DNA from: Rhodocyclaceae bacterium
Lineage (GTDB): Bacteria; Pseudomonadota; Gammaproteobacteria; Burkholderiales; Rhodocyclaceae
Assembly (NCBI GenBank): GCA_004379165.1
Contig: NKXK01000029.1
Coordinates: 124,001 to 188,000 of the forward strand
Direction: 5' to 3'
Length of the DNA stretch: 64,000 nucleotides
The notes beneath the pieces were generated by a model. The model was given only the letters and a program-made list of their open reading frames with translations, was not told where the DNA came from and did no database searches. A program made the position numbers and the translations under genes. Position 1 is the stretch's first letter. The number at the start of each line of letters is the position of its first letter. This document shows, in pieces, positions 1 to 64,000 of the stretch.

Positions 1-873
1 CATCTGGTCGAGGACGACGCAGGTTTTCAGGGTGTCGACCGACAGCAGCACCGCCAGCGTCAGGGCGCTGCCGAGCAGCGATGCCACCTGGGCCAGGCGC
101 ATGTCGCCGATCTCGTTCCAGCGGCCGGTGATCGACGCGAAGTAGCCGTCGCCGGTGGCGCCCAGTTCGCCAATGATCAGCGGATTGTCGGCGACCTGCA
201 GCATGGCCGGGTCCTGCATCGCCAGCGCGAAGTAGGTGGCCAGTCCGGCAACGATGCCGAGGATGGTACCGGGCACACGCTTGGTCAGCGTCGGGCCGAT
301 CAGCATGGCGGCGATGGTCGCGCCGCCGATGGCGACTGCTCGCCAATCCCAGAGCCAGGGCGAGACCAGCACGCGATGCCAGTCGTTGCCGCTTTCTGCG
401 CCGACCAGCTTGCCGATCTGGCTGCCGATGATGATCAGGCCGACCCCGGTGAGGTAGCCGCTGACTACGGGGTAGGGAATGTATTTGATCAGCCGGCCGA
501 TGCCGACGAAGCCGAACAGCACCTGAAAGAGCCCGGCAAGGATGCCGAGCATCAGCAGCATGAGGACGATGTTGCCGGCGGGCATGCCGTCGCGCACCAG
601 TTCGATGGCGAAGGCAGAGAGAACGGCTGCAGCGGGGGCGCAGGGGGCACTGATCAGGCGGTCGGTGCCGCCCAGCACCGACGCAATCAGGCCGATGACG
701 GTGGCGCCGATGATGCCGGCCAGCGCGCCGAGCGCGGCGTGGCTGGGGCCGATGGCCGAGTAGATGGTGACGCCGAAGGCAATCGCTGCCGGCAGTGCGA
801 CCAGCATCGCCGCCAGCCCGCCCCAGAAATCGCCGGTGATGTAGCGTTCCTTGCCGAAGAGCCCCTGAATCAT
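1..873 (-). CDS. SulP family anion permease, partial (C-terminus outside window)
   Basis: The first 291 codons of an inner-membrane anion transporter of the SulP/SLC26 type are present; the 3' part, including any STAS domain, lies beyond the left edge. The start is the ATG at 873, reading MIQGLFGKERYITGDFWGGL. The SulP hallmarks are visible: an early hydrophobic helix with VALPAAIAFGV, a Gly/Ala-rich second helix (GALAGIIGATVIGLI), and the FGFVGIGRLIKYIPYPVVSGYLTG block typical of the transport core. The substrate could be sulfate, bicarbonate or another anion and cannot be told from this fragment. The gene is divergent from the DUF1538/PII-like operon, with about 100 bp between them. No Shine-Dalgarno stands out. 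Confidence 0.88.
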   Translation of the reverse strand, partial: MIQGLFGKERYITGDFWGGLAAMLVALPAAIAFGVTIYSAIGPSHAALGALAGIIGATVIGLIASVLGGTDRLISAPCAPAAAVLSAFAIELVRDGMPAGNIVLMLLMLGILAGLFQVLFGFVGIGRLIKYIPYPVVSGYLTGVGLIIIGSQIGKLVGAESGNDWHRVLVSPWLWDWRAVAIGGATIAAMLIGPTLTKRVPGTILGIVAGLATYFALAMQDPAMLQVADNPLIIGELGATGDGYFASITGRWNEIGDMRLAQVASLLGSALTLAVLLSVDTLKTCVVLDQM

Positions 874-977
874 GTCTCGCCCCGTTTTGGTCTTTCAAAC
901 GATATTACTGCTTTTCGCGGTAGGGTGCGGACGAAGCCTTGTGGCAGAATCAAAGTCAAAGCTGACAGAAGACACAA

Positions 978-2675
978 ATGCCACAGAAGAAACTGCGCTA
1001 CTCCCAATATCTCAATGCCATCGGCCGCCATCACCGGCAGATCAGCTACAACGAGGTGGTCAATATGGAGCGGGCGATGCCGACGGCGGCGGCCCGCTTG
1101 CGCCTTGTCGATATCCACCGGCTGGTCACCCCCTATGTTTCCGTGCGCTTTGTCGACCAGGTCCGGGCGGTGCTGCCGCTGGCACTGATGCTGGTCGGCT
1201 TTCAGGCACTGGCGCTGCGCTCGTCGCCGGATGAGGCGGAAATGATGGCGCTGGGGATCTGCGCCGTCGTCCTCGGCCTGATGCTGTTTATGGAGGGCGT
1301 CAAGAACGGCCTGATGCCCTTTGCCGAAAACATCGGCTTCCTGATGCCGGAGCGCAGCCACGTCGCGCTGCTGCTCGGCTTCGGCGGCCTGCTCGGTATC
1401 GCCGCCACCTTCGCCGAACCGGCGATCGGTGCGCTGCAGGCGGCCGGTGCGTCGCTCAATGATCCGCGGGCCGGGACGCTCAAGGCCTTGCTCGGGCCGG
1501 CGGTAGACTGGCTGGTGTTGGCGGTGGCGGTCGGTGTCGGGCTGGCCGTGATTGTCGGTTTGCTGCGTTTCATGTTCGGCTGGCGGATGAAATGGCTGGT
1601 GATGCTGGTGCTGCCGCTGTGCCTCGGTTTGACGGCCTATGTTGCCAGCCAAGAGGCACTGGCCCGGGTAATCGGGCTGGCCTGGGACTGCGGTGCGATC
1701 ACTACCGGCCCGGTCACCGTGCCGCTGGTGCTGGCGGTGGGCATTGGCGTTGCCGCCTCGGCAGGCCGGGCGGACAACCCGCTCTCCGGCTTCGGCATTG
1801 TCACGCTGGCCTCGCTGTTTCCGGTGATCTGCGTGCTGGCGGTCAGTATTTACCTCTTTGGCCAGGGCCAGTTGAGCCTGCCGGCATCTGCTGCGGTGAA
1901 CCCGGATTGGTATCAAAAATCGCCCTGGGCCGAGTTGATCGGTGCCCTGCGGGCGGTCTTGCCCTTGATCCTGCTGCTCATGCTGGTGCAGCGTTTTGTG
2001 CTCCGCCAGGGCATCCCGCGGCGCGATATTTTTGCCTACGGCGTGGCGACGGCGTTGGCCGGCATGGCGGTGTTCAACCTCGGCCTGACAGCTGGGCTGA
2101 TCGAGCTCGGCAACCAGGCCGGGACGAATGTGCCCTGGGCGTTTTCGCCGCACAAGACGACCGGCGCGGCACCGCTTTACCCCCGGCTGCTTGGACTGGC
2201 GATGACGCTGGTGTTCGCGTTCTGCATCGGCTACGGCGCGACGGTGGCCGAGCCGGCACTGAACGCGATGGGCATGACCGTCGAGAACCTCTCCGACGGT
2301 GCCTTCCGCAAGCGCATGCTGGTGCATGTCGTGGCCGCCGGGGTTGGTATTGGCGCGGCGGCCGGCGTCGCCAAGATATTGTTCGATCTGCCACTGGCGA
2401 CGCTGCTCTTCGTTGGTTACGGGGCGGCGCTCGCCCTGACGGCGTTTTCGCGGGAGGAGATTGTCAACGTGGCCTGGGACAGTGCCGGCGTCACGACCGG
2501 GCCAGTGACCGTGCCGCTGCTGCTGGCGCTGGGAGTGGGGCTGGCCGAGGCGGTTGGCGCCGCCGAGGGTTTCGGCATCCTGGCCCTGTGTTCGGTCGGG
2601 CCGATTATCAGCGTACTGGCTTTCGGCCTGTGGGTAGACCAGCGCGGGCGCAAGGTTTCGAGGAGAGTGAAGTGA
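978..2675 (+). CDS. DUF1538 family integral membrane protein, two-repeat form
   Basis: A 565-residue multi-pass membrane protein built from two homologous halves. The signature WDCGAITTGPVTVPL sits near residue 236 and its counterpart WDSAGVTTGPVTVPL near residue 499, each followed by a Gly/Ala-rich helix (LAVGIGVA, LALGVGLA). EPAIGALQAAG and EPALNAMG form a second duplicated motif. This is the DUF1538 family, whose substrate is unknown; the duplicated fold suggests a transporter or channel. The N-terminal ~50 residues are polar and probably cytoplasmic. Two PII-like genes follow, the first starting inside the stop region of this one, so nucleotide-dependent control of this protein by PII-like partners is a reasonable inference. 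Confidence 0.85.
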   Translation: MPQKKLRYSQYLNAIGRHHRQISYNEVVNMERAMPTAAARLRLVDIHRLVTPYVSVRFVDQVRAVLPLALMLVGFQALALRSSPDEAEMMALGICAVVLGLMLFMEGVKNGLMPFAENIGFLMPERSHVALLLGFGGLLGIAATFAEPAIGALQAAGASLNDPRAGTLKALLGPAVDWLVLAVAVGVGLAVIVGLLRFMFGWRMKWLVMLVLPLCLGLTAYVASQEALARVIGLAWDCGAITTGPVTVPLVLAVGIGVAASAGRADNPLSGFGIVTLASLFPVICVLAVSIYLFGQGQLSLPASAAVNPDWYQKSPWAELIGALRAVLPLILLLMLVQRFVLRQGIPRRDIFAYGVATALAGMAVFNLGLTAGLIELGNQAGTNVPWAFSPHKTTGAAPLYPRLLGLAMTLVFAFCIGYGATVAEPALNAMGMTVENLSDGAFRKRMLVHVVAAGVGIGAAAGVAKILFDLPLATLLFVGYGAALALTAFSREEIVNVAWDSAGVTTGPVTVPLLLALGVGLAEAVGAAEGFGILALCSVGPIISVLAFGLWVDQRGRKVSRRVK

Positions 2676-3076
2676 GCCAGAGTGACATGATCGTGCTGAC
2701 CGATGTCGTGCTGATCACCGCCATCGTGCAGCGCGGTACGGCGGATCAGGTGGTGCAGGCGGCGCAGGAGGCCGGGGCGCAGGGGGCGACCATTTTCCAT
2801 GCCCACGGCACGGGTGTGCGCCAGAAGCGCATGGGCCTGCTCGGGCTGACCATCAACGCCGAAAAGGAAGTGGTGTACATCGTGGCGCCGGCCGAGCAGG
2901 GCGACACCATTTTCGAGCGCATTTTCGTCTGCGCCAAGATGGATACGCCGGGCATGGGCATCCTGTGGATGACGCCGCTGGAGAAGATGGCGACCTATGT
3001 GCCGCACGAAATCGCTGCCCGCTTCGGTCTGCACTTTGAGGGGCGCAACGAAGGCAAGGGCGAGGGACGTAAATGA
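2672..3076 (+). CDS. PII-like (GlnB-fold) signalling protein, first of two
   Basis: A 134-residue protein starting with GTG at 2672 (VSQSDMIVLTDVVLITAIVQ), overlapping the DUF1538 stop by 4 nt and preceded by AGGAGAG at a good distance. An ATG at 2687 is a possible alternative. The beta-alpha-beta pattern and the stretch GAQGATIFHAHGTGVRQ resemble the second strand and T-loop region of PII proteins; a second beta-alpha-beta unit follows (VVYIVAPAEQGDTIFERIF). The uridylylated T-loop Tyr motif of classical GlnB/GlnK is absent. PII proteins bind ATP/ADP/2-oxoglutarate as trimers and dock on membrane transporters. Translational coupling to the DUF1538 gene suggests that protein is the target. 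Confidence 0.75.
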   Translation: MSQSDMIVLTDVVLITAIVQRGTADQVVQAAQEAGAQGATIFHAHGTGVRQKRMGLLGLTINAEKEVVYIVAPAEQGDTIFERIFVCAKMDTPGMGILWMTPLEKMATYVPHEIAARFGLHFEGRNEGKGEGRK

Positions 3077-3423
3077 CCGCGCTGGCGCACATCGGTCGTG
3101 GCATTGAAAAAAAGCTGCTGACGGCGATCATCCGGCCGGGCAAGGGGCGGCGCCTGCTCGAGCAGTTTGCCGAAGCGCCGGGGGTGCTGTCGATGTCGCA
3201 TCACCACGCGCGGGGAACGGGCAGCAGCTGGTCGCAGCGGGGCAAGCGTTTTTTCACCGAACAGGATGTGCTGATCGTCCTCGTCGAAGCCGACCATGCC
3301 GATGCCGTGTTCGCCGGGCTCTACGCTGCCGCTGGCCTGGGTGAGCAGGGCGCGGGTATGATCTTCTCGGAGACGGTGCTGCGCGGACATCCGATGATGC
3401 CCCTGGACGCCGCGGACTGGTAA
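3073..3423 (+). CDS. PII-like (GlnB-fold) signalling protein, second of two
   Basis: A 116-residue protein starting at the ATG overlapping the previous stop (ATGA). It reads KKLLTAIIRPGKGRRLLEQF, a typical PII first strand and helix, then GVLSMSHHHARGTGSSW in the T-loop region and DVLIVLVEADHADAVFAGLY as the second half. It differs clearly from its neighbour, so the two are not a recent tandem duplication; a heteromeric pair or two separate sensors are both possible. There is no classical T-loop Tyr. The His-rich segment HHHARG could bind a metal, but this is speculative. It belongs to the same transcription unit as the DUF1538 gene. Confidence 0.72.
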   Translation: MTALAHIGRGIEKKLLTAIIRPGKGRRLLEQFAEAPGVLSMSHHHARGTGSSWSQRGKRFFTEQDVLIVLVEADHADAVFAGLYAAAGLGEQGAGMIFSETVLRGHPMMPLDAADW

Positions 3424-3438
3424 GGGGGAGTCATCAAT

Positions 3439-3927
3439 ATGGGATTTTGGAAAGCGCAGGTGCTGGCTGCCGGTTTTGCGGCTTTTTTCGTGTCGACCGC
3501 AGCTGTTGGCCAGGAAGCGCGGCCATTGAGCAAGGGGCAGACGCTCTACCTGCCGATCTACTCGCACATGCTCTACGGCAACCTCGGCAAGCGCGGGGTG
3601 GCGTCGTCGGTGCTGCTGTCGGCGCTGGTCAGCATTCGAAATACCGACCCTTCCCGGCCCTTGCGCGTGCTCTCGGCGCGTTATTTCGACACCAACGGCA
3701 AGCTGCTCGGGGAGCGCGCACCGTCGCCGGTGATCATCCCGCCGCTGGGCACGCTGGAACTGTTCGTCGAACTAAATGATGCCTCGGGCGGTTCGGGGGC
3801 GAATTTCATCATCAAGTGGGCGGCCGATCAGGCGATCAACCCGCCGCTCGTCGAGTCCCTGCACGCCAACATGGATGGCGGCAAGGCGGTGATCTTCATG
3901 ACCCAGTCCGTGCCGCTGGCCGACTGA
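3439..3927 (+). CDS. DUF3124 family exported protein
   Basis: A 162-residue protein with an N-terminal signal peptide (hydrophobic residues 5-24, likely cleavage after AAVGQ or nearby). The mature part matches the DUF3124 pattern: TLYLPIYSHMLYGN, then VLLSALVSIRNTDPSRPL, YFDTNGKLLGE and a Pro/Leu-rich LGTLELFVELND segment, ending in a beta-rich region with FIIKWAA. Its function is unknown. Export to the periplasm, and its position between the PII-like genes and the K+-channel-like gene, suggest it helps assemble or gate one of the two membrane proteins. It is 15 nt from the upstream gene and 6 nt from the downstream gene. Confidence 0.8.
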   Translation: MGFWKAQVLAAGFAAFFVSTAAVGQEARPLSKGQTLYLPIYSHMLYGNLGKRGVASSVLLSALVSIRNTDPSRPLRVLSARYFDTNGKLLGERAPSPVIIPPLGTLELFVELNDASGGSGANFIIKWAADQAINPPLVESLHANMDGGKAVIFMTQSVPLAD

Positions 3928-3933
3928 GGCGCG

Positions 3934-4974
3934 ATGGCCTCGGTCAATACCTTTCAGACCGGCTATATCTTCCGGCTGGTCTATGTCGCCATCGGGGCGC
4001 TGTTCGCCGTTCACATCTTCGGAACGGTCGGCTACTACATCCTGACCGAGGGCAAGTATTCCTGGTTCGACTGCTTCTACATGACCTTCATCACCGTTGC
4101 CACCATCGGCTTCGGCGAGATCATCGACATGTCGAGCAACGAGCCGGCACGGGTCCTCACTGTGATCATCGGTATTCTCGGGGCGGGCAATCTGTCTTTG
4201 CTGTTCTCGGTGGTGACGGTCGCCCTGCTTGAAACCGACCTCAACGGCAATCTGCGGAGAAAACGCATGGAAAAACAAATCAGAAAGCTGAAGGGGCATT
4301 ACGTGCTCTGTGGCTTCGGTCGCGTCGGGCGCAATATCGCCCACGAACTGGAGGCGACCCACCGCCATTTTGTCGCCATCGACGAAATCGAGGACAAGCT
4401 GCTGGAGTTCAAGGAGAAGAATCCGGGCCTGCTCTACCTGAACGGCGACGCCAGCGACGACGACGTGCTGATCGCGGCCGATATCGAGCATGCCAAGGGG
4501 GTTTTTGCCGTTACTGGTGACGATTCGCGCAATCTGATGATCGTCATTACCGCCAAGCAGTTGAAGCCAGAAGTCCGTGTTGTTGCCCGCTGCCACGAGA
4601 AGCGCAATATCGAGAAGATGCGCAAGGCCGGTGCCGATGCCATCGTCTCGCCCGACTTCACCGGCGGCATGCGCATTGCGTCGGCGATGATCCGGCCGAA
4701 CGTCGTTTCCTTCCTCGACGAAATGCTCAAGTCGGAGAAAAACCTGCGCATCGAGGAAATTCCGGTGCCCGCCGGCTTCATTCCCAAGCCGCTTGGCCGC
4801 CTGAAGCTAGGCAGTGCCAACTATGTGCTGTTGGCGGTGCGCGAGCGTAATGGCAGCTGGCAGTTCAACCCGGATCAGGACTTCCTGCTCAAGCCGGGCT
4901 TTTTCCTGATCGCCATGGCTGGCCCGGTCGGGCGGCAGGAGATCGAACAGTTGCTGATCGAAACCGCCGCCTGA
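3934..4974 (+). CDS. K+-channel-like protein with TrkA-N (RCK) and TrkA-C domains
   Basis: A 346-residue ion channel subunit. Two N-terminal membrane helices flank a pore loop with TVATIGFGE (about residues 54-62), a variant of the K+ selectivity filter TVGYG. A Rossmann NAD-binding domain starts at YVLCGFGRVGRNIA (about residues 122-135), with the acidic residues FVAIDEIEDK closing its second strand. Ile-Gly-Phe-Gly in the filter is seen in some prokaryotic RCK channels but makes strict K+ selectivity uncertain. The C-terminal segment IPVPAGFIPKPLGRL resembles a TrkA-C domain. RCK domains gate the pore in response to nucleotides or ions. It is the last gene of the DUF1538/PII-like/DUF3124 run. 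Confidence 0.85.
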   Translation: MASVNTFQTGYIFRLVYVAIGALFAVHIFGTVGYYILTEGKYSWFDCFYMTFITVATIGFGEIIDMSSNEPARVLTVIIGILGAGNLSLLFSVVTVALLETDLNGNLRRKRMEKQIRKLKGHYVLCGFGRVGRNIAHELEATHRHFVAIDEIEDKLLEFKEKNPGLLYLNGDASDDDVLIAADIEHAKGVFAVTGDDSRNLMIVITAKQLKPEVRVVARCHEKRNIEKMRKAGADAIVSPDFTGGMRIASAMIRPNVVSFLDEMLKSEKNLRIEEIPVPAGFIPKPLGRLKLGSANYVLLAVRERNGSWQFNPDQDFLLKPGFFLIAMAGPVGRQEIEQLLIETAA

Positions 4975-5061
4975 GCGGGTGATCACGCCCATAACTTATC
5001 AGGTTAGACTGCGCCTGCAGGCCTGCGCATCGACTGGCCGAAAACCTTACCGGAGGAAAGT

Positions 5062-5364
5062 ATGTACCAGACCATTGCCCTGATCGCCCTCTGCGCAGCC
5101 ATTGCCGCCCCGGCACTGGCGTCGGAAGAACTGGCCAAGGCCAAGAACTGCACCACCTGCCACGGGATGACCAACAAGATCGTTGGCCCCAGCTACAAGG
5201 ACATCGTTGCCAAACGCGCCGGTGAAAAGGGCGCCGAGGCAGCCCTGGCTGCCAAGATCAAGGGCGGCAGCAAGGGCGAGTGGGGTGCCGTGCCAATGCC
5301 ACCGAACAATGTCAGCGATGCTGAAGCGGCGACGCTGGCCAAGTGGGTGTTGAGCCTGAAGTAA
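5062..5364 (+). CDS. Class I cytochrome c (c-551/c-552 type)
   Basis: A 100-residue periplasmic monohaem cytochrome. The signal peptide ends at ALA (residues 18-20). The haem motif is C30-T-T-C33-H34, and the distal ligand is Met79 in VPMPPN, the c551/c552 arrangement. A strong Shine-Dalgarno (GGAGG) lies 6 nt upstream. Such small cytochromes carry electrons from the bc1 complex to terminal reductases or oxidases. It stands alone between the channel gene and an MFS gene. Compare the nap-cluster cytochrome at 45534-45887, which lacks the Met. Confidence 0.9.
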   Translation: MYQTIALIALCAAIAAPALASEELAKAKNCTTCHGMTNKIVGPSYKDIVAKRAGEKGAEAALAAKIKGGSKGEWGAVPMPPNNVSDAEAATLAKWVLSLK

Positions 5365-5404
5365 GCAGCCTGCAGTAAACCGGTGACTGCCGCTGCCGGG
5401 GGCA

Positions 5405-5436
5405 GCTGCGGTCAACCCGAAAAAACAACAAAAATC
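5405..5436 (+). repeat. Dispersed GCTGCGGTSAACCYGAAAA repeat, copy A
   Basis: Full core GCTGCGGTCAACCCGAAAA followed by an A-rich half ending AAAATCC. It lies between the cytochrome c gene and the MFS gene and ends just before the MFS ribosome binding site. One of eleven similar non-coding or gene-edge copies in the window. Confidence 0.75.
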
Positions 5437-5450
5437 CCCGGAGAGAGAAC

Positions 5451-6749
5451 ATGCACAACCTGAACGCGGCGCAAAAGCGTCGCCGCTGGCTTGCCCTAGG
5501 CATTGTCGCGCTGGCCTACGTCCTGTCCTTCTTCCAGCGCTTTGCCCCGGCCGGCATTGCGCAGGATCTCGCGGCATCCTTCCAGACCTCGGCGGCTTCG
5601 CTTGGCGTGCTGGCCGCGACCTATTTCTACGTTTACACCGTCATGCAGGTGCCGACCGGCATGCTTGCCGACACTCTCGGGCCGCGGCGCATTCTGGTTC
5701 TTGGCGGTGTCATCGGCGGCATCGGCAGCTTCCTGTTCGGCATGGCGACCTCGCTCGACATGGCGCTGGTTGGCCGCACGCTGATCGGGCTGGGCGTGTC
5801 GGTGACCTTCATCGCCATGCTCAAGCTGATTGCCGTGTGGTTCGAGGAAAACCGCTTCGCGACCCTCGTCGGCGTCTGCATGCTGATCGGCAACCTCGGC
5901 TCGGTACTGGCCGGTGCGCCGCTCTCCGGGCTGGCGCAGGCGACCGGCTGGCGCGGGGTTTTCATCGGTGTCGGCGTTGTCTCGCTCGTGCTCGCGGCGC
6001 TGTGCTGGCTGATCGTCCGCGACCGGCCGGATCAGCCGGACGGCAGCGCCGCAGCGGCGCCTAAATTCGACCGCACGGTGCTCTTCAACAGCCTGCTGTC
6101 GGTCGTCCGCAATCGCGCTACCTGGCCGGCGATTCTGGTCAATACCGGCACCTGCGGCGCCTTCTTCACCTTTGCCGGCCTATGGACGGTGCCTTACCTG
6201 ATGCAGGTGCATGGCATGGAGCGCAGCACGGCGGCCTCGCACCTGTCCTTGTGGTTCGGCGGCTTTGCTGTTGGCTGCCTGCTGCTCGGCACGCTGTCTG
6301 ACCGGCTCGGTCGCCGCAAGCCGGTGATCATCGGCGCCACCCATGTCTTTGCCGGTATCTGGCTGTTGCTGCTCACCGGCGTCACCATGCCGCGCGAGGC
6401 CTCGTATGCGTTGTTCGCGCTGCTCGGTCTGGCGACCGCCGGCTTCAGCCTGACCTGGGCCTGCGCGAAGGAGGTCAATCCACCGATGCTGTCCGGGATG
6501 TCCACCAGCGTCACCAACATGGGCAGTTTTGCCGCGGCGGCGCTGTTGCAGCCGCTGGTTGGCTGGGTGATGGATCAGGGCTGGCATGGCGGGATGGTCG
6601 GTGGTGCGCGTATCTACGATATCGCTGCCTGGCGTGGTGCGCTTTCGGTGATCGTCGCCTGTGCGGTGGCCGGTGCCTTCTGCAGCTGGTGGATCGTCGA
6701 GACGCGTTGCCGGAATATCTGGGCGGATTTGCAGGTGCGCGCAAGCTGA
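5451..6749 (+). CDS. MFS transporter
   Basis: A 432-residue carrier with 12 predicted membrane helices. The loop 2-3 motif is present as TGMLADTLGPRRILVLGG and its symmetry mate as LGTLSDRLGRRKPVIIGA in the second half. The N-terminus RRRWLALGIVALAYVLSFFQRFAPAGIAQDL resembles the hexuronate/phthalate-type organic anion carriers; the substrate is not evident. The start ATG is preceded by GGAGAGAG. The dispersed repeat copy A fills the upstream gap. No co-transcribed enzyme suggests a pathway. Confidence 0.85.
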   Translation: MHNLNAAQKRRRWLALGIVALAYVLSFFQRFAPAGIAQDLAASFQTSAASLGVLAATYFYVYTVMQVPTGMLADTLGPRRILVLGGVIGGIGSFLFGMATSLDMALVGRTLIGLGVSVTFIAMLKLIAVWFEENRFATLVGVCMLIGNLGSVLAGAPLSGLAQATGWRGVFIGVGVVSLVLAALCWLIVRDRPDQPDGSAAAAPKFDRTVLFNSLLSVVRNRATWPAILVNTGTCGAFFTFAGLWTVPYLMQVHGMERSTAASHLSLWFGGFAVGCLLLGTLSDRLGRRKPVIIGATHVFAGIWLLLLTGVTMPREASYALFALLGLATAGFSLTWACAKEVNPPMLSGMSTSVTNMGSFAAAALLQPLVGWVMDQGWHGGMVGGARIYDIAAWRGALSVIVACAVAGAFCSWWIVETRCRNIWADLQVRAS

Positions 6750-6812
6750 CTTGCGCTGGCTGCTGTGGCTTGGTGTAATCTAGTCGGAATCAATTCGCGA
6801 GGTTGAGTCTAG

Positions 6813-9578
6813 ATGTCGGTGCACCTTCCTCGCTGGCAGTCACTGAAGACCCGCGTCACGCTGCTGACGCTGGTGCTTTTCCTGCTGGGCGTCTGGTCTC
6901 TGGCTTTCTACGCCAGCCGGATGTTGCAGAGTGAGATGTCGCAAGTGCTTGGCGAGCAGCAGTTTTCAACGACGCGCATCATCGCCGCACAGATGGATGG
7001 TGAGTTGGTCAGCCGCCTCGAGGCATTGGCCAGTATTGCTCCGCTGATCACCTTGGAGATGATCCGGGATGGCGACGAACTGAATCGATTTCTGGAAAAG
7101 CGCTTGGCGCTTCTCAAGCTGTTCTCTGGCGGGATCCGGATCACCGACGAGAACGCCATCGTCAGGGGTGTGGCACCATTCGTTGCGAGCGGCGTGGGTG
7201 TTGATCTCAGTGAGCGTGATTACATCAAGGCTGCGTTGAAGGAAGGGCGTAGCGCCGTTGGCGAACCAGTGATCGCGCGAGCGTTGAAGGTACCCATCGT
7301 CTCCATTGCGGTGCCGATACGCAATGCTGGTGGAGAGCCTGTCGGTGTCTTGTTCGGCATCATCCGGCTGGGATCGGGCAGTTTTTTTGATACCGTGACC
7401 GACGCGCAGAAAGGTCCGGGCGCAAGTTATCTGGTCATCGCCCCGCAGCATGGCGTGTTCGTTACGGCCAGCGACAAGTCCCGAGTGATGGCCCCGCTGC
7501 CGGCGCCCGGTGTGAACACCATGCACGACCGCTACATGACCGGTTATGAAGGATACGGTGTCGCGGTGAATTCGCGCGGCATCGAGGAATTGTCGGCCGC
7601 CTCCCGCATTCCCTCTGCCGGCTGGTTCCTGGTCAGTGTGCTGCCAACCTCTGTGGCGTTCGCGCCATTGCTGGAAATGCAGCGTAACCTGATCATCGCT
7701 GCCACCGTGCTTTCGGTGCTGGCCGGGCTGCTGGTCTGGTTCACCCTGTCGCGCTTGTTGCGCTGGCATCTGGCGCCCACGCTGGAGACAACCGCGCGGC
7801 TGACATCACTGTCCGAATCGAGCGAGCTGCCAGTTGCCTTGCCGGTGAAGGGCAATGACGAGATTGCCGAACTGCTGACGGCGTTCAATCGCCTGATCCA
7901 GTCCATGGTCGCCCGCGAAGTCGAGCTGCGTGACAGTCAGGCCAATGTCGCGCGCTACGCGGCGGAGCTGGAAAACACGCACGCCCAGCTGCGCGGGCTG
8001 GTCAAGAATCTGCCGGATCTGGTGTGGATGAAGAATGCCGAAGGAGTTTACCTGGCGTGCAACCCGCGTTTTGAGCATTTTGCCGGCCGGAGCGAGGCGG
8101 AGCTGATCGGCCATGCCGATGCCGATTTCATGCCGCCGGAAGCAGCTGAACATTTGCGCGCGGCGCATCGCCTGGCTTTGACGGCGCCCGGAGAGATCGT
8201 CAGCGAGGACTGGATCACCTTTGCCGACGGACATCAGGAGTTGCTGGAAATGACGCGGGTGCCACTGCTCGACGGCAGTGGAACAACGATCGGCGTACTC
8301 GGCATCGGTCACGACATTACCGGGCGCAAGCGTACCGAGGATGAACTGCGCGAACACCGTGACCACCTCGAGGAACTGATTGCCCGGCGCACCGAGGCGC
8401 TGTCGGTGGCCAAGGAGGCGGCCGAGGCAGCCAGCCGGGCAAAGAGTGCCTTCCTCGCCAACATGAGCCACGAAATCCGCACGCCGCTCAACGCCATATC
8501 GGGCATGGCGCACCTGCTGCGCCGCAGCGGGCTCAGTCCCGAACAGAATGTGCGTCTCGACAAACTGGAAGCCGCCGGCACCCATCTGCTGGAGGTCATC
8601 AATGCCGTGCTCGACCTGTCGAAAATCGAGGCCGGCAAGTTTGTTCTGGATACCGTTGATTTTGCGCCGGCCAGCCTGTTTGAAAACGTCCATTCCATGC
8701 TGCTGGCCAAGGCCGAAGCCAAGGGTTTGCAACTCGTCTGTGAGCCGCTGCCGCCCTTGCCGAAGTTGTCGGGGGATCCGACTCGGCTGCAGCAGGCGCT
8801 GCTCAACTATGCCGGCAATGCCATCAAATTTACCGAACAGGGGAGCGTGCGCCTTGGCTTGAAGGTGCTTGACGATGACGCCGACAGCGTTGAGCTGCGC
8901 TTCGAGGTGCGCGACACCGGCATCGGGATTGATTCAGCGACGCTGGCGCGACTGTTCTCGGCCTTCGAGCAGGCGGATAACTCGATTACCCGCAAGTACG
9001 GCGGGACAGGGCTTGGGCTGGCGATCACCCGGCGGCTGGCCCTGGCGATGGGGGGTGACGCCGGCGCCGAGAGCGTCCCGGGGCAGGGCAGCTATTTCTG
9101 GTTCACCGTCCGCCTCGCGCGAGCCGCAGTGCCTGCAGGCGGGATGTTGCAGGGGCAAGTTCCGGGGGGCGAGCAGCAGCTGCGTCAACGCTACGCTGGT
9201 ACCCGCGTGCTGCTGGTCGAGGACGAACCGATCAATCGCGAAATTGGCGAGATGCTGCTGACGGATGCGGGTTTCGACGTCGAGCTGGCCGAGGACGGGC
9301 AGGTGGCGGTGGAGAAATTTGCCGACGAACCTTTCGCTTTGATCCTGATGGACATGCAGATGCCACGCATGGATGGCCTGGCGGCGACGCAGGCGATTCG
9401 CGCCCTGCCCGGCGGCGCTGATGTGCCGATCATCGCGATGACCGCTAATGCCTTCGTTGAGGACCGTGCGCGCTGCCTGGCGGCAGGCATGAATGATTTC
9501 ATCGCCAAGCCGGTGGATCCGGAGGTTTTGTACGAACTGTTGTTGCGGGTGCTGGCGGGAACCGAACCGGCGGCGTAG
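6813..9578 (+). CDS. Hybrid sensor histidine kinase (Cache, HAMP, PAS, HisKA, HATPase, receiver)
   Basis: A 921-residue membrane sensor. One helix near residues 13-32 and a second near 292-313 bracket a periplasmic double-Cache-like domain. A HAMP region, coiled coil, and PAS domain with a PAC-like tail (about residues 395-510; [19 protein letters not shown]) follow. The H-box NMSHEIRTP is near residue 552, then N and G boxes ([25 protein letters not shown]). A receiver domain (about 797-915) carries the acidic residues EDE, the phospho-acceptor in [12 protein letters not shown] and the Lys in IAKP. There is no Hpt domain and no response regulator next door, so the output partner must be elsewhere. 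Confidence 0.9.
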
Positions 9579-9661
9579 TCAGCGGGTGCGGCTGCGCTCC
9601 GGCGCGTCTGTCGCGATATGCGCGGTTGCTCGGCTTTATTAATAAGAGTATGCTAATTTAC

Positions 9662-10663
9662 ATGCGCGCCTACCTGACACCACTACTCGTTTTTTCACTG
9701 TTTTCCGGGTTCACCGCAGCCTACGCTGCCGAGCCTCTGTCGACCCTCGTCGTTCAGCCGCACCGGGTCGATATCGCGTTTCCGGCCGAGTCGCTGGTCG
9801 AGGCTGTGCAGCAGACGACGGTGGCGGCGCAGATTGCCGGGCGCGTGCTGGAAGTGCGTGCCGATGCCGGGCAGCGGGTGGCGAAGGGGGATGTGCTGGT
9901 GCGCATCGATGGTCGCGAGGCAGCAGAAACGGCGCGGGCGGCCGAGGCGCAGTTTGCCAACGCCAAACTCACTTACGAGCGGCAGAAGCAGCTCAAGGAG
10001 CAGAAATTCGTCAGTCAGGCAGCGGTGGACAAGGCCAAGGCCGACTACGATGCGGCTGCCGCCAACCGCTCGGCAGCTGGTGCCAGCCAGAGCCATGCGA
10101 CCATCGTCGCGCCGATTTCCGGCGTGATTGCCCGTCGCCATGCCGAGCTGGGTGATCTGGCGACACCGGGCAAACCGCTGTTCACTCTCTACGAACCGGG
10201 TGCTCTGCGCGTTACCGCCAGCGTGCCGCAATACCGCCTTACCGAGATGCGCGGCGTCAAAACGGCGCGGGTTGAGTTTCCGGAACTGGGCAAGTGGGTC
10301 GATGCGACGGCGGTGCAATTGCTGCCGACGGTCGATCCGGCCACCCATTCCGCACAGGTGCGGGTGACCTTGCCACCGCAGATCGAGGCGACGCCCGGCA
10401 TGTTTGCCCGTGTGCACTTCGTCACCGGCGAGGCCGAGAAGCTGACCGTGCCGGCGGCTGCCGTGCTGCGTCGCGGCGAGGTGGCGGCAGTGTATGTGCA
10501 GTCTGCCGACAACCGCCTTAGCCTCCGCCAGCTGCGTCTTGGCGACGCCGTCGGGCGTGGCGAGATCGAGGTGCTGGCCGGGCTGGCCGCGGGTGACAAG
10601 GTGGTCACCGATCCGGTCAAGGCCGGCATCGCGCTCAAGTCAGCCGCGCCGGCGGGCAAGTAA
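9662..10663 (+). CDS. RND efflux periplasmic adaptor (membrane fusion protein)
   Basis: A HlyD/AcrA-type adaptor of about 333 residues with a signal peptide ending near AAYAAEP. Lipoyl/barrel-sandwich halves are seen around AAQIAGRVLEVRADAGQRVAKGDVLVRIDG and HATIVAPISGVIARRHAELGD, joined by a helical hairpin (AEAQFANAKLTYERQKQLKEQ). Beta-barrel and membrane-proximal domains follow. The start is uncertain: ATG 9650 and ATG 9662 are in frame and neither has a well-spaced Shine-Dalgarno; 9662 gives the better signal peptide. The signal-peptide region overlaps a copy of the dispersed repeat on the other strand. It ends 3 nt before the RND pump gene. Confidence 0.86.
   Translation: MRAYLTPLLVFSLFSGFTAAYAAEPLSTLVVQPHRVDIAFPAESLVEAVQQTTVAAQIAGRVLEVRADAGQRVAKGDVLVRIDGREAAETARAAEAQFANAKLTYERQKQLKEQKFVSQAAVDKAKADYDAAAANRSAAGASQSHATIVAPISGVIARRHAELGDLATPGKPLFTLYEPGALRVTASVPQYRLTEMRGVKTARVEFPELGKWVDATAVQLLPTVDPATHSAQVRVTLPPQIEATPGMFARVHFVTGEAEKLTVPAAAVLRRGEVAAVYVQSADNRLSLRQLRLGDAVGRGEIEVLAGLAAGDKVVTDPVKAGIALKSAAPAGK
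9690..9720 (-). repeat. Dispersed repeat, copy B (inside adaptor signal-peptide region)
   Basis: On the minus strand it reads GCTGCGGTGAACCCGGAAAA and then an A-rich stretch. It shares about 20 identical bases with copy I near 46617. It falls within the codons for the adaptor's signal peptide, where sequence constraint is low. Confidence 0.6.
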
Positions 10664-10666
10664 GTC

Positions 10667-13600
10667 ATGGCGACCGAATCGCAACCGGCAGCCGGCGAGG
10701 GCGGCAAGAGTAGCGCACCGCTCGGCGTTTCCGGGCGCATAGCCGCGGCCTTCCAGGATTCGCGGATGACCCCGTTGCTGGCGCTGGTTGCCTTCCTGCT
10801 CGGCCTGTTTGCGACGCTGGTGACGCCGCGCGAGGAAGAGCCGCAGATCGACGTGACCATGGCCGATGTGCTGGTCGCTTTCCCCGGTGCCTCGGCGCGC
10901 GATGTCGAAAATCTGGTCGCCCGCCCCGGCGAGCAGGTGCTGTCGCGGATGCATGGCGTCGAGCATGTCTATTCGATGTCGCGGCCGGGCATGGCGGTGA
11001 TTACCGTGCAGTTCGATGTCGGTGTGAAGTACAACGACGCCGTGCTGCGTCTGCACGACACCATCCAGTCGCACGCCGACTGGCTGCCGCCCAATCTCGG
11101 CGTCCAGCCGCCGTTGGTCAAGCCACGCGGTATCGACGACGTACCCATCGTTTCGCTGACCTTCTGGACCAAGGACCCGGCGCGCTCGGCCTACGAACTG
11201 CAGCAGGTGGCGCGGGCGGTCGAGATCGAGCTCAAGCGCATCAAGGGCACGCGCGACATTTCCACGCTCGGCGGCCCCGATCACGCCATCCGCGTGCTGC
11301 TCGATGCCGAAAAGATGAATGCCTACGGCGTCACGCCGCAGGATGTGGCGGCGACGCTGAAGCTGTCGAATGCGCTGCAGTCGTCCGGCAGCCTGACTGC
11401 CGGCAACCGCGAACTGCTGGTGCAGACCGGCACCTATCTCGAATCCGCGGCCGATGTCCGCCGGCTGGTCGTTGCCGTGCGCGGTGAGGCCGGGCAGCGG
11501 CGGCCGGTATTCGTCGGCGATGTGGCGCGGGTCGATGACGGCCCGGACCAGCCGAAGCGTTATGCCTGGTTTGGCGATGCCGGCGGCGAGTACCCGGCCG
11601 TGACCATCCAGCTGTCGAAGCAGCCGGGGGTGAATGCCGCCGACGTGGCGACCGCTGCGGTGAACCGGATAAATGCCCTGAAAAACACCGTTATTCCGGA
11701 TGGTGTGGAAGTGACCGTGACGCGCAACTACGGCGAAACGGCGACGGAAAAGGCGCAGAAGCTGATCGGCAAGCTGATCTTCGCCACCGCCTTCGTCGTC
11801 GCGCTGGTCTTCTTCGCGCTCGGCCGGCGCGAGGCGGTGATCGTCGGCATCGCCGTGACGTTGACGCTGGCAGCAACGCTTTTTGCCTCCTGGGCCTGGG
11901 GCTTTACGCTCAACCGCGTGTCGCTGTTCGCGCTGATTTTCTCCATCGGCATCCTGGTCGATGACGCCATCGTGGTGGTCGAGAACATCCATCGCTGGCA
12001 GGGACTGTATCCGGAAAAAACGCTGCTCGAGATCATCCCCGGGGCCGTGGACGAAGTTGGCGGGCCGACCATCCTGGCGACGCTGACCGTCATTGCGGCC
12101 TTGCTGCCGATGGCCTTTGTCACCGGCCTGATGGGGCCGTACATGAGCCCGATTCCGATCAATGCGTCGATGGGCATGGCGATTTCGCTGGCCGTTGCCT
12201 TCGTCGTCACGCCCTGGCTGGCGGCGAAGCTGATGAAGGCGCATGGCGGCGGGCATGGCGCACCGGCGGTGTCGAAGCTGGATGCCAGGCTCGACAGCAC
12301 CTTCCGCAAGCTGCTGTCGCCCTTCCTTGATCCGGTCAGGGGCGGCGCCGCCCGCATCAAGCTGGCGATTGCCGTGCTCGTGCTGATCTTCGGCTCGGTG
12401 GCGCTGGCCTATGTCCAGCTCGTCGTTCTCAAGATGCTGCCTTTCGACAACAAGAGCGAATTCCAGGTCGTGCTCGACATGCCGGTCGGCACGCCGGTTG
12501 AGGAAACCGCGCGCGTGCTGCACGACATCGGCGCCGAACTGGCGACCGTGCCGGACGTGGTCAATTACCAAGCCTATGCAGGGACGGCCAGCCCGATCAA
12601 CTTCAACGGCCTGGTGCGCCAGTACTATCTGCGCGCAGCGCCGGAAAAGGGCGATATTCAGGTCAATCTCGCCGACAAACAGCATCGTTCAAAGAAGAGC
12701 CACGAGATCGCGGTTTCGGTGCGTGAGCGCATCGAAGCCATCGGTAAGCGTAACGGCGGTGTCGCCAAGGTCGTCGAAGTGCCACCGGGGCCGCCGGTGA
12801 TGTCGCCCATCGTTGCCGAAATCTACGGCCCGGATTACGCCGGCCAGATGGCCGTCGGCAAGCAGGTACGCGATGCCTTTGCGGCGACACCGGATATCGT
12901 TGCCATCGACGACTACATCGACGCCGACGCCAAAAAGCTGGTGCTGCACGTGCAGCAGAGCAAGGCAGCGCTGCTCGGCGTGGCGCAGAGCGACATCGTC
13001 GAGGTGGTAGGCATGGGCCTGGCGGGGATGGACGTGACGCCGGCGCGCAATACAGATTCCAAGTTCGAGATTCCGGTGCGCATCGTGCTGCCGGCCGAAA
13101 AACAGTCTTCGCTCGATGCGCTGCTCAAGCTGCGGGTACGTTCCCGCGAGGGGCAACTGGTGCCGGTGTCGGAACTGGTCGAGGTGCGCGAGTCGGTGCG
13201 CGAAAAGGCGATCTACCACAAGGACCTGCTGCCGGTGGTCTATGTCGTCGGCGACATGGGTGGCAAGCTCGATTCGCCGCTCTACGGCATGTTCGACATC
13301 CGCTCGAAGATCAACGGCATGGAACTCCAGCAGGGCGGCACGCTCGGCGAATGGTTCATCCGCCAGCCGGACGACCCCTATGCCGGCTACAGCGTCAAGT
13401 GGGATGGCGAATGGAAGGTGACCTACGAAACCTTCCGCGACATGGGCGCCGCCTACGCTGTTGGCCTGATCCTGATCTACCTGCTGGTGGTCGCGCATTT
13501 CGGCAGCTATCTGGTGCCGCTGATCATCATGGCGCCGATTCCGCTGACCATCATCGGCGTCATGCCCGGACATGCCTTGTTCGGTGCGCAATTCACCGCC

Positions 13601-13915
13601 ACCTCGATGATCGGCATGATCGCGCTGGCCGGCATCATCGTCCGCAACTCCATCCTGCTCGTCGATTTCATCAAGCAGCAGGTCGCCGCCGGCATGGATT
13701 TCCACGACGCCGTGATCCAGTCCGCCGCCGTGCGCGCCAAGCCGATTGCGCTGACCGCACTGGCCGCGATGCTCGGCGCGATGTTCATCCTCGACGACCC
13801 GATCTTCAACGGCCTGGCGCTAGCGCTGATCTTCGGTATCCTGGTGTCGACGCTGCTGACGCTGGTCGTCATTCCGGTGCTTTACTTCTCTGCTTTCCGA
13901 AAGGAACACGCATGA
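10667..13915 (+). CDS. RND efflux transporter permease
   Basis: A 1082-residue inner-membrane proton-driven pump of the RND (HAE-type) superfamily. The N-terminal porter domain begins EEEPQIDVTMADVLVAFPGASARDVENLV, a pattern common to AcrB-like pumps. The central membrane block has ALIFSIGILVDDAIVVVENIHRW with the acidic pair of TM4, and the second half has TATSMIGMIALAGIIVRNSILLVDF. Two large periplasmic loops are present. The start ATG is 3 nt after the adaptor stop. No outer-membrane channel gene is adjacent, so a shared TolC-like protein is likely. The substrate is unknown; metal-type CusA methionines were not looked for in detail. Confidence 0.92.
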   Translation: MATESQPAAGEGGKSSAPLGVSGRIAAAFQDSRMTPLLALVAFLLGLFATLVTPREEEPQIDVTMADVLVAFPGASARDVENLVARPGEQVLSRMHGVEHVYSMSRPGMAVITVQFDVGVKYNDAVLRLHDTIQSHADWLPPNLGVQPPLVKPRGIDDVPIVSLTFWTKDPARSAYELQQVARAVEIELKRIKGTRDISTLGGPDHAIRVLLDAEKMNAYGVTPQDVAATLKLSNALQSSGSLTAGNRELLVQTGTYLESAADVRRLVVAVRGEAGQRRPVFVGDVARVDDGPDQPKRYAWFGDAGGEYPAVTIQLSKQPGVNAADVATAAVNRINALKNTVIPDGVEVTVTRNYGETATEKAQKLIGKLIFATAFVVALVFFALGRREAVIVGIAVTLTLAATLFASWAWGFTLNRVSLFALIFSIGILVDDAIVVVENIHRWQGLYPEKTLLEIIPGAVDEVGGPTILATLTVIAALLPMAFVTGLMGPYMSPIPINASMGMAISLAVAFVVTPWLAAKLMKAHGGGHGAPAVSKLDARLDSTFRKLLSPFLDPVRGGAARIKLAIAVLVLIFGSVALAYVQLVVLKMLPFDNKSEFQVVLDMPVGTPVEETARVLHDIGAELATVPDVVNYQAYAGTASPINFNGLVRQYYLRAAPEKGDIQVNLADKQHRSKKSHEIAVSVRERIEAIGKRNGGVAKVVEVPPGPPVMSPIVAEIYGPDYAGQMAVGKQVRDAFAATPDIVAIDDYIDADAKKLVLHVQQSKAALLGVAQSDIVEVVGMGLAGMDVTPARNTDSKFEIPVRIVLPAEKQSSLDALLKLRVRSREGQLVPVSELVEVRESVREKAIYHKDLLPVVYVVGDMGGKLDSPLYGMFDIRSKINGMELQQGGTLGEWFIRQPDDPYAGYSVKWDGEWKVTYETFRDMGAAYAVGLILIYLLVVAHFGSYLVPLIIMAPIPLTIIGVMPGHALFGAQFTATSMIGMIALAGIIVRNSILLVDFIKQQVAAGMDFHDAVIQSAAVRAKPIALTALAAMLGAMFILDDPIFNGLALALIFGILVSTLLTLVVIPVLYFSAFRKEHA

Positions 13916-14136
13916 CCATCGAACGCATCATCCGCATCATGGCCGGCTTTTTCGTCATGCTCTCGCTGGCGCTCGGCTGGCAGGGCAGCCCGGTCTTCGT
14001 CTCGGAGTGGTTCCTTGCCTTTACCGCCTTCGTCGGCTTCAACCTCTTCCAGAGTGGCTTTACCGGCTTCTGCCCGCCGGAAAAATTGCTGACCCGCCTG
14101 GGCTTCAAGTCGGGCGGTGGCAGCTGCGGTTCCTGA
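13912..14136 (+). CDS. DUF2892 (YgaP-like membrane) small protein
   Basis: A 74-residue protein whose ATG overlaps the pump stop codon (ATGA). It has two membrane helices: IIRIMAGFFVMLSLALGW and WFLAFTAFVGFNLFQSGFTGF, followed by CPPEKLLTRLGF and a C-terminal GGGSCGS. This is the DUF2892 fold that forms the membrane anchor of rhodanese YgaP in enterobacteria. Here it is free-standing and coupled to an RND pump, a common but unexplained pairing. The conserved Cys after the second helix is present. Confidence 0.82.
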   Translation: MTIERIIRIMAGFFVMLSLALGWQGSPVFVSEWFLAFTAFVGFNLFQSGFTGFCPPEKLLTRLGFKSGGGSCGS

Positions 14137-14145
14137 GCGGGTGTG

Positions 14146-16173
<2,028 letters not shown>

Positions 16174-16175
16174 AG

Positions 16176-17009
16176 TCAGCGCAGCGAGGCGGGTGCGGAC
16201 TGATAGAAGCGGCGGTAGGCGGCGTAGTCAGCGCCGGTAGCGGGCAGGAAGTAGGCTTTCGGGTCGAGCCCGACTTCATTCGACGAGCGTTGAAGAATCG
16301 CCAGGCCTTCCGGATCACGATGCATGTTGATGAATGCCGAGGCGACTGCCTTGACGTCCTTTTCAGGCACCTTGCCCGAGACCATCAAGGCCAGGTCGTG
16401 AAAATCCTCGGAGGTCCAGAGTACCCGGAAGCGTTTGCCTTCCTTTCGCGCATAGCCGTCGATCAGTGCCGAGTTGCTGCCGACTGCCTTGGCTTTGCCG
16501 GCAAAAAGCTGGCTGAAAGCCGCATTCTGGTTGCCGGCAAAAACCACCTTGACGTCGATGCCTCGTGCGAGTAGCTGGCCATAGGTCAGCTTGTAGCCGA
16601 CAAAAGCCTCCGGGCCGGCAAATACGACTTCCTGACCTTTCAGCTCTTCAAGGCGGGTAATTGGCGAGTCGGCAGGCACTGCAATTTGCCCTTGCAACGG
16701 CGGGGTCCAGCGCCGACCAAAAACCTTCCAGCCAAGTTGCTCGCGCTCCGGGCTGAACAGGTGATTGGAGAAAATGAACTCGACTTCCCGTGTCAGCACG
16801 TAGGCCGTGGTGTCGGCGGAAGTTCTGCCGATCTTCAGTTCAAGCTTGACGCCGCTGCGCTCGCTGACGTACTTGATAATCGGATTCCAGTAGGCAGCGG
16901 TCTTGGCGATGTCCCACTGATTCACCGGAGAGAAGCGATACGTCGTGCCCTGTGCGTGCGCCAAAGAGCAGATTGACATCGCGGCAATCAACAAAAAACG
17001 AGTGAACAT
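16176..17009 (-). CDS. PhnD-type periplasmic substrate-binding protein (sensor partner)
   Basis: A 277-residue exported protein. The ATG at 17009 gives a clean signal peptide ([21 protein letters not shown]). The mature part follows the phosphate/phosphite/phosphonate ABC binding-protein family: [37 protein letters not shown], then the EVEFIFSNH and [19 protein letters not shown] segments. No ABC permease or ATPase gene is nearby; the only partner is the hybrid kinase directly downstream, so a sensory role is more likely than uptake. An upstream in-frame start at 17030 is possible but adds a poor leader. An inverted repeat overlaps the likely -10 element. Confidence 0.84.
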
Positions 17010-17033
17010 GAGCAACACCAGAAAATGCAAATT

Positions 17034-17057
17034 TCACCAATTTTATAGCATTGGTGA
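17034..17057 (-). promoter_or_regulatory. Perfect 8-bp inverted repeat around the -10 of the binding-protein operon
   Basis: TCACCAAT and ATTGGTGA flank an 8-nt spacer. On the minus strand the centre reads GCTATAAA, a good -10 element 25-30 nt before the ATG at 17009. An operator for a repressor is the simplest reading. A weak terminator for the hemerythrin gene upstream is the alternative, since the arms could also fold as RNA. Confidence 0.5.
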
Positions 17058-17086
17058 TGCCACTGCACCTTGCGGTGCGACTCGCC

Positions 17087-17521
17087 TCATGCAGCGAGCA
17101 GGTAACTTTCCAGTTGTTGGTCGTAACTGTTGATGTGCTCGGTGAGCAGGCCCATGATGGCGGTGATTTCGCGGATCGTGGCGACGCCGTTGCCGGTCTG
17201 GCGGAAATCGAGTCGCACCGACTTGAGACGTTCGGCAATCATCAGATGCGCCTGGTTGTGCGCATGTCGATGTTCGCGCGGGGCGATGTCCTGCATACAG
17301 GCGGACTCCAGCATGTTGTGATGCAGCGTGGCTTCGATGAAGGTCCGGATCAAGTTTTCGATGTCGCTGTTACAAGTGGTCCGTTGCTGAGGCGCGCAGC
17401 CATTACAGCCCGACGTCAGATCACCTCGCTCGCAAAGCGCAGTGATTTGCGCCATCAGTGCCTGCAGGTAGGCGTGATCTTTGTGAAGCTTGAGCACAAG
17501 TTGCTGGCGATCAGTGGTCAT
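17087..17521 (-). CDS. Hemerythrin-like protein with a Cys-rich insertion
   Basis: A 144-residue helical protein with the spacing of His and acidic ligands seen in the hemerythrin/HHE family: HKDH near the start, LHHNMLE in the middle, HRHAHNQAHL and a late HINSYD. Between helix 1 and helix 2 lies a segment with several cysteines (CERGD...GCNGCAPQQRTTC). ATG 17521 is preferred; a TTG at 17545 would extend it by eight residues. Hemerythrin proteins bind a di-iron centre and act in O2 or NO handling; the cysteines could add a redox or metal site. It lies just upstream of the binding-protein/kinase pair on the same strand. Confidence 0.72.
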   Translation of the reverse strand: MTTDRQQLVLKLHKDHAYLQALMAQITALCERGDLTSGCNGCAPQQRTTCNSDIENLIRTFIEATLHHNMLESACMQDIAPREHRHAHNQAHLMIAERLKSVRLDFRQTGNGVATIREITAIMGLLTEHINSYDQQLESYLLAA

Positions 17522-17608
17522 TGATGAATCCGTGGTGGCGGGCAAAAGATCCGGCCGTCAAGCCGGATCTCTGGGGGCGGCGATGACTGTGAATCGCCGC
17601 GTAGTGTC

Positions 17609-18104
17609 TCAGATAGTCACCTTGCCGCAAAGTTCATGAAGTTCGGGGTCCATTGACGCAATGCGTTGGTCGCGGACGGGGGGGAAGTTCGCTGCCGTGC
17701 CGGCCGGAGATCTCTAGGATGTCCAGTTGCCACTGTTTCAATGCCTGTGCGATCAGCCCCGCCTCACTGCCGGTCAGGCGACGGTCGGCATTGACGATGT
17801 CGAGCATGGTGCTCACCAAAACCTCCTGCAAGGCCGGATGCCGGATTTCAGCCAGCAGGTGCTCGACGGTCGCGGCATCCAGTTCCAGCTGACCGTTGCG
17901 CTTGCGCTGGGCGCTACTGAGCAGGTCTTCACAATACTGGTAGAAAACCATGTCGAAGGCCTCGTCTTCGAGCCCGATTCGGACGATGACGTCGCGGTGC
18001 GCCAGCAACTTCAGTTCGCTGCTGTCAACGGCGCCGTCGACCATCAGGGTGTGGGCAATAATCCGGGCCATGGCTTCCGGGCTGTCGGCAGGGTAGTGGC
18101 GCAT
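17609..18104 (-). CDS. TerB-like protein, probable frameshift at a 7-base homopolymer
   Basis: The intact reading frame runs 18104 to 17634 (156 residues): MRHYPADSPEAMARIIAHTLMVDGAVDSSELKLL, a TerB-like acidic helical pattern with a second DIVNADRRLTGSEAGLI unit. After ISGRHGSELPP the frame turns into Arg/Pro-rich, unlikely sequence. The cause is a run of seven G on the plus strand (17678-17684). With six, the protein would continue PPVRDQRIASMDPELHELCGKVTI and stop at 17609. The natural-looking tail makes a sequencing error or a slippage mutation likely. The function of TerB-like domains outside tellurite operons is unknown. It is divergent from the LysR gene. Confidence 0.65.
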
Positions 18105-18228
18105 GATGGCTCTCCTTTTCTCTGTGACTTGGGGTATCGCAAGCGGGTTGCGATGGGCTTACTTTCTGTGATATCAGCGATAAAATCCAATTAATTGTTT
18201 TCTATTGTTCATTTGCTGAGAATTATTC

Positions 18229-19128
18229 ATGCCACGACGCCGGATTACCTTTCGCCAGCTCGAAACCTTCGCTCAGGTGGCCCGCCTCGGCAGCTTCACC
18301 CGGGCGGCGGACGCCCTGCATCTGACCCAGCCGGCGATCTCGATCCAGATCCGGCAGATAGCCGATACGCTCGGCATGCCATTGTTCGAACAGATCGGCC
18401 GCGATATTTCGCTGACCCCGGCCGGCCAGTTGCTGATGCAGGCGACACGCGAACTCGACGATGTCTGGAACCGCTTCGAGTCGTCTATAGATGATCTCAA
18501 GGGGCTCAAGCGCGGCAAGCTGCGGGTGGCGCTGGTGACGACCGCCAAGTATTTCCTGCCGCGGATGCTAGGCGCTTTCTGCCAGCGCTATCCGGACATC
18601 GAGATCGAACTGGAGATCGCCAATCGCGAGCGTATCGTCGAGCGCTTGCGCAGCAACCAGGATGATCTCTACATCATGTCCTACCCGCCGGCCGACCTCG
18701 ACATTGTCGCCCGGCCATTCCTCGAAAACGCGCTGGTCATCGTCGCCGCGCCCGGGCATTGGGCGGTGGGTCGGCAGGTGACGCTGGCCGAACTCGCCGG
18801 CGAGCATTTTCTGCTGCGCGAGCAGGGTTCCGGTTCGCGACATGCGGTTGACCGTCACCTGGCGGCCGTCGGCATGCGGCTGAATGTGCGCCTGTCGCTG
18901 GCCAGCAACGAGGCGATCCGAGATCTGGCCGCTTCCGGCATGGGCCTTGGCGTGCTGTCGCGCCATGCGCTGGACAGCGAGCCGGCGCGCGACGGCATCG
19001 CGATTCTCGATGTCGAGGGCTTTCCAATACAGCAGGCGTGGAATGTCGTGCATCTCGACAAGAAGCTGCTATCGGTGCCGGCACGGGCCTTTCTCGACGA
19101 TCTGCTCAAGCTGCATCGGGAAGGCTGA
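18229..19128 (+). CDS. LysR family transcriptional regulator (CbbR/CysB-like branch)
   Basis: A 299-residue regulator. The N-terminal winged helix-turn-helix is clear: ITFRQLETFAQVARLGSFTRAADALHLTQPAISIQIRQIADTLGMPLFEQ. The effector domain starts at KLRVALVTTAKYFLPRMLGAF and has the usual type 2 periplasmic-binding fold. The overall pattern is closest to CbbR-type regulators. It sits 240 bp upstream of nirB on the same strand and diverges from the TerB-like gene. Control of the neighbouring nitrite reductase operon is possible, but that operon already shows NtrC/sigma-54/ANTAR signals. Confidence 0.88.
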   Translation: MPRRRITFRQLETFAQVARLGSFTRAADALHLTQPAISIQIRQIADTLGMPLFEQIGRDISLTPAGQLLMQATRELDDVWNRFESSIDDLKGLKRGKLRVALVTTAKYFLPRMLGAFCQRYPDIEIELEIANRERIVERLRSNQDDLYIMSYPPADLDIVARPFLENALVIVAAPGHWAVGRQVTLAELAGEHFLLREQGSGSRHAVDRHLAAVGMRLNVRLSLASNEAIRDLAASGMGLGVLSRHALDSEPARDGIAILDVEGFPIQQAWNVVHLDKKLLSVPARAFLDDLLKLHREG

Positions 19129-19141
19129 CGTCGATGAGGTT

Positions 19142-19178
19142 TGCACCGCTATGGCGGTGCGCGCACAGGCTTGGTGCA
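19142..19178 (+). promoter_or_regulatory. Two NtrC-like dyads upstream of nirB
   Basis: TGCACCGCTATGGCGGTGC (19142-19160) and GCACAGGCTTGGTGCA (19163-19178) resemble the NtrC consensus GCACC-N4-TGGTGC. They lie about 65-100 bp upstream of the sigma-54 promoter, a normal enhancer distance. Confidence 0.6.
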
Positions 19179-19182
19179 TTGC

Positions 19183-19216
19183 GTCTGCGGTGAACCTGAA
19201 AAAGCCGCAAAAAATC
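19183..19216 (+). repeat. Dispersed repeat, copy C
   Basis: Core CTGCGGTGAACCTGAAAAA then GCCGCAAAAAATCC. It is placed between the NtrC-like dyads and the sigma-54 promoter of nirB. Confidence 0.75.
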
Positions 19217-19243
19217 CATTAAAAAACAGCAGTATCCGGCTTG

Positions 19244-19257
19244 GGCACAGGGTTTGC
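19244..19257 (+). promoter_or_regulatory. Sigma-54 promoter of nirBD
   Basis: GGCAC-AGGGT-TTGC has GG at -24 and GC at -12 with exact consensus spacing (consensus TGGCACN5TTGC; the leading T is G here). The predicted start is near 19269, just before the ANTAR-type hairpins. Confidence 0.75.
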
Positions 19258-19282
19258 TTTGAGCCGGTCATCACAGCGATTC

Positions 19283-19320
19283 AACCGCCAACGGGGGCGG
19301 TTTGATGGCAACGAGGTCAT
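19283..19320 (+). promoter_or_regulatory. ANTAR-target two-hairpin RNA in the nirB leader
   Basis: P1 (19283-19302): AACCGCC / GGCGGTT closes the hexaloop AACGGG. P2 (19305-19320): ATGGC / GTCAT with one G-U closes the hexaloop AACGAG. Both loops have A at position 1 and G at position 4, the signature of ANTAR-domain RNA targets. A further hairpin (CGCACC-CGCC-GGTGCG, 19338-19353) follows but lacks a T tract. nasT, at 28042, encodes a candidate reader. Confidence 0.75.
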
Positions 19321-19372
19321 GCGCTGATAACAGATTTCGCACCCGCCGGTGCGCGCAACCTTGGAGTCCATC

Positions 19373-21817
19373 ATGAGCAAACCCCGTCTCGTACTGATTG
19401 GTAACGGCATGGCCGGTGTCCGCACCGTTGAAGAGCTGCTGAAGATCAAGCCGGATCACTACGACATCACCATCTTCGGCGCCGAGCCGCACCCGAACTA
19501 CAACCGCATCCTGCTCTCGCCGGTGCTGGCCGGCGAAATGCAAGTCAAGGACATCATCCTCAACGAGCTCGACTGGTACGCCGAGAACAACATCAAGCTG
19601 CATACCGGCAAGCAGATCAAGACCATCGACCGTGTCAAGCGCAAGGTCATCGCCGAGGATGGCACGGAAGAAGAATACGACCGCCTGCTGATCGCTACCG
19701 GCTCGACGCCCTTCATGCTGCCGATTCCCGGCAACGATCTGCCGGGCGTCATCGGCTACCGCGACATCAAGGACACCGACGAGATGATCGATGCCGCAAC
19801 CAGGCACAAGCACGCGGTCGTCATCGGCGGCGGCCTGCTCGGTCTGGAAGCGGCCAACGGCCTCAAGCTGCGTGGCATGGATGTCACCGTGGTGCACCTC
19901 GGCCCCTGGCTGCTGGAGCGCCAGCTCGACGAAGTCGCCGGCAAGATGCTGCAGAAGTCGCTGGAAGACAAGGGACTCAAGTTCCTGCTGCAAACGCAGA
20001 CCGAGGCGCTGATTCAGGGCGAATCCGGTCGCGTGGCCGCGATCCGCTTCAAGGACGGCCTGCAGATCCCCGCCGACCTTGTCGTCATGGCCGCCGGTAT
20101 CCGCCCGAACTACGCGCTGGCCGAAAAATCCGGCATCTATTGCAATCGCGGCATCGTAGTGAATGACACGATGCAGACCTACGACCCGAAGATCTACGCC
20201 GTTGGCGAATGTGTCAGCCACCGCGGCATCGCCTACGGCCTCGTCGCGCCGCTGTTCGAACAGGCCAAGGTCGCCGCCAACCATCTGGCCGGCTACGGCA
20301 TCGGCCGCTATACCGGATCGGTGACCTCGACCAAGCTCAAGGTCACCGGCATCGACCTCTTCTCGGCCGGCGAATTCATGGGCGGCGAGGGTTATGAGGA
20401 AATCATCCTTAACGACCCCTACGGCGGTGTGTACAAGAAGCTGGTGATCAAGGAAAACAAGCTGGTCGGCGGCGTCATGTACGGCGATACGGCCGATGGC
20501 CCGTGGTATTTCCAGCTGCTCAAGGACAAGCGCGACATCCACGACATGCGCGATGCGCTGATCTTCGGCCAGAGCCTGGTCGGCGACGTCGGCCATGCCG
20601 GCAACAGCAAGGCCGCCGAAATGGCCGACAGTGCCGAGGTCTGCGGCTGTAACGGCGTGACCAAGGGCACGATCGTCAAGGCGATCAAGGAAAAGGGCCT
20701 CTTCACGCTCGACGAGGTGAAGAAGCACACCAAGGCGGCGTCGTCCTGCGGTTCCTGCGCTGGCCTGGTCGAGCAGATTCTGGCTTCGACCATCGGTGGT
20801 GCCTACACGCCGGCGGCACTCGACAGCAAGCCGATCTGCGGCTGTACCGATCATTCGCACAAGGCGGTCCGCGAGGCCATCGTTTCCCGGCATCTGACGA
20901 CCAAGGAAGCCGTCTTTGAGGCACTGGAATGGAAGACGCCGAATGGCTGCGACAAGTGCCGCCCGGCGATCAACTACTACCTGATCTCGTCGCACCCGCA
21001 CGAGGCCAAGGACGATCCACAGTCGCGCTTCATCAACGAACGCGCCCACGCCAACATCCAGAAGGATGGCACCTACTCGGTCGTGCCGCGCATGTGGGGC
21101 GGCCTGACGACGCCGGCCGAGCTGCGTGCGATTGCCGATGCCGCCGAAAAGTACAACGTACCGACCGTGAAAGTCACCGGCGGCCAGCGCATCGACCTCT
21201 TGGGCGTCAAGAAGGAAGACCTGCCGGCGATGTGGGCAGACCTCAACGCTGCCGGCATGGTCTCAGGCCACGCCTACGGCAAGTCGATCCGCACCGTGAA
21301 GACCTGCGTCGGCGCCGAGCACTGCCGCTTCGGCACGCAGCGTTCGATGGACATGGGCGTCAAGCTGGAGAAGATGCTCTTCGACATGTACTCGCCGCAC
21401 AAGGTCAAGCTGGCCGTCTCCGGCTGCCCGCGCAACTGTGCCGAAGCAGGCATCAAAGACGTCGGCGTGATTGGCGTCGATTCCGGCTACGAGCTCTACA
21501 TCGGCGGCAACGGCGGCATCAAGACAGAAGTCGCGCAGTTCCTGTGCAAGGTCAAGACCGACGAGGAGGTCATGGAGTATTCCGGCGCCTTCCTGCAGCT
21601 CTATCGCGAAGAGGGATGGTATCTCGAACGCACCTGCCACTACATGGAGCGCGTCGGCCTCGACTACATCAAGAGCAAGATTCTGGAAGACGAAGAGGGG
21701 CGCAAGGCCTACTACCAGCGCCTGCTCGATTCGCTGAAGGACGCCAAGGATCCTTGGGAAACCTCGCGTGCGGCGCAGCCGGTCAAGCAATTCATCCCGA
21801 TCAAGCTCGAAGCCTGA
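19373..21817 (+). CDS. nirB: Assimilatory nitrite reductase [NAD(P)H] large subunit
   Basis: An 814-residue cytoplasmic enzyme reducing nitrite to ammonium with NAD(P)H. The start ATG 19373 has GGAG 6 nt upstream. Domains in order: FAD/NAD-binding disulfide-reductase fold (LVLIGNGMAGVRTVEELL; AVVIGGGLLGLEAA near residue 150), BFD-type [2Fe-2S] domain (CGCNGVTKG from C424, SCGSCAGL), a second Cys-containing segment (CGCTDHSHK, NGCDKCRPAINYYL), and the ferredoxin-like and sirohaem/[4Fe-4S] domains with ligands at about C645, C651, C685 and C689 (TCVGAEHC, SGCPRNC). nirD follows 25 nt later. The upstream region shows NtrC-like, sigma-54 and ANTAR signals, so nitrogen limitation and nitrate/nitrite both likely control it. 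Confidence 0.97.
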   Translation: MSKPRLVLIGNGMAGVRTVEELLKIKPDHYDITIFGAEPHPNYNRILLSPVLAGEMQVKDIILNELDWYAENNIKLHTGKQIKTIDRVKRKVIAEDGTEEEYDRLLIATGSTPFMLPIPGNDLPGVIGYRDIKDTDEMIDAATRHKHAVVIGGGLLGLEAANGLKLRGMDVTVVHLGPWLLERQLDEVAGKMLQKSLEDKGLKFLLQTQTEALIQGESGRVAAIRFKDGLQIPADLVVMAAGIRPNYALAEKSGIYCNRGIVVNDTMQTYDPKIYAVGECVSHRGIAYGLVAPLFEQAKVAANHLAGYGIGRYTGSVTSTKLKVTGIDLFSAGEFMGGEGYEEIILNDPYGGVYKKLVIKENKLVGGVMYGDTADGPWYFQLLKDKRDIHDMRDALIFGQSLVGDVGHAGNSKAAEMADSAEVCGCNGVTKGTIVKAIKEKGLFTLDEVKKHTKAASSCGSCAGLVEQILASTIGGAYTPAALDSKPICGCTDHSHKAVREAIVSRHLTTKEAVFEALEWKTPNGCDKCRPAINYYLISSHPHEAKDDPQSRFINERAHANIQKDGTYSVVPRMWGGLTTPAELRAIADAAEKYNVPTVKVTGGQRIDLLGVKKEDLPAMWADLNAAGMVSGHAYGKSIRTVKTCVGAEHCRFGTQRSMDMGVKLEKMLFDMYSPHKVKLAVSGCPRNCAEAGIKDVGVIGVDSGYELYIGGNGGIKTEVAQFLCKVKTDEEVMEYSGAFLQLYREEGWYLERTCHYMERVGLDYIKSKILEDEEGRKAYYQRLLDSLKDAKDPWETSRAAQPVKQFIPIKLEA

Positions 21818-21842
21818 TTTCAACGATTACGAGAGAACCAAC

Positions 21843-22154
21843 ATGAGTAACTGGAAACTGATCTGCCCGCTGGAAGACATCCCGCAACTCGGCTCGCGCG
21901 TCGTGCAGCGTGCCACCGGTGGCGACATCGCCATCTTCCGCAATGCCAGTGACGAGGTCTTCGCGCTGCACGACAAGTGCCCGCACAAGAATGGCCCGCT
22001 GTCGCAAGGCATCGTGCACGGCAAGCGGGTGACCTGCCCGCTGCATGGCTGGAACATCGGCCTCGAGGATGGTCACGCCGTTGCGCCGGATGTCGGCAGT
22101 TGCGGAAAATTTGAGGTCAAGGTCGAAAACGGCATGGTGATGCTGGCAGTCTGA
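21843..22154 (+). CDS. nirD: Nitrite reductase small subunit (Rieske-like)
   Basis: A 103-residue partner of NirB, starting at ATG 21843 (MSNWKLICPLEDIPQLGSRVV). The Rieske fold motif appears as CPHKNGPLSQGIVHGKRVTCPLHGW, but the canonical CxH...CxxH pattern is altered in the first box (KCPHKNG; an adjacent C-P-H order) as is usual for NirD proteins, which often lose the cluster. It is co-transcribed with nirB. A strong hairpin 70 nt downstream ends the unit. Confidence 0.95.
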   Translation: MSNWKLICPLEDIPQLGSRVVQRATGGDIAIFRNASDEVFALHDKCPHKNGPLSQGIVHGKRVTCPLHGWNIGLEDGHAVAPDVGSCGKFEVKVENGMVMLAV

Positions 22155-22190
22155 GCCAGTAAAGCCAAAGCAAACCGGATCGATGCGCTA

Positions 22191-22222
22191 GCTGCGGTCA
22201 ACTTGAAAATTAAGCCAAATTG
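22191..22222 (+). repeat. Dispersed repeat, copy D
   Basis: GCTGCGGTCAACTTGAAAA followed by TTAAGCCAAATTGG. It lies between nirD and the convergent DsrE-like gene. Read on the minus strand it is directly downstream of the shared terminator of the DsrE-like gene. Confidence 0.75.
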
Positions 22223-22226
22223 GACT

Positions 22227-22253
22227 GAGGGCACCGGCCTCAACGGTGCCCTC
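22227..22253. terminator. Terminator hairpin between nirD and the DsrE-like gene
   Basis: A 10-bp perfect stem GAGGGCACCG / CGGTGCCCTC with a 7-nt loop. The genes converge here, and either strand could use it; T tracts are weak on both. Confidence 0.6.
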
Positions 22254-22284
22254 CGTTGTCTCCGGAACGCTTGCGCAGGCAGGG

Positions 22285-22707
22285 TCAGAAGGAGATGGTC
22301 TTGACGTTCGCTTGCAGGAGATAGCCGGCAATCTCAGCAGGCTTGGCAACGCCGATCCCTTCAGCAAGATCACTGGGGCTCATGTCGGCATTCGGCAGGA
22401 AAAGCGCACAAACCTCGACTTTGGCACCGGCCTTTATCAGGCCCTGCAACATTTCTTTCGGCGTTTTGTTCGATGGCTTGAGCGGCGTGGATTCACCAGC
22501 TTTCAACGCCAACTTTCCGGCGTCGCTACACAAAAGAACGCGAACGGTCGCTTTTTGTGCCAAGGCCTGATTGGCGAGCACCATCGCCACGCCTTGTGTT
22601 TGAGGGATGCCCGAATTGAGGCTGACAAGCAGTTCAGAATTGGACTGCGCTTGAACAGTTGAAAAGCTGGCGATACCCAGCGTGAACGCGACGAGTAACT
22701 TATGCAT
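22285..22707 (-). CDS. Exported DsrE/DsrF-like protein
   Basis: A 140-residue protein with a signal peptide (MHKLLVAFTLGIASFSTVQAQ) and GGAG 7 nt before its ATG. The mature part has the DsrE-like alpha/beta pattern: LLVSLNSGIPQTQGVAMVLANQALAQKATVRVLLCSDAGKLAL, then GLIKAGAKVEVCALFLPNADMSPSDL. Two Cys (in LLCSDAG and VCALF) are present. DsrE proteins in the cytoplasm carry sulfur; periplasmic versions are of unknown function. An FNR-type box about 215 bp upstream (22922-22935) with a matching -10 suggests anaerobic expression. Confidence 0.78.
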   Translation of the reverse strand: MHKLLVAFTLGIASFSTVQAQSNSELLVSLNSGIPQTQGVAMVLANQALAQKATVRVLLCSDAGKLALKAGESTPLKPSNKTPKEMLQGLIKAGAKVEVCALFLPNADMSPSDLAEGIGVAKPAEIAGYLLQANVKTISF

Positions 22708-23130
22708 GTTTTCACTCCAAAAAAACAGCGCGTAGCCGAATGGCGTGTGCCCTTGGCAGGATTTGTCTAACGCACGTCTTCAGGTGGATGCGGGTACTCA
22801 GGTGCATGGTGTTTTTGATAGTCAGGCCCAGCGTCCGCCGCCTGTGCCTTGACCGCTTTCGTGATCTTCGAAACCAGCAGCTAGCCTGAACCCCATCGTA
22901 TGCCGATGGGGTTGTGCTGTGTTGATCTGTATCAACAGCCCTATTGATACCGTGACGATGGAGATGCTGGCGCAGGCAATAAAGGACGCCAACGCTTCCA
23001 TGGCACGCGATCAAGGGAGCGATCAAGGCGAGGACGTTTTCGGGGCGCCAGTTATCGCCGGGTGTCGCATGGAGCATCCATGCCGGCGCCGCTTTCTGCA
23101 GGCTGCGGTCAACCTGAAATATCTGCCAAA
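22708..23130. other. Intergenic region without a convincing gene
   Basis: About 430 bp between the DsrE-like gene and the end of the HPP gene. It holds a perfect FNR box, a strong hairpin with a 10-bp stem (AACCCCATCG / CGATGGGGTT, 22890-22914) and dispersed repeat copy E. Short reading frames on both strands look like chance. Confidence 0.55.
22922..22935 (-). promoter_or_regulatory. FNR/Anr-type box with class II spacing
   Basis: TTGATCTGTATCAA is a perfect match to TTGATN4ATCAA. On the minus strand TACGAT begins 22 nt downstream, which places the box near -41.5 of a start around 22893. The transcript would read toward the DsrE-like gene with a leader of about 185 nt. Confidence 0.75.
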
Positions 23131-23134
23131 ATCG
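23102..23134 (+). repeat. Dispersed repeat, copy E
   Basis: GCTGCGGTCAACCTGAAAT then CTGCCAAAATCG. In minus-strand reading it directly follows the HPP gene's terminator. Confidence 0.75.
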
Positions 23135-23155
23135 AAAATCGCCTGATCAGGCGAT
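23131..23155 (-). terminator. Terminator of the HPP gene, overlapping its stop codon
   Basis: ATCGCCTGATCAGGCGAT is a fully palindromic hairpin (23138-23155) that contains the TGA stop; on the minus strand TTTTCGATTTT follows. Confidence 0.6.
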
Positions 23156-24085
23156 GCCACTCGGGCGGATTTCACTGGCCGCCCAGGCCATGAATTCGTC
23201 GCGCCGGCAACTGTCGGTGCGGCCGCGCCCGGGGCCTTCGAGAATTTCGTAAACCACCAAGTCGAACTCGGGCGTCGGTGACGAGCGTTCATCGACCAGA
23301 CGACGTACCGACCACGCCGGACCAGGCTGGTTGTTGCCGTAGATGCCACCCAAGTGTAGGGCGATGATCGGCGTTGGCGTTTCGGCGGCGGCACGGGCCA
23401 GCGTCGCTTCGAACACCCGCATCAGTTCCTCGGGGCTGGCATCGAGTACGACCTGTTGTTCTTCGATTGCCGCTTCGATCTGCGCCTGCGTGATGCGCGG
23501 AAAGCCGGGCGTCGGCCGGGCCAGGGGCATGGTGCTCGGCATCAAGGCCAACGGGTAGCGGCGCCACGGAAAGGCGTAGTTGTAGAGCACGCCGAGGGCG
23601 ACGATCAGCAAGCCATTGACTGCCACCGGCGTCAGTGCATAGCGGAACCCGAGGGCATGGACAGCCGAGCCGCCAATCACCGCCGTCAGTGCTGTGGCGC
23701 CGCCAGGGGGGTGGATGCAGCGCAGGGCGTGCATCGCGAATAGCGCCAGTCCCACCGCTGCACCGCCGGCGAGCGCGGTATTCGGGATCGCCAACTGGCA
23801 GGCGACGCCGATCACCGCCGAGATCACATGTCCGCCGACGACGGCCCAGGGTTGCGTCAGCGGACTGTGCGGGACGGCGAAGACGAGGACGGCCGTGGCG
23901 CCGAGCGAGGACACTACGAGCGGTGTGAACTCCGGGCCGAGCAGCGCCAGGCTGGCATTCCAGACGATGACGATGCCAAGCAGACCGCCGACGGCGGCGA
24001 CCAGTTTCTCGTGGGTGCGGTAGTGGCTGTTGGGCCAGCCGAGCCAGTGGCGCAGGCGGCCAATGAAGGTGGCGGGAAGGGGCAT
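23147..24085 (-). CDS. HPP family membrane protein (possible nitrite carrier)
   Basis: A 312-residue protein starting at ATG 24085 (MPLPATFIGRLRHWLGW). Several membrane helices carry the family motif CIHPPGGATALTAVIGG about a third of the way in, followed by a long hydrophilic C-terminal half (ITQAQIEAAIEEQQVVLDASPEELM) where many HPP proteins have CBS domains; none is obvious here. HPP proteins of cyanobacteria and chloroplasts transport nitrite, and this gene sits between nirBD and the nitrate transporter, so nitrite movement is a reasonable inference. It diverges from the nitrate transporter operon. The ribosome binding site is weak. Confidence 0.85.
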   Translation of the reverse strand: MPLPATFIGRLRHWLGWPNSHYRTHEKLVAAVGGLLGIVIVWNASLALLGPEFTPLVVSSLGATAVLVFAVPHSPLTQPWAVVGGHVISAVIGVACQLAIPNTALAGGAAVGLALFAMHALRCIHPPGGATALTAVIGGSAVHALGFRYALTPVAVNGLLIVALGVLYNYAFPWRRYPLALMPSTMPLARPTPGFPRITQAQIEAAIEEQQVVLDASPEELMRVFEATLARAAAETPTPIIALHLGGIYGNNQPGPAWSVRRLVDERSSPTPEFDLVVYEILEGPGRGRTDSCRRDEFMAWAASEIRPSGIA

Positions 24086-24437
24086 TTGGTAACAGTGACG
24101 AAAGGCGGGACACACCTGTCCGGTAACGGCAGGCGACGGCAATGGGTAGAAACCATCAAAGGCGAGGTCGCCGATTCTGGCTTGGAATGGCCGTTGCGGT
24201 GCGGCACTAGTACCAAATACTGTGCGGATTCCTGCGAAGGGAGGGGATCGGTGCCGAACTGCCTTCCTGGACGTGGCCTTAACCGCAATGATCCGTCCGG
24301 GATCGATCGCGGGGCAGAGCGTGGCAACCAAAAAAACGCACCGCTCTGGACCCCGTGCGCGACATTGGTGCGTGGCGGCATAGTTCGAAATAACGAGTTA
24401 TTTTTAACAAAATTCTTTTAAATCAATGTTATAAAAG
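24086..24437. other. Divergent intergenic region, HPP gene / nitrate transporter
   Basis: About 350 bp with no supported gene. It contains two NtrC-like dyads near 24338-24371, then an AT-rich stretch (about 24380-24440) just upstream of the sigma-54 promoter, which could ease DNA bending by IHF. Confidence 0.5.
24338..24371 (+). promoter_or_regulatory. NtrC-like dyads upstream of the nitrate transporter
   Basis: GCACCGCTCTGGACC (24338-24352) and TGCGCGACATTGGTGC (24356-24371) each match most of GCACC-N4-TGGTGC. They are about 70-100 bp upstream of the -24 element. Confidence 0.55.
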
Positions 24438-24439
24438 TT

Positions 24440-24453
24440 GGCACGCGGGTTGC
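24440..24453 (+). promoter_or_regulatory. Sigma-54 promoter of the nitrate transporter operon
   Basis: TTGGCAC-GCGGG-TTGCT is a perfect -24/-12 element with exact spacing. The predicted start is near 24465. Confidence 0.85.
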
Positions 24454-24478
24454 TGATAGCAGGACATATCGCGCATTA

Positions 24479-24514
24479 CCCGGCAAGGGCGTCGGGCGGT
24501 GATAACGGTTTCAC
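24479..24514 (+). promoter_or_regulatory. ANTAR-target two-hairpin RNA in the nitrate transporter leader
   Basis: P1 (24479-24496): CCCGGC / GTCGGG with one G-U closes hexaloop AAGGGC. P2 (24499-24514): GTGA / TCAC plus a T-T pair closes hexaloop AACGGT. Both loops have A1 and G4. A terminator-like hairpin follows at 24530. Confidence 0.7.
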
Positions 24515-24529
24515 GTGCGCACCCCAATT

Positions 24530-24557
24530 GGATGGCTTCGGCCGTCTCCCGATTTTT
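24530..24557 (+). terminator. Leader terminator before the nitrate transporter gene
   Basis: GGATGGC-TTCG-GCCGTCT forms a 7-bp stem with a UUCG tetraloop, followed after 5 nt by TTTTT. It lies between the ANTAR-type hairpins and the ATG at 24579, as expected for antitermination. Confidence 0.6.
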
Positions 24558-24578
24558 CAGCCCTTACGAGTCAATGCC

Positions 24579-25793
24579 ATGGACAAGAAATCCTTCTTGC
24601 AGGCCGGCCATACCCCCACGCTGCTGGCCGCCTTCCTTTACTTCGACCTCGCCTTCATGGTCTGGGTGCTGCTGGGCCCGCTGGGCATCGGCATCGCCAA
24701 GGATCTGGGGCTTTCCCACGCCGAAAAAGGCCTGATGGTCGCCACCCCGGTGCTGGCCGGGGCCTTGCTGCGTATCGTCATGGGCATTCTGGTGGATCGC
24801 CTGTCGCCGAAGAAGGCGGCGATCATCGGCCAGGTGGTGGTTATCGCGGCGATGGCCTACGCCTGGCTGGTCGGCGTCCATAGCTACACCGAGGTGCTGG
24901 TGCTTGGCGTTTTCCTCGGCGTCGCCGGATCGTCCTTCGCTGCTGCGCTGCCGCTGGCCTCGCGCTGGTATCCGGCCGAGCATCAGGGCACGGCGATGGG
25001 CATCGCCGGTGCCGGCAACTCCGGTACGGCGCTGGCGGCACTGTTTGCACCGGGTCTGGCGGCCGCCTTCGGCTGGACCAACGTTTTCGGCATCGTGCTC
25101 ATCCCGCTGGTGTTGGTGCTGATCGCCTTCATCTTCATGGCCAAGGACGCGCCGGATGCGCCGCCGCCGAAGACGCTGGCCGAGTACCTGAAGGTGCTCA
25201 AGGACAAGGACGCTTGGTGGTTCATGTTCTTCTATTCGGTGACCTTCGGCGGTTTCGTCGGTCTGGCCTCGTCGCTGGTCATCTACTTCAACACCCAGTA
25301 CGGTCTCGATCCGAAGATGGCGGGTTTCTTCACTGCCGGCTGTGTCTTCGCCGGTTCGCTGGTCCGCCCGATCGGCGGTAACGTCGCTGACCGCATCGGC
25401 GGCGTCAAGTCGCTGACGGTGATGTACATCTTCGCCGCGATCTTCCTCGCCATCGTCAGTTTCGGCCTGCCGGAAGCCTGGATGGCGCTGGCCGCCTTCG
25501 TCTGTGCCATGCTGGCGCTGGGTATGGGCAACGGCGCGGTCTTCCAGCTGGTGCCGCAGCGCTTCAAGAAGGAAATCGGCGTCATGACCGGGCTGGTCGG
25601 CATGGCCGGTGGTGTCGGCGGCTTCTACCTGGCGTCCAGCCTTGGCTACTCGAAGCAGATGACCGGTAGCTACCAGGCTGGCTTCCTGATCTTCGCGGCT
25701 CTGGCGGTGCTGGCCCTGGTCGGGCTGACCGGTGTCAAGACCCGCTGGCGTACGACCTGGGGTGCGAGCCACCTGACGACCGCCAAGATCTGA
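24579..25793 (+). CDS. Nitrate/nitrite transporter, MFS (NarK/NasA type)
   Basis: A 404-residue carrier of the nitrate/nitrite porter family starting at ATG 24579 (MDKKSFLQAGHTPTLLAAFLYFDLAFMVWVLLGPLG). The conserved features are the F/Y-rich first helix, MGILVDRLSPKKAAIIGQ after helix 2, and the two Gly-rich signatures AGAGNSGTALAALFAPGLA and GMAGGVGGFYLASSLG that line the nitrate pathway. Twelve helices and no fused second copy place it with the single-domain NasA-like transporters. It heads an operon with the PP2C-kinase gene. The promoter and leader are of the sigma-54/ANTAR type. Confidence 0.93.
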   Translation: MDKKSFLQAGHTPTLLAAFLYFDLAFMVWVLLGPLGIGIAKDLGLSHAEKGLMVATPVLAGALLRIVMGILVDRLSPKKAAIIGQVVVIAAMAYAWLVGVHSYTEVLVLGVFLGVAGSSFAAALPLASRWYPAEHQGTAMGIAGAGNSGTALAALFAPGLAAAFGWTNVFGIVLIPLVLVLIAFIFMAKDAPDAPPPKTLAEYLKVLKDKDAWWFMFFYSVTFGGFVGLASSLVIYFNTQYGLDPKMAGFFTAGCVFAGSLVRPIGGNVADRIGGVKSLTVMYIFAAIFLAIVSFGLPEAWMALAAFVCAMLALGMGNGAVFQLVPQRFKKEIGVMTGLVGMAGGVGGFYLASSLGYSKQMTGSYQAGFLIFAALAVLALVGLTGVKTRWRTTWGASHLTTAKI

Positions 25794-25864
25794 CGTAGCA
25801 TCCCTTCAATCATCAGTACGGGCGGGGGCAAGGCGCTTCCGCCCGGCTTCATTGGAACGCCACC

Positions 25865-27559
25865 ATGCCCCTGCAAGTTGCTGTCGGCCATGCTTCCCTG
25901 ACCGGGCCGCGCGAGCGGAACGAGGATTTTTGCGGCGTCGCCACGCCGACCGGGCAGGATCTGGAGAGCAAGGGCGTCATTGCGGCGGTGGCCGATGGCA
26001 TCGGCGGGCATCGGGGCGGACGCGAGGCCGCGGAATACACCGTGCGCGGCCTGCTCGCCGATTATTTTGCGACGCCCGACACCTGGGGCGTGCCGCGTGC
26101 GGTGGAAACGGTGACCACCGCGTTGAATCGCTGGGTGATCGCCGAAGGCAGTCGCAATGCTGAGCTGGCGGGCATGGCGACGACGCTCTCGTCGCTGGTG
26201 TTGCGCGGCCGCAGGTATTACACCGCGCACATCGGCGACAGCCGCATCTACCGTATGCTGGGCGGGCAGCTGCTGCCGCTGACGGTCGATCACACCTGGG
26301 AACACCCGGAGCTGAACAACGTGCTGTCGCGGGCGATCGGCCTCGATCCGCGCGTGCTGCTCGATTTCAGCGATGGCGAACTGGTCGGCGACGACCGTTT
26401 CCTGCTCGTTTCCGACGGTGTCTGGGGCGTGCTGCCAGATGTGCTGATGGCTGAGGTCCTGCTCGACCACCCCGAGCCGCAGGCGGCTGCGGCAGCGCTG
26501 ACCAGTCTGGCGCTGGCCCAGGGCGGGCACGACAATGCGACGGCCGTAGTCATCGACGTACTGGCCTTGCCGACGGCGAACCTGATCGACATTCTGGAGA
26601 GCGACGTCCGGCTGCCCTTGCCGCCGCGGCTCAAGGTCGGTCATCAGCTTGACGGGCTGCTGGTCGAGGAGATACTGCACGATTCGCGCGAGACGCTGCT
26701 CTACCGGGTGCGCCATGCGCGCAACGGCCAGCAGCTGGTGCTCAAGACCCTGCAGCCCTTGCTCGAAGGCGATGCCGCCGCGAGCACGGCCTTGCTGATG
26801 GAGGCCTGGCGCGCTCGCCGCGTGGTGTCGCCGCATTTTCCGCAGATCGTTCCGGCCGAAGACAAGAGCTGCCTGTATTACCTGATGACCTGGCATGCCG
26901 GCGCGACGCTGCAGGCGCGGTTGGATGCCGACCAGCATTTCCCGGTTGGCGACGCCGTTCGCCTCGGCATTGCGCTGCTCAAGGCCATTGCCACGCTGCA
27001 CCGGCTGGATATCGTGCATCGTGACATCAAGCCGGATAATGTCCATCTCGGCCAGGATGGCGTGCTGCGCATCCTTGATCTCGGCGTGGCCATCAGCCTC
27101 GGCGAGCAGCAGGGGCTGGCCGAAGTCGGCAGTGCCGGCACACCCTCCTACATGGCGCCGGAAGCCTTCACCGACGCGACGCCACAGGCGAACCACGACC
27201 TCTACGCGGCCGGCGTGACCCTCTACTACCTGCTGACCCGCAAGTATCCCTACGGCGAGATCGAGCCGTTTCAACATCCGAAATTCGGCGAGCCAGAGAA
27301 ACCGACGCGCTGGCGACCGGAGATTCCAGGCTGGCTGGAGAACGTCCTGCTCAAGGCCGTGGCGCCGACGGCGCCGCAGCGTTTCGAGACTGCCGAGGAA
27401 TTCCTGCTGGCGCTGGAACGTGGCCCATCGCGCCAGTTGGCGGCGCCGGCACGGCGGGCACTGGTCGAGCGTTATCCGCTGCAATTCTGGAAAATCGTTG
27501 CTGCTATCTCGCTCTTGGGGAACCTCTTGCTGTTGATCAAACTCCTAGCCGGCAACTGA
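25865..27559 (+). CDS. PP2C phosphatase - Ser/Thr kinase fusion with C-terminal membrane anchor
   Basis: A 564-residue bifunctional signalling protein. Residues about 5-240 form a PP2C phosphatase (GPRERNEDFCG, ADGIGGHRGG, HIGDSRIYR, VSDGVWG, GGHDNATAVVID). Residues about 265-525 form a Hanks-type kinase with the catalytic loop HRDIKPDNV near residue 387, DLGVA in place of DFG, and the APE motif in MAPEAF. One hydrophobic helix at the C-terminus (IVAAISLLGNLLLLIKLLA) anchors it to the membrane. The same fusion stands between the nitrate transporter and nirB in Pseudomonas (PA1782). Its substrate is not established; the operon points to a transporter or regulator of nitrate assimilation. Confidence 0.92.
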   Translation: MPLQVAVGHASLTGPRERNEDFCGVATPTGQDLESKGVIAAVADGIGGHRGGREAAEYTVRGLLADYFATPDTWGVPRAVETVTTALNRWVIAEGSRNAELAGMATTLSSLVLRGRRYYTAHIGDSRIYRMLGGQLLPLTVDHTWEHPELNNVLSRAIGLDPRVLLDFSDGELVGDDRFLLVSDGVWGVLPDVLMAEVLLDHPEPQAAAAALTSLALAQGGHDNATAVVIDVLALPTANLIDILESDVRLPLPPRLKVGHQLDGLLVEEILHDSRETLLYRVRHARNGQQLVLKTLQPLLEGDAAASTALLMEAWRARRVVSPHFPQIVPAEDKSCLYYLMTWHAGATLQARLDADQHFPVGDAVRLGIALLKAIATLHRLDIVHRDIKPDNVHLGQDGVLRILDLGVAISLGEQQGLAEVGSAGTPSYMAPEAFTDATPQANHDLYAAGVTLYYLLTRKYPYGEIEPFQHPKFGEPEKPTRWRPEIPGWLENVLLKAVAPTAPQRFETAEEFLLALERGPSRQLAAPARRALVERYPLQFWKIVAAISLLGNLLLLIKLLAGN

Positions 27560-27562
27560 TAG

Positions 27563-27598
27563 CAAAATTGGGCTATTTTCCGGGTTCACCACAGCAGC
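27563..27598 (-). repeat. Dispersed repeat, copy F
   Basis: Minus strand reads GCTGCTGTGGTGAACCCGG then AAAATAGCCCAATTTTG. Copy F begins 4 nt after the stop of the kinase gene, which it follows in the usual orientation. Confidence 0.65.
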
Positions 27599-27637
27599 CC
27601 CGGCCGCCTCAACTCTCACCGACAACGGAATCAATAC

Positions 27638-28009
27638 GTGACGACAGCACTGATACTTTTCGCCCATGGCGCCCGCGACCCGGAATGGGCCAACCCGATG
27701 CGTGCCGTGCAGGCTCGGGTGGCCGAACAGGCCGGGGCGGTTGATGTCCGCCTGGCCTTTCTCGAATTCATGAGTCCGACACTGGGCGAGGCGGTCAGCG
27801 AACTGGTATCGGGCGGTGCCGACCGCATCGTTATCCTGCCGATGTTCATCGCCCGCGGCGGCCACCTCAAGCACGAGCTGCCGGAAATGATCGGCCAGTT
27901 GCGGCTGGCCTACCCCGAAATCGACTTCTCGCTGGCGCCGGTGATCGGCGAGCAGGAACGGGTCATTCAGGCGATGGCCGACAGCGCCCGGGAAATCACC
28001 GGTCTCTAA
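27638..28009 (+). CDS. CbiX/SirB-type sirohydrochlorin chelatase, short form
   Basis: A 123-residue protein with a GTG start (27638): TTALILFAHGARDPEWANPM, with the catalytic His in AHGARD and the second His in ARGGHLKHELPEM. This is the short (half-length) CbiX fold that inserts Fe2+ or Co2+ into sirohydrochlorin. NirB needs sirohaem, so ferrochelation for nitrite reductase is a reasonable role; cobalt insertion for B12 is the alternative. It is followed by nasT after 32 nt. Confidence 0.87.
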   Translation: MTTALILFAHGARDPEWANPMRAVQARVAEQAGAVDVRLAFLEFMSPTLGEAVSELVSGGADRIVILPMFIARGGHLKHELPEMIGQLRLAYPEIDFSLAPVIGEQERVIQAMADSAREITGL

Positions 28010-28041
28010 GCAGCTGGCCTGCTAATTGCTGTGTAGGCAGC

Positions 28042-28617
28042 ATGCTTACCGTACTAGTTATCGATGAATCCCGTTCCCGTGCCGGCGAAATCTGCGCCGG
28101 ACTGGCGCTTGCGGGCTACCAGGTCGCCGCAATTCTGGCCGGCGCAGACAATCTCACCGCTGAAGTGGAGAAGCTTCAGCCCGATGTGATCCTGATCGAC
28201 AGCGACAGCCCGAGCCGCGACACGCTGGAAAATCTGGCGACCATGCACAAGGACATGCCCCGCCCGGTGGTGATGTTCACGCACGACGATGGTCAGGAAG
28301 TGATCCGCGATGCCGTGAAAGCGGGTGTTTCGGCCTATATCGTCGATGGTCTGGACCCAAAACGGATCAAGCCCATCGTTGAAGTGGCACGTGCCCGCTT
28401 TGAAGATACGCAGGCGCTGCGTCGCGAACTCGACGAGGTTTCGCGCAAGCTGTCGGATCGCAAGCTGGTCGACCAGGCCAAGGGCGTGTTGATGAAGGCG
28501 CGCGGTCTGGACGAGGATGCGGCTTATCACGCCCTGCGCAAGCTGGCGATGGAACGCGGCCAGACCATGGCCAAGGTGGCGCGCGACGTCATCGATATGG
28601 CCCGCGTGCTGCTCTAA
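28042..28617 (+). CDS. nasT: ANTAR-domain nitrate-responsive antiterminator
   Basis: A 191-residue regulator. The receiver-like domain (residues about 1-120) has VLVIDES with one acid replaced, and LIDSDSP at the phospho-acceptor position. After a helical linker, the ANTAR domain (about 130-191) carries KLVDQAKGVLMKARGLDEDAAYHALRKLAMERGQTMAKVARDVIDMARVLL. NasT-type proteins bind double-hexaloop leader RNAs and prevent termination when released from NasS by nitrate/nitrite. Three leaders with matching hairpins lie in this window. No nasS gene is adjacent; the NrtA at 28914 has a Tat signal and is not a NasS. Confidence 0.92.
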   Translation: MLTVLVIDESRSRAGEICAGLALAGYQVAAILAGADNLTAEVEKLQPDVILIDSDSPSRDTLENLATMHKDMPRPVVMFTHDDGQEVIRDAVKAGVSAYIVDGLDPKRIKPIVEVARARFEDTQALRRELDEVSRKLSDRKLVDQAKGVLMKARGLDEDAAYHALRKLAMERGQTMAKVARDVIDMARVLL

Positions 28618-28640
28618 AGCTGTGCGGTTGGGCGGAATGT

Positions 28641-28657
28641 TGCACTGCAATAGTGCA
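28641..28657 (+). promoter_or_regulatory. NtrC-binding dyad upstream of nrtA
   Basis: TGCACTGCAATAGTGCA is a perfect 5-7-5 inverted repeat matching TGCACN7GTGCA. It lies 91 bp upstream of the -24 element. Confidence 0.65.
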
Positions 28658-28747
28658 TGCCGCAGGCAGCGGACCTCGCTGAAACAGGCTATCCAAGTAA
28701 TTGAAAAATAAGTAGTTATAAAGAATTAGTTCCAAATAACTACCCCT

Positions 28748-28761
28748 GGCACGGCCATTGC
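28748..28761 (+). promoter_or_regulatory. Sigma-54 promoter of nrtABC
   Basis: CTGGCAC-GGCCA-TTGCA is a perfect -24/-12 element. The predicted start near 28773 is 5 nt before the first leader hairpin. Confidence 0.85.
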
Positions 28762-28777
28762 AACAGTCCTTTCAAAC

Positions 28778-28820
28778 GCCCGGTCAATGGCGACCGGGCA
28801 GCGCAAAACGCAAGTGAGCG
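28778..28820 (+). promoter_or_regulatory. ANTAR-target RNA in the nrtA leader
   Basis: P1 (28778-28799) is an 8-bp perfect stem GCCCGGTC / GACCGGGC with hexaloop AATGGC (A1, G4). The second hairpin is weaker: CGC-AAGTGA-GCG at 28809-28820, whose loop does not carry G at position 4. Confidence 0.65.
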
Positions 28821-28830
28821 CACAGGACAA

Positions 28831-28887
28831 GGGCGTCCATCCCAGCTGCCAAACGGCGGCCAGGATGAGACGCCCGTTTTGTTTTTT
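28831..28887 (+). terminator. Leader terminator before nrtA
   Basis: GGGCGTC-CATCC pairs with GGATG-A-GACGCCC (one bulged A) around an inner GCTGCC / GGCGGC stem. GTTTTGTTTTTT follows. A strong intrinsic terminator 27 nt before the nrtA ATG, as in antitermination leaders. Confidence 0.8.
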
Positions 28888-28913
28888 CGATTCGTGTAAT
28901 CAAGGAGCAAGCA

Positions 28914-30191
28914 ATGGAAGACAAAAAACTGGTTTCGCCGGCCACCGTCGAAAGCAAGCCGTCTTTTTCACGTCGTGATTTCGTTTCAGCCGCTTTGGGA
29001 GCTTCACTGATGAGCATGGTCCCCCCTGGCGTCCGCAGTGCTGCCTGGGCAGCCGGCTCCGATGCCCCCGAGAAAAAGGAAGTCAAGATTGGCTTCATTC
29101 CCCTGACTGATTGCGCCTCCGTCGTGATGGCCTCGGTGATGAAATTTGATGAGAAGTACGGCGTCAAGATCATCCCGACCAAGGAAGCCTCCTGGGCGGC
29201 CGTCCGCGACAAGCTGGTCAACGGCGAGATCGATGCAGCGCACGTCCTGTATGGCCTGATCTACGGCGTGCAGATGGGCATCGGCGGTCCGAAGAAGGAC
29301 ATGAACGTGCTGATGAGCCTGAACAACAACGGCCAGGCGATCACCCTGTCCAATCAGCTCAAGGACAAGGGCGCGACCGATGGCGCCAGCCTGGCCAAGC
29401 TCGTGGCCAAGAAGGAGAAGGAATACACCTTCGCTCAGACCTTCCCGACCGGCACCCACGCCATGTGGCTCTACTACTGGCTGGCGGCGCAGGGCATCAA
29501 CCCGATGAAGGACGTCAAGACCATTACCGTGCCACCCCCGCAGATGGTTGCCAACATGCGTGTCGGCAACATGGACGGCTTCTGCGTTGGCGAGCCGTGG
29601 AACAACCGCGCGATCATGGACAACATCGGCTTTACGGCCGTGACCACGCAGGACATCTGGACCGATCATCCGGAGAAGGTGCTTGGTACCAGCGCCGAGT
29701 GGGTACAGAAAAACCCGAACACGGCCCGTGCCGTGGTCGCCGCCATCCTTGAAGCCGGCAAGTGGATCGACGCCTCGCTGGCCAACAAGCAGAAGACCGC
29801 TGAAACCATCGCCCAGAAGGCTTACGTCAATACCGACACCGAGGTCATCGTCGCCCGCATGCTCGGCCGTTACCAGAATGGCCTCGGCAAGAGCTGGGAC
29901 GACAAGAACCACATGAAGTTCTTCAACGACGGTGCGGTGAATTTCCCGTACCTCTCGGACGGCATGTGGTTCATGACCCAGCACAAGCGTTGGGGCCTGC
30001 TCAAGGATCACCCGAACTATCTGGAAGTGGCGAAGAAGGTCAATCGTATCGACATCTACAAGCAGGGTGCCACCGCCGCCGGCGTCGCGCTGCCGAAGAG
30101 CGAGATGCGCACGACCAAGATGATCGACGGCGTGGTCTGGGATGGCAAGGACCCGGCCAAGTACGCCGACGGCTTCAAAGTGAAGGCCTGA
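28914..30191 (+). CDS. nrtA: Nitrate ABC transporter substrate-binding protein
   Basis: A 425-residue exported binding protein with a Tat-type signal (SRRDFVSAALGASLM, residues about 19-33). The mature protein follows the NrtA/SsuA-like pattern: KIGFIPLTDCASVVMASVM, then the nitrate-family segments GLIYGVQMGIGGPKKDMNVLMSLNNNGQAITLSNQL and FPTGTHAMWLYYWLAAQGINP. TVPPPQMVANMRVGNMDGFCVGEPWNNRA matches the nitrate/bicarbonate binding family. The ATG has AAGGAG 7 nt upstream. First gene of nrtABC. Confidence 0.95.
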   Translation: MEDKKLVSPATVESKPSFSRRDFVSAALGASLMSMVPPGVRSAAWAAGSDAPEKKEVKIGFIPLTDCASVVMASVMKFDEKYGVKIIPTKEASWAAVRDKLVNGEIDAAHVLYGLIYGVQMGIGGPKKDMNVLMSLNNNGQAITLSNQLKDKGATDGASLAKLVAKKEKEYTFAQTFPTGTHAMWLYYWLAAQGINPMKDVKTITVPPPQMVANMRVGNMDGFCVGEPWNNRAIMDNIGFTAVTTQDIWTDHPEKVLGTSAEWVQKNPNTARAVVAAILEAGKWIDASLANKQKTAETIAQKAYVNTDTEVIVARMLGRYQNGLGKSWDDKNHMKFFNDGAVNFPYLSDGMWFMTQHKRWGLLKDHPNYLEVAKKVNRIDIYKQGATAAGVALPKSEMRTTKMIDGVVWDGKDPAKYADGFKVKA

Positions 30192-30248
30192 TAACCCGCG
30201 AGGTCATTCCCACTTGGGTGGGAATGAGCAGTCGCCAAGGAGAATCCC

Positions 30249-31181
30249 ATGAGCACACTGACGATGAACGGTGAATTTTCGGCAGAAAAGCCGGTTGACC
30301 GTGAGAAAACAAGCAAACCGGCCGCAACCCCCGTTGCCGAGCCCGTCAAGGAAACGAAAATGACCTCTGTCGCCACCCCCGCCGCTGCCGGTACGCCGTT
30401 CAGCGAAAAGCTTGCCGGCTTCGGCCGGGCCATCCTGCCGCCGGTCCTCGGCATGTTGCTCCTGATCGGCATCTGGCACGTCGCCACCCACAAGGGCGGA
30501 AGCATTCCCGGGCCGGCCCAGGTCTGGAACGCTGCGGTCGTGCTGTTCTCCGATCCGTTCTACAGCAACGGGCCGAACGACCAGGGCATCGGCTGGAACG
30601 TCCTGTCTTCGCTGCAGCGCGTCGGTATCGGCTTCGGCTTTGCCGCGCTGGTCGGTATTCCGCTCGGCTTCATCCTCGGCCGCTTCACCTTCCTGTCGTC
30701 GATGGTCAATCCGATCATCAGCCTGCTGCGTCCGGTCTCGCCGCTGGCCTGGCTGCCGATCGGCCTGCTGGTCTTCAAGAAGGCCGACCCGGCCGCGACC
30801 TACACCATCTTCATCTGCTCGATCTGGCCGATGATCATGAACACCGCCCAGGGCGTACAGCGCGTACCGCAGGACTACCTCAACGTCGCCCGCGTGCTGG
30901 CGTTGTCGGAATGGAAGATCGTTACCAAGATCCTCTTCCCGGCCGTGCTGCCCTACATGCTGACGGGTATCCGCCTGTCCATCGGTACCGCCTGGCTGGT
31001 CATCGTCGCCGCAGAAATGCTCACTGGCGGCGTCGGCATCGGCTTCTGGGTGTGGGATGAGTGGAACAACCTGAAGGTCGAGCACATCATCATCGCCATC
31101 TTCGTCATCGGCATCGTCGGCCTGATCCTCGAGCAGATGCTGATCCTGCTGGCCAAGAAACTGACCAAAGAATCGTCGTAA
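30249..31181 (+). CDS. nrtB: Nitrate ABC transporter permease
   Basis: A 310-residue inner-membrane permease. A long polar N-terminus (about 55 residues) precedes six helices. The BPD-type EAA loop is visible as VPQDYLNVARVLALSEWKIVTKILFPAVLPYMLTGIRLSIG. LRPVSPLAWLPIGLLVFKKADPAATYTIFICSIWPMIMNTAQGVQ is characteristic of the nitrate/sulfonate/taurine permeases. AAGGAG precedes the ATG at 30249; a later ATG at 30360 is less likely. The gap to nrtA is 57 nt and to nrtC 12 nt. Confidence 0.94.
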   Translation: MSTLTMNGEFSAEKPVDREKTSKPAATPVAEPVKETKMTSVATPAAAGTPFSEKLAGFGRAILPPVLGMLLLIGIWHVATHKGGSIPGPAQVWNAAVVLFSDPFYSNGPNDQGIGWNVLSSLQRVGIGFGFAALVGIPLGFILGRFTFLSSMVNPIISLLRPVSPLAWLPIGLLVFKKADPAATYTIFICSIWPMIMNTAQGVQRVPQDYLNVARVLALSEWKIVTKILFPAVLPYMLTGIRLSIGTAWLVIVAAEMLTGGVGIGFWVWDEWNNLKVEHIIIAIFVIGIVGLILEQMLILLAKKLTKESS

Positions 31182-31193
31182 GGAGCCCACATC

Positions 31194-31994
31194 ATGGAAA
31201 AGTTCGTACAGATCGAGCGTGTCGGCCAGACCTTCGACACCAAGAAAGGCAAGTTCGTCGCCCTGCGCGACATCAATCTCAACATCGCCAAAGGTGAATT
31301 CATCGCGCTGATCGGCCACTCCGGTTGCGGCAAATCGACGCTGCTTAACCTGATTGCCGGCCTGACCAAACCGACCGACGGTGTGCTGCTGCTGGAAGGC
31401 CGCGAAATCGCCGGCCCCGGCCCGGAGCGGGCGGTGGTCTTCCAGAACCACAGCCTGCTGCCCTGGCTGACCTGCTTCGAAAACATCTACCTCGCTGTCG
31501 AGCGCGTATTCGGCAGCAAGGAAGGCAAGCCGAAGCTCAAGGCCCGCACCCAGGCCGCCATCGAGCTGGTCGGTCTGGCGCATGCGGCACATAAATATCC
31601 GCACGAAATCTCTGGCGGCATGAAGCAGCGTGTCGGCATCGCCCGCGCTCTGTCGATGGAACCGAAGGTGCTGCTGATGGACGAGCCTTTCGGTGCGCTG
31701 GATGCGCTGACCCGCGCCAAGCTGCAGGACGAGCTGATGAAGATCTGCGAGAAGACCAAGGCCACCGTCGTCATGGTCACGCACGATGTCGACGAGGCGG
31801 TGTTGCTCTCCGACCGGATCGTGATGATGACCAACGGTCCGGCCGCGACCATCGGCGAAGTGCTGCACGTCGATCTGCCACGGCCGCGTGAGCGTCTGAC
31901 CATGGCGCATGACCCGGCCTATATCGACTACCGTGCCGCGGTCATCGAGTTCCTCTACGAAAAACAGGTCCACGTCGAAAAAGAAGCGGCCTGA
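31194..31994 (+). CDS. nrtC: Nitrate ABC transporter ATP-binding protein
   Basis: A 266-residue ATPase: Walker A GHSGCGKST near residues 39-47, Q-loop VVFQNHSLLPWLT, signature ISGGMKQRVGIARAL, Walker B VLLMDEPFGALD, and H-loop VTHDVDEAVLLSDRIVMMTNGP. It is a single ATPase without the C-terminal NrtA-like regulatory domain of cyanobacterial NrtC, so it is closer to NrtD/NasD. AAGGAG is placed 8 nt before the ATG. It closes the nrtABC operon; the IS110-type element begins about 80 nt downstream. Confidence 0.94.
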   Translation: MEKFVQIERVGQTFDTKKGKFVALRDINLNIAKGEFIALIGHSGCGKSTLLNLIAGLTKPTDGVLLLEGREIAGPGPERAVVFQNHSLLPWLTCFENIYLAVERVFGSKEGKPKLKARTQAAIELVGLAHAAHKYPHEISGGMKQRVGIARALSMEPKVLLMDEPFGALDALTRAKLQDELMKICEKTKATVVMVTHDVDEAVLLSDRIVMMTNGPAATIGEVLHVDLPRPRERLTMAHDPAYIDYRAAVIEFLYEKQVHVEKEAA

Positions 31995-32042
31995 CCGGGT
32001 TTTACTTCCATCGTCGCTGCGCTCTCTCCATAGCGACTTTTT

Positions 32043-32064
32043 GCCCGCCGGTTCGCCGGTGGGC
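32043..32064. other. UUCG-capped hairpin left of the IS element
   Basis: GCCCGCCGG-TTCG-CCGGTGGGC, a 9-position stem with one mismatch pair, 80 nt after nrtC. No T tract follows on either strand. IS1111-type elements often insert next to such structures. Confidence 0.5.
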
Positions 32065-32085
32065 ATTAATGAGATGGTCAGCCCG

Positions 32086-32120
32086 ATCCCCGCCAGCGGT
32101 AAGCTGAGCGGGGATTTTTC
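32086..32120 (+). terminator. Intrinsic terminator at the left end of the IS element
   Basis: ATCCCCGC / GCGGGGAT, an 8-bp perfect stem with a 14-nt loop and TTTTTCC. It would block read-through from the nrt operon into the transposase. Confidence 0.7.
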
Positions 32121-32139
32121 CTTTCTGGAGGCCATCACC

Positions 32140-33171
32140 ATGAACGCAGTGAAGCTTGTTGGCATTGATCTTGGGAAGCACTGCTTCCACCTGCACGGCC
32201 AGGATGCCTCAGGCCGTATGGTCTTTCGTAAGAAGCTGTCGCGTAGCCAGATGCTGACGACGCTGGCGAATACGCCAGCCTGCCGCATCGTCATGGAAGC
32301 CTGCGCTGGTGCTCACTGGATTGCTCGACGATTAACAGCGATGGGACATGAGGCCAAGCTGATCTCACCGCAGTTCGTGAAGCCTTTCGTTCAGGGTAAC
32401 AAGAACGACTTTGCCGATGCGCAAGCCATCTGCGAAGCGGCAAGCCGGCCGAGCATGCGCTTCGTGAGCCCACGCAACGAAAGCCAGCAGACCATCTCGG
32501 CCACGCATCGTGTGCGCGAAGGCTTGGTCAGGGATCGGACTGCAACGATCAACCAGATTCACGCCTTCTTGCTCGAGTTCGGCATCAGCCTGCCCAAAGG
32601 GCCGGCGATCATAAAGCACCTGCCGGCCTTGCTGGCTGAGCGCGAAGCTGAACTGCCTCCGCGCCTGATCACCCTGATCGAGCGTCTGCGGGCGCATGTC
32701 AAATATCTGGATGAGCAGATCAAGTCAGTCGAACGGGAATTGACGCAGCAACTGGCAGAAGACGAACGTAGCCAGCGTCTGCTGGAGATTCCCGGCGTCG
32801 GGCCGATCACCGCCAGCGTGCTGGCGGTTGAACTGGGCGATGCCCATCAGTTTGCCGATGCCCGGCAATTTGCCGCCTCGATTGGCCTAGTTCCCCGCCA
32901 ATACAGCACCGGCGGCAAACCAACCTTGCTCGGTATCAGCAAACGCGGCGACAAAAACCTGCGACGACTGCTGGTGCAAGGCGCACGGGCCATCATGCAG
33001 CGTATCCAGGATAGAACCGATGCCCTGGGGGAGTGGACACGGAACATGCTGTGCCGACGCCACTCGAATGTCGTCGCGTGTGCGCTGGCCAAAAAAATGG
33101 CGAGGATCGCTTGGGCCATCCTCGCCAAAGGAACGCACTATCAATCCCGTCCGGCAAGAGCGGCTGCCTGA
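32140..33171 (+). CDS. IS110/IS1111 family transposase
   Basis: A 343-residue DEDD-type transposase starting at ATG 32140 with GGAGG upstream. The N-terminal catalytic domain begins VKLVGIDLGKHCFHLHGQD (first Asp), has MEACAGAHW (Glu) and NKNDFADAQAICEAA (Asp residues). The C-terminal Transposase_20 domain has LLEIPGVGPITASVLAVEL, FAASIGLVPRQYSTGGK and KRGDKNLRRLLVQGARAI, with the Ser in the usual place. Length and all motifs are intact, so the element could be active. Confidence 0.94.
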   Translation: MNAVKLVGIDLGKHCFHLHGQDASGRMVFRKKLSRSQMLTTLANTPACRIVMEACAGAHWIARRLTAMGHEAKLISPQFVKPFVQGNKNDFADAQAICEAASRPSMRFVSPRNESQQTISATHRVREGLVRDRTATINQIHAFLLEFGISLPKGPAIIKHLPALLAEREAELPPRLITLIERLRAHVKYLDEQIKSVERELTQQLAEDERSQRLLEIPGVGPITASVLAVELGDAHQFADARQFAASIGLVPRQYSTGGKPTLLGISKRGDKNLRRLLVQGARAIMQRIQDRTDALGEWTRNMLCRRHSNVVACALAKKMARIAWAILAKGTHYQSRPARAAA

Positions 33172-33503
33172 CGGATCGCTTCATCACCTTTTAACCCACC
33201 TGGTTTTGCGACGGTAGATCACGGGATGAACTAAACGGCACAACGGCCTGGCAAAGAACCTGACAAATAAAACAGCAATCACATGCTGAGGCGTTTTTGA
33301 GGATTGCTAGGCGCGGCTCTCATCGTGGCGCGGGATATCAAACTCCCAACTCGACGCCGGATAGATTTGCGCAAGCCCAACTTAGCTCAGAACAATCTCC
33401 CTTGCAAAAATCGGGCTGACCATAGATTTTCTTTTGATCCAGATTCTTGCCATGGGCTACCGGCAGCGGCTAAGGTAAGTGCCCTGACTTTTGCGGTTTT
33501 TTC
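33172..33503. other. Non-coding right end of the IS and narX upstream region
   Basis: 33172-33423 is the IS right end. 33424-33503 is the native region before narX; I see no strong promoter there. The insertion may have moved the original regulatory region away from narX. Confidence 0.5.
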
Positions 33504-33517
33504 ATGTTCACCGTACC
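33488..33517 (-). repeat. Dispersed repeat, copy G (overlaps narX start)
   Basis: Minus strand reads GTACGGTGAACATGAAAAAA then CCGCAAAAG. It covers the narX ATG (33504). Confidence 0.55.
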
Positions 33518-35414
33518 CGGCAAACTTTCCGCCAAGATCCTGCGCATGCTGTTCGGCTTCTTCGCCGTGGCGGCGGTCGCCATCGGCCTGACGCTGATGC
33601 TGTCCTGGCAGCTGGAAGGGGTCGCGGCAGCGATCAATGATGCCGGCAGCCAGCGCATGCGCAGCTATATCCTGGCGCACCTGATGTCGCAGGAACTGGA
33701 CAAGCCGATAGTCAGCGAGCGCCTCGCTGAGGAGGTTGCTCGCTTCGACGACGTATTGGCCGATCTCGGCAACGGCGATCCGAAACGCCCGCTGTCACCA
33801 CCACGCAACCCGGAGGTCCGCGGCAGTCTGGATGCCGTCGCGGCGACCTGGGCCGAGCAGATGCGACCGCTGGTCCTGGCCTACCTGCAGACCGGGCCAG
33901 GTCAGCGCCACGACCTGCTGACGCGCTACGATGCGGCACTGGAGCCCTTCGTCAGTCGCATCAACGATCTGGTGCTGACGATGGAGGGCAGCTATGCCCG
34001 CGACACGACGCTGCTGCGGACGGTACAGGGCTTGCTGGTACTGATCGCGGTGATTGGCACCATCATCCTCGTCCGCTTTTTCTTCCAGTTGGTGATCCGG
34101 CCGGTGACACGCCTGCACGAAGGCCTGCGGCGGATGACGAGCCGAGAATTGTCTTATCGCCTGCCGGTGGAAACCGACGATGAACTGGGCGGGTTGGCAC
34201 GCGGCTTCAACCAGATGGGCGAGCAGCTGCAAGGGGTTTACAGCACGCTTGAGGAGCGCGTTGCTGCCGAGACGCGCAGTCTGGAGGAGCGCAATCACGA
34301 ATTGGCACTGCTCTACGAGATCACCGCTTTCTTCAGCGAGCCGATGCCCCTGGAGGCGCTGTGCGAGGGCTTTCTCGAGCGGGTGAAGCGCGCGCTTGGC
34401 GCCGATGCCGGGGCGGTGCGGTTGTACATGCCGGATTCGCACAAGCTCTATCTGGTGACGCATGAAGGCTTGTCCGAGGATTTTCTCAAGCGCGAGCGGG
34501 AGCTGAACTGCGGCGAATGTCTCTGCGGTGATGTCATCCAGAACGGCTATCCGGCCGTGTTCAACACGGTGAATCCACCACCGGGCATGAAGCTGGGGAG
34601 TTGCATCCGCGAGGGATTCGCCACCGCGACAGCTTTCAGCATCATGCACGGCAAGCACCGGCTGGGCGTTTATAACCTGTATTTCCTCAAGAGCCATCCG
34701 GTCTCGACGCAAGGCAAGCACCTGCTCGAAACGCTGGGGCAACACCTGGGCGTGGCGGTTGAAAACACCCGTTTCCGGGCCCGCGAAAAAGAGCTGGCGG
34801 TTTCGGAAGAGCGCAACCTTCTGGCCCAGGAACTGCATGATTCAATCGCCCAAGGTCTGGCCTTCCTGAATATTCAGGTGCAGATGCTGCAGGATTCGCT
34901 GCGCAAGGGCGAGGTGAGCGAGGCGCAGGAGGTTGCTGGCCAGTTGCGTGAAGGGGTTCAGGAGAGCTACGACGACGTGCGGGAGTTGCTGGTGCATTTC
35001 CGCACACGGGTCCATCAGTCCGATCTCGACACCGCCATTGGTGCCGCGCTCGAAAAGTTCGAGGGTCAGACCGGGATCGCAACGCGCTTCGAGGCGATTG
35101 GCAATGGTCTGCCGCTGGCAGCGACCGACGAAATCCAGATCATGCACATCGTCCAGGAGTCGCTGTCGAACATCCGCAAGCATGCAAAGGCGAGCGACGT
35201 CACCGTCACCGTCCGTCGCACCGGTGCCCAGACGCAGGTGAGCGTTTGCGACAACGGGGTCGGCTTCGATCTGGAAACCAATCCCAATGTCTTGTCAGAC
35301 CGCCACGTCGGCCTCAAGATCATGCGGGAACGGGCGCACCGCGTCGGCGCGGAGTGCCAGATAACATCACGGCCGGGCGGGGGCACGCAGGTGTCGCTGA
35401 CGCTGGCTGCTTAA
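33504..35414 (+). CDS. narX: NarX-type nitrate/nitrite sensor kinase
   Basis: A 636-residue membrane kinase. Helix 1 (about residues 15-35) is followed by DAGSQRMRSYILAH, matching the P-box of NarX/NarQ that binds nitrate between periplasmic helices. Helix 2 is near residue 175-195, then HAMP (RPVTRLHEGLRRMT), a GAF-like central module with a Cys cluster (LNCGECLCGDV), and a HisKA_3 domain with the phospho-acceptor in AQELHDSIAQGLAFL, ending in HATPase boxes (DNGVGFDL, GLKIMRERAHRVG). narL follows 18 nt later. The start overlaps a dispersed-repeat copy and no clear Shine-Dalgarno is seen. Confidence 0.9.
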   Translation: MFTVPGKLSAKILRMLFGFFAVAAVAIGLTLMLSWQLEGVAAAINDAGSQRMRSYILAHLMSQELDKPIVSERLAEEVARFDDVLADLGNGDPKRPLSPPRNPEVRGSLDAVAATWAEQMRPLVLAYLQTGPGQRHDLLTRYDAALEPFVSRINDLVLTMEGSYARDTTLLRTVQGLLVLIAVIGTIILVRFFFQLVIRPVTRLHEGLRRMTSRELSYRLPVETDDELGGLARGFNQMGEQLQGVYSTLEERVAAETRSLEERNHELALLYEITAFFSEPMPLEALCEGFLERVKRALGADAGAVRLYMPDSHKLYLVTHEGLSEDFLKRERELNCGECLCGDVIQNGYPAVFNTVNPPPGMKLGSCIREGFATATAFSIMHGKHRLGVYNLYFLKSHPVSTQGKHLLETLGQHLGVAVENTRFRAREKELAVSEERNLLAQELHDSIAQGLAFLNIQVQMLQDSLRKGEVSEAQEVAGQLREGVQESYDDVRELLVHFRTRVHQSDLDTAIGAALEKFEGQTGIATRFEAIGNGLPLAATDEIQIMHIVQESLSNIRKHAKASDVTVTVRRTGAQTQVSVCDNGVGFDLETNPNVLSDRHVGLKIMRERAHRVGAECQITSRPGGGTQVSLTLAA

Positions 35415-35432
35415 GCAAGGGAGACAGTCCGA

Positions 35433-36089
35433 ATGAGCGAAAAAATCCGTGTTCTGCTGGTCGATGACCACACCCTGTTCCGCAGCGGCATCAAGTCGCT
35501 GCTGCAACGCAACGAGGATTTCGAGGTCGTCGGCGAGGCCGGTGACGGGCTGGAGGGCATCAAGCGGGCGCGCTCGCTGGCGCCGGATGTCGTGCTGCTC
35601 GACCTGCACATGCCGGGCGTCAGCGGCCTGGAGGCGGTCAAGGTCATTGCCGAGGAAATGCCGGCGGTGCGCATCCTGATGCTGACCGTCTCCGAAGACG
35701 CCGAAGACCTGATGGAGGCGCTGCGCTCCGGTGCCAGCGGCTATTTGCTGAAGAACATTGAAACCGACGTTCTGGTCGATGCCATCCGCCGCACTGCGCA
35801 GGGCGATTCGGTGGTCTCGCAGCAGATGACGGCCAAGCTGATCCAGGGCGTGCGAACCCAGCCGCGGGTCGATCCGGTGGTCGAGCGTGATCGTTTTTCA
35901 CCGCGCGAGCGCGATATCCTGAGTTGTCTGGCGCAAGGGGCCAGCAACAAGGAAATTGCCCGCAACCTCGATCTGGCCGAGAGTACGGTGAAGATTCATG
36001 TGCAGAATATCTTCAAGAAGCTGAACATGTCCAGTCGCGTCCAGGTAGCGCTGTACGCGGTGGAACATGGTTACAGCCAAGTGCGCTAA
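35433..36089 (+). CDS. narL: NarL-type response regulator
   Basis: A 218-residue regulator: receiver (acidic VDDH near residue 10, acceptor Asp in VVLLDLHMPG, Lys in LLKN) and a C-terminal LuxR-type helix-turn-helix (LSCLAQGASNKEIARNLDLAESTVKIHVQNIFKKLNM). It is paired with the kinase immediately upstream. The likely targets are nap and other anaerobic genes; a NarL-type 7-2-7 site lies upstream of napD. Confidence 0.92.
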   Translation: MSEKIRVLLVDDHTLFRSGIKSLLQRNEDFEVVGEAGDGLEGIKRARSLAPDVVLLDLHMPGVSGLEAVKVIAEEMPAVRILMLTVSEDAEDLMEALRSGASGYLLKNIETDVLVDAIRRTAQGDSVVSQQMTAKLIQGVRTQPRVDPVVERDRFSPRERDILSCLAQGASNKEIARNLDLAESTVKIHVQNIFKKLNMSSRVQVALYAVEHGYSQVR

Positions 36090-36112
36090 CGCTACGGAGA
36101 TGGCGCGAAAAC

Positions 36113-36146
36113 GTCTGCGGTCAACCCGAAAAACAGGCCAAAATCG
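36113..36146 (+). repeat. Dispersed repeat, copy H
   Basis: CTGCGGTCAACCCGAAAAA then CAGGCCAAAATCGGG. Minus-strand reading places it right after the terminator of the 36183 gene. Confidence 0.78.
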
Positions 36147-36164
36147 GGCTTGCAAAAAGCCCGA
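36138..36164 (-). terminator. Terminator of the small 36183 gene
   Basis: TCGGGCTT / AAGCCCGA, an 8-bp stem, with ATTTTGG on the minus strand; the T-rich part belongs to repeat copy H. Confidence 0.6.
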
Positions 36165-36182
36165 CCGCCTTCATGAATGGAC

Positions 36183-36449
36183 TCAGTGCCTGGGCAGTGG
36201 GTGCGTGCGCTGCAGGTGTTCGTAGGTCTTGGCTAGATCGCGGACATGCTCGTAATGCCCGGCGTCGAGCGCTTGCTGCATGTTCTCGATAATCATCGCG
36301 TGCAGGCGGTAAACACCTTCCGGCGTCGCCAGCAGCGCCTCGCTGAGCTCGGCGGCGATGCACATCGGAATGTGTTCATGCTCGGCGATGGCCTCGATCT
36401 CGCCGCGCTCGAGATCGCAATAATCGATAACGTCCTGAATTGACAGCAT
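36183..36449 (-). CDS. Small conserved helical protein of unknown function
   Basis: An 88-residue acidic, His-containing protein (MLSIQDVIDYCDLERGEIEAIAEHEHIPMCIAAEL, then YRLHAMIIENMQQALDAGHYEHVRDLAKTYEHL). AGGAGG is 6 nt upstream. It has no signal peptide or membrane helix. The protein looks like a genuine family member of betaproteobacteria but I cannot name a function. It sits between two convergent NarX/NarL pairs, so a link with nitrate regulation is possible. Confidence 0.7.
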   Translation of the reverse strand: MLSIQDVIDYCDLERGEIEAIAEHEHIPMCIAAELSEALLATPEGVYRLHAMIIENMQQALDAGHYEHVRDLAKTYEHLQRTHPLPRH

Positions 36450-36594
36450 CGGAGCCTCCTTTGGCCAACCGTGGGTTGCAGGGGTGCGACTCGCTCGTTG
36501 TCGTTATTCTGTCCGCCTTGGTTGTCGTTATCGGTGGCGGGCTTCCTTATTTATAGGCTTCCGCGACCGTCAAGGCAAGCTGCAGTGCAGCAGA

Positions 36595-37368
36595 TCACAG
36601 CGTCAGGCGACCGTCCGGCAGCGGGTGGGCCAGCTGCAGGCGGCTGATTGTCGGCCGCAGGTCGAGGCGCATGTTTTTTCGCACCGTCTCGGCCCGCGCC
36701 CGCAATTCATCGAGCGACACCGAGTGGGGGGCGCCGCCACTGGCAAAGGCGATGGTGTTGCCGCTGTCGCAGGACGGAAAGACCGCCAGCCGGCCATCGA
36801 AGACAGCGCGCAAACGGTCGACCGCGTTTTTGAAACCCTTTTCGCGGCCGAGCAGATTGATCCCGAAGAGGCCACTGTCGCGCAGGCGGGCGCGGCTGGC
36901 AAGAAAGAAGGGCTCGGTGTCGAGCGCACCCATGCGCGCCTTGGGGTCGAATCCATCAACCAGAATCATGTCGTACTGCTTGCGGCCACCGAGCATGAAG
37001 TCGGCCCCGCAGGCAATTTCGACCTGCAGGCGTTGCGGGTCATCCGGCAGCTTGAAGAACTGTCGGGCAGCGAATTCGACCTGCGGGTTGATTTCGACAA
37101 CAGTGATCCGGCTGGCCGGCAGATTGCGGTAGATGAATTTGGCCAGCGAACCGGCACCGAGGCCGATGAGCAGGATGTCCTTAGGCCATTGCGGATCGGG
37201 CTCGAAGAGCAGGCCGGCCATCATCTCGCGGGTGTAGTCCAGTTCCAGCGACCACGGCCGCGCGATACGCATCGCGCCCTGTATCCAGTCCGAACCGAAG
37301 TGCAGGTAGCGGACGCCGTCTTCCTCGCTGATGTCGATGGCGTGGCGGGGGGCTGAGCTGCGGGCCAT
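36595..37368 (-). CDS. Spermidine-synthase-like (SpeE fold) methyltransferase-like protein
   Basis: A 257-residue protein starting at ATG 37368 (MARSSAPRHAIDISEEDGVRYLHFGSDWIQGAMRIARPW). The Rossmann core shows ILLIGLGAGSLAKFIYRNLPASRITVVEINPQV, then YDMILVDGFDP, the polyamine synthase pattern. The active-site Asp of true SpeE (DSTDP) is replaced by DGFDP, so aminopropyl transfer is uncertain; many short SpeE-like proteins of this kind are unassigned. It is 5 nt downstream of the second narL-like gene, on the same strand. Confidence 0.78.
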   Translation of the reverse strand: MARSSAPRHAIDISEEDGVRYLHFGSDWIQGAMRIARPWSLELDYTREMMAGLLFEPDPQWPKDILLIGLGAGSLAKFIYRNLPASRITVVEINPQVEFAARQFFKLPDDPQRLQVEIACGADFMLGGRKQYDMILVDGFDPKARMGALDTEPFFLASRARLRDSGLFGINLLGREKGFKNAVDRLRAVFDGRLAVFPSCDSGNTIAFASGGAPHSVSLDELRARAETVRKNMRLDLRPTISRLQLAHPLPDGRLTL

Positions 37369-37373
37369 GGCGA

Positions 37374-38018
37374 TCAACCCAGGCCGTGGGCGACAGCCCA
37401 GACCGCCGCTTCGACCCGCGAGCGGAACTTGAGCTTTTTCAGCAGGTTGCGGATGTGCACCTTGACCGTGCTCTCCATGATGTCGAGTTCCCGGGCAATC
37501 AGCTTGTTCGACTTGCCGGCCGCGAGGCACTTGAGGATGGCGTTCTCGCGCTCGGTCAGGCTCGCGTGGTTGCGCTGTTCCAGCACCCTTTCCTCGCGCA
37601 GCGCCGTCGCCAGCAGGCTGGTCAGCTCGGGGCTGATTGCCGTCTGCCCGTGCATGGCTGCATCGATCAGCTTGAGGATGTCGTCAGGGTCGTTGTCCTT
37701 GAGAATGTAGCCGTCGGAACCGGCGCGGATGGCAGCGACGAGGTCTTCCGGCGCGTTGGAAACGGTGATCAGGATGATGCGGGCGTCGATTTCCAGATCG
37801 CGCATCGTGCTCAGCGTTTCCAGGCCGCTCATGCCCTTCATGTTCAGGTCGAGCAGGATCAGGTCCGGGTCGAGTTGCTTGGCGAGGTCGATGCCTTCCT
37901 GGCCGCTGGCCGCTTCACCGACCAGTTCGAAGCCCTGATTGAGCTCAAGCAGCTGGCTGACGCCGCGGCGGAACAGTGGATGGTCGTCGATGATGAGTAC
38001 ACGGGTCTTGTCGGTCAT
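37374..38018 (-). CDS. NarL/UhpA-type response regulator, second pair
   Basis: A 214-residue regulator: RVLIIDDHPLFRRGVSQLLELNQ, acceptor in LILLDLNMKGMSG, and the HTH (LKCLAAGKSNKLIARELDIMESTVKVHIRNLLKKL). The ATG overlaps the stop of the kinase upstream. Similar in size and order to the regulator at 35433, but diverged (receiver and linker differ), so the two are old paralogues. Confidence 0.9.
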   Translation of the reverse strand: MTDKTRVLIIDDHPLFRRGVSQLLELNQGFELVGEAASGQEGIDLAKQLDPDLILLDLNMKGMSGLETLSTMRDLEIDARIILITVSNAPEDLVAAIRAGSDGYILKDNDPDDILKLIDAAMHGQTAISPELTSLLATALREERVLEQRNHASLTERENAILKCLAAGKSNKLIARELDIMESTVKVHIRNLLKKLKFRSRVEAAVWAVAHGLG

Positions 38019-39880
38019 GGTGCGGTTTCAGGCTCGGCCTGGCGGTAGTGTTGCGGTACGAAACTGAGCGAGATGCGTGTGCCCTTGCCCGGCGCTGAGT
38101 CGACGGAAAAGTCGCCGCCGAGAATCTGGGCACGGTCCTGCATGATCGCGGTGCCGAAGTGGTTCTCCGGAATGGCCCGCGGGTCGAAGCCGCCGCCGTT
38201 ATCAGAGACCCGGATTTTAACGCGCCGGTCCTCGTCTATCGCGATCTCGACCATGGCCTCGCTGGCATGGGCGTGTCGCTCGATATTCGACAGGGCCTCA
38301 CGGATGATGCGGATGACGTGCATTTCCTCATTGGCGGACAGGCTGATTGCCGGCAGCGTGTTGTGCAGCCCGACCGGACTGCCGATTTTTTCCGAGAACT
38401 CGGCAATCGTCTCCTCGAGCGCGATATTGAATCCGCGCTCGTCGATACGCAGTCGGAAGGTGGTGATCAGCTCGCGCAGTTCGCGATAGGCGCCGTTCAG
38501 TCCGGTTTTCAGTTCGAGGACGATGCCGCGTGGGTCACGGTCCTGCTCGATACATTTCTCCAGCCGGGTGACCTGGATCTTCAGGTAACTCAGCGACTGG
38601 GCGATCGAGTCGTGCAATTCGCGGGCGATGACACTGCGCTCTTCAAGCACCGCTAGCCGGTGCTTTTCTTCGGTTCGCCGCATGCTGAGCAGGGCGTTCG
38701 AGACATGGTGGCCAACCGTCTCGACGATGCGCGCCTTTTCCGGTGCCAGACCACCACCGGTACGCAGGACGACCGGCAGCGTGCCCAGTTGTTCGCTACC
38801 GTCGCCGATCGGCACCACCACCACCGGCTGTTGCGCTGCCTGCTCGGTCAGCGGCCGCAGAGAGCCCTTGAAGCACTGGCGGCAGTCGGTCTTGCCACAA
38901 AACTGGGCAACTTCGTCAGCGGTCAGGTGGCCGACGATGGTTCGCGCCGGAAAGTGTCCATGGTCGCTGACGCAGACCATGGTGTGGCCGATGTCGAGGG
39001 CATCCTCGACTTCGCGCAGGATGGACTGGAGCTTGTCCAGCGTCAGGTCGCTGGCCGACAGTTGCTGGCTGACCCGGTAAAGCAGTTCCAGCGATTGATT
39101 GGTGCGGGTCAGTTCGCGGGTCTTGTCGTCCACCTTTTCTTCCAGATGGGCATACATGCTGGCGATTTCTGCCACCATGGTGTTGAAGGCGGCGCCCAAC
39201 TGGCCCAGTTCGTCCTTGGCGATGTGCTGCACCCGGACGCTGAAGGAACCGCGGGAAACGGTATTGGCAGCGACCAGCAATTGTGCCAGCGGCTGCACCA
39301 GCCGGTGGCGCAGCATCCAGACGGTGAACAGGCTGATCAGGATAATCGCTGCCAGCAGGCCGAGCTGAATGGCCCGCAACAGTTTGGCCTTGCTTTCCAG
39401 CTCTTCCTCGATCAGGCGAACGACATGGTCGATCTCGTCGACAAAATCCGGAATGTCCTTGGCCGCCTGCATCAATGCTGCCGGGTTGCCTTGAGCGGCG
39501 GCGGTTTCCAGCGGCAGGATCCCTGCCTCCCAACGCTGGAGTACGCCACGCAGCGCGAGGATGGAGGGGGCGTCGGGGGCCGATTTGTTGGCGGCGAAAC
39601 GTTCCAGCCATTGCAGGCGGCGCTCGAACTTGCGGATGGTCTCCATCGCCTGCTCGCGCTTGTCCGCTTGCTGCAGTTCGCTCAGCGTCCGGAAGCTGAG
39701 CATGCGCAGCGATCCCGAGACGTTGACCGCACTGGCCCGTCCGCTGATGTCCTCGGCAATCATTGTCGAAATCAGGATCGAGACAATCGACAGCAGCGCG
39801 AGAAAACTCATCAGCAGGCCGATGCGCAATAGCACCGAATTGCGCAGGCCGTGAGCGAGGGTCGGATACAGGCGTCGCAT
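38015..39880 (-). CDS. NarX-type nitrate/nitrite sensor kinase, second pair
   Basis: A 621-residue kinase. Helix 1 near residues 17-40, then NVSGSLRMLSFRTLSEL, a NarX/NarQ P-box, then helix 2 near 170-190 and a HAMP. The central module has Cys residues (FCGKTDCRQCFKG). The phospho-acceptor lies in ARELHDSIAQSLSYLK, and the HATPase boxes are SDNGGGFDP and GTAIMQDRAQILGG. It is divergent from napD, with 330 bp between them that carry NarL-type sites. The two local P-box kinases may differ in nitrate or nitrite preference. Confidence 0.9.
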   Translation of the reverse strand: MRRLYPTLAHGLRNSVLLRIGLLMSFLALLSIVSILISTMIAEDISGRASAVNVSGSLRMLSFRTLSELQQADKREQAMETIRKFERRLQWLERFAANKSAPDAPSILALRGVLQRWEAGILPLETAAAQGNPAALMQAAKDIPDFVDEIDHVVRLIEEELESKAKLLRAIQLGLLAAIILISLFTVWMLRHRLVQPLAQLLVAANTVSRGSFSVRVQHIAKDELGQLGAAFNTMVAEIASMYAHLEEKVDDKTRELTRTNQSLELLYRVSQQLSASDLTLDKLQSILREVEDALDIGHTMVCVSDHGHFPARTIVGHLTADEVAQFCGKTDCRQCFKGSLRPLTEQAAQQPVVVVPIGDGSEQLGTLPVVLRTGGGLAPEKARIVETVGHHVSNALLSMRRTEEKHRLAVLEERSVIARELHDSIAQSLSYLKIQVTRLEKCIEQDRDPRGIVLELKTGLNGAYRELRELITTFRLRIDERGFNIALEETIAEFSEKIGSPVGLHNTLPAISLSANEEMHVIRIIREALSNIERHAHASEAMVEIAIDEDRRVKIRVSDNGGGFDPRAIPENHFGTAIMQDRAQILGGDFSVDSAPGKGTRISLSFVPQHYRQAEPETAP

Positions 39881-39888
39881 CAGTGAGT

Positions 39889-39929
39889 ATTAGGGTGTAG
39901 TCCGGGGGTAATTAGGTGTAGTGCCGGGA
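39889..39929 (-). repeat. Imperfect tandem repeat upstream of the second narX-like gene
   Basis: TTAGGGTGTAGTCCGGG and TTAGGTGTAGTGCCGGG are adjacent direct repeats of about 17 bp, centred 10-50 bp upstream of the ATG at 39880. On the minus strand each contains CTACACC. They may be regulator sites that autoregulate the pair. Confidence 0.5.
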
Positions 39930-40000
39930 TTTCCCCGGTCGTCGGGGCGATTTTGCATCATTCTGATTCGATTGAGAAAGTTTGTTGCAGTGCGGAGGCT

Positions 40001-40078
40001 TGACTACCTCTTTGGTGGTAGTCAGTCTGGGCCTGTCGCCAGAAACCTCCCTGTGCATGGGGTCTTCGGGTGACTACC
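40001..40078 (+). promoter_or_regulatory. NarL-type 7-2-7 dyad and TGACTACC elements before napD
   Basis: TGACTACC (40001-40008) and GGTAGTCA (40017-40024) form an 8-bp inverted repeat; inside it TACCTCT-TT-GGTGGTA has the 7-2-7 layout of NarL/NarP sites. A third TGACTACC is at 40071-40078. It is placed about 190 bp upstream of napD. Confidence 0.6.
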
Positions 40079-40210
40079 ATGCGAGCAGTCTAATCCGTCC
40101 CCAGCCCGAAACGTGCAGTCAGTTCATCCTCTCCGGTCTATTGCCGCCGCTGGCGGAAGTGGCGGAGATTTTGTCCATTGCATGCGGGCAACTGCCAGCC
40201 GAGGTGCCGC

Positions 40211-40471
40211 ATGAATATTTCCAGCGTGATCGTCATTCCCCATCCCGAGCATGTTGCCGCCGTGAGCGCCGCGCTTGGCGAGCTGCCCGGCGTTGAGGTG
40301 GCCATCGTCTCGCCCGAGGGCAAGATCATCGCCACCATCGAGACCGACGGCGATGCCGAGACGGTCCGTTGCTACGAAATCATCAGCAAGATCGACGGCG
40401 TCATGTCCGCGTCGATGGTCTATCACCAGAACGAAACCGAACCAGAAGTCGAAATCACTGTGGCGGCCTAG
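40211..40471 (+). CDS. napD: Periplasmic nitrate reductase chaperone
   Basis: An 86-residue cytoplasmic chaperone starting at ATG 40211: [30 protein letters not shown], then [38 protein letters not shown]. This is the ferredoxin-like NapD fold that binds the Tat signal of NapA. The gene starts the nap operon and lies 38 nt upstream of napA. Confidence 0.93.
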
Positions 40472-40509
40472 CCGTCGGACGGAATCCGCAACCTTTAGGA
40501 GGTCTGAAA

Positions 40510-43065
40510 ATGTCTGAAATCAAACTGACGCGGCGTGAGTTCATCAAGAGCAACGCGGTTGCCGCAGCCGCAGTGTCCGCCGGCGTGGCCGCACCGGGTA
40601 CGCTTCTCGCCCAGGATCGCGCCGGCGACGGCATCCGCTGGGACAAGGGCGCCTGCCGTTACTGCGGTACAGGGTGTGGTGTGCTCGTCGGCACCAAGGA
40701 TGGCCGAATTGTCGCCACCCAGGGTGACCCGGATGCGCCGGTCAACAAGGGCCTGAACTGCGTCAAGGGCTACTTCCTGGCCAAGATCCAGTACGGCAAG
40801 GACCGCCTGACCCAGCCGATGCTGCGGATGAAGGACGGTCAGTTCGACAAGAACGGCGAGTTCACGCCGATTTCCTGGGACAAGGCCTTCGACATCATGG
40901 CCGAAAAGGTCAAGGCAACCTTGAAAGACCCGAACCAGGGCCCGCGCGGCGTGGCGATGTTCGGTTCCGGTCAGTGGACGGTATGGGAAGGCTATGCCGC
41001 TGCCAAACTGTGGAAGGCTGGCCTGCGTACCAACAGCCTTGACCCGAATGCGCGTCACTGCATGGCCTCTGCCGTGGCCGGATTCATGCGTACCTTCGGC
41101 ATCGACGAGCCGATGGGTTGCTACGATGACATCGAGGCTGCCGACGTGTTCGCGCTGTGGGGCTCGAACATGGCCGAGATGCACCCGATCCTCTGGTCGC
41201 GCATCACCAATCGTCGTCTGACCGCCAAGCACGTCAAGATTCACGTGCTGTCGACCTTCAGCCACCGTTCCTGCGAACTGGCCGACAACGAGCTGATCTT
41301 CAAGCCGCAGTCCGACCTGGCCATCCTCAATTACATCAGTAACTACATCATCCAGAACAAGGCGGTGAATGAAGCCTTCGTGAAGAAGAATGTGAACTTC
41401 TTCAAGGGTGTCACCGACATCGGCTACGGCCTGCGTCCGAACCACCCGCTGGAGCAGGTGGCGATGAACAACGGCTATCCCGGCCCCGATGGCAAGCCGA
41501 AGGGCGACCCGGGCAAGCACGAGCCGATCAGCTTCGACGATTTCGCCAAGTTCGTTTCCGAATACACGCTGGACAAGGCACACGAGATTTCCGGCGTGCC
41601 CAAGGACAAGCTGGAAGCGCTGGCCAAGGCCTACGCCGATCCGAAGGTCAAGGTCACCTCTTTCTGGACCATGGGCTTCAACCAGCATACGCGCGGCACC
41701 TGGGTCAATAACATGATCTACAACGTGCACCTGCTGGTCGGCAAGATTTCCGAGCCGGGCAACAGCCCCTTCTCGCTGACCGGTCAGCCCTCCGCCTGCG
41801 GTACGGCGCGTGAAGTCGGTACCTTTGCCCACCGCCTGCCAGCCGACATGGTTGTGACCAACCCGAAGCACCGCGAAATGTCTGAAAACATTTGGAAGCT
41901 GCCGGCCGGCACGATTCCGGACTGGGTCGGCTATCACGCCGTGCTGCAGCCGCGCATGATGAAGGATGGCAAGGTTGGCTTCTACTGGCAGTCGTCCAAC
42001 AACAACATGCAGGCCGGCCCCAACATCAACGGTGAAATCTTCCCGGGCTGGCGCAATCCCAAGGCTTTCGTCGTTGTTTCCGATGTCTACCCGACCGTCT
42101 CGGCGATGGCCGCCGACCTGATCCTGCCTTCGGCCATGTGGATGGAAAAGGAAGGCATGTTCGGCAACGCCGAGCGCCGCGGCCAGATGTGGCGCCAGCA
42201 GGTCAAGGCACCGGGGCAGGCCAAGTCCGATCTGTGGCAGTACATCGAGTTCTCGAAGCGCTTCAAGGTCGAGGAAGTCTGGCCGGCTGAACTGATTGCC
42301 AAGAAGCCGGAACTTGCCGGCAAGACCCTGTATGACGTTCTCTACGCCAACGGCCAGTGCAACAAGTTCCCGAAGGAAGACTGCGCCAAGGTCAATGCCC
42401 ACGCCTGGGCCGGCTACACCAACGATGAATCCGAGGCTTTCGGTTTCTACGTCCAGAAGGGTCTGTTCGAGGAATACGCCATCTTCGGTCGCGGCAAGGC
42501 GCACGATCTCAATAACTTCGACGAATACCACAAGGCGCGCGGCTTCCGCTGGCCGGTGGTGAATGGCAAGGAAACGCTGTGGCGCTTCCGTGAAGGCTAC
42601 GACCCGTACGTCAAGGCTGGCGAAGGTGTGAAGTTCTACGGCTACCCGGACGGCAAGGCCAAGATCTTCGCGTTGCCCTATCAGCCGGCGGCCGAAATGC
42701 CGGACAAGGATTACGACCTCTGGTTGTGCACCGGCCGCGTGCTTGAGCATTGGCACAGCGGTTCGATGACCCGTCGGGTGCCCGAGTTGTACAAGGCTTT
42801 CCCGGATGCCGTGGTCTTCATGCACCCGAAGGATGCCGAGAAGCGCAACCTGAAGCGGGGCGATGTGGTGAAGGTCGCCAGCCGTCGCGGCGAGATCGAA
42901 CTGCGCCTCGAAACCAAGGGCCGCAACAAGCCGCCCGAGGGCTTGATCTTCGTGCCCTTCTTCGATGAGCACCGTCTGGTTAACAAGCTGACGCTGGATG
43001 CGACTTGCCCGATTTCGAAAGAAACCGACTACAAGAAGTGTGCAGCGAAGGTGGTCAAGGCCTGA
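40510..43065 (+). CDS. napA: Periplasmic nitrate reductase, catalytic subunit
   Basis: An 851-residue Tat-exported molybdoenzyme that reduces nitrate to nitrite. ATG 40510 follows AGGAGG. The Tat signal is [16 protein letters not shown] (residues 6-21). The [4Fe-4S] cluster ligands are C49, C52, C56 (CRYCGTGC) and C84 (NCVKGYF). The Mo ligand is C184 in [10 protein letters not shown], which places it with NapA/Nas and not with formate dehydrogenase (Sec/Cys shift). The molybdopterin-binding part has NNNMQAGPN and the C-terminal [17 protein letters not shown]. It is slightly longer than NapA of E. coli. The electron partners NapB, NapC, NapGH follow in the operon. Confidence 0.97.
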
Positions 43066-43125
43066 TCAACTGAATGGAGGATTGTGCCTGGTGCACCCGG
43101 GGGGGAGGCCAGGCACTGAAAGATC

Positions 43126-43971
43126 ATGAGTACTGCAAAATCCAGAACAGGCAGCCGTCGCCAGTTTCTTGTCGATTCGGCAAGACTGGCCTGCGGTGTC
43201 AGCCTGTTCGGTTTGGGTATGGGCTTCTATGCGCGCCATGCGAAAGCATTGCCGCCGGCAGCCATCCGCCCCCCCGGCGCGCTCCCCGAGAGCGATTTTT
43301 CAGCGGCCTGCATTCGCTGCGGCCTGTGCGTGCGCGACTGCCCGTACGACATCCTGCATCTGGCCAAGCCGGAAGAACCGATGTCGACGGGGACGCCGTA
43401 TTTTGTCGCCCGTCAGGCCCCGTGCGAAATGTGCGAGGACATCCCCTGTGTGAAAGCCTGCCCGACCGGCGCGCTGGACCACTCGCTGACCGATATCAAC
43501 AAATCGAAGATGGGTGTCGCGGTGCTGGTCGACCACGAAACCTGTCTGAATTACCTCGGGCTGCGCTGTGACATCTGTTACCGCGTCTGCCCGGTCATCG
43601 ACAAGGCGATCACGCTCGAACCGCAATCGAACGAGCGGACCGGTCGTCATACCCTGTTCATTCCGGTCGTGCATTCCGACCACTGCACCGGCTGTGGCAA
43701 ATGCGAGAAAGCCTGTCCGACCGAGGTCGCGTCGATCAAGGTGTTCCCGCGTTACATGGCCAAGGGACAGTTGTCCGAGCACTATCGCCTGGGCTGGGTG
43801 GAGAAGGAAAAAGCTGGCTCCAGTCTGGTGGCGCCCGATGTTGAACACAAGTACAACATGCCGGAAGGCATGAAGTACGAGTTTGACAAGGGCTTGAGCA
43901 AGGTGCCGCCACCGGAGCCGTCAGGCTCGCTGCCTGGCCTGCCGAAGGCATTGCAGGGAGACAAGCTATGA
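43126..43971 (+). CDS. napG: Nap ferredoxin-type protein
   Basis: A 281-residue protein with a Tat-like signal (GSRRQFLVDSARLACG, residues about 9-24) and four [4Fe-4S] motifs: CIRCGLCVRDCP, CEMCEDIPCVKACP, CLNYLGLRCDICYRVCP and CTGCGKCEKACP. NapG with NapH passes electrons from menaquinol or ubiquinol toward NapC/NapB. Its ATG overlaps no upstream gene, with 60 nt to napA; the ribosome binding site is weak (AAAGA). The stop overlaps the napH start. Confidence 0.94.
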   Translation: MSTAKSRTGSRRQFLVDSARLACGVSLFGLGMGFYARHAKALPPAAIRPPGALPESDFSAACIRCGLCVRDCPYDILHLAKPEEPMSTGTPYFVARQAPCEMCEDIPCVKACPTGALDHSLTDINKSKMGVAVLVDHETCLNYLGLRCDICYRVCPVIDKAITLEPQSNERTGRHTLFIPVVHSDHCTGCGKCEKACPTEVASIKVFPRYMAKGQLSEHYRLGWVEKEKAGSSLVAPDVEHKYNMPEGMKYEFDKGLSKVPPPEPSGSLPGLPKALQGDKL

Positions 43972-44864
43972 GCAAGTCTGAACTGCGTCCGGGTGCCGAG
44001 GCGGTGCTCGAGAAGGGGTGGTTGGGAGCGCATAAATGGTTGTTGATGCGTCGTACGAGCCAGATTGGCATCCTGCTGCTCTTCCTGGTCGGGCCTTGGT
44101 TCGGCTGGTGGATCGTCAAGGGCAACCTGGCTTACAGCTACACGCTGGGTGTTCTGCCGCTGACTGACCCCTATGTGCTGCTGCAATCGCTGGTTGCCGG
44201 CCAGGTGCCACACAAGCTGGCATTCATCGGTGTGGCCATCGTCATCGGTTTTTATCTTCTGTTCGGCGGTCGCAGCTTCTGCGCCTGGGTCTGTCCGGTC
44301 AATCTGGTGACCGATCTGGCCGGCTGGTTGCGGGCGCGGCTGGGCATCAAGGGCGGGCCGCATGTGTCGCGTCAGGTGCGTTACTGGATTCTGGCCGCGA
44401 CCTTTGTCGTCGGCGCTGTGACCGGCACAATTGCCTGGGAGATGCTCAATCCGGTGTCTATGCTCCATCGCGGGCTGATTTTCGGCATGGGGCTGGCCTG
44501 GGCGGTGATTCTGGCGATTTTCCTTTTTGACCTGTTCGTCATGCGTCAGGGCTGGTGTGGGCATTTCTGCCCGGTCGGCGCCTTTTACAGCCTGATCGGC
44601 AAGCTTTCGCTGACCCGGATCCGTTTGCCGAATCGCGAGGCATGCAACGACTGCATGGACTGCTTTGCCGTCTGTCCGGAGCAGCAGGTGATCCGCCCGG
44701 CGCTCAAGGCCATCAACGGTACGGGACCGGTGATTCTGGAGTCCAACTGCACCAATTGCGGTCGCTGTATCGATGTCTGTTCGAAAGATGTATTCCGTTT
44801 CGGCCTGCGCACAGGCGGAAGCGATTCAAACCTTGGTGGCGTGGCAGGTGCCACGCCGAAGTGA
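43968..44864 (+). CDS. napH: Nap membrane ferredoxin-type quinol oxidase subunit
   Basis: A 298-residue membrane protein with four helices. CAWVCPVNLVTDLA and GHFCPVGAFYSLIG are the two CxxxCP motifs on the membrane edge; C-terminal [4Fe-4S] motifs are CNDCMDCFAVCP and CTNCGRCIDVC. The start overlaps napG by 4 nt (ATGA). NapH is a quinol dehydrogenase with NapG, used alongside NapC, which is also present here; both routes appear to be encoded. Confidence 0.93.
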   Translation: MSKSELRPGAEAVLEKGWLGAHKWLLMRRTSQIGILLLFLVGPWFGWWIVKGNLAYSYTLGVLPLTDPYVLLQSLVAGQVPHKLAFIGVAIVIGFYLLFGGRSFCAWVCPVNLVTDLAGWLRARLGIKGGPHVSRQVRYWILAATFVVGAVTGTIAWEMLNPVSMLHRGLIFGMGLAWAVILAIFLFDLFVMRQGWCGHFCPVGAFYSLIGKLSLTRIRLPNREACNDCMDCFAVCPEQQVIRPALKAINGTGPVILESNCTNCGRCIDVCSKDVFRFGLRTGGSDSNLGGVAGATPK

Positions 44865-44895
44865 GCTTACTTTTATCCTGTGGCAGGAGATCATC

Positions 44896-45357
44896 ATGAA
44901 AAAAACCGTAGTTGGCTTGACGCTGGCAACCCTCTTCGCAACAGTCATCGGTTGCGCCGCAACATCGACGCCTGTCTCGATGCGCGGCGACGCGATCGAC
45001 AGTGCCGACCGGGCGCCGGAGGTAAAGACCTACTCCGAAAAAACGCCGGGGGTGGGCGAGCAGAAGCTGATCAGCCGGACTTTCCTGACACAGCCGCCGC
45101 TGGTGCCGCATTCGATCGAAAAGTATGTGCCGATCACCTTCGAGGACAACGGCTGTCTTGAGTGCCACATCACCGACGAGCTTCGCGGCAAGAAGCTGCC
45201 GAAGATGGGCGCCAGCCATTTCTCGAAGACGGTCAAGGCGGAAGACGGCAGCCCGGCCGTGGAAATGTCGCGTTATCAGTGTGATACCTGTCACGTGCCG
45301 CAGGTCGATGCCAAGCCGCTGGTCGAAAACGCTTTCGTCGGTGTAACCAAAAAGTAG
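44896..45357 (+). CDS. napB: Nap dihaem cytochrome c subunit, with lipobox
   Basis: A 153-residue dihaem cytochrome starting at ATG 44896 with GGAG before it. Haem motifs are C87LEC90H91 and C129DTC132H133, with PLVPHSI and the ASHF segment providing the other His ligands. The signal region ends TLATLFATVIGCAAT, a fair lipobox (VIGC), so it may be lipid-anchored, unlike the soluble NapB of E. coli. It follows napH after 31 nt. It is the direct electron donor of NapA. Confidence 0.92.
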   Translation: MKKTVVGLTLATLFATVIGCAATSTPVSMRGDAIDSADRAPEVKTYSEKTPGVGEQKLISRTFLTQPPLVPHSIEKYVPITFEDNGCLECHITDELRGKKLPKMGASHFSKTVKAEDGSPAVEMSRYQCDTCHVPQVDAKPLVENAFVGVTKK

Positions 45358-45533
45358 TAGTGCCCAAGATCGCCTCGGCAGAAGGATCTAGTGCTTCGTT
45401 CGGCTCACGAACGACGCAGATCAAGGAAAGTCTGCCGGCGGCGACTTAGTATCAAGCCAACGCATCGGACACCTCTTCCGGGGTTGAAGAAGCCGGCAAA
45501 ACCGTAGTCAGTTCAAACCAAACGGAGATCAAA

Positions 45534-45887
45534 ATGAAATTTTCGAAGTCCCTCGTTTCTGCCCTGGTGGCCGGTGTTGCCGCCGCTTCTTTTGCTTCCG
45601 GCGTCATGGCCCAGGAAGTTGATGCTGCCAAGGATCTGATGAAACAGAACAAGTGCACCCAGTGCCACGGCATGGACAAGGACAAGGACGGCCCGTCGTT
45701 CAAGAAGACGGCTGCCAAGTACAAGGGCAAAGCTGACGGCGAAGCGACCCTGGTCAAGCATCTGACCAGTGCACCGAAGGTCAAGCTGGCCGACGGCAGC
45801 GAGGAAGAGCACAAGGTAGTGAAGACCACGCCGCCGAACGACAAGGCGCAGGTGACCAACCTCGTGAAGTACATCCTGTCGCTGTAA
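45534..45887 (+). CDS. Nap-cluster monohaem cytochrome c without the usual Met ligand
   Basis: A 117-residue periplasmic cytochrome. The signal peptide ends near GVMAQ (residue about 24). The haem motif is C41TQC44H45. The C-terminal segment aligned with the Met motif of class I cytochromes reads VVKTTPPND, with Thr99 in the Met position; the only Met in the mature protein besides that in DLMKQ is next to the haem motif (CHGMDKD). His93, six residues before, could be the ligand. It lies between napB and napC, 176 nt and 83 nt away, with a hairpin after it. Confidence 0.85.
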   Translation: MKFSKSLVSALVAGVAAASFASGVMAQEVDAAKDLMKQNKCTQCHGMDKDKDGPSFKKTAAKYKGKADGEATLVKHLTSAPKVKLADGSEEEHKVVKTTPPNDKAQVTNLVKYILSL

Positions 45888-45898
45888 TTCGCATCGAC

Positions 45899-45918
45899 GG
45901 CCCCGGCTGCCCGGGGCC
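45899..45918 (+). terminator. Hairpin after the nap-cluster cytochrome gene
   Basis: GGCCCCGG-CTGC-CCGGGGCC, 8-bp perfect stem, followed by GCTGTTTC. It could stop part of the transcripts before napC or stabilise the 3' end. Confidence 0.5.
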
Positions 45919-45970
45919 GCTGTTTCATTCATCATCAAATTTGTAGTCGGTAGTCGGGGGTCTGCGCCGC

Positions 45971-46540
45971 ATGTGGGAAAAACTTAGAAAGCCGAGCGTC
46001 AAATATTCGCTGATCGGTTTGCTGTCGACGGGCTTCATCGCCGGAATTCTGTTCTGGGGTGGTTTCAACACCGCGATGGAAGCGACCAATCAACTTGAAT
46101 TCTGTATCGGTTGCCACGAGATGCGTGACAACGTCTACAAGGAATACAAGGAAACCATCCACTATTCCAACCGCACCGGCGTCAAGGCCGTCTGTTCCGA
46201 TTGCCATGTGCCGAAGGACTGGACGCACAAGATGATCCGCAAGGTCCAGGCGAGCAAGGAAGTCTGGGGCAAGATCACCGGTGTCATCGATACGCCCGAG
46301 AAATTCGAAGCCCACCGCATGCAACTGGCGCAGAACGAATGGAACCGCATGAAGGCCAGCGATTCCCGCGAATGTCGCAACTGCCATAGCTTCGATGCGA
46401 TGAGCAAGGAAAAGCAGCGTGGTACGCCGTACAAGAAGCACATGGCGGCCAAGGCGGAAGGCAAGACCTGTATCGATTGCCACAAGGGCATTGCCCACAA
46501 GCTGCCGAAGGAATACGAAGAGCCGGAAGACGAAGAATAA
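45971..46540 (+). CDS. napC: Nap tetrahaem quinol dehydrogenase
   Basis: A 189-residue NapC/NirT family protein. One N-terminal helix (YSLIGLLSTGFIAGILFWGGF) anchors it; four haem motifs follow: CIGCH, CSDCH, CRNCH and CIDCH. The haem-1 region includes the conserved EMRDNVYKEYKETIHYSN. It oxidises quinol and hands electrons to NapB. Last gene of the nap run. Confidence 0.94.
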   Translation: MWEKLRKPSVKYSLIGLLSTGFIAGILFWGGFNTAMEATNQLEFCIGCHEMRDNVYKEYKETIHYSNRTGVKAVCSDCHVPKDWTHKMIRKVQASKEVWGKITGVIDTPEKFEAHRMQLAQNEWNRMKASDSRECRNCHSFDAMSKEKQRGTPYKKHMAAKAEGKTCIDCHKGIAHKLPKEYEEPEDEE

Positions 46541-46567
46541 GCGCGTACCATCGTCAGACGAGTCACG

Positions 46568-46593
46568 ACAAGGGCAGGGCAACCTGCCCTTGT
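46568..46593 (+). terminator. Terminator-like hairpin after napC
   Basis: ACAAGGGCAGG / CCTGCCCTTGT, an 11-bp perfect stem with a GCAA loop. GTCGTTT follows, so the T tract is weak. Confidence 0.6.
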
Positions 46594-46616
46594 GTCGTTT
46601 ACAACGCTACCCGTCT

Positions 46617-46648
46617 GCTGCGGTGAACCCGGAAAACCGACAAAACCC
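46617..46648 (+). repeat. Dispersed repeat, copy I
   Basis: GCTGCGGTGAACCCGGAAAA then CCGACAAAACCCG, between napC and tRNA-Arg. It shares the first 20 bases with copy B. Confidence 0.72.
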
Positions 46649-46811
46649 GGGTATGGCCTGTTGGGGTGCGCGAGTTCGACATAACCGCGAACATGAAGTG
46701 TTGTGAGCTGCGGGTGTGCCTCGGTCAGCGCGGTGACCCATTGCGCAACGTGGCAAGGGGACGACGGTCAGCCAAGGTGTTGTTTCGGTGTGCAATGGCG
46801 CGGTTGCCGGT

Positions 46812-46886
46812 TGGCGCCCCCAGGTGGAATCGAACCACCAATTCGCCCTTAGGAGGGGCGTGTTATATCCATTTAACTATGGAGGC
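46812..46886 (-). tRNA. tRNA-Arg (CCT)
   Basis: A 75-nt cloverleaf on the minus strand: acceptor GCCTCCA / TGGGGGC, D-stem GTTA / TAAC, anticodon stem CGCCC / GGGCG around loop CTCCTAA (anticodon CCT), T-stem GGTGG / CCACC with TTCGATT. G discriminator and encoded CCA. Reads AGG codons. Confidence 0.95.
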
Positions 46887-46972
46887 GTGTGACGGCAGGC
46901 GAGCATTGTAACGGCTGGCAGGCCCCTTGTGATAAATTGCCGGACACCAATATAACCAAGGGGAGTTTCACG

Positions 46973-49015
46973 ATGTTTGCCGCCATGGCCAGGCGCCCGA
47001 TTGCCCAGCAACTGATTGCGGCGACCCTATTGGCGCTGATTTTTGTGTTCACCGTGATGACACTGGTCATCCAGCATCAGGCGAACAAGGCGGCGCTGGC
47101 GGTGGCGTCCGGTAACCTCGAGCATGAGGCCAAGTTGATGGCCGGAACGCTGGATACGATGTACGAGGCGGTCAAAGAGCGTGGGAACCGCTCGTCTCAG
47201 TTTTTCCTCAAGCAGATCGGTGGCGCGCCGGTGCCGGGTCAGGCGCTGGTACGAACGGGTGATGTCGAGTTGCCGGCGGTGACGCTGAACGGTGAATTGC
47301 TCAATGGCAATGAACGCGTGCTCAAGGCCTTCCGCGATCTGACCGGCGAGGAAGCAGCATTGTTGTTCATCAAGGACAACAAGGTTTTCCGGCTGTCGAC
47401 CCTGCTTAAGGACAAGAACGGCAATGCCATGCACGGCGTGCCGATTGCCGATGGCGATCCAGTGGCCAGGGCGCTGTTGGCTGGCCAGGATTATCAGGGA
47501 CTGGCGATCCGTGGCGGCAAGTACAACTTCAGCACCGTCAAACTGCTGCGTGGCGCCGATGGCAAGGCCTGGGGGGCGTATTCGATCCGTGTCGCGCTGG
47601 ATGGCGAACTGAAGCGGATACGTGACCAGTTCGGCAGCCTGGTGGCGGGCAAGACGGGCTATGTCTACATCGTCCGGCCGACCGATGAAAAGACCATCGG
47701 CGAGTTTGTCTTGCATCCGAAGTTTCAGGAAAAGACCGTGGTGGAAGCCGATCTGCCGGCCAACGCACGGGCCGTGGTCAATGATCTGATCACCCGCAAG
47801 AACGGTCTGTTCCGTTACTCACTGCTGGATGCCGATGGTCGCGAGCGCGAGAAAATGACCTTTGTCGCGACTTCTTCGGCTTGGGGCTGGACGGTGGCTA
47901 CGGGTAGCTGGCTCGATGAGTATCTTGAGGAGAGCCACGCCCAGCGTGCCCTGATGGTGTTGATCAGCATTGTTTCGGCGCTGTTGCTGGCAGTGTTGAC
48001 TTATGTGCTGGTGCTCTATCGCTTGCGCGGCTTGGTGCAGTTGGTCGGTGAGGTCTCACGACTGAGTCAGGGTGATCTGCGCGTCCAGGTCCAGGATGCC
48101 GACCCGCAGAGCCGGAACGAAGTTCACGTGATTGCGCATGCCTTCAATCAGATGTCCGACGGGATGCGCAAGCTGGTGCGTGGTGTGGCCAGTACCTCCG
48201 GGCAAGTCGATGTGGCCGCTAACGAACTGCAGAATGCCGCCCGTCAGGCGATGGATAGTGCGCAGAGCGCGGCGCAGTCAGCATCTGGGATTGCGGCCTC
48301 GGTGGAGCAGTTATCGGTCAGCATCACCCAAGTGGCCGATAACGCCAATCAGGCCGCCGGGATTGCCAAAGATGCGAAGTCGGTTACAGCCGACGGGCGC
48401 ACAGTGGTGCTCCGGACGATGAACGAACTGGAGCGGGTGGCCGAGGATGTCGGCGCCTCGGCATCGCTGATCGAGTCGCTCGGCGAGCGTTCGAAGCAGA
48501 TTTCGAATGTCGTTGGCGTGATTCGCGAGATCGCCGATCAGACCAACCTGCTGGCGCTCAACGCAGCCATCGAGGCCGCGCGTGCTGGCGAGCAGGGGCG
48601 GGGGTTTGCGGTGGTTGCCGACGAAGTGCGCAAGCTGGCTGAGCGGACCTCGATGTCGACTCAGGAGATTTCGACTACCGTCAATGCCATCCTTGAGGAA
48701 ACTGCGCGCGCAGTCGAGCGTATGCAGGCGGTCAGCGCCAATATGAGCGGCAGCGTCACGCTGGCGCGGGAAGCTGGTGACGCGTTGCAGAGTGTGGATC
48801 GCGGGGCGCAGGCGACGGTCGATGTCGTGCATGGCATCGCTGATAGCACCCGCGAGCAGAGTGCGGCCAGTCAGGAAATCGCCCGCTTGGTCGAGCAGAT
48901 TGCGCAGGCTGCCGAGGGCAGCAACCACCGCGCCCAGGCCAATAGCGAGCGGGCACAGAACCTGCAGCGTCTGGCGGCCGAATTGCAGTCGCAGTTGTCG
49001 CGCTTCCAGACCTGA
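46973..49015 (+). CDS. Methyl-accepting chemotaxis protein with periplasmic Cache domain
   Basis: A 680-residue chemoreceptor starting at ATG 46973 with AGGGGAG upstream. Helix 1 (residues about 12-35), a long periplasmic region with a fused Cache_3-Cache_2 pattern ([47 protein letters not shown]), helix 2 near residue 325-345, HAMP, then the signalling domain with the invariant hairpin tip [41 protein letters not shown]. No C-terminal CheR-binding pentapeptide. The ligand is unknown; such Cache receptors bind organic acids. Confidence 0.92.
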
Positions 49016-49051
49016 CTGCGCTTCCGCGGTAAAATCTTCGCATCTCAAACG

Positions 49052-49075
49052 CGGCGCCCGTCGGGCGCCGTTTTT
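49052..49075 (+). terminator. Terminator after the chemoreceptor gene
   Basis: CGGCGCCC / GGGCGCCG, 8-bp stem with GTC loop, followed by TTTTT. It ends 13 nt before the uup ATG. Confidence 0.85.
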
Positions 49076-49087
49076 CATTGACCGATC

Positions 49088-51019
49088 ATGCCTTATCTCA
49101 AACTCAACGACGCCTGCCTGGCCTACGGCCACGTGCCGCTTCTCGATCACGCCGATTTCCAGCTCGATTCGGGCGAACGGGTGGCGCTGATCGGCCGCAA
49201 CGGTACCGGCAAATCTTCGCTGCTGGCAGCAATGGCCGCCGGCACCGGCAAAGGGCGACTGGACGATGGCGAGGTCTGGGTCCAGCCGGGCATTCGTGTC
49301 GGTTACGTACCGCAGGAGCCGCCCTTCGACCCGGAGATGAGTGTTTTCCAGGCGGTGGTTTCCGGCATGGGTGAAACCTCGGCGATGCTGGCGGAGTACC
49401 ACAATATTTCGCACCGTCTGGGCGAGGGAGCTGGCGACCATGATGCCCTGCTGGCGCGCATGGATGCCCTGCAGCACGAACTTGAGGCGCGCGGTGCCTG
49501 GGCCTACGAGGCGCAGGCCGAGCGGGTGATTGCCCGCTTCAGCCTGGATCCGGAAGCGCGCGTTGGCAGCCTGTCCGGCGGACAGAAGAAGCGGCTGGCG
49601 CTGGCGCAGGCGCTGGCTGTTGCACCCGAGGTGCTGTTGCTCGACGAGCCGACCAACCACCTCGACATCGCCGCCATTGAATGGCTGGAGACGATGCTGA
49701 TCGAGTCGGGCGTGACTCTGCTCTTCATCACTCATGACCGTTCCTTCCTCGATCGCGTCTGCACGCGCATTGTCGAGCTGGACCGCGGCAAACTGGCCAG
49801 CTATCCCGGCAGTTTTACGCAGTATCAACAGCGCAAGGAGGCGCAACTGCACGAGGAAGCGCTGGCCAACGCCCGGGCCGACAAGTTACTGAAGGAGGAG
49901 GAGGTCTGGATTCGCAAGGGCGTCGAGGCGCGGCGGACGCGGGCGGTGTTCCGCGTGCAGCGGCTGGATCGGTTGCGTGCCGAGCGGCAGGCACGGCGCG
50001 ACCGCATGGGCAAGGTCAATCTGCAGCTGGACGCCGGCGACAAGAGCGGCAAGCTGGTGGCCGAACTGGAGAACGTCAGCAAGTCCTACGGTGAACGCCA
50101 AATTGTTGCCAATTTCAGCAGTCGCATTCAGCGCGGTGACAAGATTGGCCTGATCGGTCCCAACGGCGCCGGCAAGACGACCTTGCTGCGGCTGATCCTC
50201 GGTGAGTTGCAGCCAGACGCTGGCAAAGTGCGGCAGGGGACGAAAATGGAAATTGCCTATTTCGACCAGTTCCGCACCCAGCTCAATCCCGATTCCTCGC
50301 TCGCCGACATCATCTCGCCGGGCTCGGACTGGGTCGAGATCGGCGGCGCACGCAAACACGTGATTGGCTATCTCGAAGACTTCCTGTTTGCCCCGGAGCG
50401 GGCGCGTTCGCCGGTCAGTTCGCTGTCCGGCGGCGAACGCAACCGGCTGTTGCTGGCACGCTTGTTTGCCAAGCCCGCCAACGTTCTGGTGCTCGACGAG
50501 CCGACCAATGACCTCGATATCGAGACGCTGGAACTGCTCGAACAGCTGCTGCAGGACTACGAGGGTACCTTGTTCCTTGTCAGCCATGACCGGACCTTCC
50601 TCGACAACGTCGTGACCCAGACCATCGCGGCGGAAGGTGCGGGTGCATGGAAGGAGTACGCGGGCGGTTACAGCGATTGGGCGAGCTATCAGGCGACGCT
50701 GGCTAAAGCGACCGAGAAGGCGAAGGCGGCCACGCCGCCCGTCAGCAAGGCGGCCAAACCGGTGGAGACGAACAAGCCGAAGGCCCAAAAGCTGTCATGG
50801 AAGGAGCAGCGGGAGCTGGAAGCGCTGCCGGAGAAAATCGCAGGCCTTGAGGCCGAGCAGGCCACGCTGACCCGTCGGCTTGAGGATCCGGCGCTATACC
50901 AGACCGATCCGCAGGCCGCACAACAGGCCGCCGAGCGTCTGGCGGCCATCGACGACGAATTGCTGGAACTGCTGGAGCGCTGGGAGTCGCTGGAGTCGCG
51001 TCAGGGCGGGGCGGGCTGA
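49088..51019 (+). CDS. uup: ABC-F family ATPase
   Basis: A 643-residue soluble protein with two ABC domains. Walker A boxes are GRNGTGKSS (about residues 36-44) and GPNGAGKTT (about 358-366); signatures are LSGGQKKRLALA and LSGGERNRLLLA; Walker B boxes are LLLDEPTNHLD and LVLDEPTNDLD. The linker is Arg-rich (RRTRAVFRVQRLDRLRAERQARRDR), and the C-terminal end (SWKEQRELEALPEKIAGLEAEQATL) is a coiled coil typical of Uup. ABC-F proteins act on the ribosome; Uup also affects transposon excision. Confidence 0.93.
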   Translation: MPYLKLNDACLAYGHVPLLDHADFQLDSGERVALIGRNGTGKSSLLAAMAAGTGKGRLDDGEVWVQPGIRVGYVPQEPPFDPEMSVFQAVVSGMGETSAMLAEYHNISHRLGEGAGDHDALLARMDALQHELEARGAWAYEAQAERVIARFSLDPEARVGSLSGGQKKRLALAQALAVAPEVLLLDEPTNHLDIAAIEWLETMLIESGVTLLFITHDRSFLDRVCTRIVELDRGKLASYPGSFTQYQQRKEAQLHEEALANARADKLLKEEEVWIRKGVEARRTRAVFRVQRLDRLRAERQARRDRMGKVNLQLDAGDKSGKLVAELENVSKSYGERQIVANFSSRIQRGDKIGLIGPNGAGKTTLLRLILGELQPDAGKVRQGTKMEIAYFDQFRTQLNPDSSLADIISPGSDWVEIGGARKHVIGYLEDFLFAPERARSPVSSLSGGERNRLLLARLFAKPANVLVLDEPTNDLDIETLELLEQLLQDYEGTLFLVSHDRTFLDNVVTQTIAAEGAGAWKEYAGGYSDWASYQATLAKATEKAKAATPPVSKAAKPVETNKPKAQKLSWKEQRELEALPEKIAGLEAEQATLTRRLEDPALYQTDPQAAQQAAERLAAIDDELLELLERWESLESRQGGAG

Positions 51020-51038
51020 AGCAGCCTCGGCCGGTAAT

Positions 51039-51908
51039 TCAGACGAGCAGTTCCTGGCCGTCGGCTTCGCGGGCGGGTACAGGCAGCAGGCCGAGGCGCT
51101 GGCAGACGGTGTCGACGCTGACGTGGAGCAGGGCAGCGATGGCCGCGTAATCGTCGGGCAGCGCCGGATCGTCCCAGCCATGCGATGAGTGGCGGGCCAG
51201 CCGGACTGCCAGGCAGACATTCTGCGCTCGCGGGTTGCTGCTAGCCGCCGCTTCGTCGTCATCGATCAGTGCCTGGAGTAGCGGCGGCAGGTGCCAGATA
51301 CGACAGAGTTCGCGTTGCAGTTCGTTGAAGGTGAAGCCGAATACGGCACGCTGGGCATCGGCGCTGCGTAATCCCGGTTCGGCACTCAGCCGGTGCGTGA
51401 TATCCATGCCCAGTGATGGTGCCGAGCACCACACCAGAATTTCGGCAAGATCGTGAAGCAGGGCAGCGATGCGGATTTCTTCAAGATGCAGGTCGTGCCG
51501 CCAGGTCGCCCATTCCTGCGCGTAATCCGCCGCCCGCTGGGCGCGGCGAATGATGTGCAGCACACCGAGAAGCGCCTGCGGTCCGGCATCACATAGCTGG
51601 TCTTCGATGGTGAATAGTTCGGCGAACTGGGCAAAGAAGGGCTCGATGCCCGCCATCATGATCGCACTGCCGACGGTGGTGATGTCGCGCTGCAGGTTGC
51701 GGCTGCGCAGGGGCTGCGTGTAGGCGAGCACGCGGGCGGTCATCACCGGGTCGTGCAGGATAAGGCGGCTGAGTTCGCGGGCCTCGACCTGTTCGACGTC
51801 GCCCCGCAACTCTGCGAGACTGCGTTTGGTAATGCGCAGCACCGGCAGCGCATTGCTGGTGAACAGCAACACCCAGGCATCAAGGTCAGGCAGCGGGTGG
51901 TCGAGCAT
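51039..51908 (-). CDS. HDOD domain signalling protein
   Basis: A 289-residue protein starting at ATG 51908 (MLDHPLPDLDAWVLLFTSNALPVLRITKRSLAELRG), preceded by AAAGGA. HDOD features: LSRLILHDPVMTARVLAYTQ, IRIAALLHDLAEILVWC (the H-D pair of degenerate HD domains), and FGFTFNELQRELCRIWHLPPLLQALIDDD. HDOD proteins usually lack hydrolase activity and act in regulation, cell-cycle and motility. A second HDOD gene is on the other side of the MBL gene. Divergent from the MBL-fold gene. Confidence 0.85.
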   Translation of the reverse strand: MLDHPLPDLDAWVLLFTSNALPVLRITKRSLAELRGDVEQVEARELSRLILHDPVMTARVLAYTQPLRSRNLQRDITTVGSAIMMAGIEPFFAQFAELFTIEDQLCDAGPQALLGVLHIIRRAQRAADYAQEWATWRHDLHLEEIRIAALLHDLAEILVWCSAPSLGMDITHRLSAEPGLRSADAQRAVFGFTFNELQRELCRIWHLPPLLQALIDDDEAAASSNPRAQNVCLAVRLARHSSHGWDDPALPDDYAAIAALLHVSVDTVCQRLGLLPVPAREADGQELLV

Positions 51909-52021
51909 CTTATTGTCCTTTTCGTTGCCGGCAGTGCCTGGCAGTGTAGGTGGACACCCGCGCTCGGGCAAGGGCGAGGGCATGCGATAATCGCCGCCGT
52001 CTTCAATTACCTGCCTTCGCC

Positions 52022-52663
52022 ATGCGCTACGCTATCGTTCCGGTCACTCCTTTCGAGCAGAACTGCACCATTTTCTGGTGCGAAACCACCCGTCAGGCGG
52101 CGGTGATCGACCCCGGTGGCGATATCGACCGCATCGAACGCAAGCTCGCCGCCGAAGGGCTGACGCTGGCCAAGATTCTTGTCACGCATGGTCATATCGA
52201 CCACGCCGGCGCCGTTGGCGCGCTGGCCGCCAAGACCGGCGTGCCGATCGAAGGGCCGCATGAGGACGATCGTTTCTGGATCGATGGCATGACCCAGCAG
52301 AGCAAGATGTTCGGTTTTCCGAACGTCCAGGGCTTTACGCCGGATCGCTGGCTGCAGGCTGGCGACAAGATCCGCTTTGGCGAGGTCGAACTCGACGTGT
52401 TGCATTGCCCCGGGCATACGCCGGGGCATTTGGTCTTCTTCCATGCGCCGAGCAAGCTGGCGCAGGTGGGCGACGTGCTGTTCCAGGGGTCGATCGGGCG
52501 TACTGATTTCCCGCGTGGCGATCACGACACGCTGATCCGTTCGATCAAGCAAACCCTGTTTCCCCTGGGCGATGATGTCGAATTCATCCCTGGGCACGGG
52601 CCGATGTCCGACTTCGGCGAGGAACGTCGCTATAATCCCTTTCTAAGCGGACGTTTCGGCTAA
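52022..52663 (+). CDS. Metallo-beta-lactamase fold hydrolase (glyoxalase II-like)
   Basis: A 213-residue enzyme. The zinc motif THGHIDHAGAVGALA is near residues 59-73; further ligands are HCPGHTPGHLVFFH, VGDVLFQGSIGRTDFPRGD and the terminal IPGHGP. The short length and the FPRGDHDTLIRSI segment match the YcbL-like subgroup with glyoxalase II activity in some species, but persulfide dioxygenase and other members share the fold. Start ATG 52022. It is convergent with the second HDOD gene. Confidence 0.87.
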   Translation: MRYAIVPVTPFEQNCTIFWCETTRQAAVIDPGGDIDRIERKLAAEGLTLAKILVTHGHIDHAGAVGALAAKTGVPIEGPHEDDRFWIDGMTQQSKMFGFPNVQGFTPDRWLQAGDKIRFGEVELDVLHCPGHTPGHLVFFHAPSKLAQVGDVLFQGSIGRTDFPRGDHDTLIRSIKQTLFPLGDDVEFIPGHGPMSDFGEERRYNPFLSGRFG

Positions 52664-53818
52664 TCAGCTACCGACGTGAATACGCGCAGCCCAGGACAAT
52701 GCTTGGCACTGCGCCTGCAAGAAGTCGGTCGGGCTTATCCCGAGGTCGCCGAGCTTTTGTGCCGCCTTGTCCAGCCGCCCTTGAGCAGCTTTCTTGACGG
52801 CCAGTAGCAAGCAGCCAAGGTCACCGTCGTGATCCGATAAGGCGCCATTGACGGCGCTGGACAGTGGGAGCTGCTGCAGGATCCCCGACAGCGGCATTTT
52901 GAGCAGGACGTCAAGCAATGAAAAGGTGCCAGTCATGAAAGCAGCATCAGCGGCATTGTCGAGCGTTGCCGCTTGCGGTACATGGCTGATCAGTAACTCG
53001 AGCAGGCGCCCGCGGGCCGCGGCGAATTGCAACAAGGGATTGGGGTGGGCGCCGTTGTTAGGGTCGGCATAAACCAGCAATTGCAGCCAGCGTTGCAACT
53101 GGCGGCGCCCCAACAGATTGATGGCCTGGGCGAAACTGGTAATCGGGCTGCGTGGTGCGACGGCCGCCGAATTGACGAGACGAAGCAGGCTGTAGGAGAG
53201 CTTTGACTCTTCCTTGAAAACAGCTTCCAGTGCCGGCGTGTCGGCGCCTTCGCTGATCAGGGCGAGCAGTCGCAGTAACTTGACGCGCGTTATATCGGCT
53301 TTTTCGCCTTCGGTGGCACGTGTCAGCAGATATTCGGCGGAGGTCAGTGTCGCGCCATTCTCGATCAGCCAGTGCCGGTCATTCTGGCTCTGAACACTGG
53401 TGCCGATAATAGCGGTTCGGCTGGCCTGACCGATCAGCGTGTAAGGCGGCAGTGATCGCGCATGACTGGCGGCGATGAGCAGAAAATCCCAGGTGCCGGT
53501 GGCCGGCAGTTTGACATCGGCCGCCGCGATCAGACCGACGCGGGTCCGTTGCTGCCGAAGTGCGGCTTCCAGCGCCGCATGCTGCGCCTCCGGATGCGCC
53601 GGGAACAGCCAGACATGGCGGGCATCGCCGCCCAGGCCTTCGGCAGCCGGAAAAATCCAGGGGTGGCGCTGGTCGAATTCGGTCAGGCAATCGCCGGATA
53701 ACAGTTGGGCGACAATTTCACTGTCCTGGCAGTCAGGCACAAATTCGGCTCGGTAGCCCGCCCAAGCATCGTCGGCGCTGAGCAGCGGTTGTACAAAAAG
53801 ATATCCGTTCTGGGACAT
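52664..53818 (-). CDS. HDOD domain protein with divergent N-terminal EAL-like region
   Basis: A 384-residue protein. The start at ATG 53818 (MSQNGYLFVQPLLSADDAWAGYRAEF) resembles the first strand of EAL proteins but the EVL/EAL catalytic residues are absent. The C-terminal HDOD part is clear: LLRLLALISEGADTPALEAVFKEESKLSYSLLRLVNSAAVAPRSPITSFAQAINLLGRRQLQRWLQLLVY. This is the YuxH-like architecture. The stop is adjacent to that of the MBL gene. It diverges from the alkA-like gene. Confidence 0.85.
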   Translation of the reverse strand: MSQNGYLFVQPLLSADDAWAGYRAEFVPDCQDSEIVAQLLSGDCLTEFDQRHPWIFPAAEGLGGDARHVWLFPAHPEAQHAALEAALRQQRTRVGLIAAADVKLPATGTWDFLLIAASHARSLPPYTLIGQASRTAIIGTSVQSQNDRHWLIENGATLTSAEYLLTRATEGEKADITRVKLLRLLALISEGADTPALEAVFKEESKLSYSLLRLVNSAAVAPRSPITSFAQAINLLGRRQLQRWLQLLVYADPNNGAHPNPLLQFAAARGRLLELLISHVPQAATLDNAADAAFMTGTFSLLDVLLKMPLSGILQQLPLSSAVNGALSDHDGDLGCLLLAVKKAAQGRLDKAAQKLGDLGISPTDFLQAQCQALSWAARIHVGS

Positions 53819-53884
53819 GAGCGTTTTTTTCGACAATTTCGGATGATGTTAGCAAACTTCGCGACAGTGTGTCGCAGCCAAGCA

Positions 53885-53917
53885 CGATTTCAGCGGGTTT
53901 TTCAGGTTTACCGCAGC
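53885..53917 (-). repeat. Dispersed repeat, copy J
   Basis: Minus strand reads TTGCTGCGGTAAACCTGAAAA then CCCGCTGAAATCG. It lies between the divergent HDOD and glycosylase genes, with GGTAAACC as the only A variant at the variable position. Confidence 0.7.
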
Positions 53918-53936
53918 AATCGGCTACACTCATCGA

Positions 53937-54554
53937 ATGGTTCCCGACTACTGGCAGCAGGCGGCTGCCGAGCTTTCCGCCAACGATCCGGTGATGGCGG
54001 CACTGGTCCGGCAGTCTGCGGGACTGTCGCTGTTTTCGCGTGGCGACGCCTTTGCGACGCTGGCCCGCTCGATTGTCGGTCAGCAGATTTCGGTCAAGGC
54101 AGCCGATTCGGTCTGGGCCCGGGTGATGACCTGTTTGCCGGTTTTGTCGCCGGTCGGCGTACTGGCCCGTTCGGCGGAGGAGCTTGCCGCCTGCGGCCTT
54201 TCGCGGCGCAAGGTCGAGTATCTGCTCGATCTGGCGCAGCATTTTGAGTCCGGGCGGCTTGATCCAAGTGGCTGGGGGCGGCGGGACGACGAAACGCTGA
54301 TCAAGGAATTGTCGGCGGTGCGTGGCATTGGCCGGTGGACGGCAGAGATGTTCCTGATCTTCAACCAGCTGCGACCGGATGTCTATCCGCTCGACGATAT
54401 CGGCCTGCAGCGGGCCGTGTTCATGCACTACTTTGGCGGCGAAAGGCAGACTCGTGCCGCCTTGGCGGCCTTTGGCGAACGCTGGCGGCCCTGGCGTTCG
54501 GTGGCGACCTGGTATCTCTGGCGCAGCCTCGATCCGGTGCCCGTCGCGTACTGA
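53937..54554 (+). CDS. DNA-3-methyladenine glycosylase II (AlkA-type, HhH-GPD)
   Basis: A 205-residue DNA repair glycosylase. The HhH-GPD motif is [38 protein letters not shown], with the catalytic Asp in PLDDIG. The N-terminal part ([25 protein letters not shown]) is the family helical core. Shorter than E. coli AlkA (no N-terminal TBP-like domain) as is usual in this clade. It removes alkylated purines. Followed 59 nt later by accA. Confidence 0.9.
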
Positions 54555-54613
54555 TCCGCAGGCGGTTTGCCTTTCAGGTAAAATGCGGGCCAACCAATGC
54601 AACCGAGCTGTCC

Positions 54614-55582
54614 ATGAAAACCAGTTTCCTCGACTTCGAGCAATCCATCGCTGACCTCGAAGCAAAGATTGAAGAGCTCCGCTTCGTGCAGGATGATTCC
54701 GCCGTCGATATCTCCGAAGAGATCGCACGCCTCGAAACCAAGGGCGCGCAGCTAACGAAGGAAATCTACGCCAAGCTGACACCCTGGCAGATTTCGCAGG
54801 TCGCCCGTCATCCGCAGCGTCCATATACCCTGGACTACATCCAGCACATCTTCACCGACTTTGAAGAGCTGCACGGCGACCGTGCCTTTGCCGACGACCG
54901 CGCCATCGTCGGCGGCCTGGCCCGTTTCAACGGCCAGCCGGTGGTCGTCATCGGTCACCAGAAGGGGCGCGACACCAAGGAGAAGATTTATCGCAACTTC
55001 GGCATGCCGCGTCCGGAAGGCTATCGCAAGGCCTTGCGCCTGATGAAACTGGCCGAGAAATTCGGTCTGCCGGTGATGACTTTCGTCGACACCCCGGGCG
55101 CCTATCCCGGCATCGATGCCGAGGAACGTGGCCAGTCTGAAGCCATCGGTCGCAACCTCTACGTGATGGCCGAACTGAAGGTGCCGGTGATTGTCACCAT
55201 CATCGGCGAGGGTGGCTCCGGCGGGGCGCTGGCGATTGCCGTCGGCGATGTCCTGCAGATGCTGCAATACTCGACCTATTCGGTGATTTCGCCCGAGGGC
55301 TGTGCTTCCATTCTGTGGAAGAGTGCCGAGCGTGCTCCTGACGCCGCCGAAACCATGGGCATTACGGCGCAGCGCCTGAAGACGCTGGGCCTGGTGGATA
55401 AGGTCGTAAACGAGCCCCTTGGCGGTGCTCACCGTGACCATGCGGCGATGGCGCAAAACCTGAAGAAGGCCCTGCAGGATGCGCTGAAAGAGGTGTCCGG
55501 GCTGTCCACCAGCGAATTGCTGGAACAGCGCTACGAGCGGCTGATGAGCTATGGCCGCTTCAAGGAACAAGCCGCTTCCTGA
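54614..55582 (+). CDS. accA: Acetyl-CoA carboxylase carboxyltransferase subunit alpha
   Basis: A 322-residue subunit starting at ATG 54614 ([24 protein letters not shown]). Typical AccA blocks: [83 protein letters not shown] and [16 protein letters not shown]. It works with AccD to make malonyl-CoA. The stop lies 32 nt inside tilS, so the two are translationally linked. Confidence 0.96.
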
Positions 55583-56525
55583 TCTGCCGGGGCGGGTCGG
55601 CGCCTTTCTCGCTGCCCGCCTGCCTGCCAACGCCCGGTTGTGTGTCGGGCTCTCCGGCGGTTGCGACTCCATCGTACTCTTGCGCTTGCTCGCCTGCAGC
55701 CCGTGGGCCGGTCAGCTCTCGGCGATGCACGTCCATCACGGGCTGTCGCCAAATGCTGATGACTGGGCCCAATTCTGTGCCGGCGTCTGCGGTGAACTTG
55801 AAATTCCGCTCAAAATCGCCCGGGTGACGGTGCCGAACCCTGCCCCGGAGGGGCTTGAGGCCGCCGCGCGTTCGGTGCGCCACGCGGCGCTGGCCGGCTG
55901 CGGCGCCGATGTGCTGTTGCTGGCGCATCATCGCGGTGACCAGGCCGAGACGGTATTGTTTAATCTGTTGCGCGGTTCGGGCGTTACAGGTGCGGCCGGA
56001 ATTCCTCAAGTGCGGGTCGGATCCGGCCTGACGCTATTGCGCCCTATGCTCGACGTCTCGCGTGATCAAATCGAGGCCCATGCGATGGCGCAGGGCTGGC
56101 GCTGGATCGATGACGAAAGCAACGCCGACCAGCGCCACAGCCGAAACTATCTACGCCACACTGCGCTACCGGTCCTCAGGCAGCGTTTTCCGGCGGCCGA
56201 GGCGATGCTGGCGCAGGCCGCCGGCCACTTCGCCGAGGCGGATGCGCTGCTCGGCGATCTGGCGGAGATCGACTGGCAAGCCGTGGCCGGCGATGGTGAC
56301 TGCGCCCCGGTGAAGGCCTTGCGCACGCTGCCGCTGTCTCGTCTCAAGAATCTTCTGCGCTGGCGTTTGCGCGTGCTGGGCTGGCGTTCGCCGGTAGCCG
56401 CCCGTCTCGACGAGTTCGCCCGCCAGTTGCTGTCGGCGGCGCCGGACCGGCATCCGTCGCTGAGTCTGCCGGATGGGCAGATGCGGGTTGCCGGTCGCCA
56501 TCTCCATTGGTTCCCGATGACGTAA
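55551..56525 (+). CDS. tilS: tRNA(Ile)-lysidine synthase, short form
   Basis: A 324-residue enzyme that modifies C34 of tRNA-Ile(CAT). The PP-loop is [11 protein letters not shown] (near residue 36), then [13 protein letters not shown] and [21 protein letters not shown]. It lacks most of the C-terminal domain of the E. coli enzyme (432 residues), as in other short-form TilS. The ATG lies 32 nt inside accA. It contains a sequence like the dispersed repeat (55785-55818), which here encodes a normal family segment. Confidence 0.92.
55785..55818 (+). repeat. Dispersed-repeat-like sequence inside tilS
   Basis: GTCTGCGGTGAACTTGAAA then TTCCGCTCAAAATCG matches the repeat, but it encodes [13 protein letters not shown], which fits the TilS family at this position. 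Coincidence or shared origin cannot be told. Confidence 0.35.
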
Positions 56526-56603
56526 CAATCTGTTACCCGTCGCCTATCGCCGAAGGCAGGGCATCAGTTACAATCACAGGATTATTTTCTTGAAATCAAG
56601 GCC

Positions 56604-57482
56604 ATGATTACTGGATCCATTGTCGCCATCGTCACGCCCATGCATGAGGACGGCAGCCTCGACCTAAATTCCCTGCGCAATCTCGTGGATTTCCACGTGC
56701 GCGAGGGCACCGACGCCATCGTGATTGTCGGCACCACCGGCGAATCGCCGACGGTCAATGTCGAGGAGCATTGTGAACTGATCAAGGTCACGGTCGATCA
56801 CGCGGCTGGCCGCATTCCGGTCATCGCCGGCACCGGTGCCAACTCGACGGCAGAAGCCATCGAACTGACCGAATTTGCCAGGAAGGCCGGCGCCGACATG
56901 GCCCTGTCGGTCGTTCCGTATTACAACAAGCCGACGCAGGAAGGCCTCTATCGCCATTTCGAGGCGATCGCCGAAGCCGTCGAACTGCCGGTGCTGCTTT
57001 ACAACGTACCGGGGCGCACTGTCGCTGATATGTCCAACGACACCATCCTGCGCCTGGCGCAGGTGCCAGGTATCGTCGGCGTCAAGGACGCGACCGGCAA
57101 CTTCGATCGCGCCTGCGACCTGATCGCCCGCGCACCGAAGGATTTCGCCCTGTACAGCGGCGATGACATGACCTGCGTCGCGACCATCATGATGGGCTTC
57201 CACGGCAACATCTCGGTGACCGCCAACGTGGCACCGCGCCTGATGCACGAAATGTGCGTCGCGGCCGCAGCCGGCAACGTTGCCAAGGCCCGGGAAATCC
57301 ACTTCAAGCTGCTCGGCCTTCATCGCGACCTGTTCTGCGAAGCGAATCCGATTCCGGTCAAGTGGGCGGTGCATCAGCTGGGCCTGATGCCCAACGGCAT
57401 CCGTCTGCCGCTGACGACGCTGTCCGAAGGCAATCAGGGGCGTGTTCTCGCCGCCCTTCGCCAAGCCGGCCTGGTCGGCTAA
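56604..57482 (+). CDS. dapA: 4-hydroxy-tetrahydrodipicolinate synthase
   Basis: A 292-residue lysine/diaminopimelate biosynthesis enzyme. [19 protein letters not shown] opens the TIM barrel; [14 protein letters not shown] holds the pyruvate-binding Thr pair; [14 protein letters not shown] has the catalytic Tyr, and [13 protein letters not shown] the Schiff-base Lys. Condenses pyruvate and aspartate semialdehyde. It is followed by bamC after 14 nt, the usual order. Confidence 0.96.
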
Positions 57483-57496
57483 GGGAGTTGTTCAAG

Positions 57497-58624
57497 ATGA
57501 ATCGTCGGCTTTCCGGCCTCACCCTCTCGCTGCTGGCGGTTTCACTGGCGGCCTGCAGCATGCTTCCCGATTCCCGCAAGATCGAATACAAATCCGCCGG
57601 CAAGGTGCAGACGCTGGAAGTGCCGCCTGACTTGTCGCAGGTCGCCCGTGATGAGCGCTTCCTGGTGCCGGATGCCGCTGGCAAGGGGAGTGCAACCTTC
57701 TCTGCATACTCCGCCGACCGCACGCCGGCCGCGCAGGCGCAGAACTCCGTGGTGCTGCCGCAGATCGATAAGGTCCGTGTCGAGCGTTCGGGTACGCAGC
57801 GCTGGCTGGTCGTCGCGGCGCCGGCTGACAAGCTGTGGGATTCGGTCAAGGATTTCTGGCAGGAAACCGGCTTCATCATCAACGTCGAGCGGCCCGATGC
57901 CGGCTTGATGGAAACCGACTGGGCCGAGAACCGGGCAAAGATTCCGGACGACATCATCCGCAATACCATCGGCAAGCTGCTGGATTCGCTCTACTCGACG
58001 GGCGAGCGCGACAAGTTCCGCACCCGCTTCGAGCCGGGCAGCGAACCGGGTACGACCGATATTTTCGTCAGCCACCGTGGCATGGAAGAGGTCTATACCT
58101 CGTCAGCCAAGGATGACACCCGCTGGCAGCCGCGTCCGCCGGACCCCGAACTGGAAGCGGAAATGCTACGGCGTCTGATGGTACGGCTGGGGTCCGATGA
58201 CAAGCGTGCCGAAGCCGCGCTGGCGACAACCAAGGTCGAGCCGCGGGCCAAGCTGGCAAAATCCGATGATGGTTCCGGGACGGTGGAAGTCATGGAGCGT
58301 TTCGACCGCGCATGGCGCCGTGTTGGCCTAGCTCTGGATCGAGTGGGGTTCACTGTTGAAGACCGGGATCGTTCGCGCGGATTGTATTTCGTCCGCTATG
58401 TCGATCCGGAGATCGACAACAAGTCGAAAAAGGATGATGGCATACTCTCCAAGCTGGCTTTCTGGAAGAGTGCTCCGCCGGTCAGTTCCAAGGTTCAATA
58501 CCGCATCTATGTCGCCGATGCCGGCCCTCAGAGCACGATTCAGGTGCTGACGCCGGAGGGCGGTGCTGACAAGTCGGAGACGGCGAAGAAGATTCTGGCG
58601 CTGCTGCAACAGCAGTTGCAGTAA
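57497..58624 (+). CDS. bamC: Outer membrane assembly lipoprotein
   Basis: A 375-residue lipoprotein of the BAM complex. Start ATG 57497 with AAGGGAG upstream. The lipobox is SLAACSM near residue 19. IEYKSAGKVQTLEVPPDLS is the conserved N-terminal peptide that packs on BamD. Two helix-grip domains follow (WLVVAAPADKLWDSVKDFWQETGF, and ERFDRAWRRVGLALDRVGF). A terminator lies 20 nt downstream. Confidence 0.92.
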   Translation: MNRRLSGLTLSLLAVSLAACSMLPDSRKIEYKSAGKVQTLEVPPDLSQVARDERFLVPDAAGKGSATFSAYSADRTPAAQAQNSVVLPQIDKVRVERSGTQRWLVVAAPADKLWDSVKDFWQETGFIINVERPDAGLMETDWAENRAKIPDDIIRNTIGKLLDSLYSTGERDKFRTRFEPGSEPGTTDIFVSHRGMEEVYTSSAKDDTRWQPRPPDPELEAEMLRRLMVRLGSDDKRAEAALATTKVEPRAKLAKSDDGSGTVEVMERFDRAWRRVGLALDRVGFTVEDRDRSRGLYFVRYVDPEIDNKSKKDDGILSKLAFWKSAPPVSSKVQYRIYVADAGPQSTIQVLTPEGGADKSETAKKILALLQQQLQ

Positions 58625-58643
58625 GACCGCACAGTCCAAAAAA

Positions 58644-58677
58644 AGCCCGGTGGTGCGAAAGCACTACCGGGCTTTTT
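58644..58677 (+). terminator. bamC terminator
   Basis: AGCCCGGTGGTGC-GAAA-GCACTACCGGGCT, a 13-bp stem (one G-U) with GAAA tetraloop and TTTT. Confidence 0.92.
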
Positions 58678-58724
58678 GCATTGACCTGGCTGAATTTCTC
58701 CATTTCTAGCCATTGTGCTCTGGT

Positions 58725-58758
58725 GGCTACGGTCAACCTGAAAACGCGGCCAAAAACA
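58725..58758 (+). repeat. Dispersed repeat, copy L
   Basis: GGCTACGGTCAACCTGAAAA then CGCGGCCAAAAACA. In minus-strand reading it follows the terminator of the Met-rich lipoprotein gene. Confidence 0.75.
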
Positions 58759-58772
58759 GCAGGCAATAAAAA

Positions 58773-58794
58773 ACGGGGCCGTAGCCCCGTTTTT
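58773..58794 (-). terminator. Terminator of the Met-rich lipoprotein gene
   Basis: ACGGGGC-CGTA-GCCCCGT, 7-bp stem with T tracts on both strands; serves the minus-strand gene at 58811 and can act in both directions. Confidence 0.85.
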
Positions 58795-58810
58795 CGGAAA
58801 GCGTAGAAGA

Positions 58811-59086
58811 TTACTTCTTGGCTTCCATGCCAGCCATACCGGACATGCCGGCCATACCAGCTTGTTCGGCCGGCTTGGCGGCTTCCATGCCAGCCATACC
58901 GGACATGCCGGCCATACCAGCTTGTTCAGCCGGCTTGGCAGCTTCCATACCAGCCATGCCAGCCGGAGCGGCAGGAGCAGCAGCCGGAGCCGGGGCCGGA
59001 GCGGCAGCAGCCGGCTCTTCCTTCTTGCCGCAAGCGGACAGGGACAGAGCAGCAACCAGAGAAGCGATCAGCAGTGACTTGTTCAT
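58811..59086 (-). CDS. Small Met/Gly/Ala-rich lipoprotein with tandem repeats
   Basis: A 91-residue lipoprotein. Lipobox SLSACGK near residues 16-22 follows a good signal helix (LLIASLVAAL). After an Ala/Pro-rich spacer (AAAAPAPAPAAAPAAP) come GMAGM and two full copies of EAAKPAEQAGMAGMSGMAGM. The GM repeats give a high density of Met, which could bind Cu(I); this is inference. The DNA repeat unit is 60 bp. The whole protein is likely extended and exposed in the periplasm. Confidence 0.8.
   Translation of the reverse strand: MNKSLLIASLVAALSLSACGKKEEPAAAAPAPAPAAAPAAPAGMAGMEAAKPAEQAGMAGMSGMAGMEAAKPAEQAGMAGMSGMAGMEAKK
58821..58965. repeat. 60-bp tandem repeat inside the lipoprotein gene
   Basis: Two units (58821-58880 and 58881-58940), differing at only a few positions, and a partial third from 58941. 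The copy number could vary between strains. Confidence 0.9.
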
Positions 59087-59266
59087 GGGATTTCCTTATC
59101 GATAAGAACCATTAAGAGGCAAAAAATTCAAGATCAGGAGCGACCTAATCAGACCACGATTATAGCAATATTTTTCCCGTCGTGGATTTCTGTGCTGCTA
59201 TGCAGCATGGTGATTGGGTACTTGATGTCGGGAATTTTGCGACAGTCACAACTTTTCCGTGCTCGT

Positions 59267-59740
59267 TCAGAGGCCGAGCATGAAGGTGCTCACCGGCTCA
59301 CCACCCTCGTTCCAGAGTGCATCAAAGCGCTGGCAGTAAGCGCGGATGCTCTCAGGGGCGTCGATCAGTAGCTTGCTGCGTGGCTGGTCGCGGTCGAAGC
59401 GGATCAGCCCGTGGCGGCCGTCGACCAGTATCATGCTGTCGCGCAGTTGGGACATGTGCTCGGGAGTCTGTTGTGCCGCTGCACGGTGGCTCCAGGTAGC
59501 GAGCAAACTGAGCAGGCGTGGCGAGTGGCTGTTCAGATGGGCAGAATCCCGGAGGGCAATTCGCAACGCACCTTCCTCTCCGGCAGCGAGGACGCGCTGA
59601 AAGTGCACGAGGCGAGTGCCATCGAGTGAGAGTTGTTTGAGGTCTTCGTCGTAGATCATTACCTGCCGGGTAGCGAGCGCCAGCAAGCGATCCAGTGCTA
59701 GTTGGTAGTCAGCCCAGGTGGTGATCAGTTCACGAGTCAT
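59267..59740 (-). CDS. Conserved protein of unknown function
   Basis: A 157-residue soluble protein: TRELITTWADYQLALDRLLALATRQVMIYDEDLKQLSLDGTRLV, then SRLLSLL-like helices, DSMILVDGRHGLIRFDRDQPRSKLLIDAPESIRAYCQRFDALW. This resembles the phospholipase-D-like half-fold without the HKD motif, but I do not recognise it with certainty. It diverges from rlmD, with about 50 bp between. Confidence 0.65.
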   Translation of the reverse strand: MTRELITTWADYQLALDRLLALATRQVMIYDEDLKQLSLDGTRLVHFQRVLAAGEEGALRIALRDSAHLNSHSPRLLSLLATWSHRAAAQQTPEHMSQLRDSMILVDGRHGLIRFDRDQPRSKLLIDAPESIRAYCQRFDALWNEGGEPVSTFMLGL

Positions 59741-59790
59741 GGCGCTTAGTGTAACCCGTTGTTAAAATTCGCGCTTTTTTGGAGTCGACC

Positions 59791-61086
59791 GTGCCGATCG
59801 GGATCATTGAGTCGCTGGACCACGAAGCGCGGGGCATCGCCCGGCAAGAGGGCAAGACCATCTTTGTCGACGGCGCCCTGCCCGGGGAGAAGGTCGAGTA
59901 CGCCAGTTTCCGCCGCAAACCGAAGTATGAGCTCGCCCATCTGGTCAAGGTCGAGGAAGCGTCGACGGCACGGGTGACGCCTCGCTGTCCGCACTATGGG
60001 GTTTGCGGTGGCTGTGCGATGCAGCATATGGATCCGTCGGCGCAGGTAGCGGCCAAGCAGCGGGTGCTGGAGGACAGTCTCTGGCATATCGGTCGCCAGC
60101 GTCCGCAGACCATGCTGCCGCCGATTCATGCCATCCCATGGGGCTATCGTCACCGGGCGCGGCTTGGGGTTCGCAAGATACCCTCCAAGGGCGTGCTGAT
60201 CGGCTTTCATGAATGGCGTAGTTCCTACATCGCCGATCTGCGTAGTTGTGCCATCCTGCCACCACACGTCTCGGTCCTGATAGAGCCGCTGCGGACCTTG
60301 GTTGATCGCTTGTCGATCGGCGATCGTTTACCTCAGATCGAGTTGGCGGTGGGTGAGGAGTGCACCGCCTTGGTGCTGAGGATTCTGGCGCCGTTGTCAA
60401 AGGCGGATGAAGCGCTGCTGCGTACTTTCGCTGACACGCACGATATTGTTTTCTATCTGCAAGCCAAGGGGCCGGATTCGGCCTACCGCTTCTATCCGGT
60501 GCCTGGTCCGCGGCTGGCCTATGACCTGCCTGAATTTGATGTCAGCCTCGACTTCCGGCCCACAGACTTCACTCAGGTCAATCATGCCGTGAACCGCGTG
60601 CTGGTTCGTCGCGCCCTGCGGCTGCTGGACCCGCAACCAGGCGAGCGCATCGCTGACATGTTCTGTGGCCTAGGCAACTTTACCCTGCCCATTGCCCGTT
60701 CCGGTGCTCAGGTGCTCGGTATCGAGGGCAGTCCGGCGCTCGTTGAGCGGGGGCGCCAAAGTGCCCGGAGCAATGGCTTGGCCGACCGGGTCGAATTCGG
60801 GGTGGCCAACCTCTTCGAATGTACGCCCGAATCACTGGCCCGTCTTGGCCATTTTGACAAGATGCTCATCGACCCGCCGCGCGAAGGTGCGCTTGAGTTG
60901 GTGAAGGCTCTCGGGGAGGATCCGCCCTCACGACTTGTATATGTGTCGTGCAATCCGTCCACGCTGGCGCGTGATGCGGCGGTGCTGGTGACACTCAAGG
61001 GATACCGTTTCGTGGCGGCGGGGGCAGTGAATATGTTCCCGCATACTGCGCATGTCGAGTCGATCGCTGTTTTTGAGCGCGCATGA
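59791..61086 (+). CDS. rlmD: 23S rRNA (uracil(1939)-C5)-methyltransferase
   Basis: A 431-residue SAM enzyme. The GTG at 59791 ([21 protein letters not shown]) has GGAG 6 nt upstream; an in-frame TTG at 59779 is less likely. A TRAM domain ([20 protein letters not shown]) is followed by the [4Fe-4S] site [14 protein letters not shown]; the Rossmann part has [25 protein letters not shown], and the catalytic Cys in [14 protein letters not shown]. It methylates U1939 of 23S rRNA. Confidence 0.94.
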
Positions 61087-61133
61087 AAAAGGGCAGCAAG
61101 TTGCCGCCCCGGGAAGCTGATCGCAGTCGGTGA

Positions 61134-61826
61134 TCAGTCGCGATCGCCGGTAAAGGCCATGATCAACTGGAGCAGACTGACGAACACGTTGTAGATATCC
61201 AGATACACCGCCAGCGTCGCGCTGACATAGTTGGTTTCGCCGCCGTGGATGATCCGGCTGATGTCATACAGGATGTACGCCGAGAACAAGCCGACCATGG
61301 CCACAGCGATGGTCAGCGACAGCGCCGGCATCGGGAAGAAAATATTGGCGACGATGGCCAGCAAAATCAGGATCAGACCCGCCATCAGGAACTTGCCCAT
61401 GCCGCTGAAATCGCGCTTGCTGACGCTGGCGATGGTTGCCATGGTGAAGAACACAGCGCCAGTGCCACCTGCGGCCATGGCGATCATCGAGCCACCATTG
61501 GAGAAGCCGAGCGCAACCTGAAGGATGCGGGAAAGCATCAGGCCCATGAAGAAGGTGAAGCCCAGCAGCAGGGCAACGCCCAAGCCGCTGTTCTTGTTGC
61601 GCTCGATACCCCACATGAAGCCAAAGGCAACGCCCATGAAAACCAGGAAGGCGATGAAGGGGCTGCCCGCGAAGAAGCTGAACTTCATCTGGATGCCGAC
61701 CAGGGCGCCGATTACTGTCGGCACCATGGAAAGGCCGAGCAGCATGTAGGTATTCCGCAGCACACGATTCTGCTGCAATACGAACTCGGGACTGCCACTG
61801 CGGGTCATCTCGAAGTTGGTGTTCAT
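61134..61826 (-). CDS. Bax inhibitor-1/YccA family membrane protein
   Basis: A 230-residue protein with seven helices. Family signs are NRVLRNTYMLLGLSMVPTVIGALVG, FGFMWGIER, MAAGGTGAVFFTMATIASVSKRDFSGMGKFL, and the C-terminal YILYDISRIIHGGETNYVSATLAVYLDIYNVFVSLLQL with the paired Asp of the pH/Ca2+ sensor. The role in bacteria includes calcium leak and membrane protein quality control. It has GGAG 7-10 nt before its ATG. Confidence 0.93.
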   Translation of the reverse strand: MNTNFEMTRSGSPEFVLQQNRVLRNTYMLLGLSMVPTVIGALVGIQMKFSFFAGSPFIAFLVFMGVAFGFMWGIERNKNSGLGVALLLGFTFFMGLMLSRILQVALGFSNGGSMIAMAAGGTGAVFFTMATIASVSKRDFSGMGKFLMAGLILILLAIVANIFFPMPALSLTIAVAMVGLFSAYILYDISRIIHGGETNYVSATLAVYLDIYNVFVSLLQLIMAFTGDRD

Positions 61827-61927
61827 GCGGGAAACTCCTTTCTGCTGTATTGACGATCGGTAAGACTAATGGAGAGTACGGAAAGTTTCAACTTCCGGCG
61901 AGACGGCAACACCCTGCGTGCTTATGC

Positions 61928-61933
61928 TATGAT
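61928..61933 (+). promoter_or_regulatory. Likely -10 of tRNA-Ser
   Basis: TATGAT followed by a GC-rich GCGCGCC discriminator, as in stringently controlled stable RNA promoters. The -35 element is weak. About 70 nt upstream of the mature tRNA. Confidence 0.45.
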
Positions 61934-62002
61934 GCGCGCCTTGCCGAGGTATCAGTGGGCCACCCGTGAGATATCTCGATAGCCGCTAGGGGCTATGCGC
62001 AG

Positions 62003-62090
62003 GGGGGTTTGGCAGAGTGGTCGATTGCACCGGTCTTGAAAACCGGCATGCCGAAAGGCATCCAGGGTTCGAATCCCTGAGCCCCCGCCA
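62003..62090 (+). tRNA. tRNA-Ser (TGA)
   Basis: An 88-nt class II tRNA: acceptor GGGGGTT / AGCCCCC, anticodon loop CTTGAAA (anticodon TGA) in stem ACCGGT-side, long variable arm ATGCCGAAAGGCAT, T-arm AGGGTTCGAATCCCT, G discriminator and encoded CCA. A small hairpin CTGACTC / GAGTCAG follows directly. Confidence 0.95.
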
Positions 62091-62103
62091 CTGACTCGAC
62101 GAG

Positions 62104-62709
62104 TCAGTCTTTCAATGCCGCGACAAATTCCGGGCGAGCCAGCAGGGCGGTTAGTTGCGTCGATAATACGTTGGCCACTGCATCATCGCCCCAGTTCCGC
62201 ACGATACGGTTCATCTCCAGTACGGCCTTGGCCAATTGCTGAGCGCGCGGGTTCCTGATCGAGATGCGAAGGCGATAAACAACCTCCGTATTCTTTTGCG
62301 ACTCGGCCCACAGCTTCTCGATCGTGATCAGCAGCGAACGCTTGCTGGCACCGCGGCGGATTCGATCCAGTATATCGTGTTCACCGTAGTTGGCCTTTGT
62401 TGGTATGACTGCGACTCAGAGCCATTTATTATTCATGAAGGACTTGCGCAAGCCTTCCGAAAGGGCCTCGGCAAGAGCGTGTTCTGAGTTGGTAAGTGAT
62501 GGCTTTCTGGCCTGAGAGAAAATACTGCCAGCGTAGCTGCCGATCGTCGCTTCCGTCGCTTCGCCTCTCAAAACCTGGGGGCGCTGGTCATGGACGACGA
62601 TGGCGAGAATGTATTTCCCTTGCAGATCGGAGTCGATCGACAACTCGTCTCCCCCGGCATGTACGCCAAAGCTCAGGAAAAGCAACAGCAGGGGGAACAG
62701 ATGATGCAT
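62104..62709 (-). pseudogene. Exported protein gene interrupted by an in-frame TGA
   Basis: A continuous minus-strand frame of 202 codons from ATG 62709 (AGAGG 5 nt upstream) to the stop at 62104-62106, broken by TGA at 62416-62418. The first half has a signal peptide (MHHLFPLLLLFLSFGVHAGG) and ends SEGLRKSFMNNKWL. The second continues VAVIPTKANYGEHDILDRIRRGASKRSLLITIEKLWAESQKNTEVVYRLRIS to VAALKD. No start codon is placed to initiate the second half well. The joined sequence reads as one alpha/beta domain, so a TGG-to-TGA change (or read error) in one gene is the simplest view. Function unknown. Confidence 0.65.
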
Positions 62710-62910
62710 GCCGACCTCTTGATTGATGATGTATTGGATTGCCGTAAATTTGGCATATCTATCACCCCTGTTGGCGAGGTGATGCCAAAAAGGCCGGTTC
62801 CGTTTGAAGAGGATTTCCAAAAGTCTGACGACGCGTGAGCGTCGGGCTACTGCTGACGGGGCTTTTTCCATTGGCCTTTGGTAACTCAAAATGGCGAATG
62901 ATTAGTTCAG

Positions 62911-64000
62911 TCAAACGTAATTAACGGCGTTTTTTCTTAGAAACTCAATAAAGCGCGGAAAGACGTCACGGGCTGCATTCTTCCCGATAATCACATCGGC
63001 ATGGCCGTAACCCGGTATGAGTGCCAATTCATGCTGAGCTGGTTTGAGCGTCGAAAGTCGTTGATAACAGAGGACGTTCGAGTCACCAAAAAGCGCATTG
63101 TCTTGTCCAGTGACCAACAAGATTGGTGTGGTGATTTCCGCTGCATTTTGAAAATAATTATCCGGCAAGTTGCGATAACGGGATTCATCTGGCTTGAATT
63201 TGACAGCCGTGTTATCGGATTTAAGCATTTTCAGGATATGGCGGTAATAATTGACGCCACTGCCGCCAAACAGATCGCCAGTGCGGAGATGTGTAATATC
63301 GTGCAGGTTTTCGTGCTTGAACAGTACCGGGTTGCCATAACCCCACATAAAGCTTGTCATGTGACACTCAGGTACATTGCATTCTCGATGAAAGAGCGAA
63401 ACCGCCTTGGCCAATACTTTGCCGGCAGAAAGCCCTGCCTGATGGCTCCAGGCGGGATTCATGTACTCGATGCCAAGCACGGATTCGGCGAGAAATGGCC
63501 CAAGATGCAATTTCACATAGGCCGGCATATTGACCTTCGGTGTCAGTGCCACACCGTTGGCGATGACACTGGCGATGCCTTCGATTGTCTTGCCAAACAA
63601 ACTCATGGCAATCGACAGAGCACCCAGACAGTGGCTAATGATATGAATTCGGGCAGAATCCCCAACAGCCTTGCGAATGGTGGCCAGCGCGGCAGGGTTG
63701 TCGTAGAGCGCAAGATCATCGACGTTGTAACGGTGGCGTGACAGATTGTAGGGGTGCCGGTTGCTGATTCTTCCATCGAGCGTCCAGACATCCGTAAAGC
63801 CGGCATCGAGCAGTGTCTGTGTCAGGTTTTTGTGCTCGGGCATGATGAACATGTCACTGGATGCTGTCAGGCCGGGGACCAGCAAAACCACATCGGCACA
63901 TGGCGCACGCTGGAAACGCAACAGACTGATGCCTAGGCCATCACCTGTAGTCGCATAGTGAGTAGAGACTTCGGCATCGCTGACGCCTTCCAGCGTATGC
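62911..64000 (-). CDS. Alpha/beta-hydrolase domain protein, partial (N-terminus outside window)
   Basis: The open frame runs through the right edge, so the 5' part is missing. The visible part (about 363 residues) begins EGVSDAEVSTHYATTGDGLGISLLRFQRAP, then DVVLLVPGLTASSDMFIMPEHKNL. The nucleophile elbow is ISHCLGALS, with Cys in place of the usual Ser. The acid is likely in TGQDNALFG and the His in PGYGHADVIIG. This arrangement is found fused to GMC-type (cholesterol-oxidase-like) dehydrogenases; whether that domain is present upstream cannot be seen. Confidence 0.75.
   Translation of the reverse strand, partial: HTLEGVSDAEVSTHYATTGDGLGISLLRFQRAPCADVVLLVPGLTASSDMFIMPEHKNLTQTLLDAGFTDVWTLDGRISNRHPYNLSRHRYNVDDLALYDNPAALATIRKAVGDSARIHIISHCLGALSIAMSLFGKTIEGIASVIANGVALTPKVNMPAYVKLHLGPFLAESVLGIEYMNPAWSHQAGLSAGKVLAKAVSLFHRECNVPECHMTSFMWGYGNPVLFKHENLHDITHLRTGDLFGGSGVNYYRHILKMLKSDNTAVKFKPDESRYRNLPDNYFQNAAEITTPILLVTGQDNALFGDSNVLCYQRLSTLKPAQHELALIPGYGHADVIIGKNAARDVFPRFIEFLRKNAVNYV

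What the first reader, a model, noticed from the sequence alone, without database searches (positions are those of the whole stretch)
5405..58758. A dispersed ~32-bp repeat, core GCTGCGGTSAACCYGAAAA, in eleven copies
Copies at 5405, 9690(-), 19183, 22191, 23102, 27563(-), 33488(-), 36113, 46617, 53885(-) and 58725 share the core GCTGCGGT[C/G/A]AACC[T/C]GAAAA and an A-rich right half like GCCAAAATCG. Nine are intergenic and two (33488, 9690) overlap a gene start or signal peptide. The central GGTNNACC part is a near-dyad. In minus-core orientation it often follows a gene end or terminator (copies D, E, F, H, L). I know of no described element with this sequence. It could be a protein-binding site, a 3'-end RNA element or a MITE-like solo repeat.
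Basis: seen in the sequence. Interest (0 to 1): 0.85.

Follow-up and report, generated by a model that had tools for sequence, protein, structure and literature searches.

The report
Probable DNA-uptake tag in Dechloromonas
The repeat is a ~35-base tag, scattered hundreds of times in this environmental bacterium and spelled differently in sister species, that looks like the 'self' label some bacteria require before swallowing free DNA; such labels are known from two other bacterial families, and uptake itself remains to be tested here.

Summary
The repeat is real, and far larger than reported. All eleven copies are confirmed; a profile finds 17 in the window and 222 in 864 kb of the genome (0 in the reversed control), about 790 extrapolated. 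The unit is one-directional: core KCTGCGGTSAACC, then two A/T tracts one helical turn apart, about 35 bp. 123 of 222 copies lie inside genes, in both orientations; intergenic copies favour convergent 3' ends and avoid divergent promoters. Spacing is more even than chance. Against best homologues, 42 of 51 genic cases show no gap, so sites mostly arose by substitution, not insertion. Sister species carry shifted cores (CTGCGGTCGAC; CACGGTCRAC) with the same A/T tracts. The architecture has 14-409 copies in 44 of 76 genomes of the genus (Dechloromonas) and at most 3 per genome outside it. This is the signature of a DNA uptake signal sequence like those of Pasteurellaceae and Neisseriaceae. The genome has ComEC, DprA, a ComEA-type protein and ComP-family and FimT-like pilins. 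Eight literature searches found no uptake sequence reported in this family. Against: uptake is untested, no receptor is identified, gaps at sites exceed expectation, and no tested gene tracks the motif. A MITE, RNA element or terminator fits poorly.

The parts
1888..1923 (+). uptake-sequence-like site, inside gene 978-2675(+)
   Evidence: profile score 32.4 bits
3470..3505 (-). uptake-sequence-like site, intergenic
   Evidence: profile score 32.1 bits
   Evidence: 47.8 bits; Pfam
   Evidence: 42.7 bits; Pfam
11652..11687 (+). weak site inside an AcrB-type transporter gene
   Evidence: 19.3 bits; Pfam
15180..15215 (+). weak site inside gene 14146-16173(-)
   Evidence: 22.3 bits; best homologues in three relatives (46-47% identity, perhaps paralogues) align without a gap (s31)
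   Evidence: 44.5 bits; Pfam
   Evidence: 38.1 bits; Pfam
   Evidence: 42.6 bits; Pfam
   Evidence: 44.0 bits; Pfam
   Evidence: 26.0 bits; Pfam
   Evidence: 52.4 bits; Pfam
   Evidence: 43.5 bits
50083..50118 (+). weak site inside gene 49088-51019(+)
   Evidence: 19.0 bits
   Evidence: 40.5 bits
55784..55819 (+). uptake-sequence-like site, intergenic
   Evidence: 36.6 bits
   Evidence: 38.2 bits

Best explanation
The repeat is the uptake signal sequence of a naturally competent Dechloromonas: a ~35-bp tag (KCTGCGGTSAACCYGRAAAA, about 6 bp, then AAAAT) bound at the cell surface by a type IV pilus-associated protein, so that tagged, i.e. conspecific, DNA is preferentially taken up and recombined. 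Any allele that by chance mutates closer to the preferred sequence is taken up more often and spreads by recombination. That bias accumulates the motif over the whole chromosome wherever selection permits: gene ends, linkers, weakly constrained codons. Shown here: abundance, anatomy, placement, even spacing, mostly substitution origin, species-specific spellings, near-restriction to one genus among the genomes sampled, and presence of competence genes. Inferred: that the cells are competent, that the tag raises uptake, and that a minor pilin is the receptor.
For: (1) The top-ranked over-represented 10- and 12-mers in 864 kb of the genome are parts of this motif. (2) 222 profile sites above 14 bits against 0 in the reversed control, both strands (118/104). 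(3) 123 of 222 sites in genes, 67 same and 56 opposite orientation; 93 of 123 fall in one frame class. (4) Per-kb density 0.77 intergenic against 0.16 genic; 1.48 between convergent and 0.24 between divergent genes. (5) Spacing more even than category-preserving random placement: CV 0.82 against 1.04 +/- 0.07, 0 of 2000 simulations as low. (6) 42 of 51 best-homologue alignments have no gap at the site; at some the relative has another spelling in the same place, e.g. s108 and s113 in G187. (7) Shifted cores in G003, G102 and G187 with A/T tracts at about +15..18 and +25..29: CTGCGGTGAAC 62.5/Mb in G000 but 0 in G003 and G187; CACGGTCGAC 225/Mb in G187 but 11.6 in G000. (8) Generic architecture at 14-409 copies in 44 of 76 genomes of the genus, reversed control at most 2 per genome; outside it at most 3 per genome in 283 family genomes and at most 2 in 393 order genomes. 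(9) G000 has ComEC, DprA, a ComEA-type protein, a ComP_DUS-family pilin and beside it a GspH/FimT-like pilin. (10) The same traits are listed for USS: core plus two 3' A/T segments, no orientation bias, regular spacing, preference for non-coding DNA with many coding copies, clade-specific spellings, origin by substitution (PMC1626085, passages).
Against: No uptake or transformation data exist here. Gaps at genic sites exceed expectation (9 of 51 against 2.6, or 3.35 when flank identity is matched), though none is a flush 33-36 bp insertion; the USS paper reports gaps in 24% (115/474) of its alignments. Over-representation leads only for 10- and 12-mers: among 9-mers TGCGGTCAA is sixth and no motif piece is in the top 25 8-mers. 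The ComP_DUS-family pilin is also present in motif-poor genomes. Density (about 1 per 3-4 kb) is lower than the roughly one per kb cited for USS and DUS. The consensus is looser: 116 perfect against 131 single-mismatch 11-mer cores. The proteins sampled from the three longest site-free stretches are mostly ordinary rather than foreign. There is a weak strand polarity, 127 of 219 on the G-rich strand, p = 0.02. Profiles of the four spellings cross-match strongly at 14 bits, so dialect separation is partial. A low background exists outside the genus: 34 hits against 10 in the reversed control over 283 family genomes (my tally).
Confidence: 0.8

Rival explanations
1. Binding sites of an intracellular chromosome-organising protein (nucleoid-associated, segregation or division-site protein, SlmA/Noc/KOPS-like; these names are recalled), with the A tracts bending the DNA.
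For: Hundreds of dispersed, evenly spaced copies; a dyad-like GGTNNACC core, fully palindromic in some G187 copies; A tracts one turn apart; weak polarity 127 of 219.
Against: The strong polarity expected of KOPS or Chi sites (recalled) is absent. The motif carries about 31 bits (my sum of the rounded values, inflated by the score threshold) where about 13 would suffice to locate it in its own genome. Sister species carry different cores and 32 of 76 genomes in the genus have 13 or fewer copies, unlike a conserved housekeeping site. The A/T half is one-sided.
Confidence: 0.12
2. MITE-like or REP-like transposed solo repeat.
For: High copy number, lineage-limited, denser between genes; 9 of 51 homologue alignments have gaps at the site against about 3 expected; three of these gaps are about 10-14 residues long.
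Against: 42 of 51 alignments have no gap and none has a flush 33-36 bp insertion. 123 of 222 copies lie inside genes. Conservation stops at the motif's edges; target-site duplications were not searched for. Graded single-mismatch copies abound and the spelling differs between species at the same site.
Confidence: 0.03
3. 3'-end RNA element or intrinsic terminator.
For: Enriched near 3' ends and between convergent genes.
Against: No orientation bias (58 same, 53 opposite). More than half lie inside genes on either strand. By eye the unit has only the short dyad (I did not fold it), and only five pairs of sites lie within 150 bp of each other among 222. No Rfam match other than tRNA in the window at gathering scores.
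Confidence: 0.02

Closest known systems
Uptake signal sequence (USS) of Pasteurellaceae (Hin-type AAGTGCGGT, Apl-type ACAAGCGGT)
   Same: A short core (this one shares TGCGGTCAA with the extended Hin form AAAGTGCGGTCAATTTT given in PMC12616744) followed on its 3' side by two A/T segments about one helical turn apart; hundreds of copies on both strands, regular spacing, coding and non-coding copies, clade-specific spellings, substitution origin.
   Different: A beta-proteobacterial genus, not Pasteurellaceae; core extended to GGTSAACC, with ACGG instead of GCGG in the G187 spelling; first strong A tract about 8 bp after the core T rather than just after it; about 1 copy per 3-4 kb instead of about 1 per kb; uptake not tested.
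DNA uptake sequence (DUS) of Neisseriaceae (GCCGTCTGAA and dialects), receptor ComP
   Same: Many dispersed copies, dialects by species, a beta-proteobacterial host (taxonomy recalled); a ComP_DUS-family pilin is encoded.
   Different: Sequence unrelated (GCCGTCTGAA at 1.2/Mb in the G000 sample); DUS has no flanking A/T motifs; the pilin is not specific to motif-rich genomes.
REP/MITE intergenic repeats (features recalled)
   Same: Dispersed, lineage-specific, denser between genes.
   Different: No insertion footprint in most alignments, more than half the copies in genes.

Membership tests
Pasteurellaceae-type uptake signal sequence | Core followed by two 3' A/T segments one turn apart | tested here: met
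   core-to-segment offset differs from Hin USS
Pasteurellaceae-type uptake signal sequence | Among the most over-represented 8-, 9- and 10-mers of the genome | tested here: inconclusive
   top for 10- and 12-mers; sixth among 9-mers and not in the top 25 8-mers
Pasteurellaceae-type uptake signal sequence | No orientation bias; coding and non-coding copies; more regular than random spacing | tested here: met
   strands 118/104, spacing; densities; weak polarity to the G-rich strand, 127 of 219
Pasteurellaceae-type uptake signal sequence | Arises by substitution, not insertion | tested here: met
   42 of 51 homologue alignments without gap, with the gap excess stated
Pasteurellaceae-type uptake signal sequence | More perfect than singly mismatched cores | tested here: not met
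   116 perfect, 131 single-mismatch for CTGCGGTSAAC; an 11-mer, so not the same test as the 9-mer
Pasteurellaceae-type uptake signal sequence | Core AAGTGCGGT or ACAAGCGGT | tested here: not met
   3.5 and 5.8 per Mb in the G000 sample
Pasteurellaceae-type uptake signal sequence | Raises uptake of DNA by competent cells | not testable with these tools
   needs an uptake assay
Neisseriaceae DUS | GCCGTCTGAA-type 10-12-mer | tested here: not met
   GCCGTCTGAA 1.2 per Mb in the G000 sample; the other dialects were not counted
Neisseriaceae DUS | ComP receptor | tested here: inconclusive
   PF16732 member in G000 and in 70 of 76 genomes, motif-rich and motif-poor alike; its model ranks other pilins above ComP
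MITE / transposed repeat | Clean insertion relative to homologues | tested here: not met
MITE / transposed repeat | Terminal inverted repeats and target-site duplication | not tested
   only edge conservation was seen
KOPS/Chi-type polar site | Strong strand polarity along the replichore | tested here: not met
   127 of 219 with the local G-rich strand; GC skew stood in for replichore
Known Rfam RNA element | Match at gathering score | tested here: not met
   only two tRNAs in the window

The most novel reading that the evidence does not exclude
A third, independently evolved lineage of self-DNA uptake tags, in an environmental genus (known, from recall, for denitrification and perchlorate reduction), converging on the Haemophilus design (GCGGT-type core plus phased A tracts). 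It has several species spellings and is scarce or absent in many members of the genus, so it would act as a pre-mating barrier among these bacteria and offer a natural series for finding a USS-type receptor.
Probability: 0.72. Interest if true: 0.92.

Novelty: new variant of a known kind. Interest (0 to 1): 0.86.

Why it matters
Passages of a 2006 paper and a 2016 review place uptake sequences in two families, Pasteurellaceae and Neisseriaceae (PMC1626085, PMC5031613). A third case with a USS-like architecture in another class would show that such tags evolve repeatedly. It would help separate what is essential (core plus phased A/T tracts) from accident, and give 44 motif-rich and 32 motif-poor genomes in one genus for mapping the receptor by comparison. 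It would also mean that gene exchange in these environmental bacteria is steered by self-tags.

Tried and rejected
Terminator/RNA element: rejected on symmetric orientation and genic copies. MITE: judged unlikely on homologue alignments. KOPS/Chi: rejected on weak polarity. Foreign-island test: I expected the largest site-free stretches to be acquired DNA. I scanned 10 proteins, only part of the genes in the three longest gaps (18.1, 17.4 and 15.9 kb): they are mostly ordinary (MatE, adenylate cyclase, ATP synthase-type, isocitrate lyase, EAL/GGDEF, HDOD and others), 1 of 10 without a Pfam match, so no support. Receptor: I tested whether the G000 ComP_DUS-family pilin tracks the motif; relatives at 51-59% identity occur in motif-rich (G213, G024, G187, G211, G102) and motif-poor genomes (G006, G206, G190, G194), so it does not. 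Its AlphaFold model (mean pLDDT 83.7) matches pilins in general, ComP fifth. comEC integrity: among genomes of one or two contigs it is broken in 2 of 4 motif-poor and 0 of 10 motif-rich (classified by me; p = 0.066); intermediate G152, intact, was left out and would make it 0 of 11. Suggestive only; motif-rich draft G002 also has a split comEC. De novo search for another tag in motif-poor G190 and G225 and intermediate G152 (first 200 kb each): no dominant k-mer.

Limits. The homologue test used 51 pairs from 37 of the 123 genic sites (my count), because relatives were sampled in part; matches with E above 1e-20, under 45% identity or not spanning the site were dropped, and some are best homologues, not proven orthologues. 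The G003 stretches were chosen on contigs already known to carry hits, so its density is biased upward. The thresholds of 12 and 14 bits were set by looking at the control. Motif counts per genome are not corrected for size or completeness. Gene calls are from my own codon-usage script, not a standard caller. Literature: eight searches, of which I saw listings, showed no paper on uptake sequences or on this repeat in Dechloromonas or Rhodocyclaceae; only open-licence papers are held and listings are capped.
Full report
WHERE IT IS. The window lies in a 3.06-Mb, 44-contig genome, G000. A scan of named genomes with the near-full motif hit eight stretches from four assemblies, all labelled Dechloromonas or uncultured Rhodocyclaceae. 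So the genus is Dechloromonas in the GTDB sense (inference). The ten window genes that I scanned are ordinary: a nitrite/sulphite reductase-type protein, a Rieske protein, a sensor kinase and response regulator, an RND pump, an MFS transporter and others.

THE OBSERVATION. All eleven copies are real. 15 matches with up to 3 mismatches against 0.11 expected; 405 genome-wide with up to 2 mismatches against 1 for the reversed pattern. In 864 kb (window) a profile built from near-perfect copies finds 222 sites above 14 bits, none in the reversed sequence, 17 of them in the window. That extrapolates to about 790 per genome. The top-ranked over-represented 10- and 12-mers of the sample are pieces of the motif; among 9-mers its best piece is sixth and among 8-mers none is in the top 25.

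ANATOMY. Positions counted from the C of CTGCGGT: strongly conserved CTGCGGT-S-AAC at 0-10, weaker C-Y-G, A tract at 14-18, a weak GGC at 21-23, A/T tract AAAAT at 25-29, then weak CGG. Nothing more than 5 bases upstream is conserved. The two A/T tracts are about 10-11 bp apart, one helical turn, and lie only on the 3' side, so the unit has a direction despite the GGTNNACC near-dyad. Summing the rounded per-position values gives about 31 bits; about 13 would suffice to pick roughly 1,000 sites out of this genome. Such an excess is expected of a tag that must stand out against all environmental DNA (inference; the score threshold inflates the sum).

PLACEMENT. 123 of 222 sites lie inside genes (67 same, 56 opposite), 88 between genes, 11 on edges. 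Density is 0.77 per kb between genes and 0.16 inside; by spacer type (spacers of 36 bp or more) 1.48 (convergent), 0.86 (tandem) and 0.24 (divergent) per kb. Many intergenic copies sit close to stop codons, without orientation preference (58/53). 93 of 123 genic copies share one frame class, often read as AAVN- or -LTAA. Spacing is more even than chance: CV 0.82 against 1.04 +/- 0.07 and 12% of intervals under 1 kb against 26%, with 0 of 2000 category-preserving simulations as extreme. Polarity along the local G-rich strand is weak, 127 of 219 (p = 0.02).

ORIGIN. For genic sites I aligned the G000 protein with its best homologue in sampled relatives. Of 51 usable pairs (37 of 123 sites) 42 have no gap in the codons that carry the site. 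In some the relative has its own spelling at the same place, for instance G187 ATTCACGGTCAACCCGAAGAATTGCC against G000 GGCTGCGGTCAACCCGAAAATTCGCC (s108), and s113. Against this, 9 gaps exceed the 2.6-3.4 expected from other windows of the same alignments; sites lie in less conserved stretches (53% identity against 75%), and no gap is a flush 33-36 bp insertion. The published USS analysis found gaps in 24% of its alignments and still concluded substitution (PMC1626085, passage).

DIALECTS AND DISTRIBUTION. De novo k-mers differ by species: G000 CTGCGGT[C/G]AACC; G102 GCTGCGGTCGAC; G003 CTGCGGTCAACC and CCACGGTCAACCGG; G187 CACGGTCGACC and CACGGTCAACC, some copies fully palindromic. The A/T tracts stay in register in all four, weaker in G102 and G187. 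Exact counts per Mb in G000, G003, G102, G187: CTGCGGTGAAC 62.5, 0, 7.5, 0; CACGGTCGAC 11.6, 20.9, 10.0, 225. Profiles cross-match at 14 bits (170-635 hits per Mb among these four; 40-70 in G152, 5-45 in G190, 0-40 in G225), so these are overlapping dialects. A spelling-neutral pattern (CGGTSRAC, 5 bases, AAA, 7 bases, AAWW) is found 14-409 times in 44 of 76 genomes of the genus, the window's included, and 0-13 times in 32; the reversed control reaches at most 2. Outside the genus 24 of 283 family genomes have any, at most 3 each, 34 hits in all against 10 in the control (my tally), a slight excess; 32 of 393 order genomes have any, at most 2 each, no more than their control; eight family genomes are common to both calls. 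With the G000 spelling (up to 1 mismatch) 36 of 146 family genomes outside the genus have 1-3 copies, 41 hits against 6 in the control (my tally), and 0 of 16 genomes of other families have any. So the high-copy state is confined to the genus in these samples, with a thin background in the family. Motif-poor G190 and G225 and the intermediate G152 show no other dominant oligomer in 200 kb each.

MACHINERY. G000 has ComEC, DprA, a ComEA-type helix-hairpin-helix protein over the curated cut-off, and a minor-pilin cluster behind a gene that looks like glmU by eye: a ComP_DUS-family pilin, a GspH/FimT-like pilin and a third prepilin-like protein without a Pfam match. Across the genus ComEC is seen in 71, DprA in 75, ComEA-type in 75 (67 over its cut-off) and ComP_DUS in 70 of 76 genomes. 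ComP_DUS is in 0 of 14 control genomes; the other three also occur in most or many of the controls. All also occur in motif-poor genomes, so they show capacity, not specificity. The ComP_DUS-family pilin model resembles pilins broadly: PilA4, PilV, a Shewanella pilin, PilE, with ComP fifth.

MECHANISM. The best account is an uptake sequence: surface recognition of the tag by a pilus-linked protein, preferred import, recombination, and accumulation of the tag by this bias. Abundance, anatomy, placement, spacing, origin and distribution are shown. Competence, preference and receptor are inferred.

COMPARISON. The 2006 USS paper lists the same traits for USS and DUS: no orientation bias, more regular than random distribution, preference for non-coding DNA with many coding copies, family-level spread, and for USS two A/T motifs 3' of the core (PMC1626085 passages). 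A 2025 paper gives the extended Hin form AAAGTGCGGTCAATTTT (PMC12616744 passages); the Dechloromonas core shares TGCGGTCAA with it, which I read as convergence because the host is beta-proteobacterial and the G187 spelling lacks GCGG. It is not filed as a Pasteurellaceae USS or a Neisseria DUS: their cores are rare here. It works like a USS. Papers seen in passages: PMC12616744, PMC1626085, PMC5031613, PMC3630211; others were seen as search listings with abstract starts only. Eight searches listed no uptake sequence outside the two families or in this genus; the library holds only open-licence papers.

Noticed in passing
G225:C1:2218607-2251879, G002:C33:109525-144033, G018:C8:1085724-1086371: comEC is split at about the same profile position (26-28) in G225 and G002 (the short piece of G002 is below the cut-off), with about 33 kb between the two pieces, and the match begins there in G018: possibly a mobile element with an integration site inside comEC.
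   Followed up: no
G225:C1:1-200000 and G152:C1:1-200000: 10-mer CACGTGAAAC is over-represented (8 against 0.08 expected, 5 against 0.13), perhaps a regulatory site or another repeat.
   Followed up: no
G187:C1:1-200000 and G225:C1:1-200000: 12-mers of an AT-rich repeat (AAAGTAGCCAAA in G187, CAAAAGAAAGTA in G225) occur 6 and 5 times where about 0.01 or less is expected.
   Followed up: no
G187 sample; G000 sample: Part of the G187 sites carry a palindromic core (ACGGTCGACCGT, 40/Mb), as if two opposed tags share one centre; in G000 three opposed pairs are offset by exactly 15 bp.
   Followed up: partly
window 58760-64000 and on to about 74.6 kb of the joined stretch: A 15.9-kb stretch without sites and with lower G+C (0.559) begins near the window's end; the six genes scanned there look ordinary.
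   Followed up: partly
L214, L216, L213, L212, L209 against L157, L158, L164: ComP_DUS-family pilins of the genus show two C-terminal types, one ending in CW...SC and one in a short CW tail; G000-type relatives occur in motif-rich and motif-poor genomes alike.
   Followed up: partly
G152: Intermediate case: 29 generic sites (8 forward, 21 reverse) and no dominant k-mer in its first 200 kb, possibly a decaying or recently acquired tag set.
   Followed up: no
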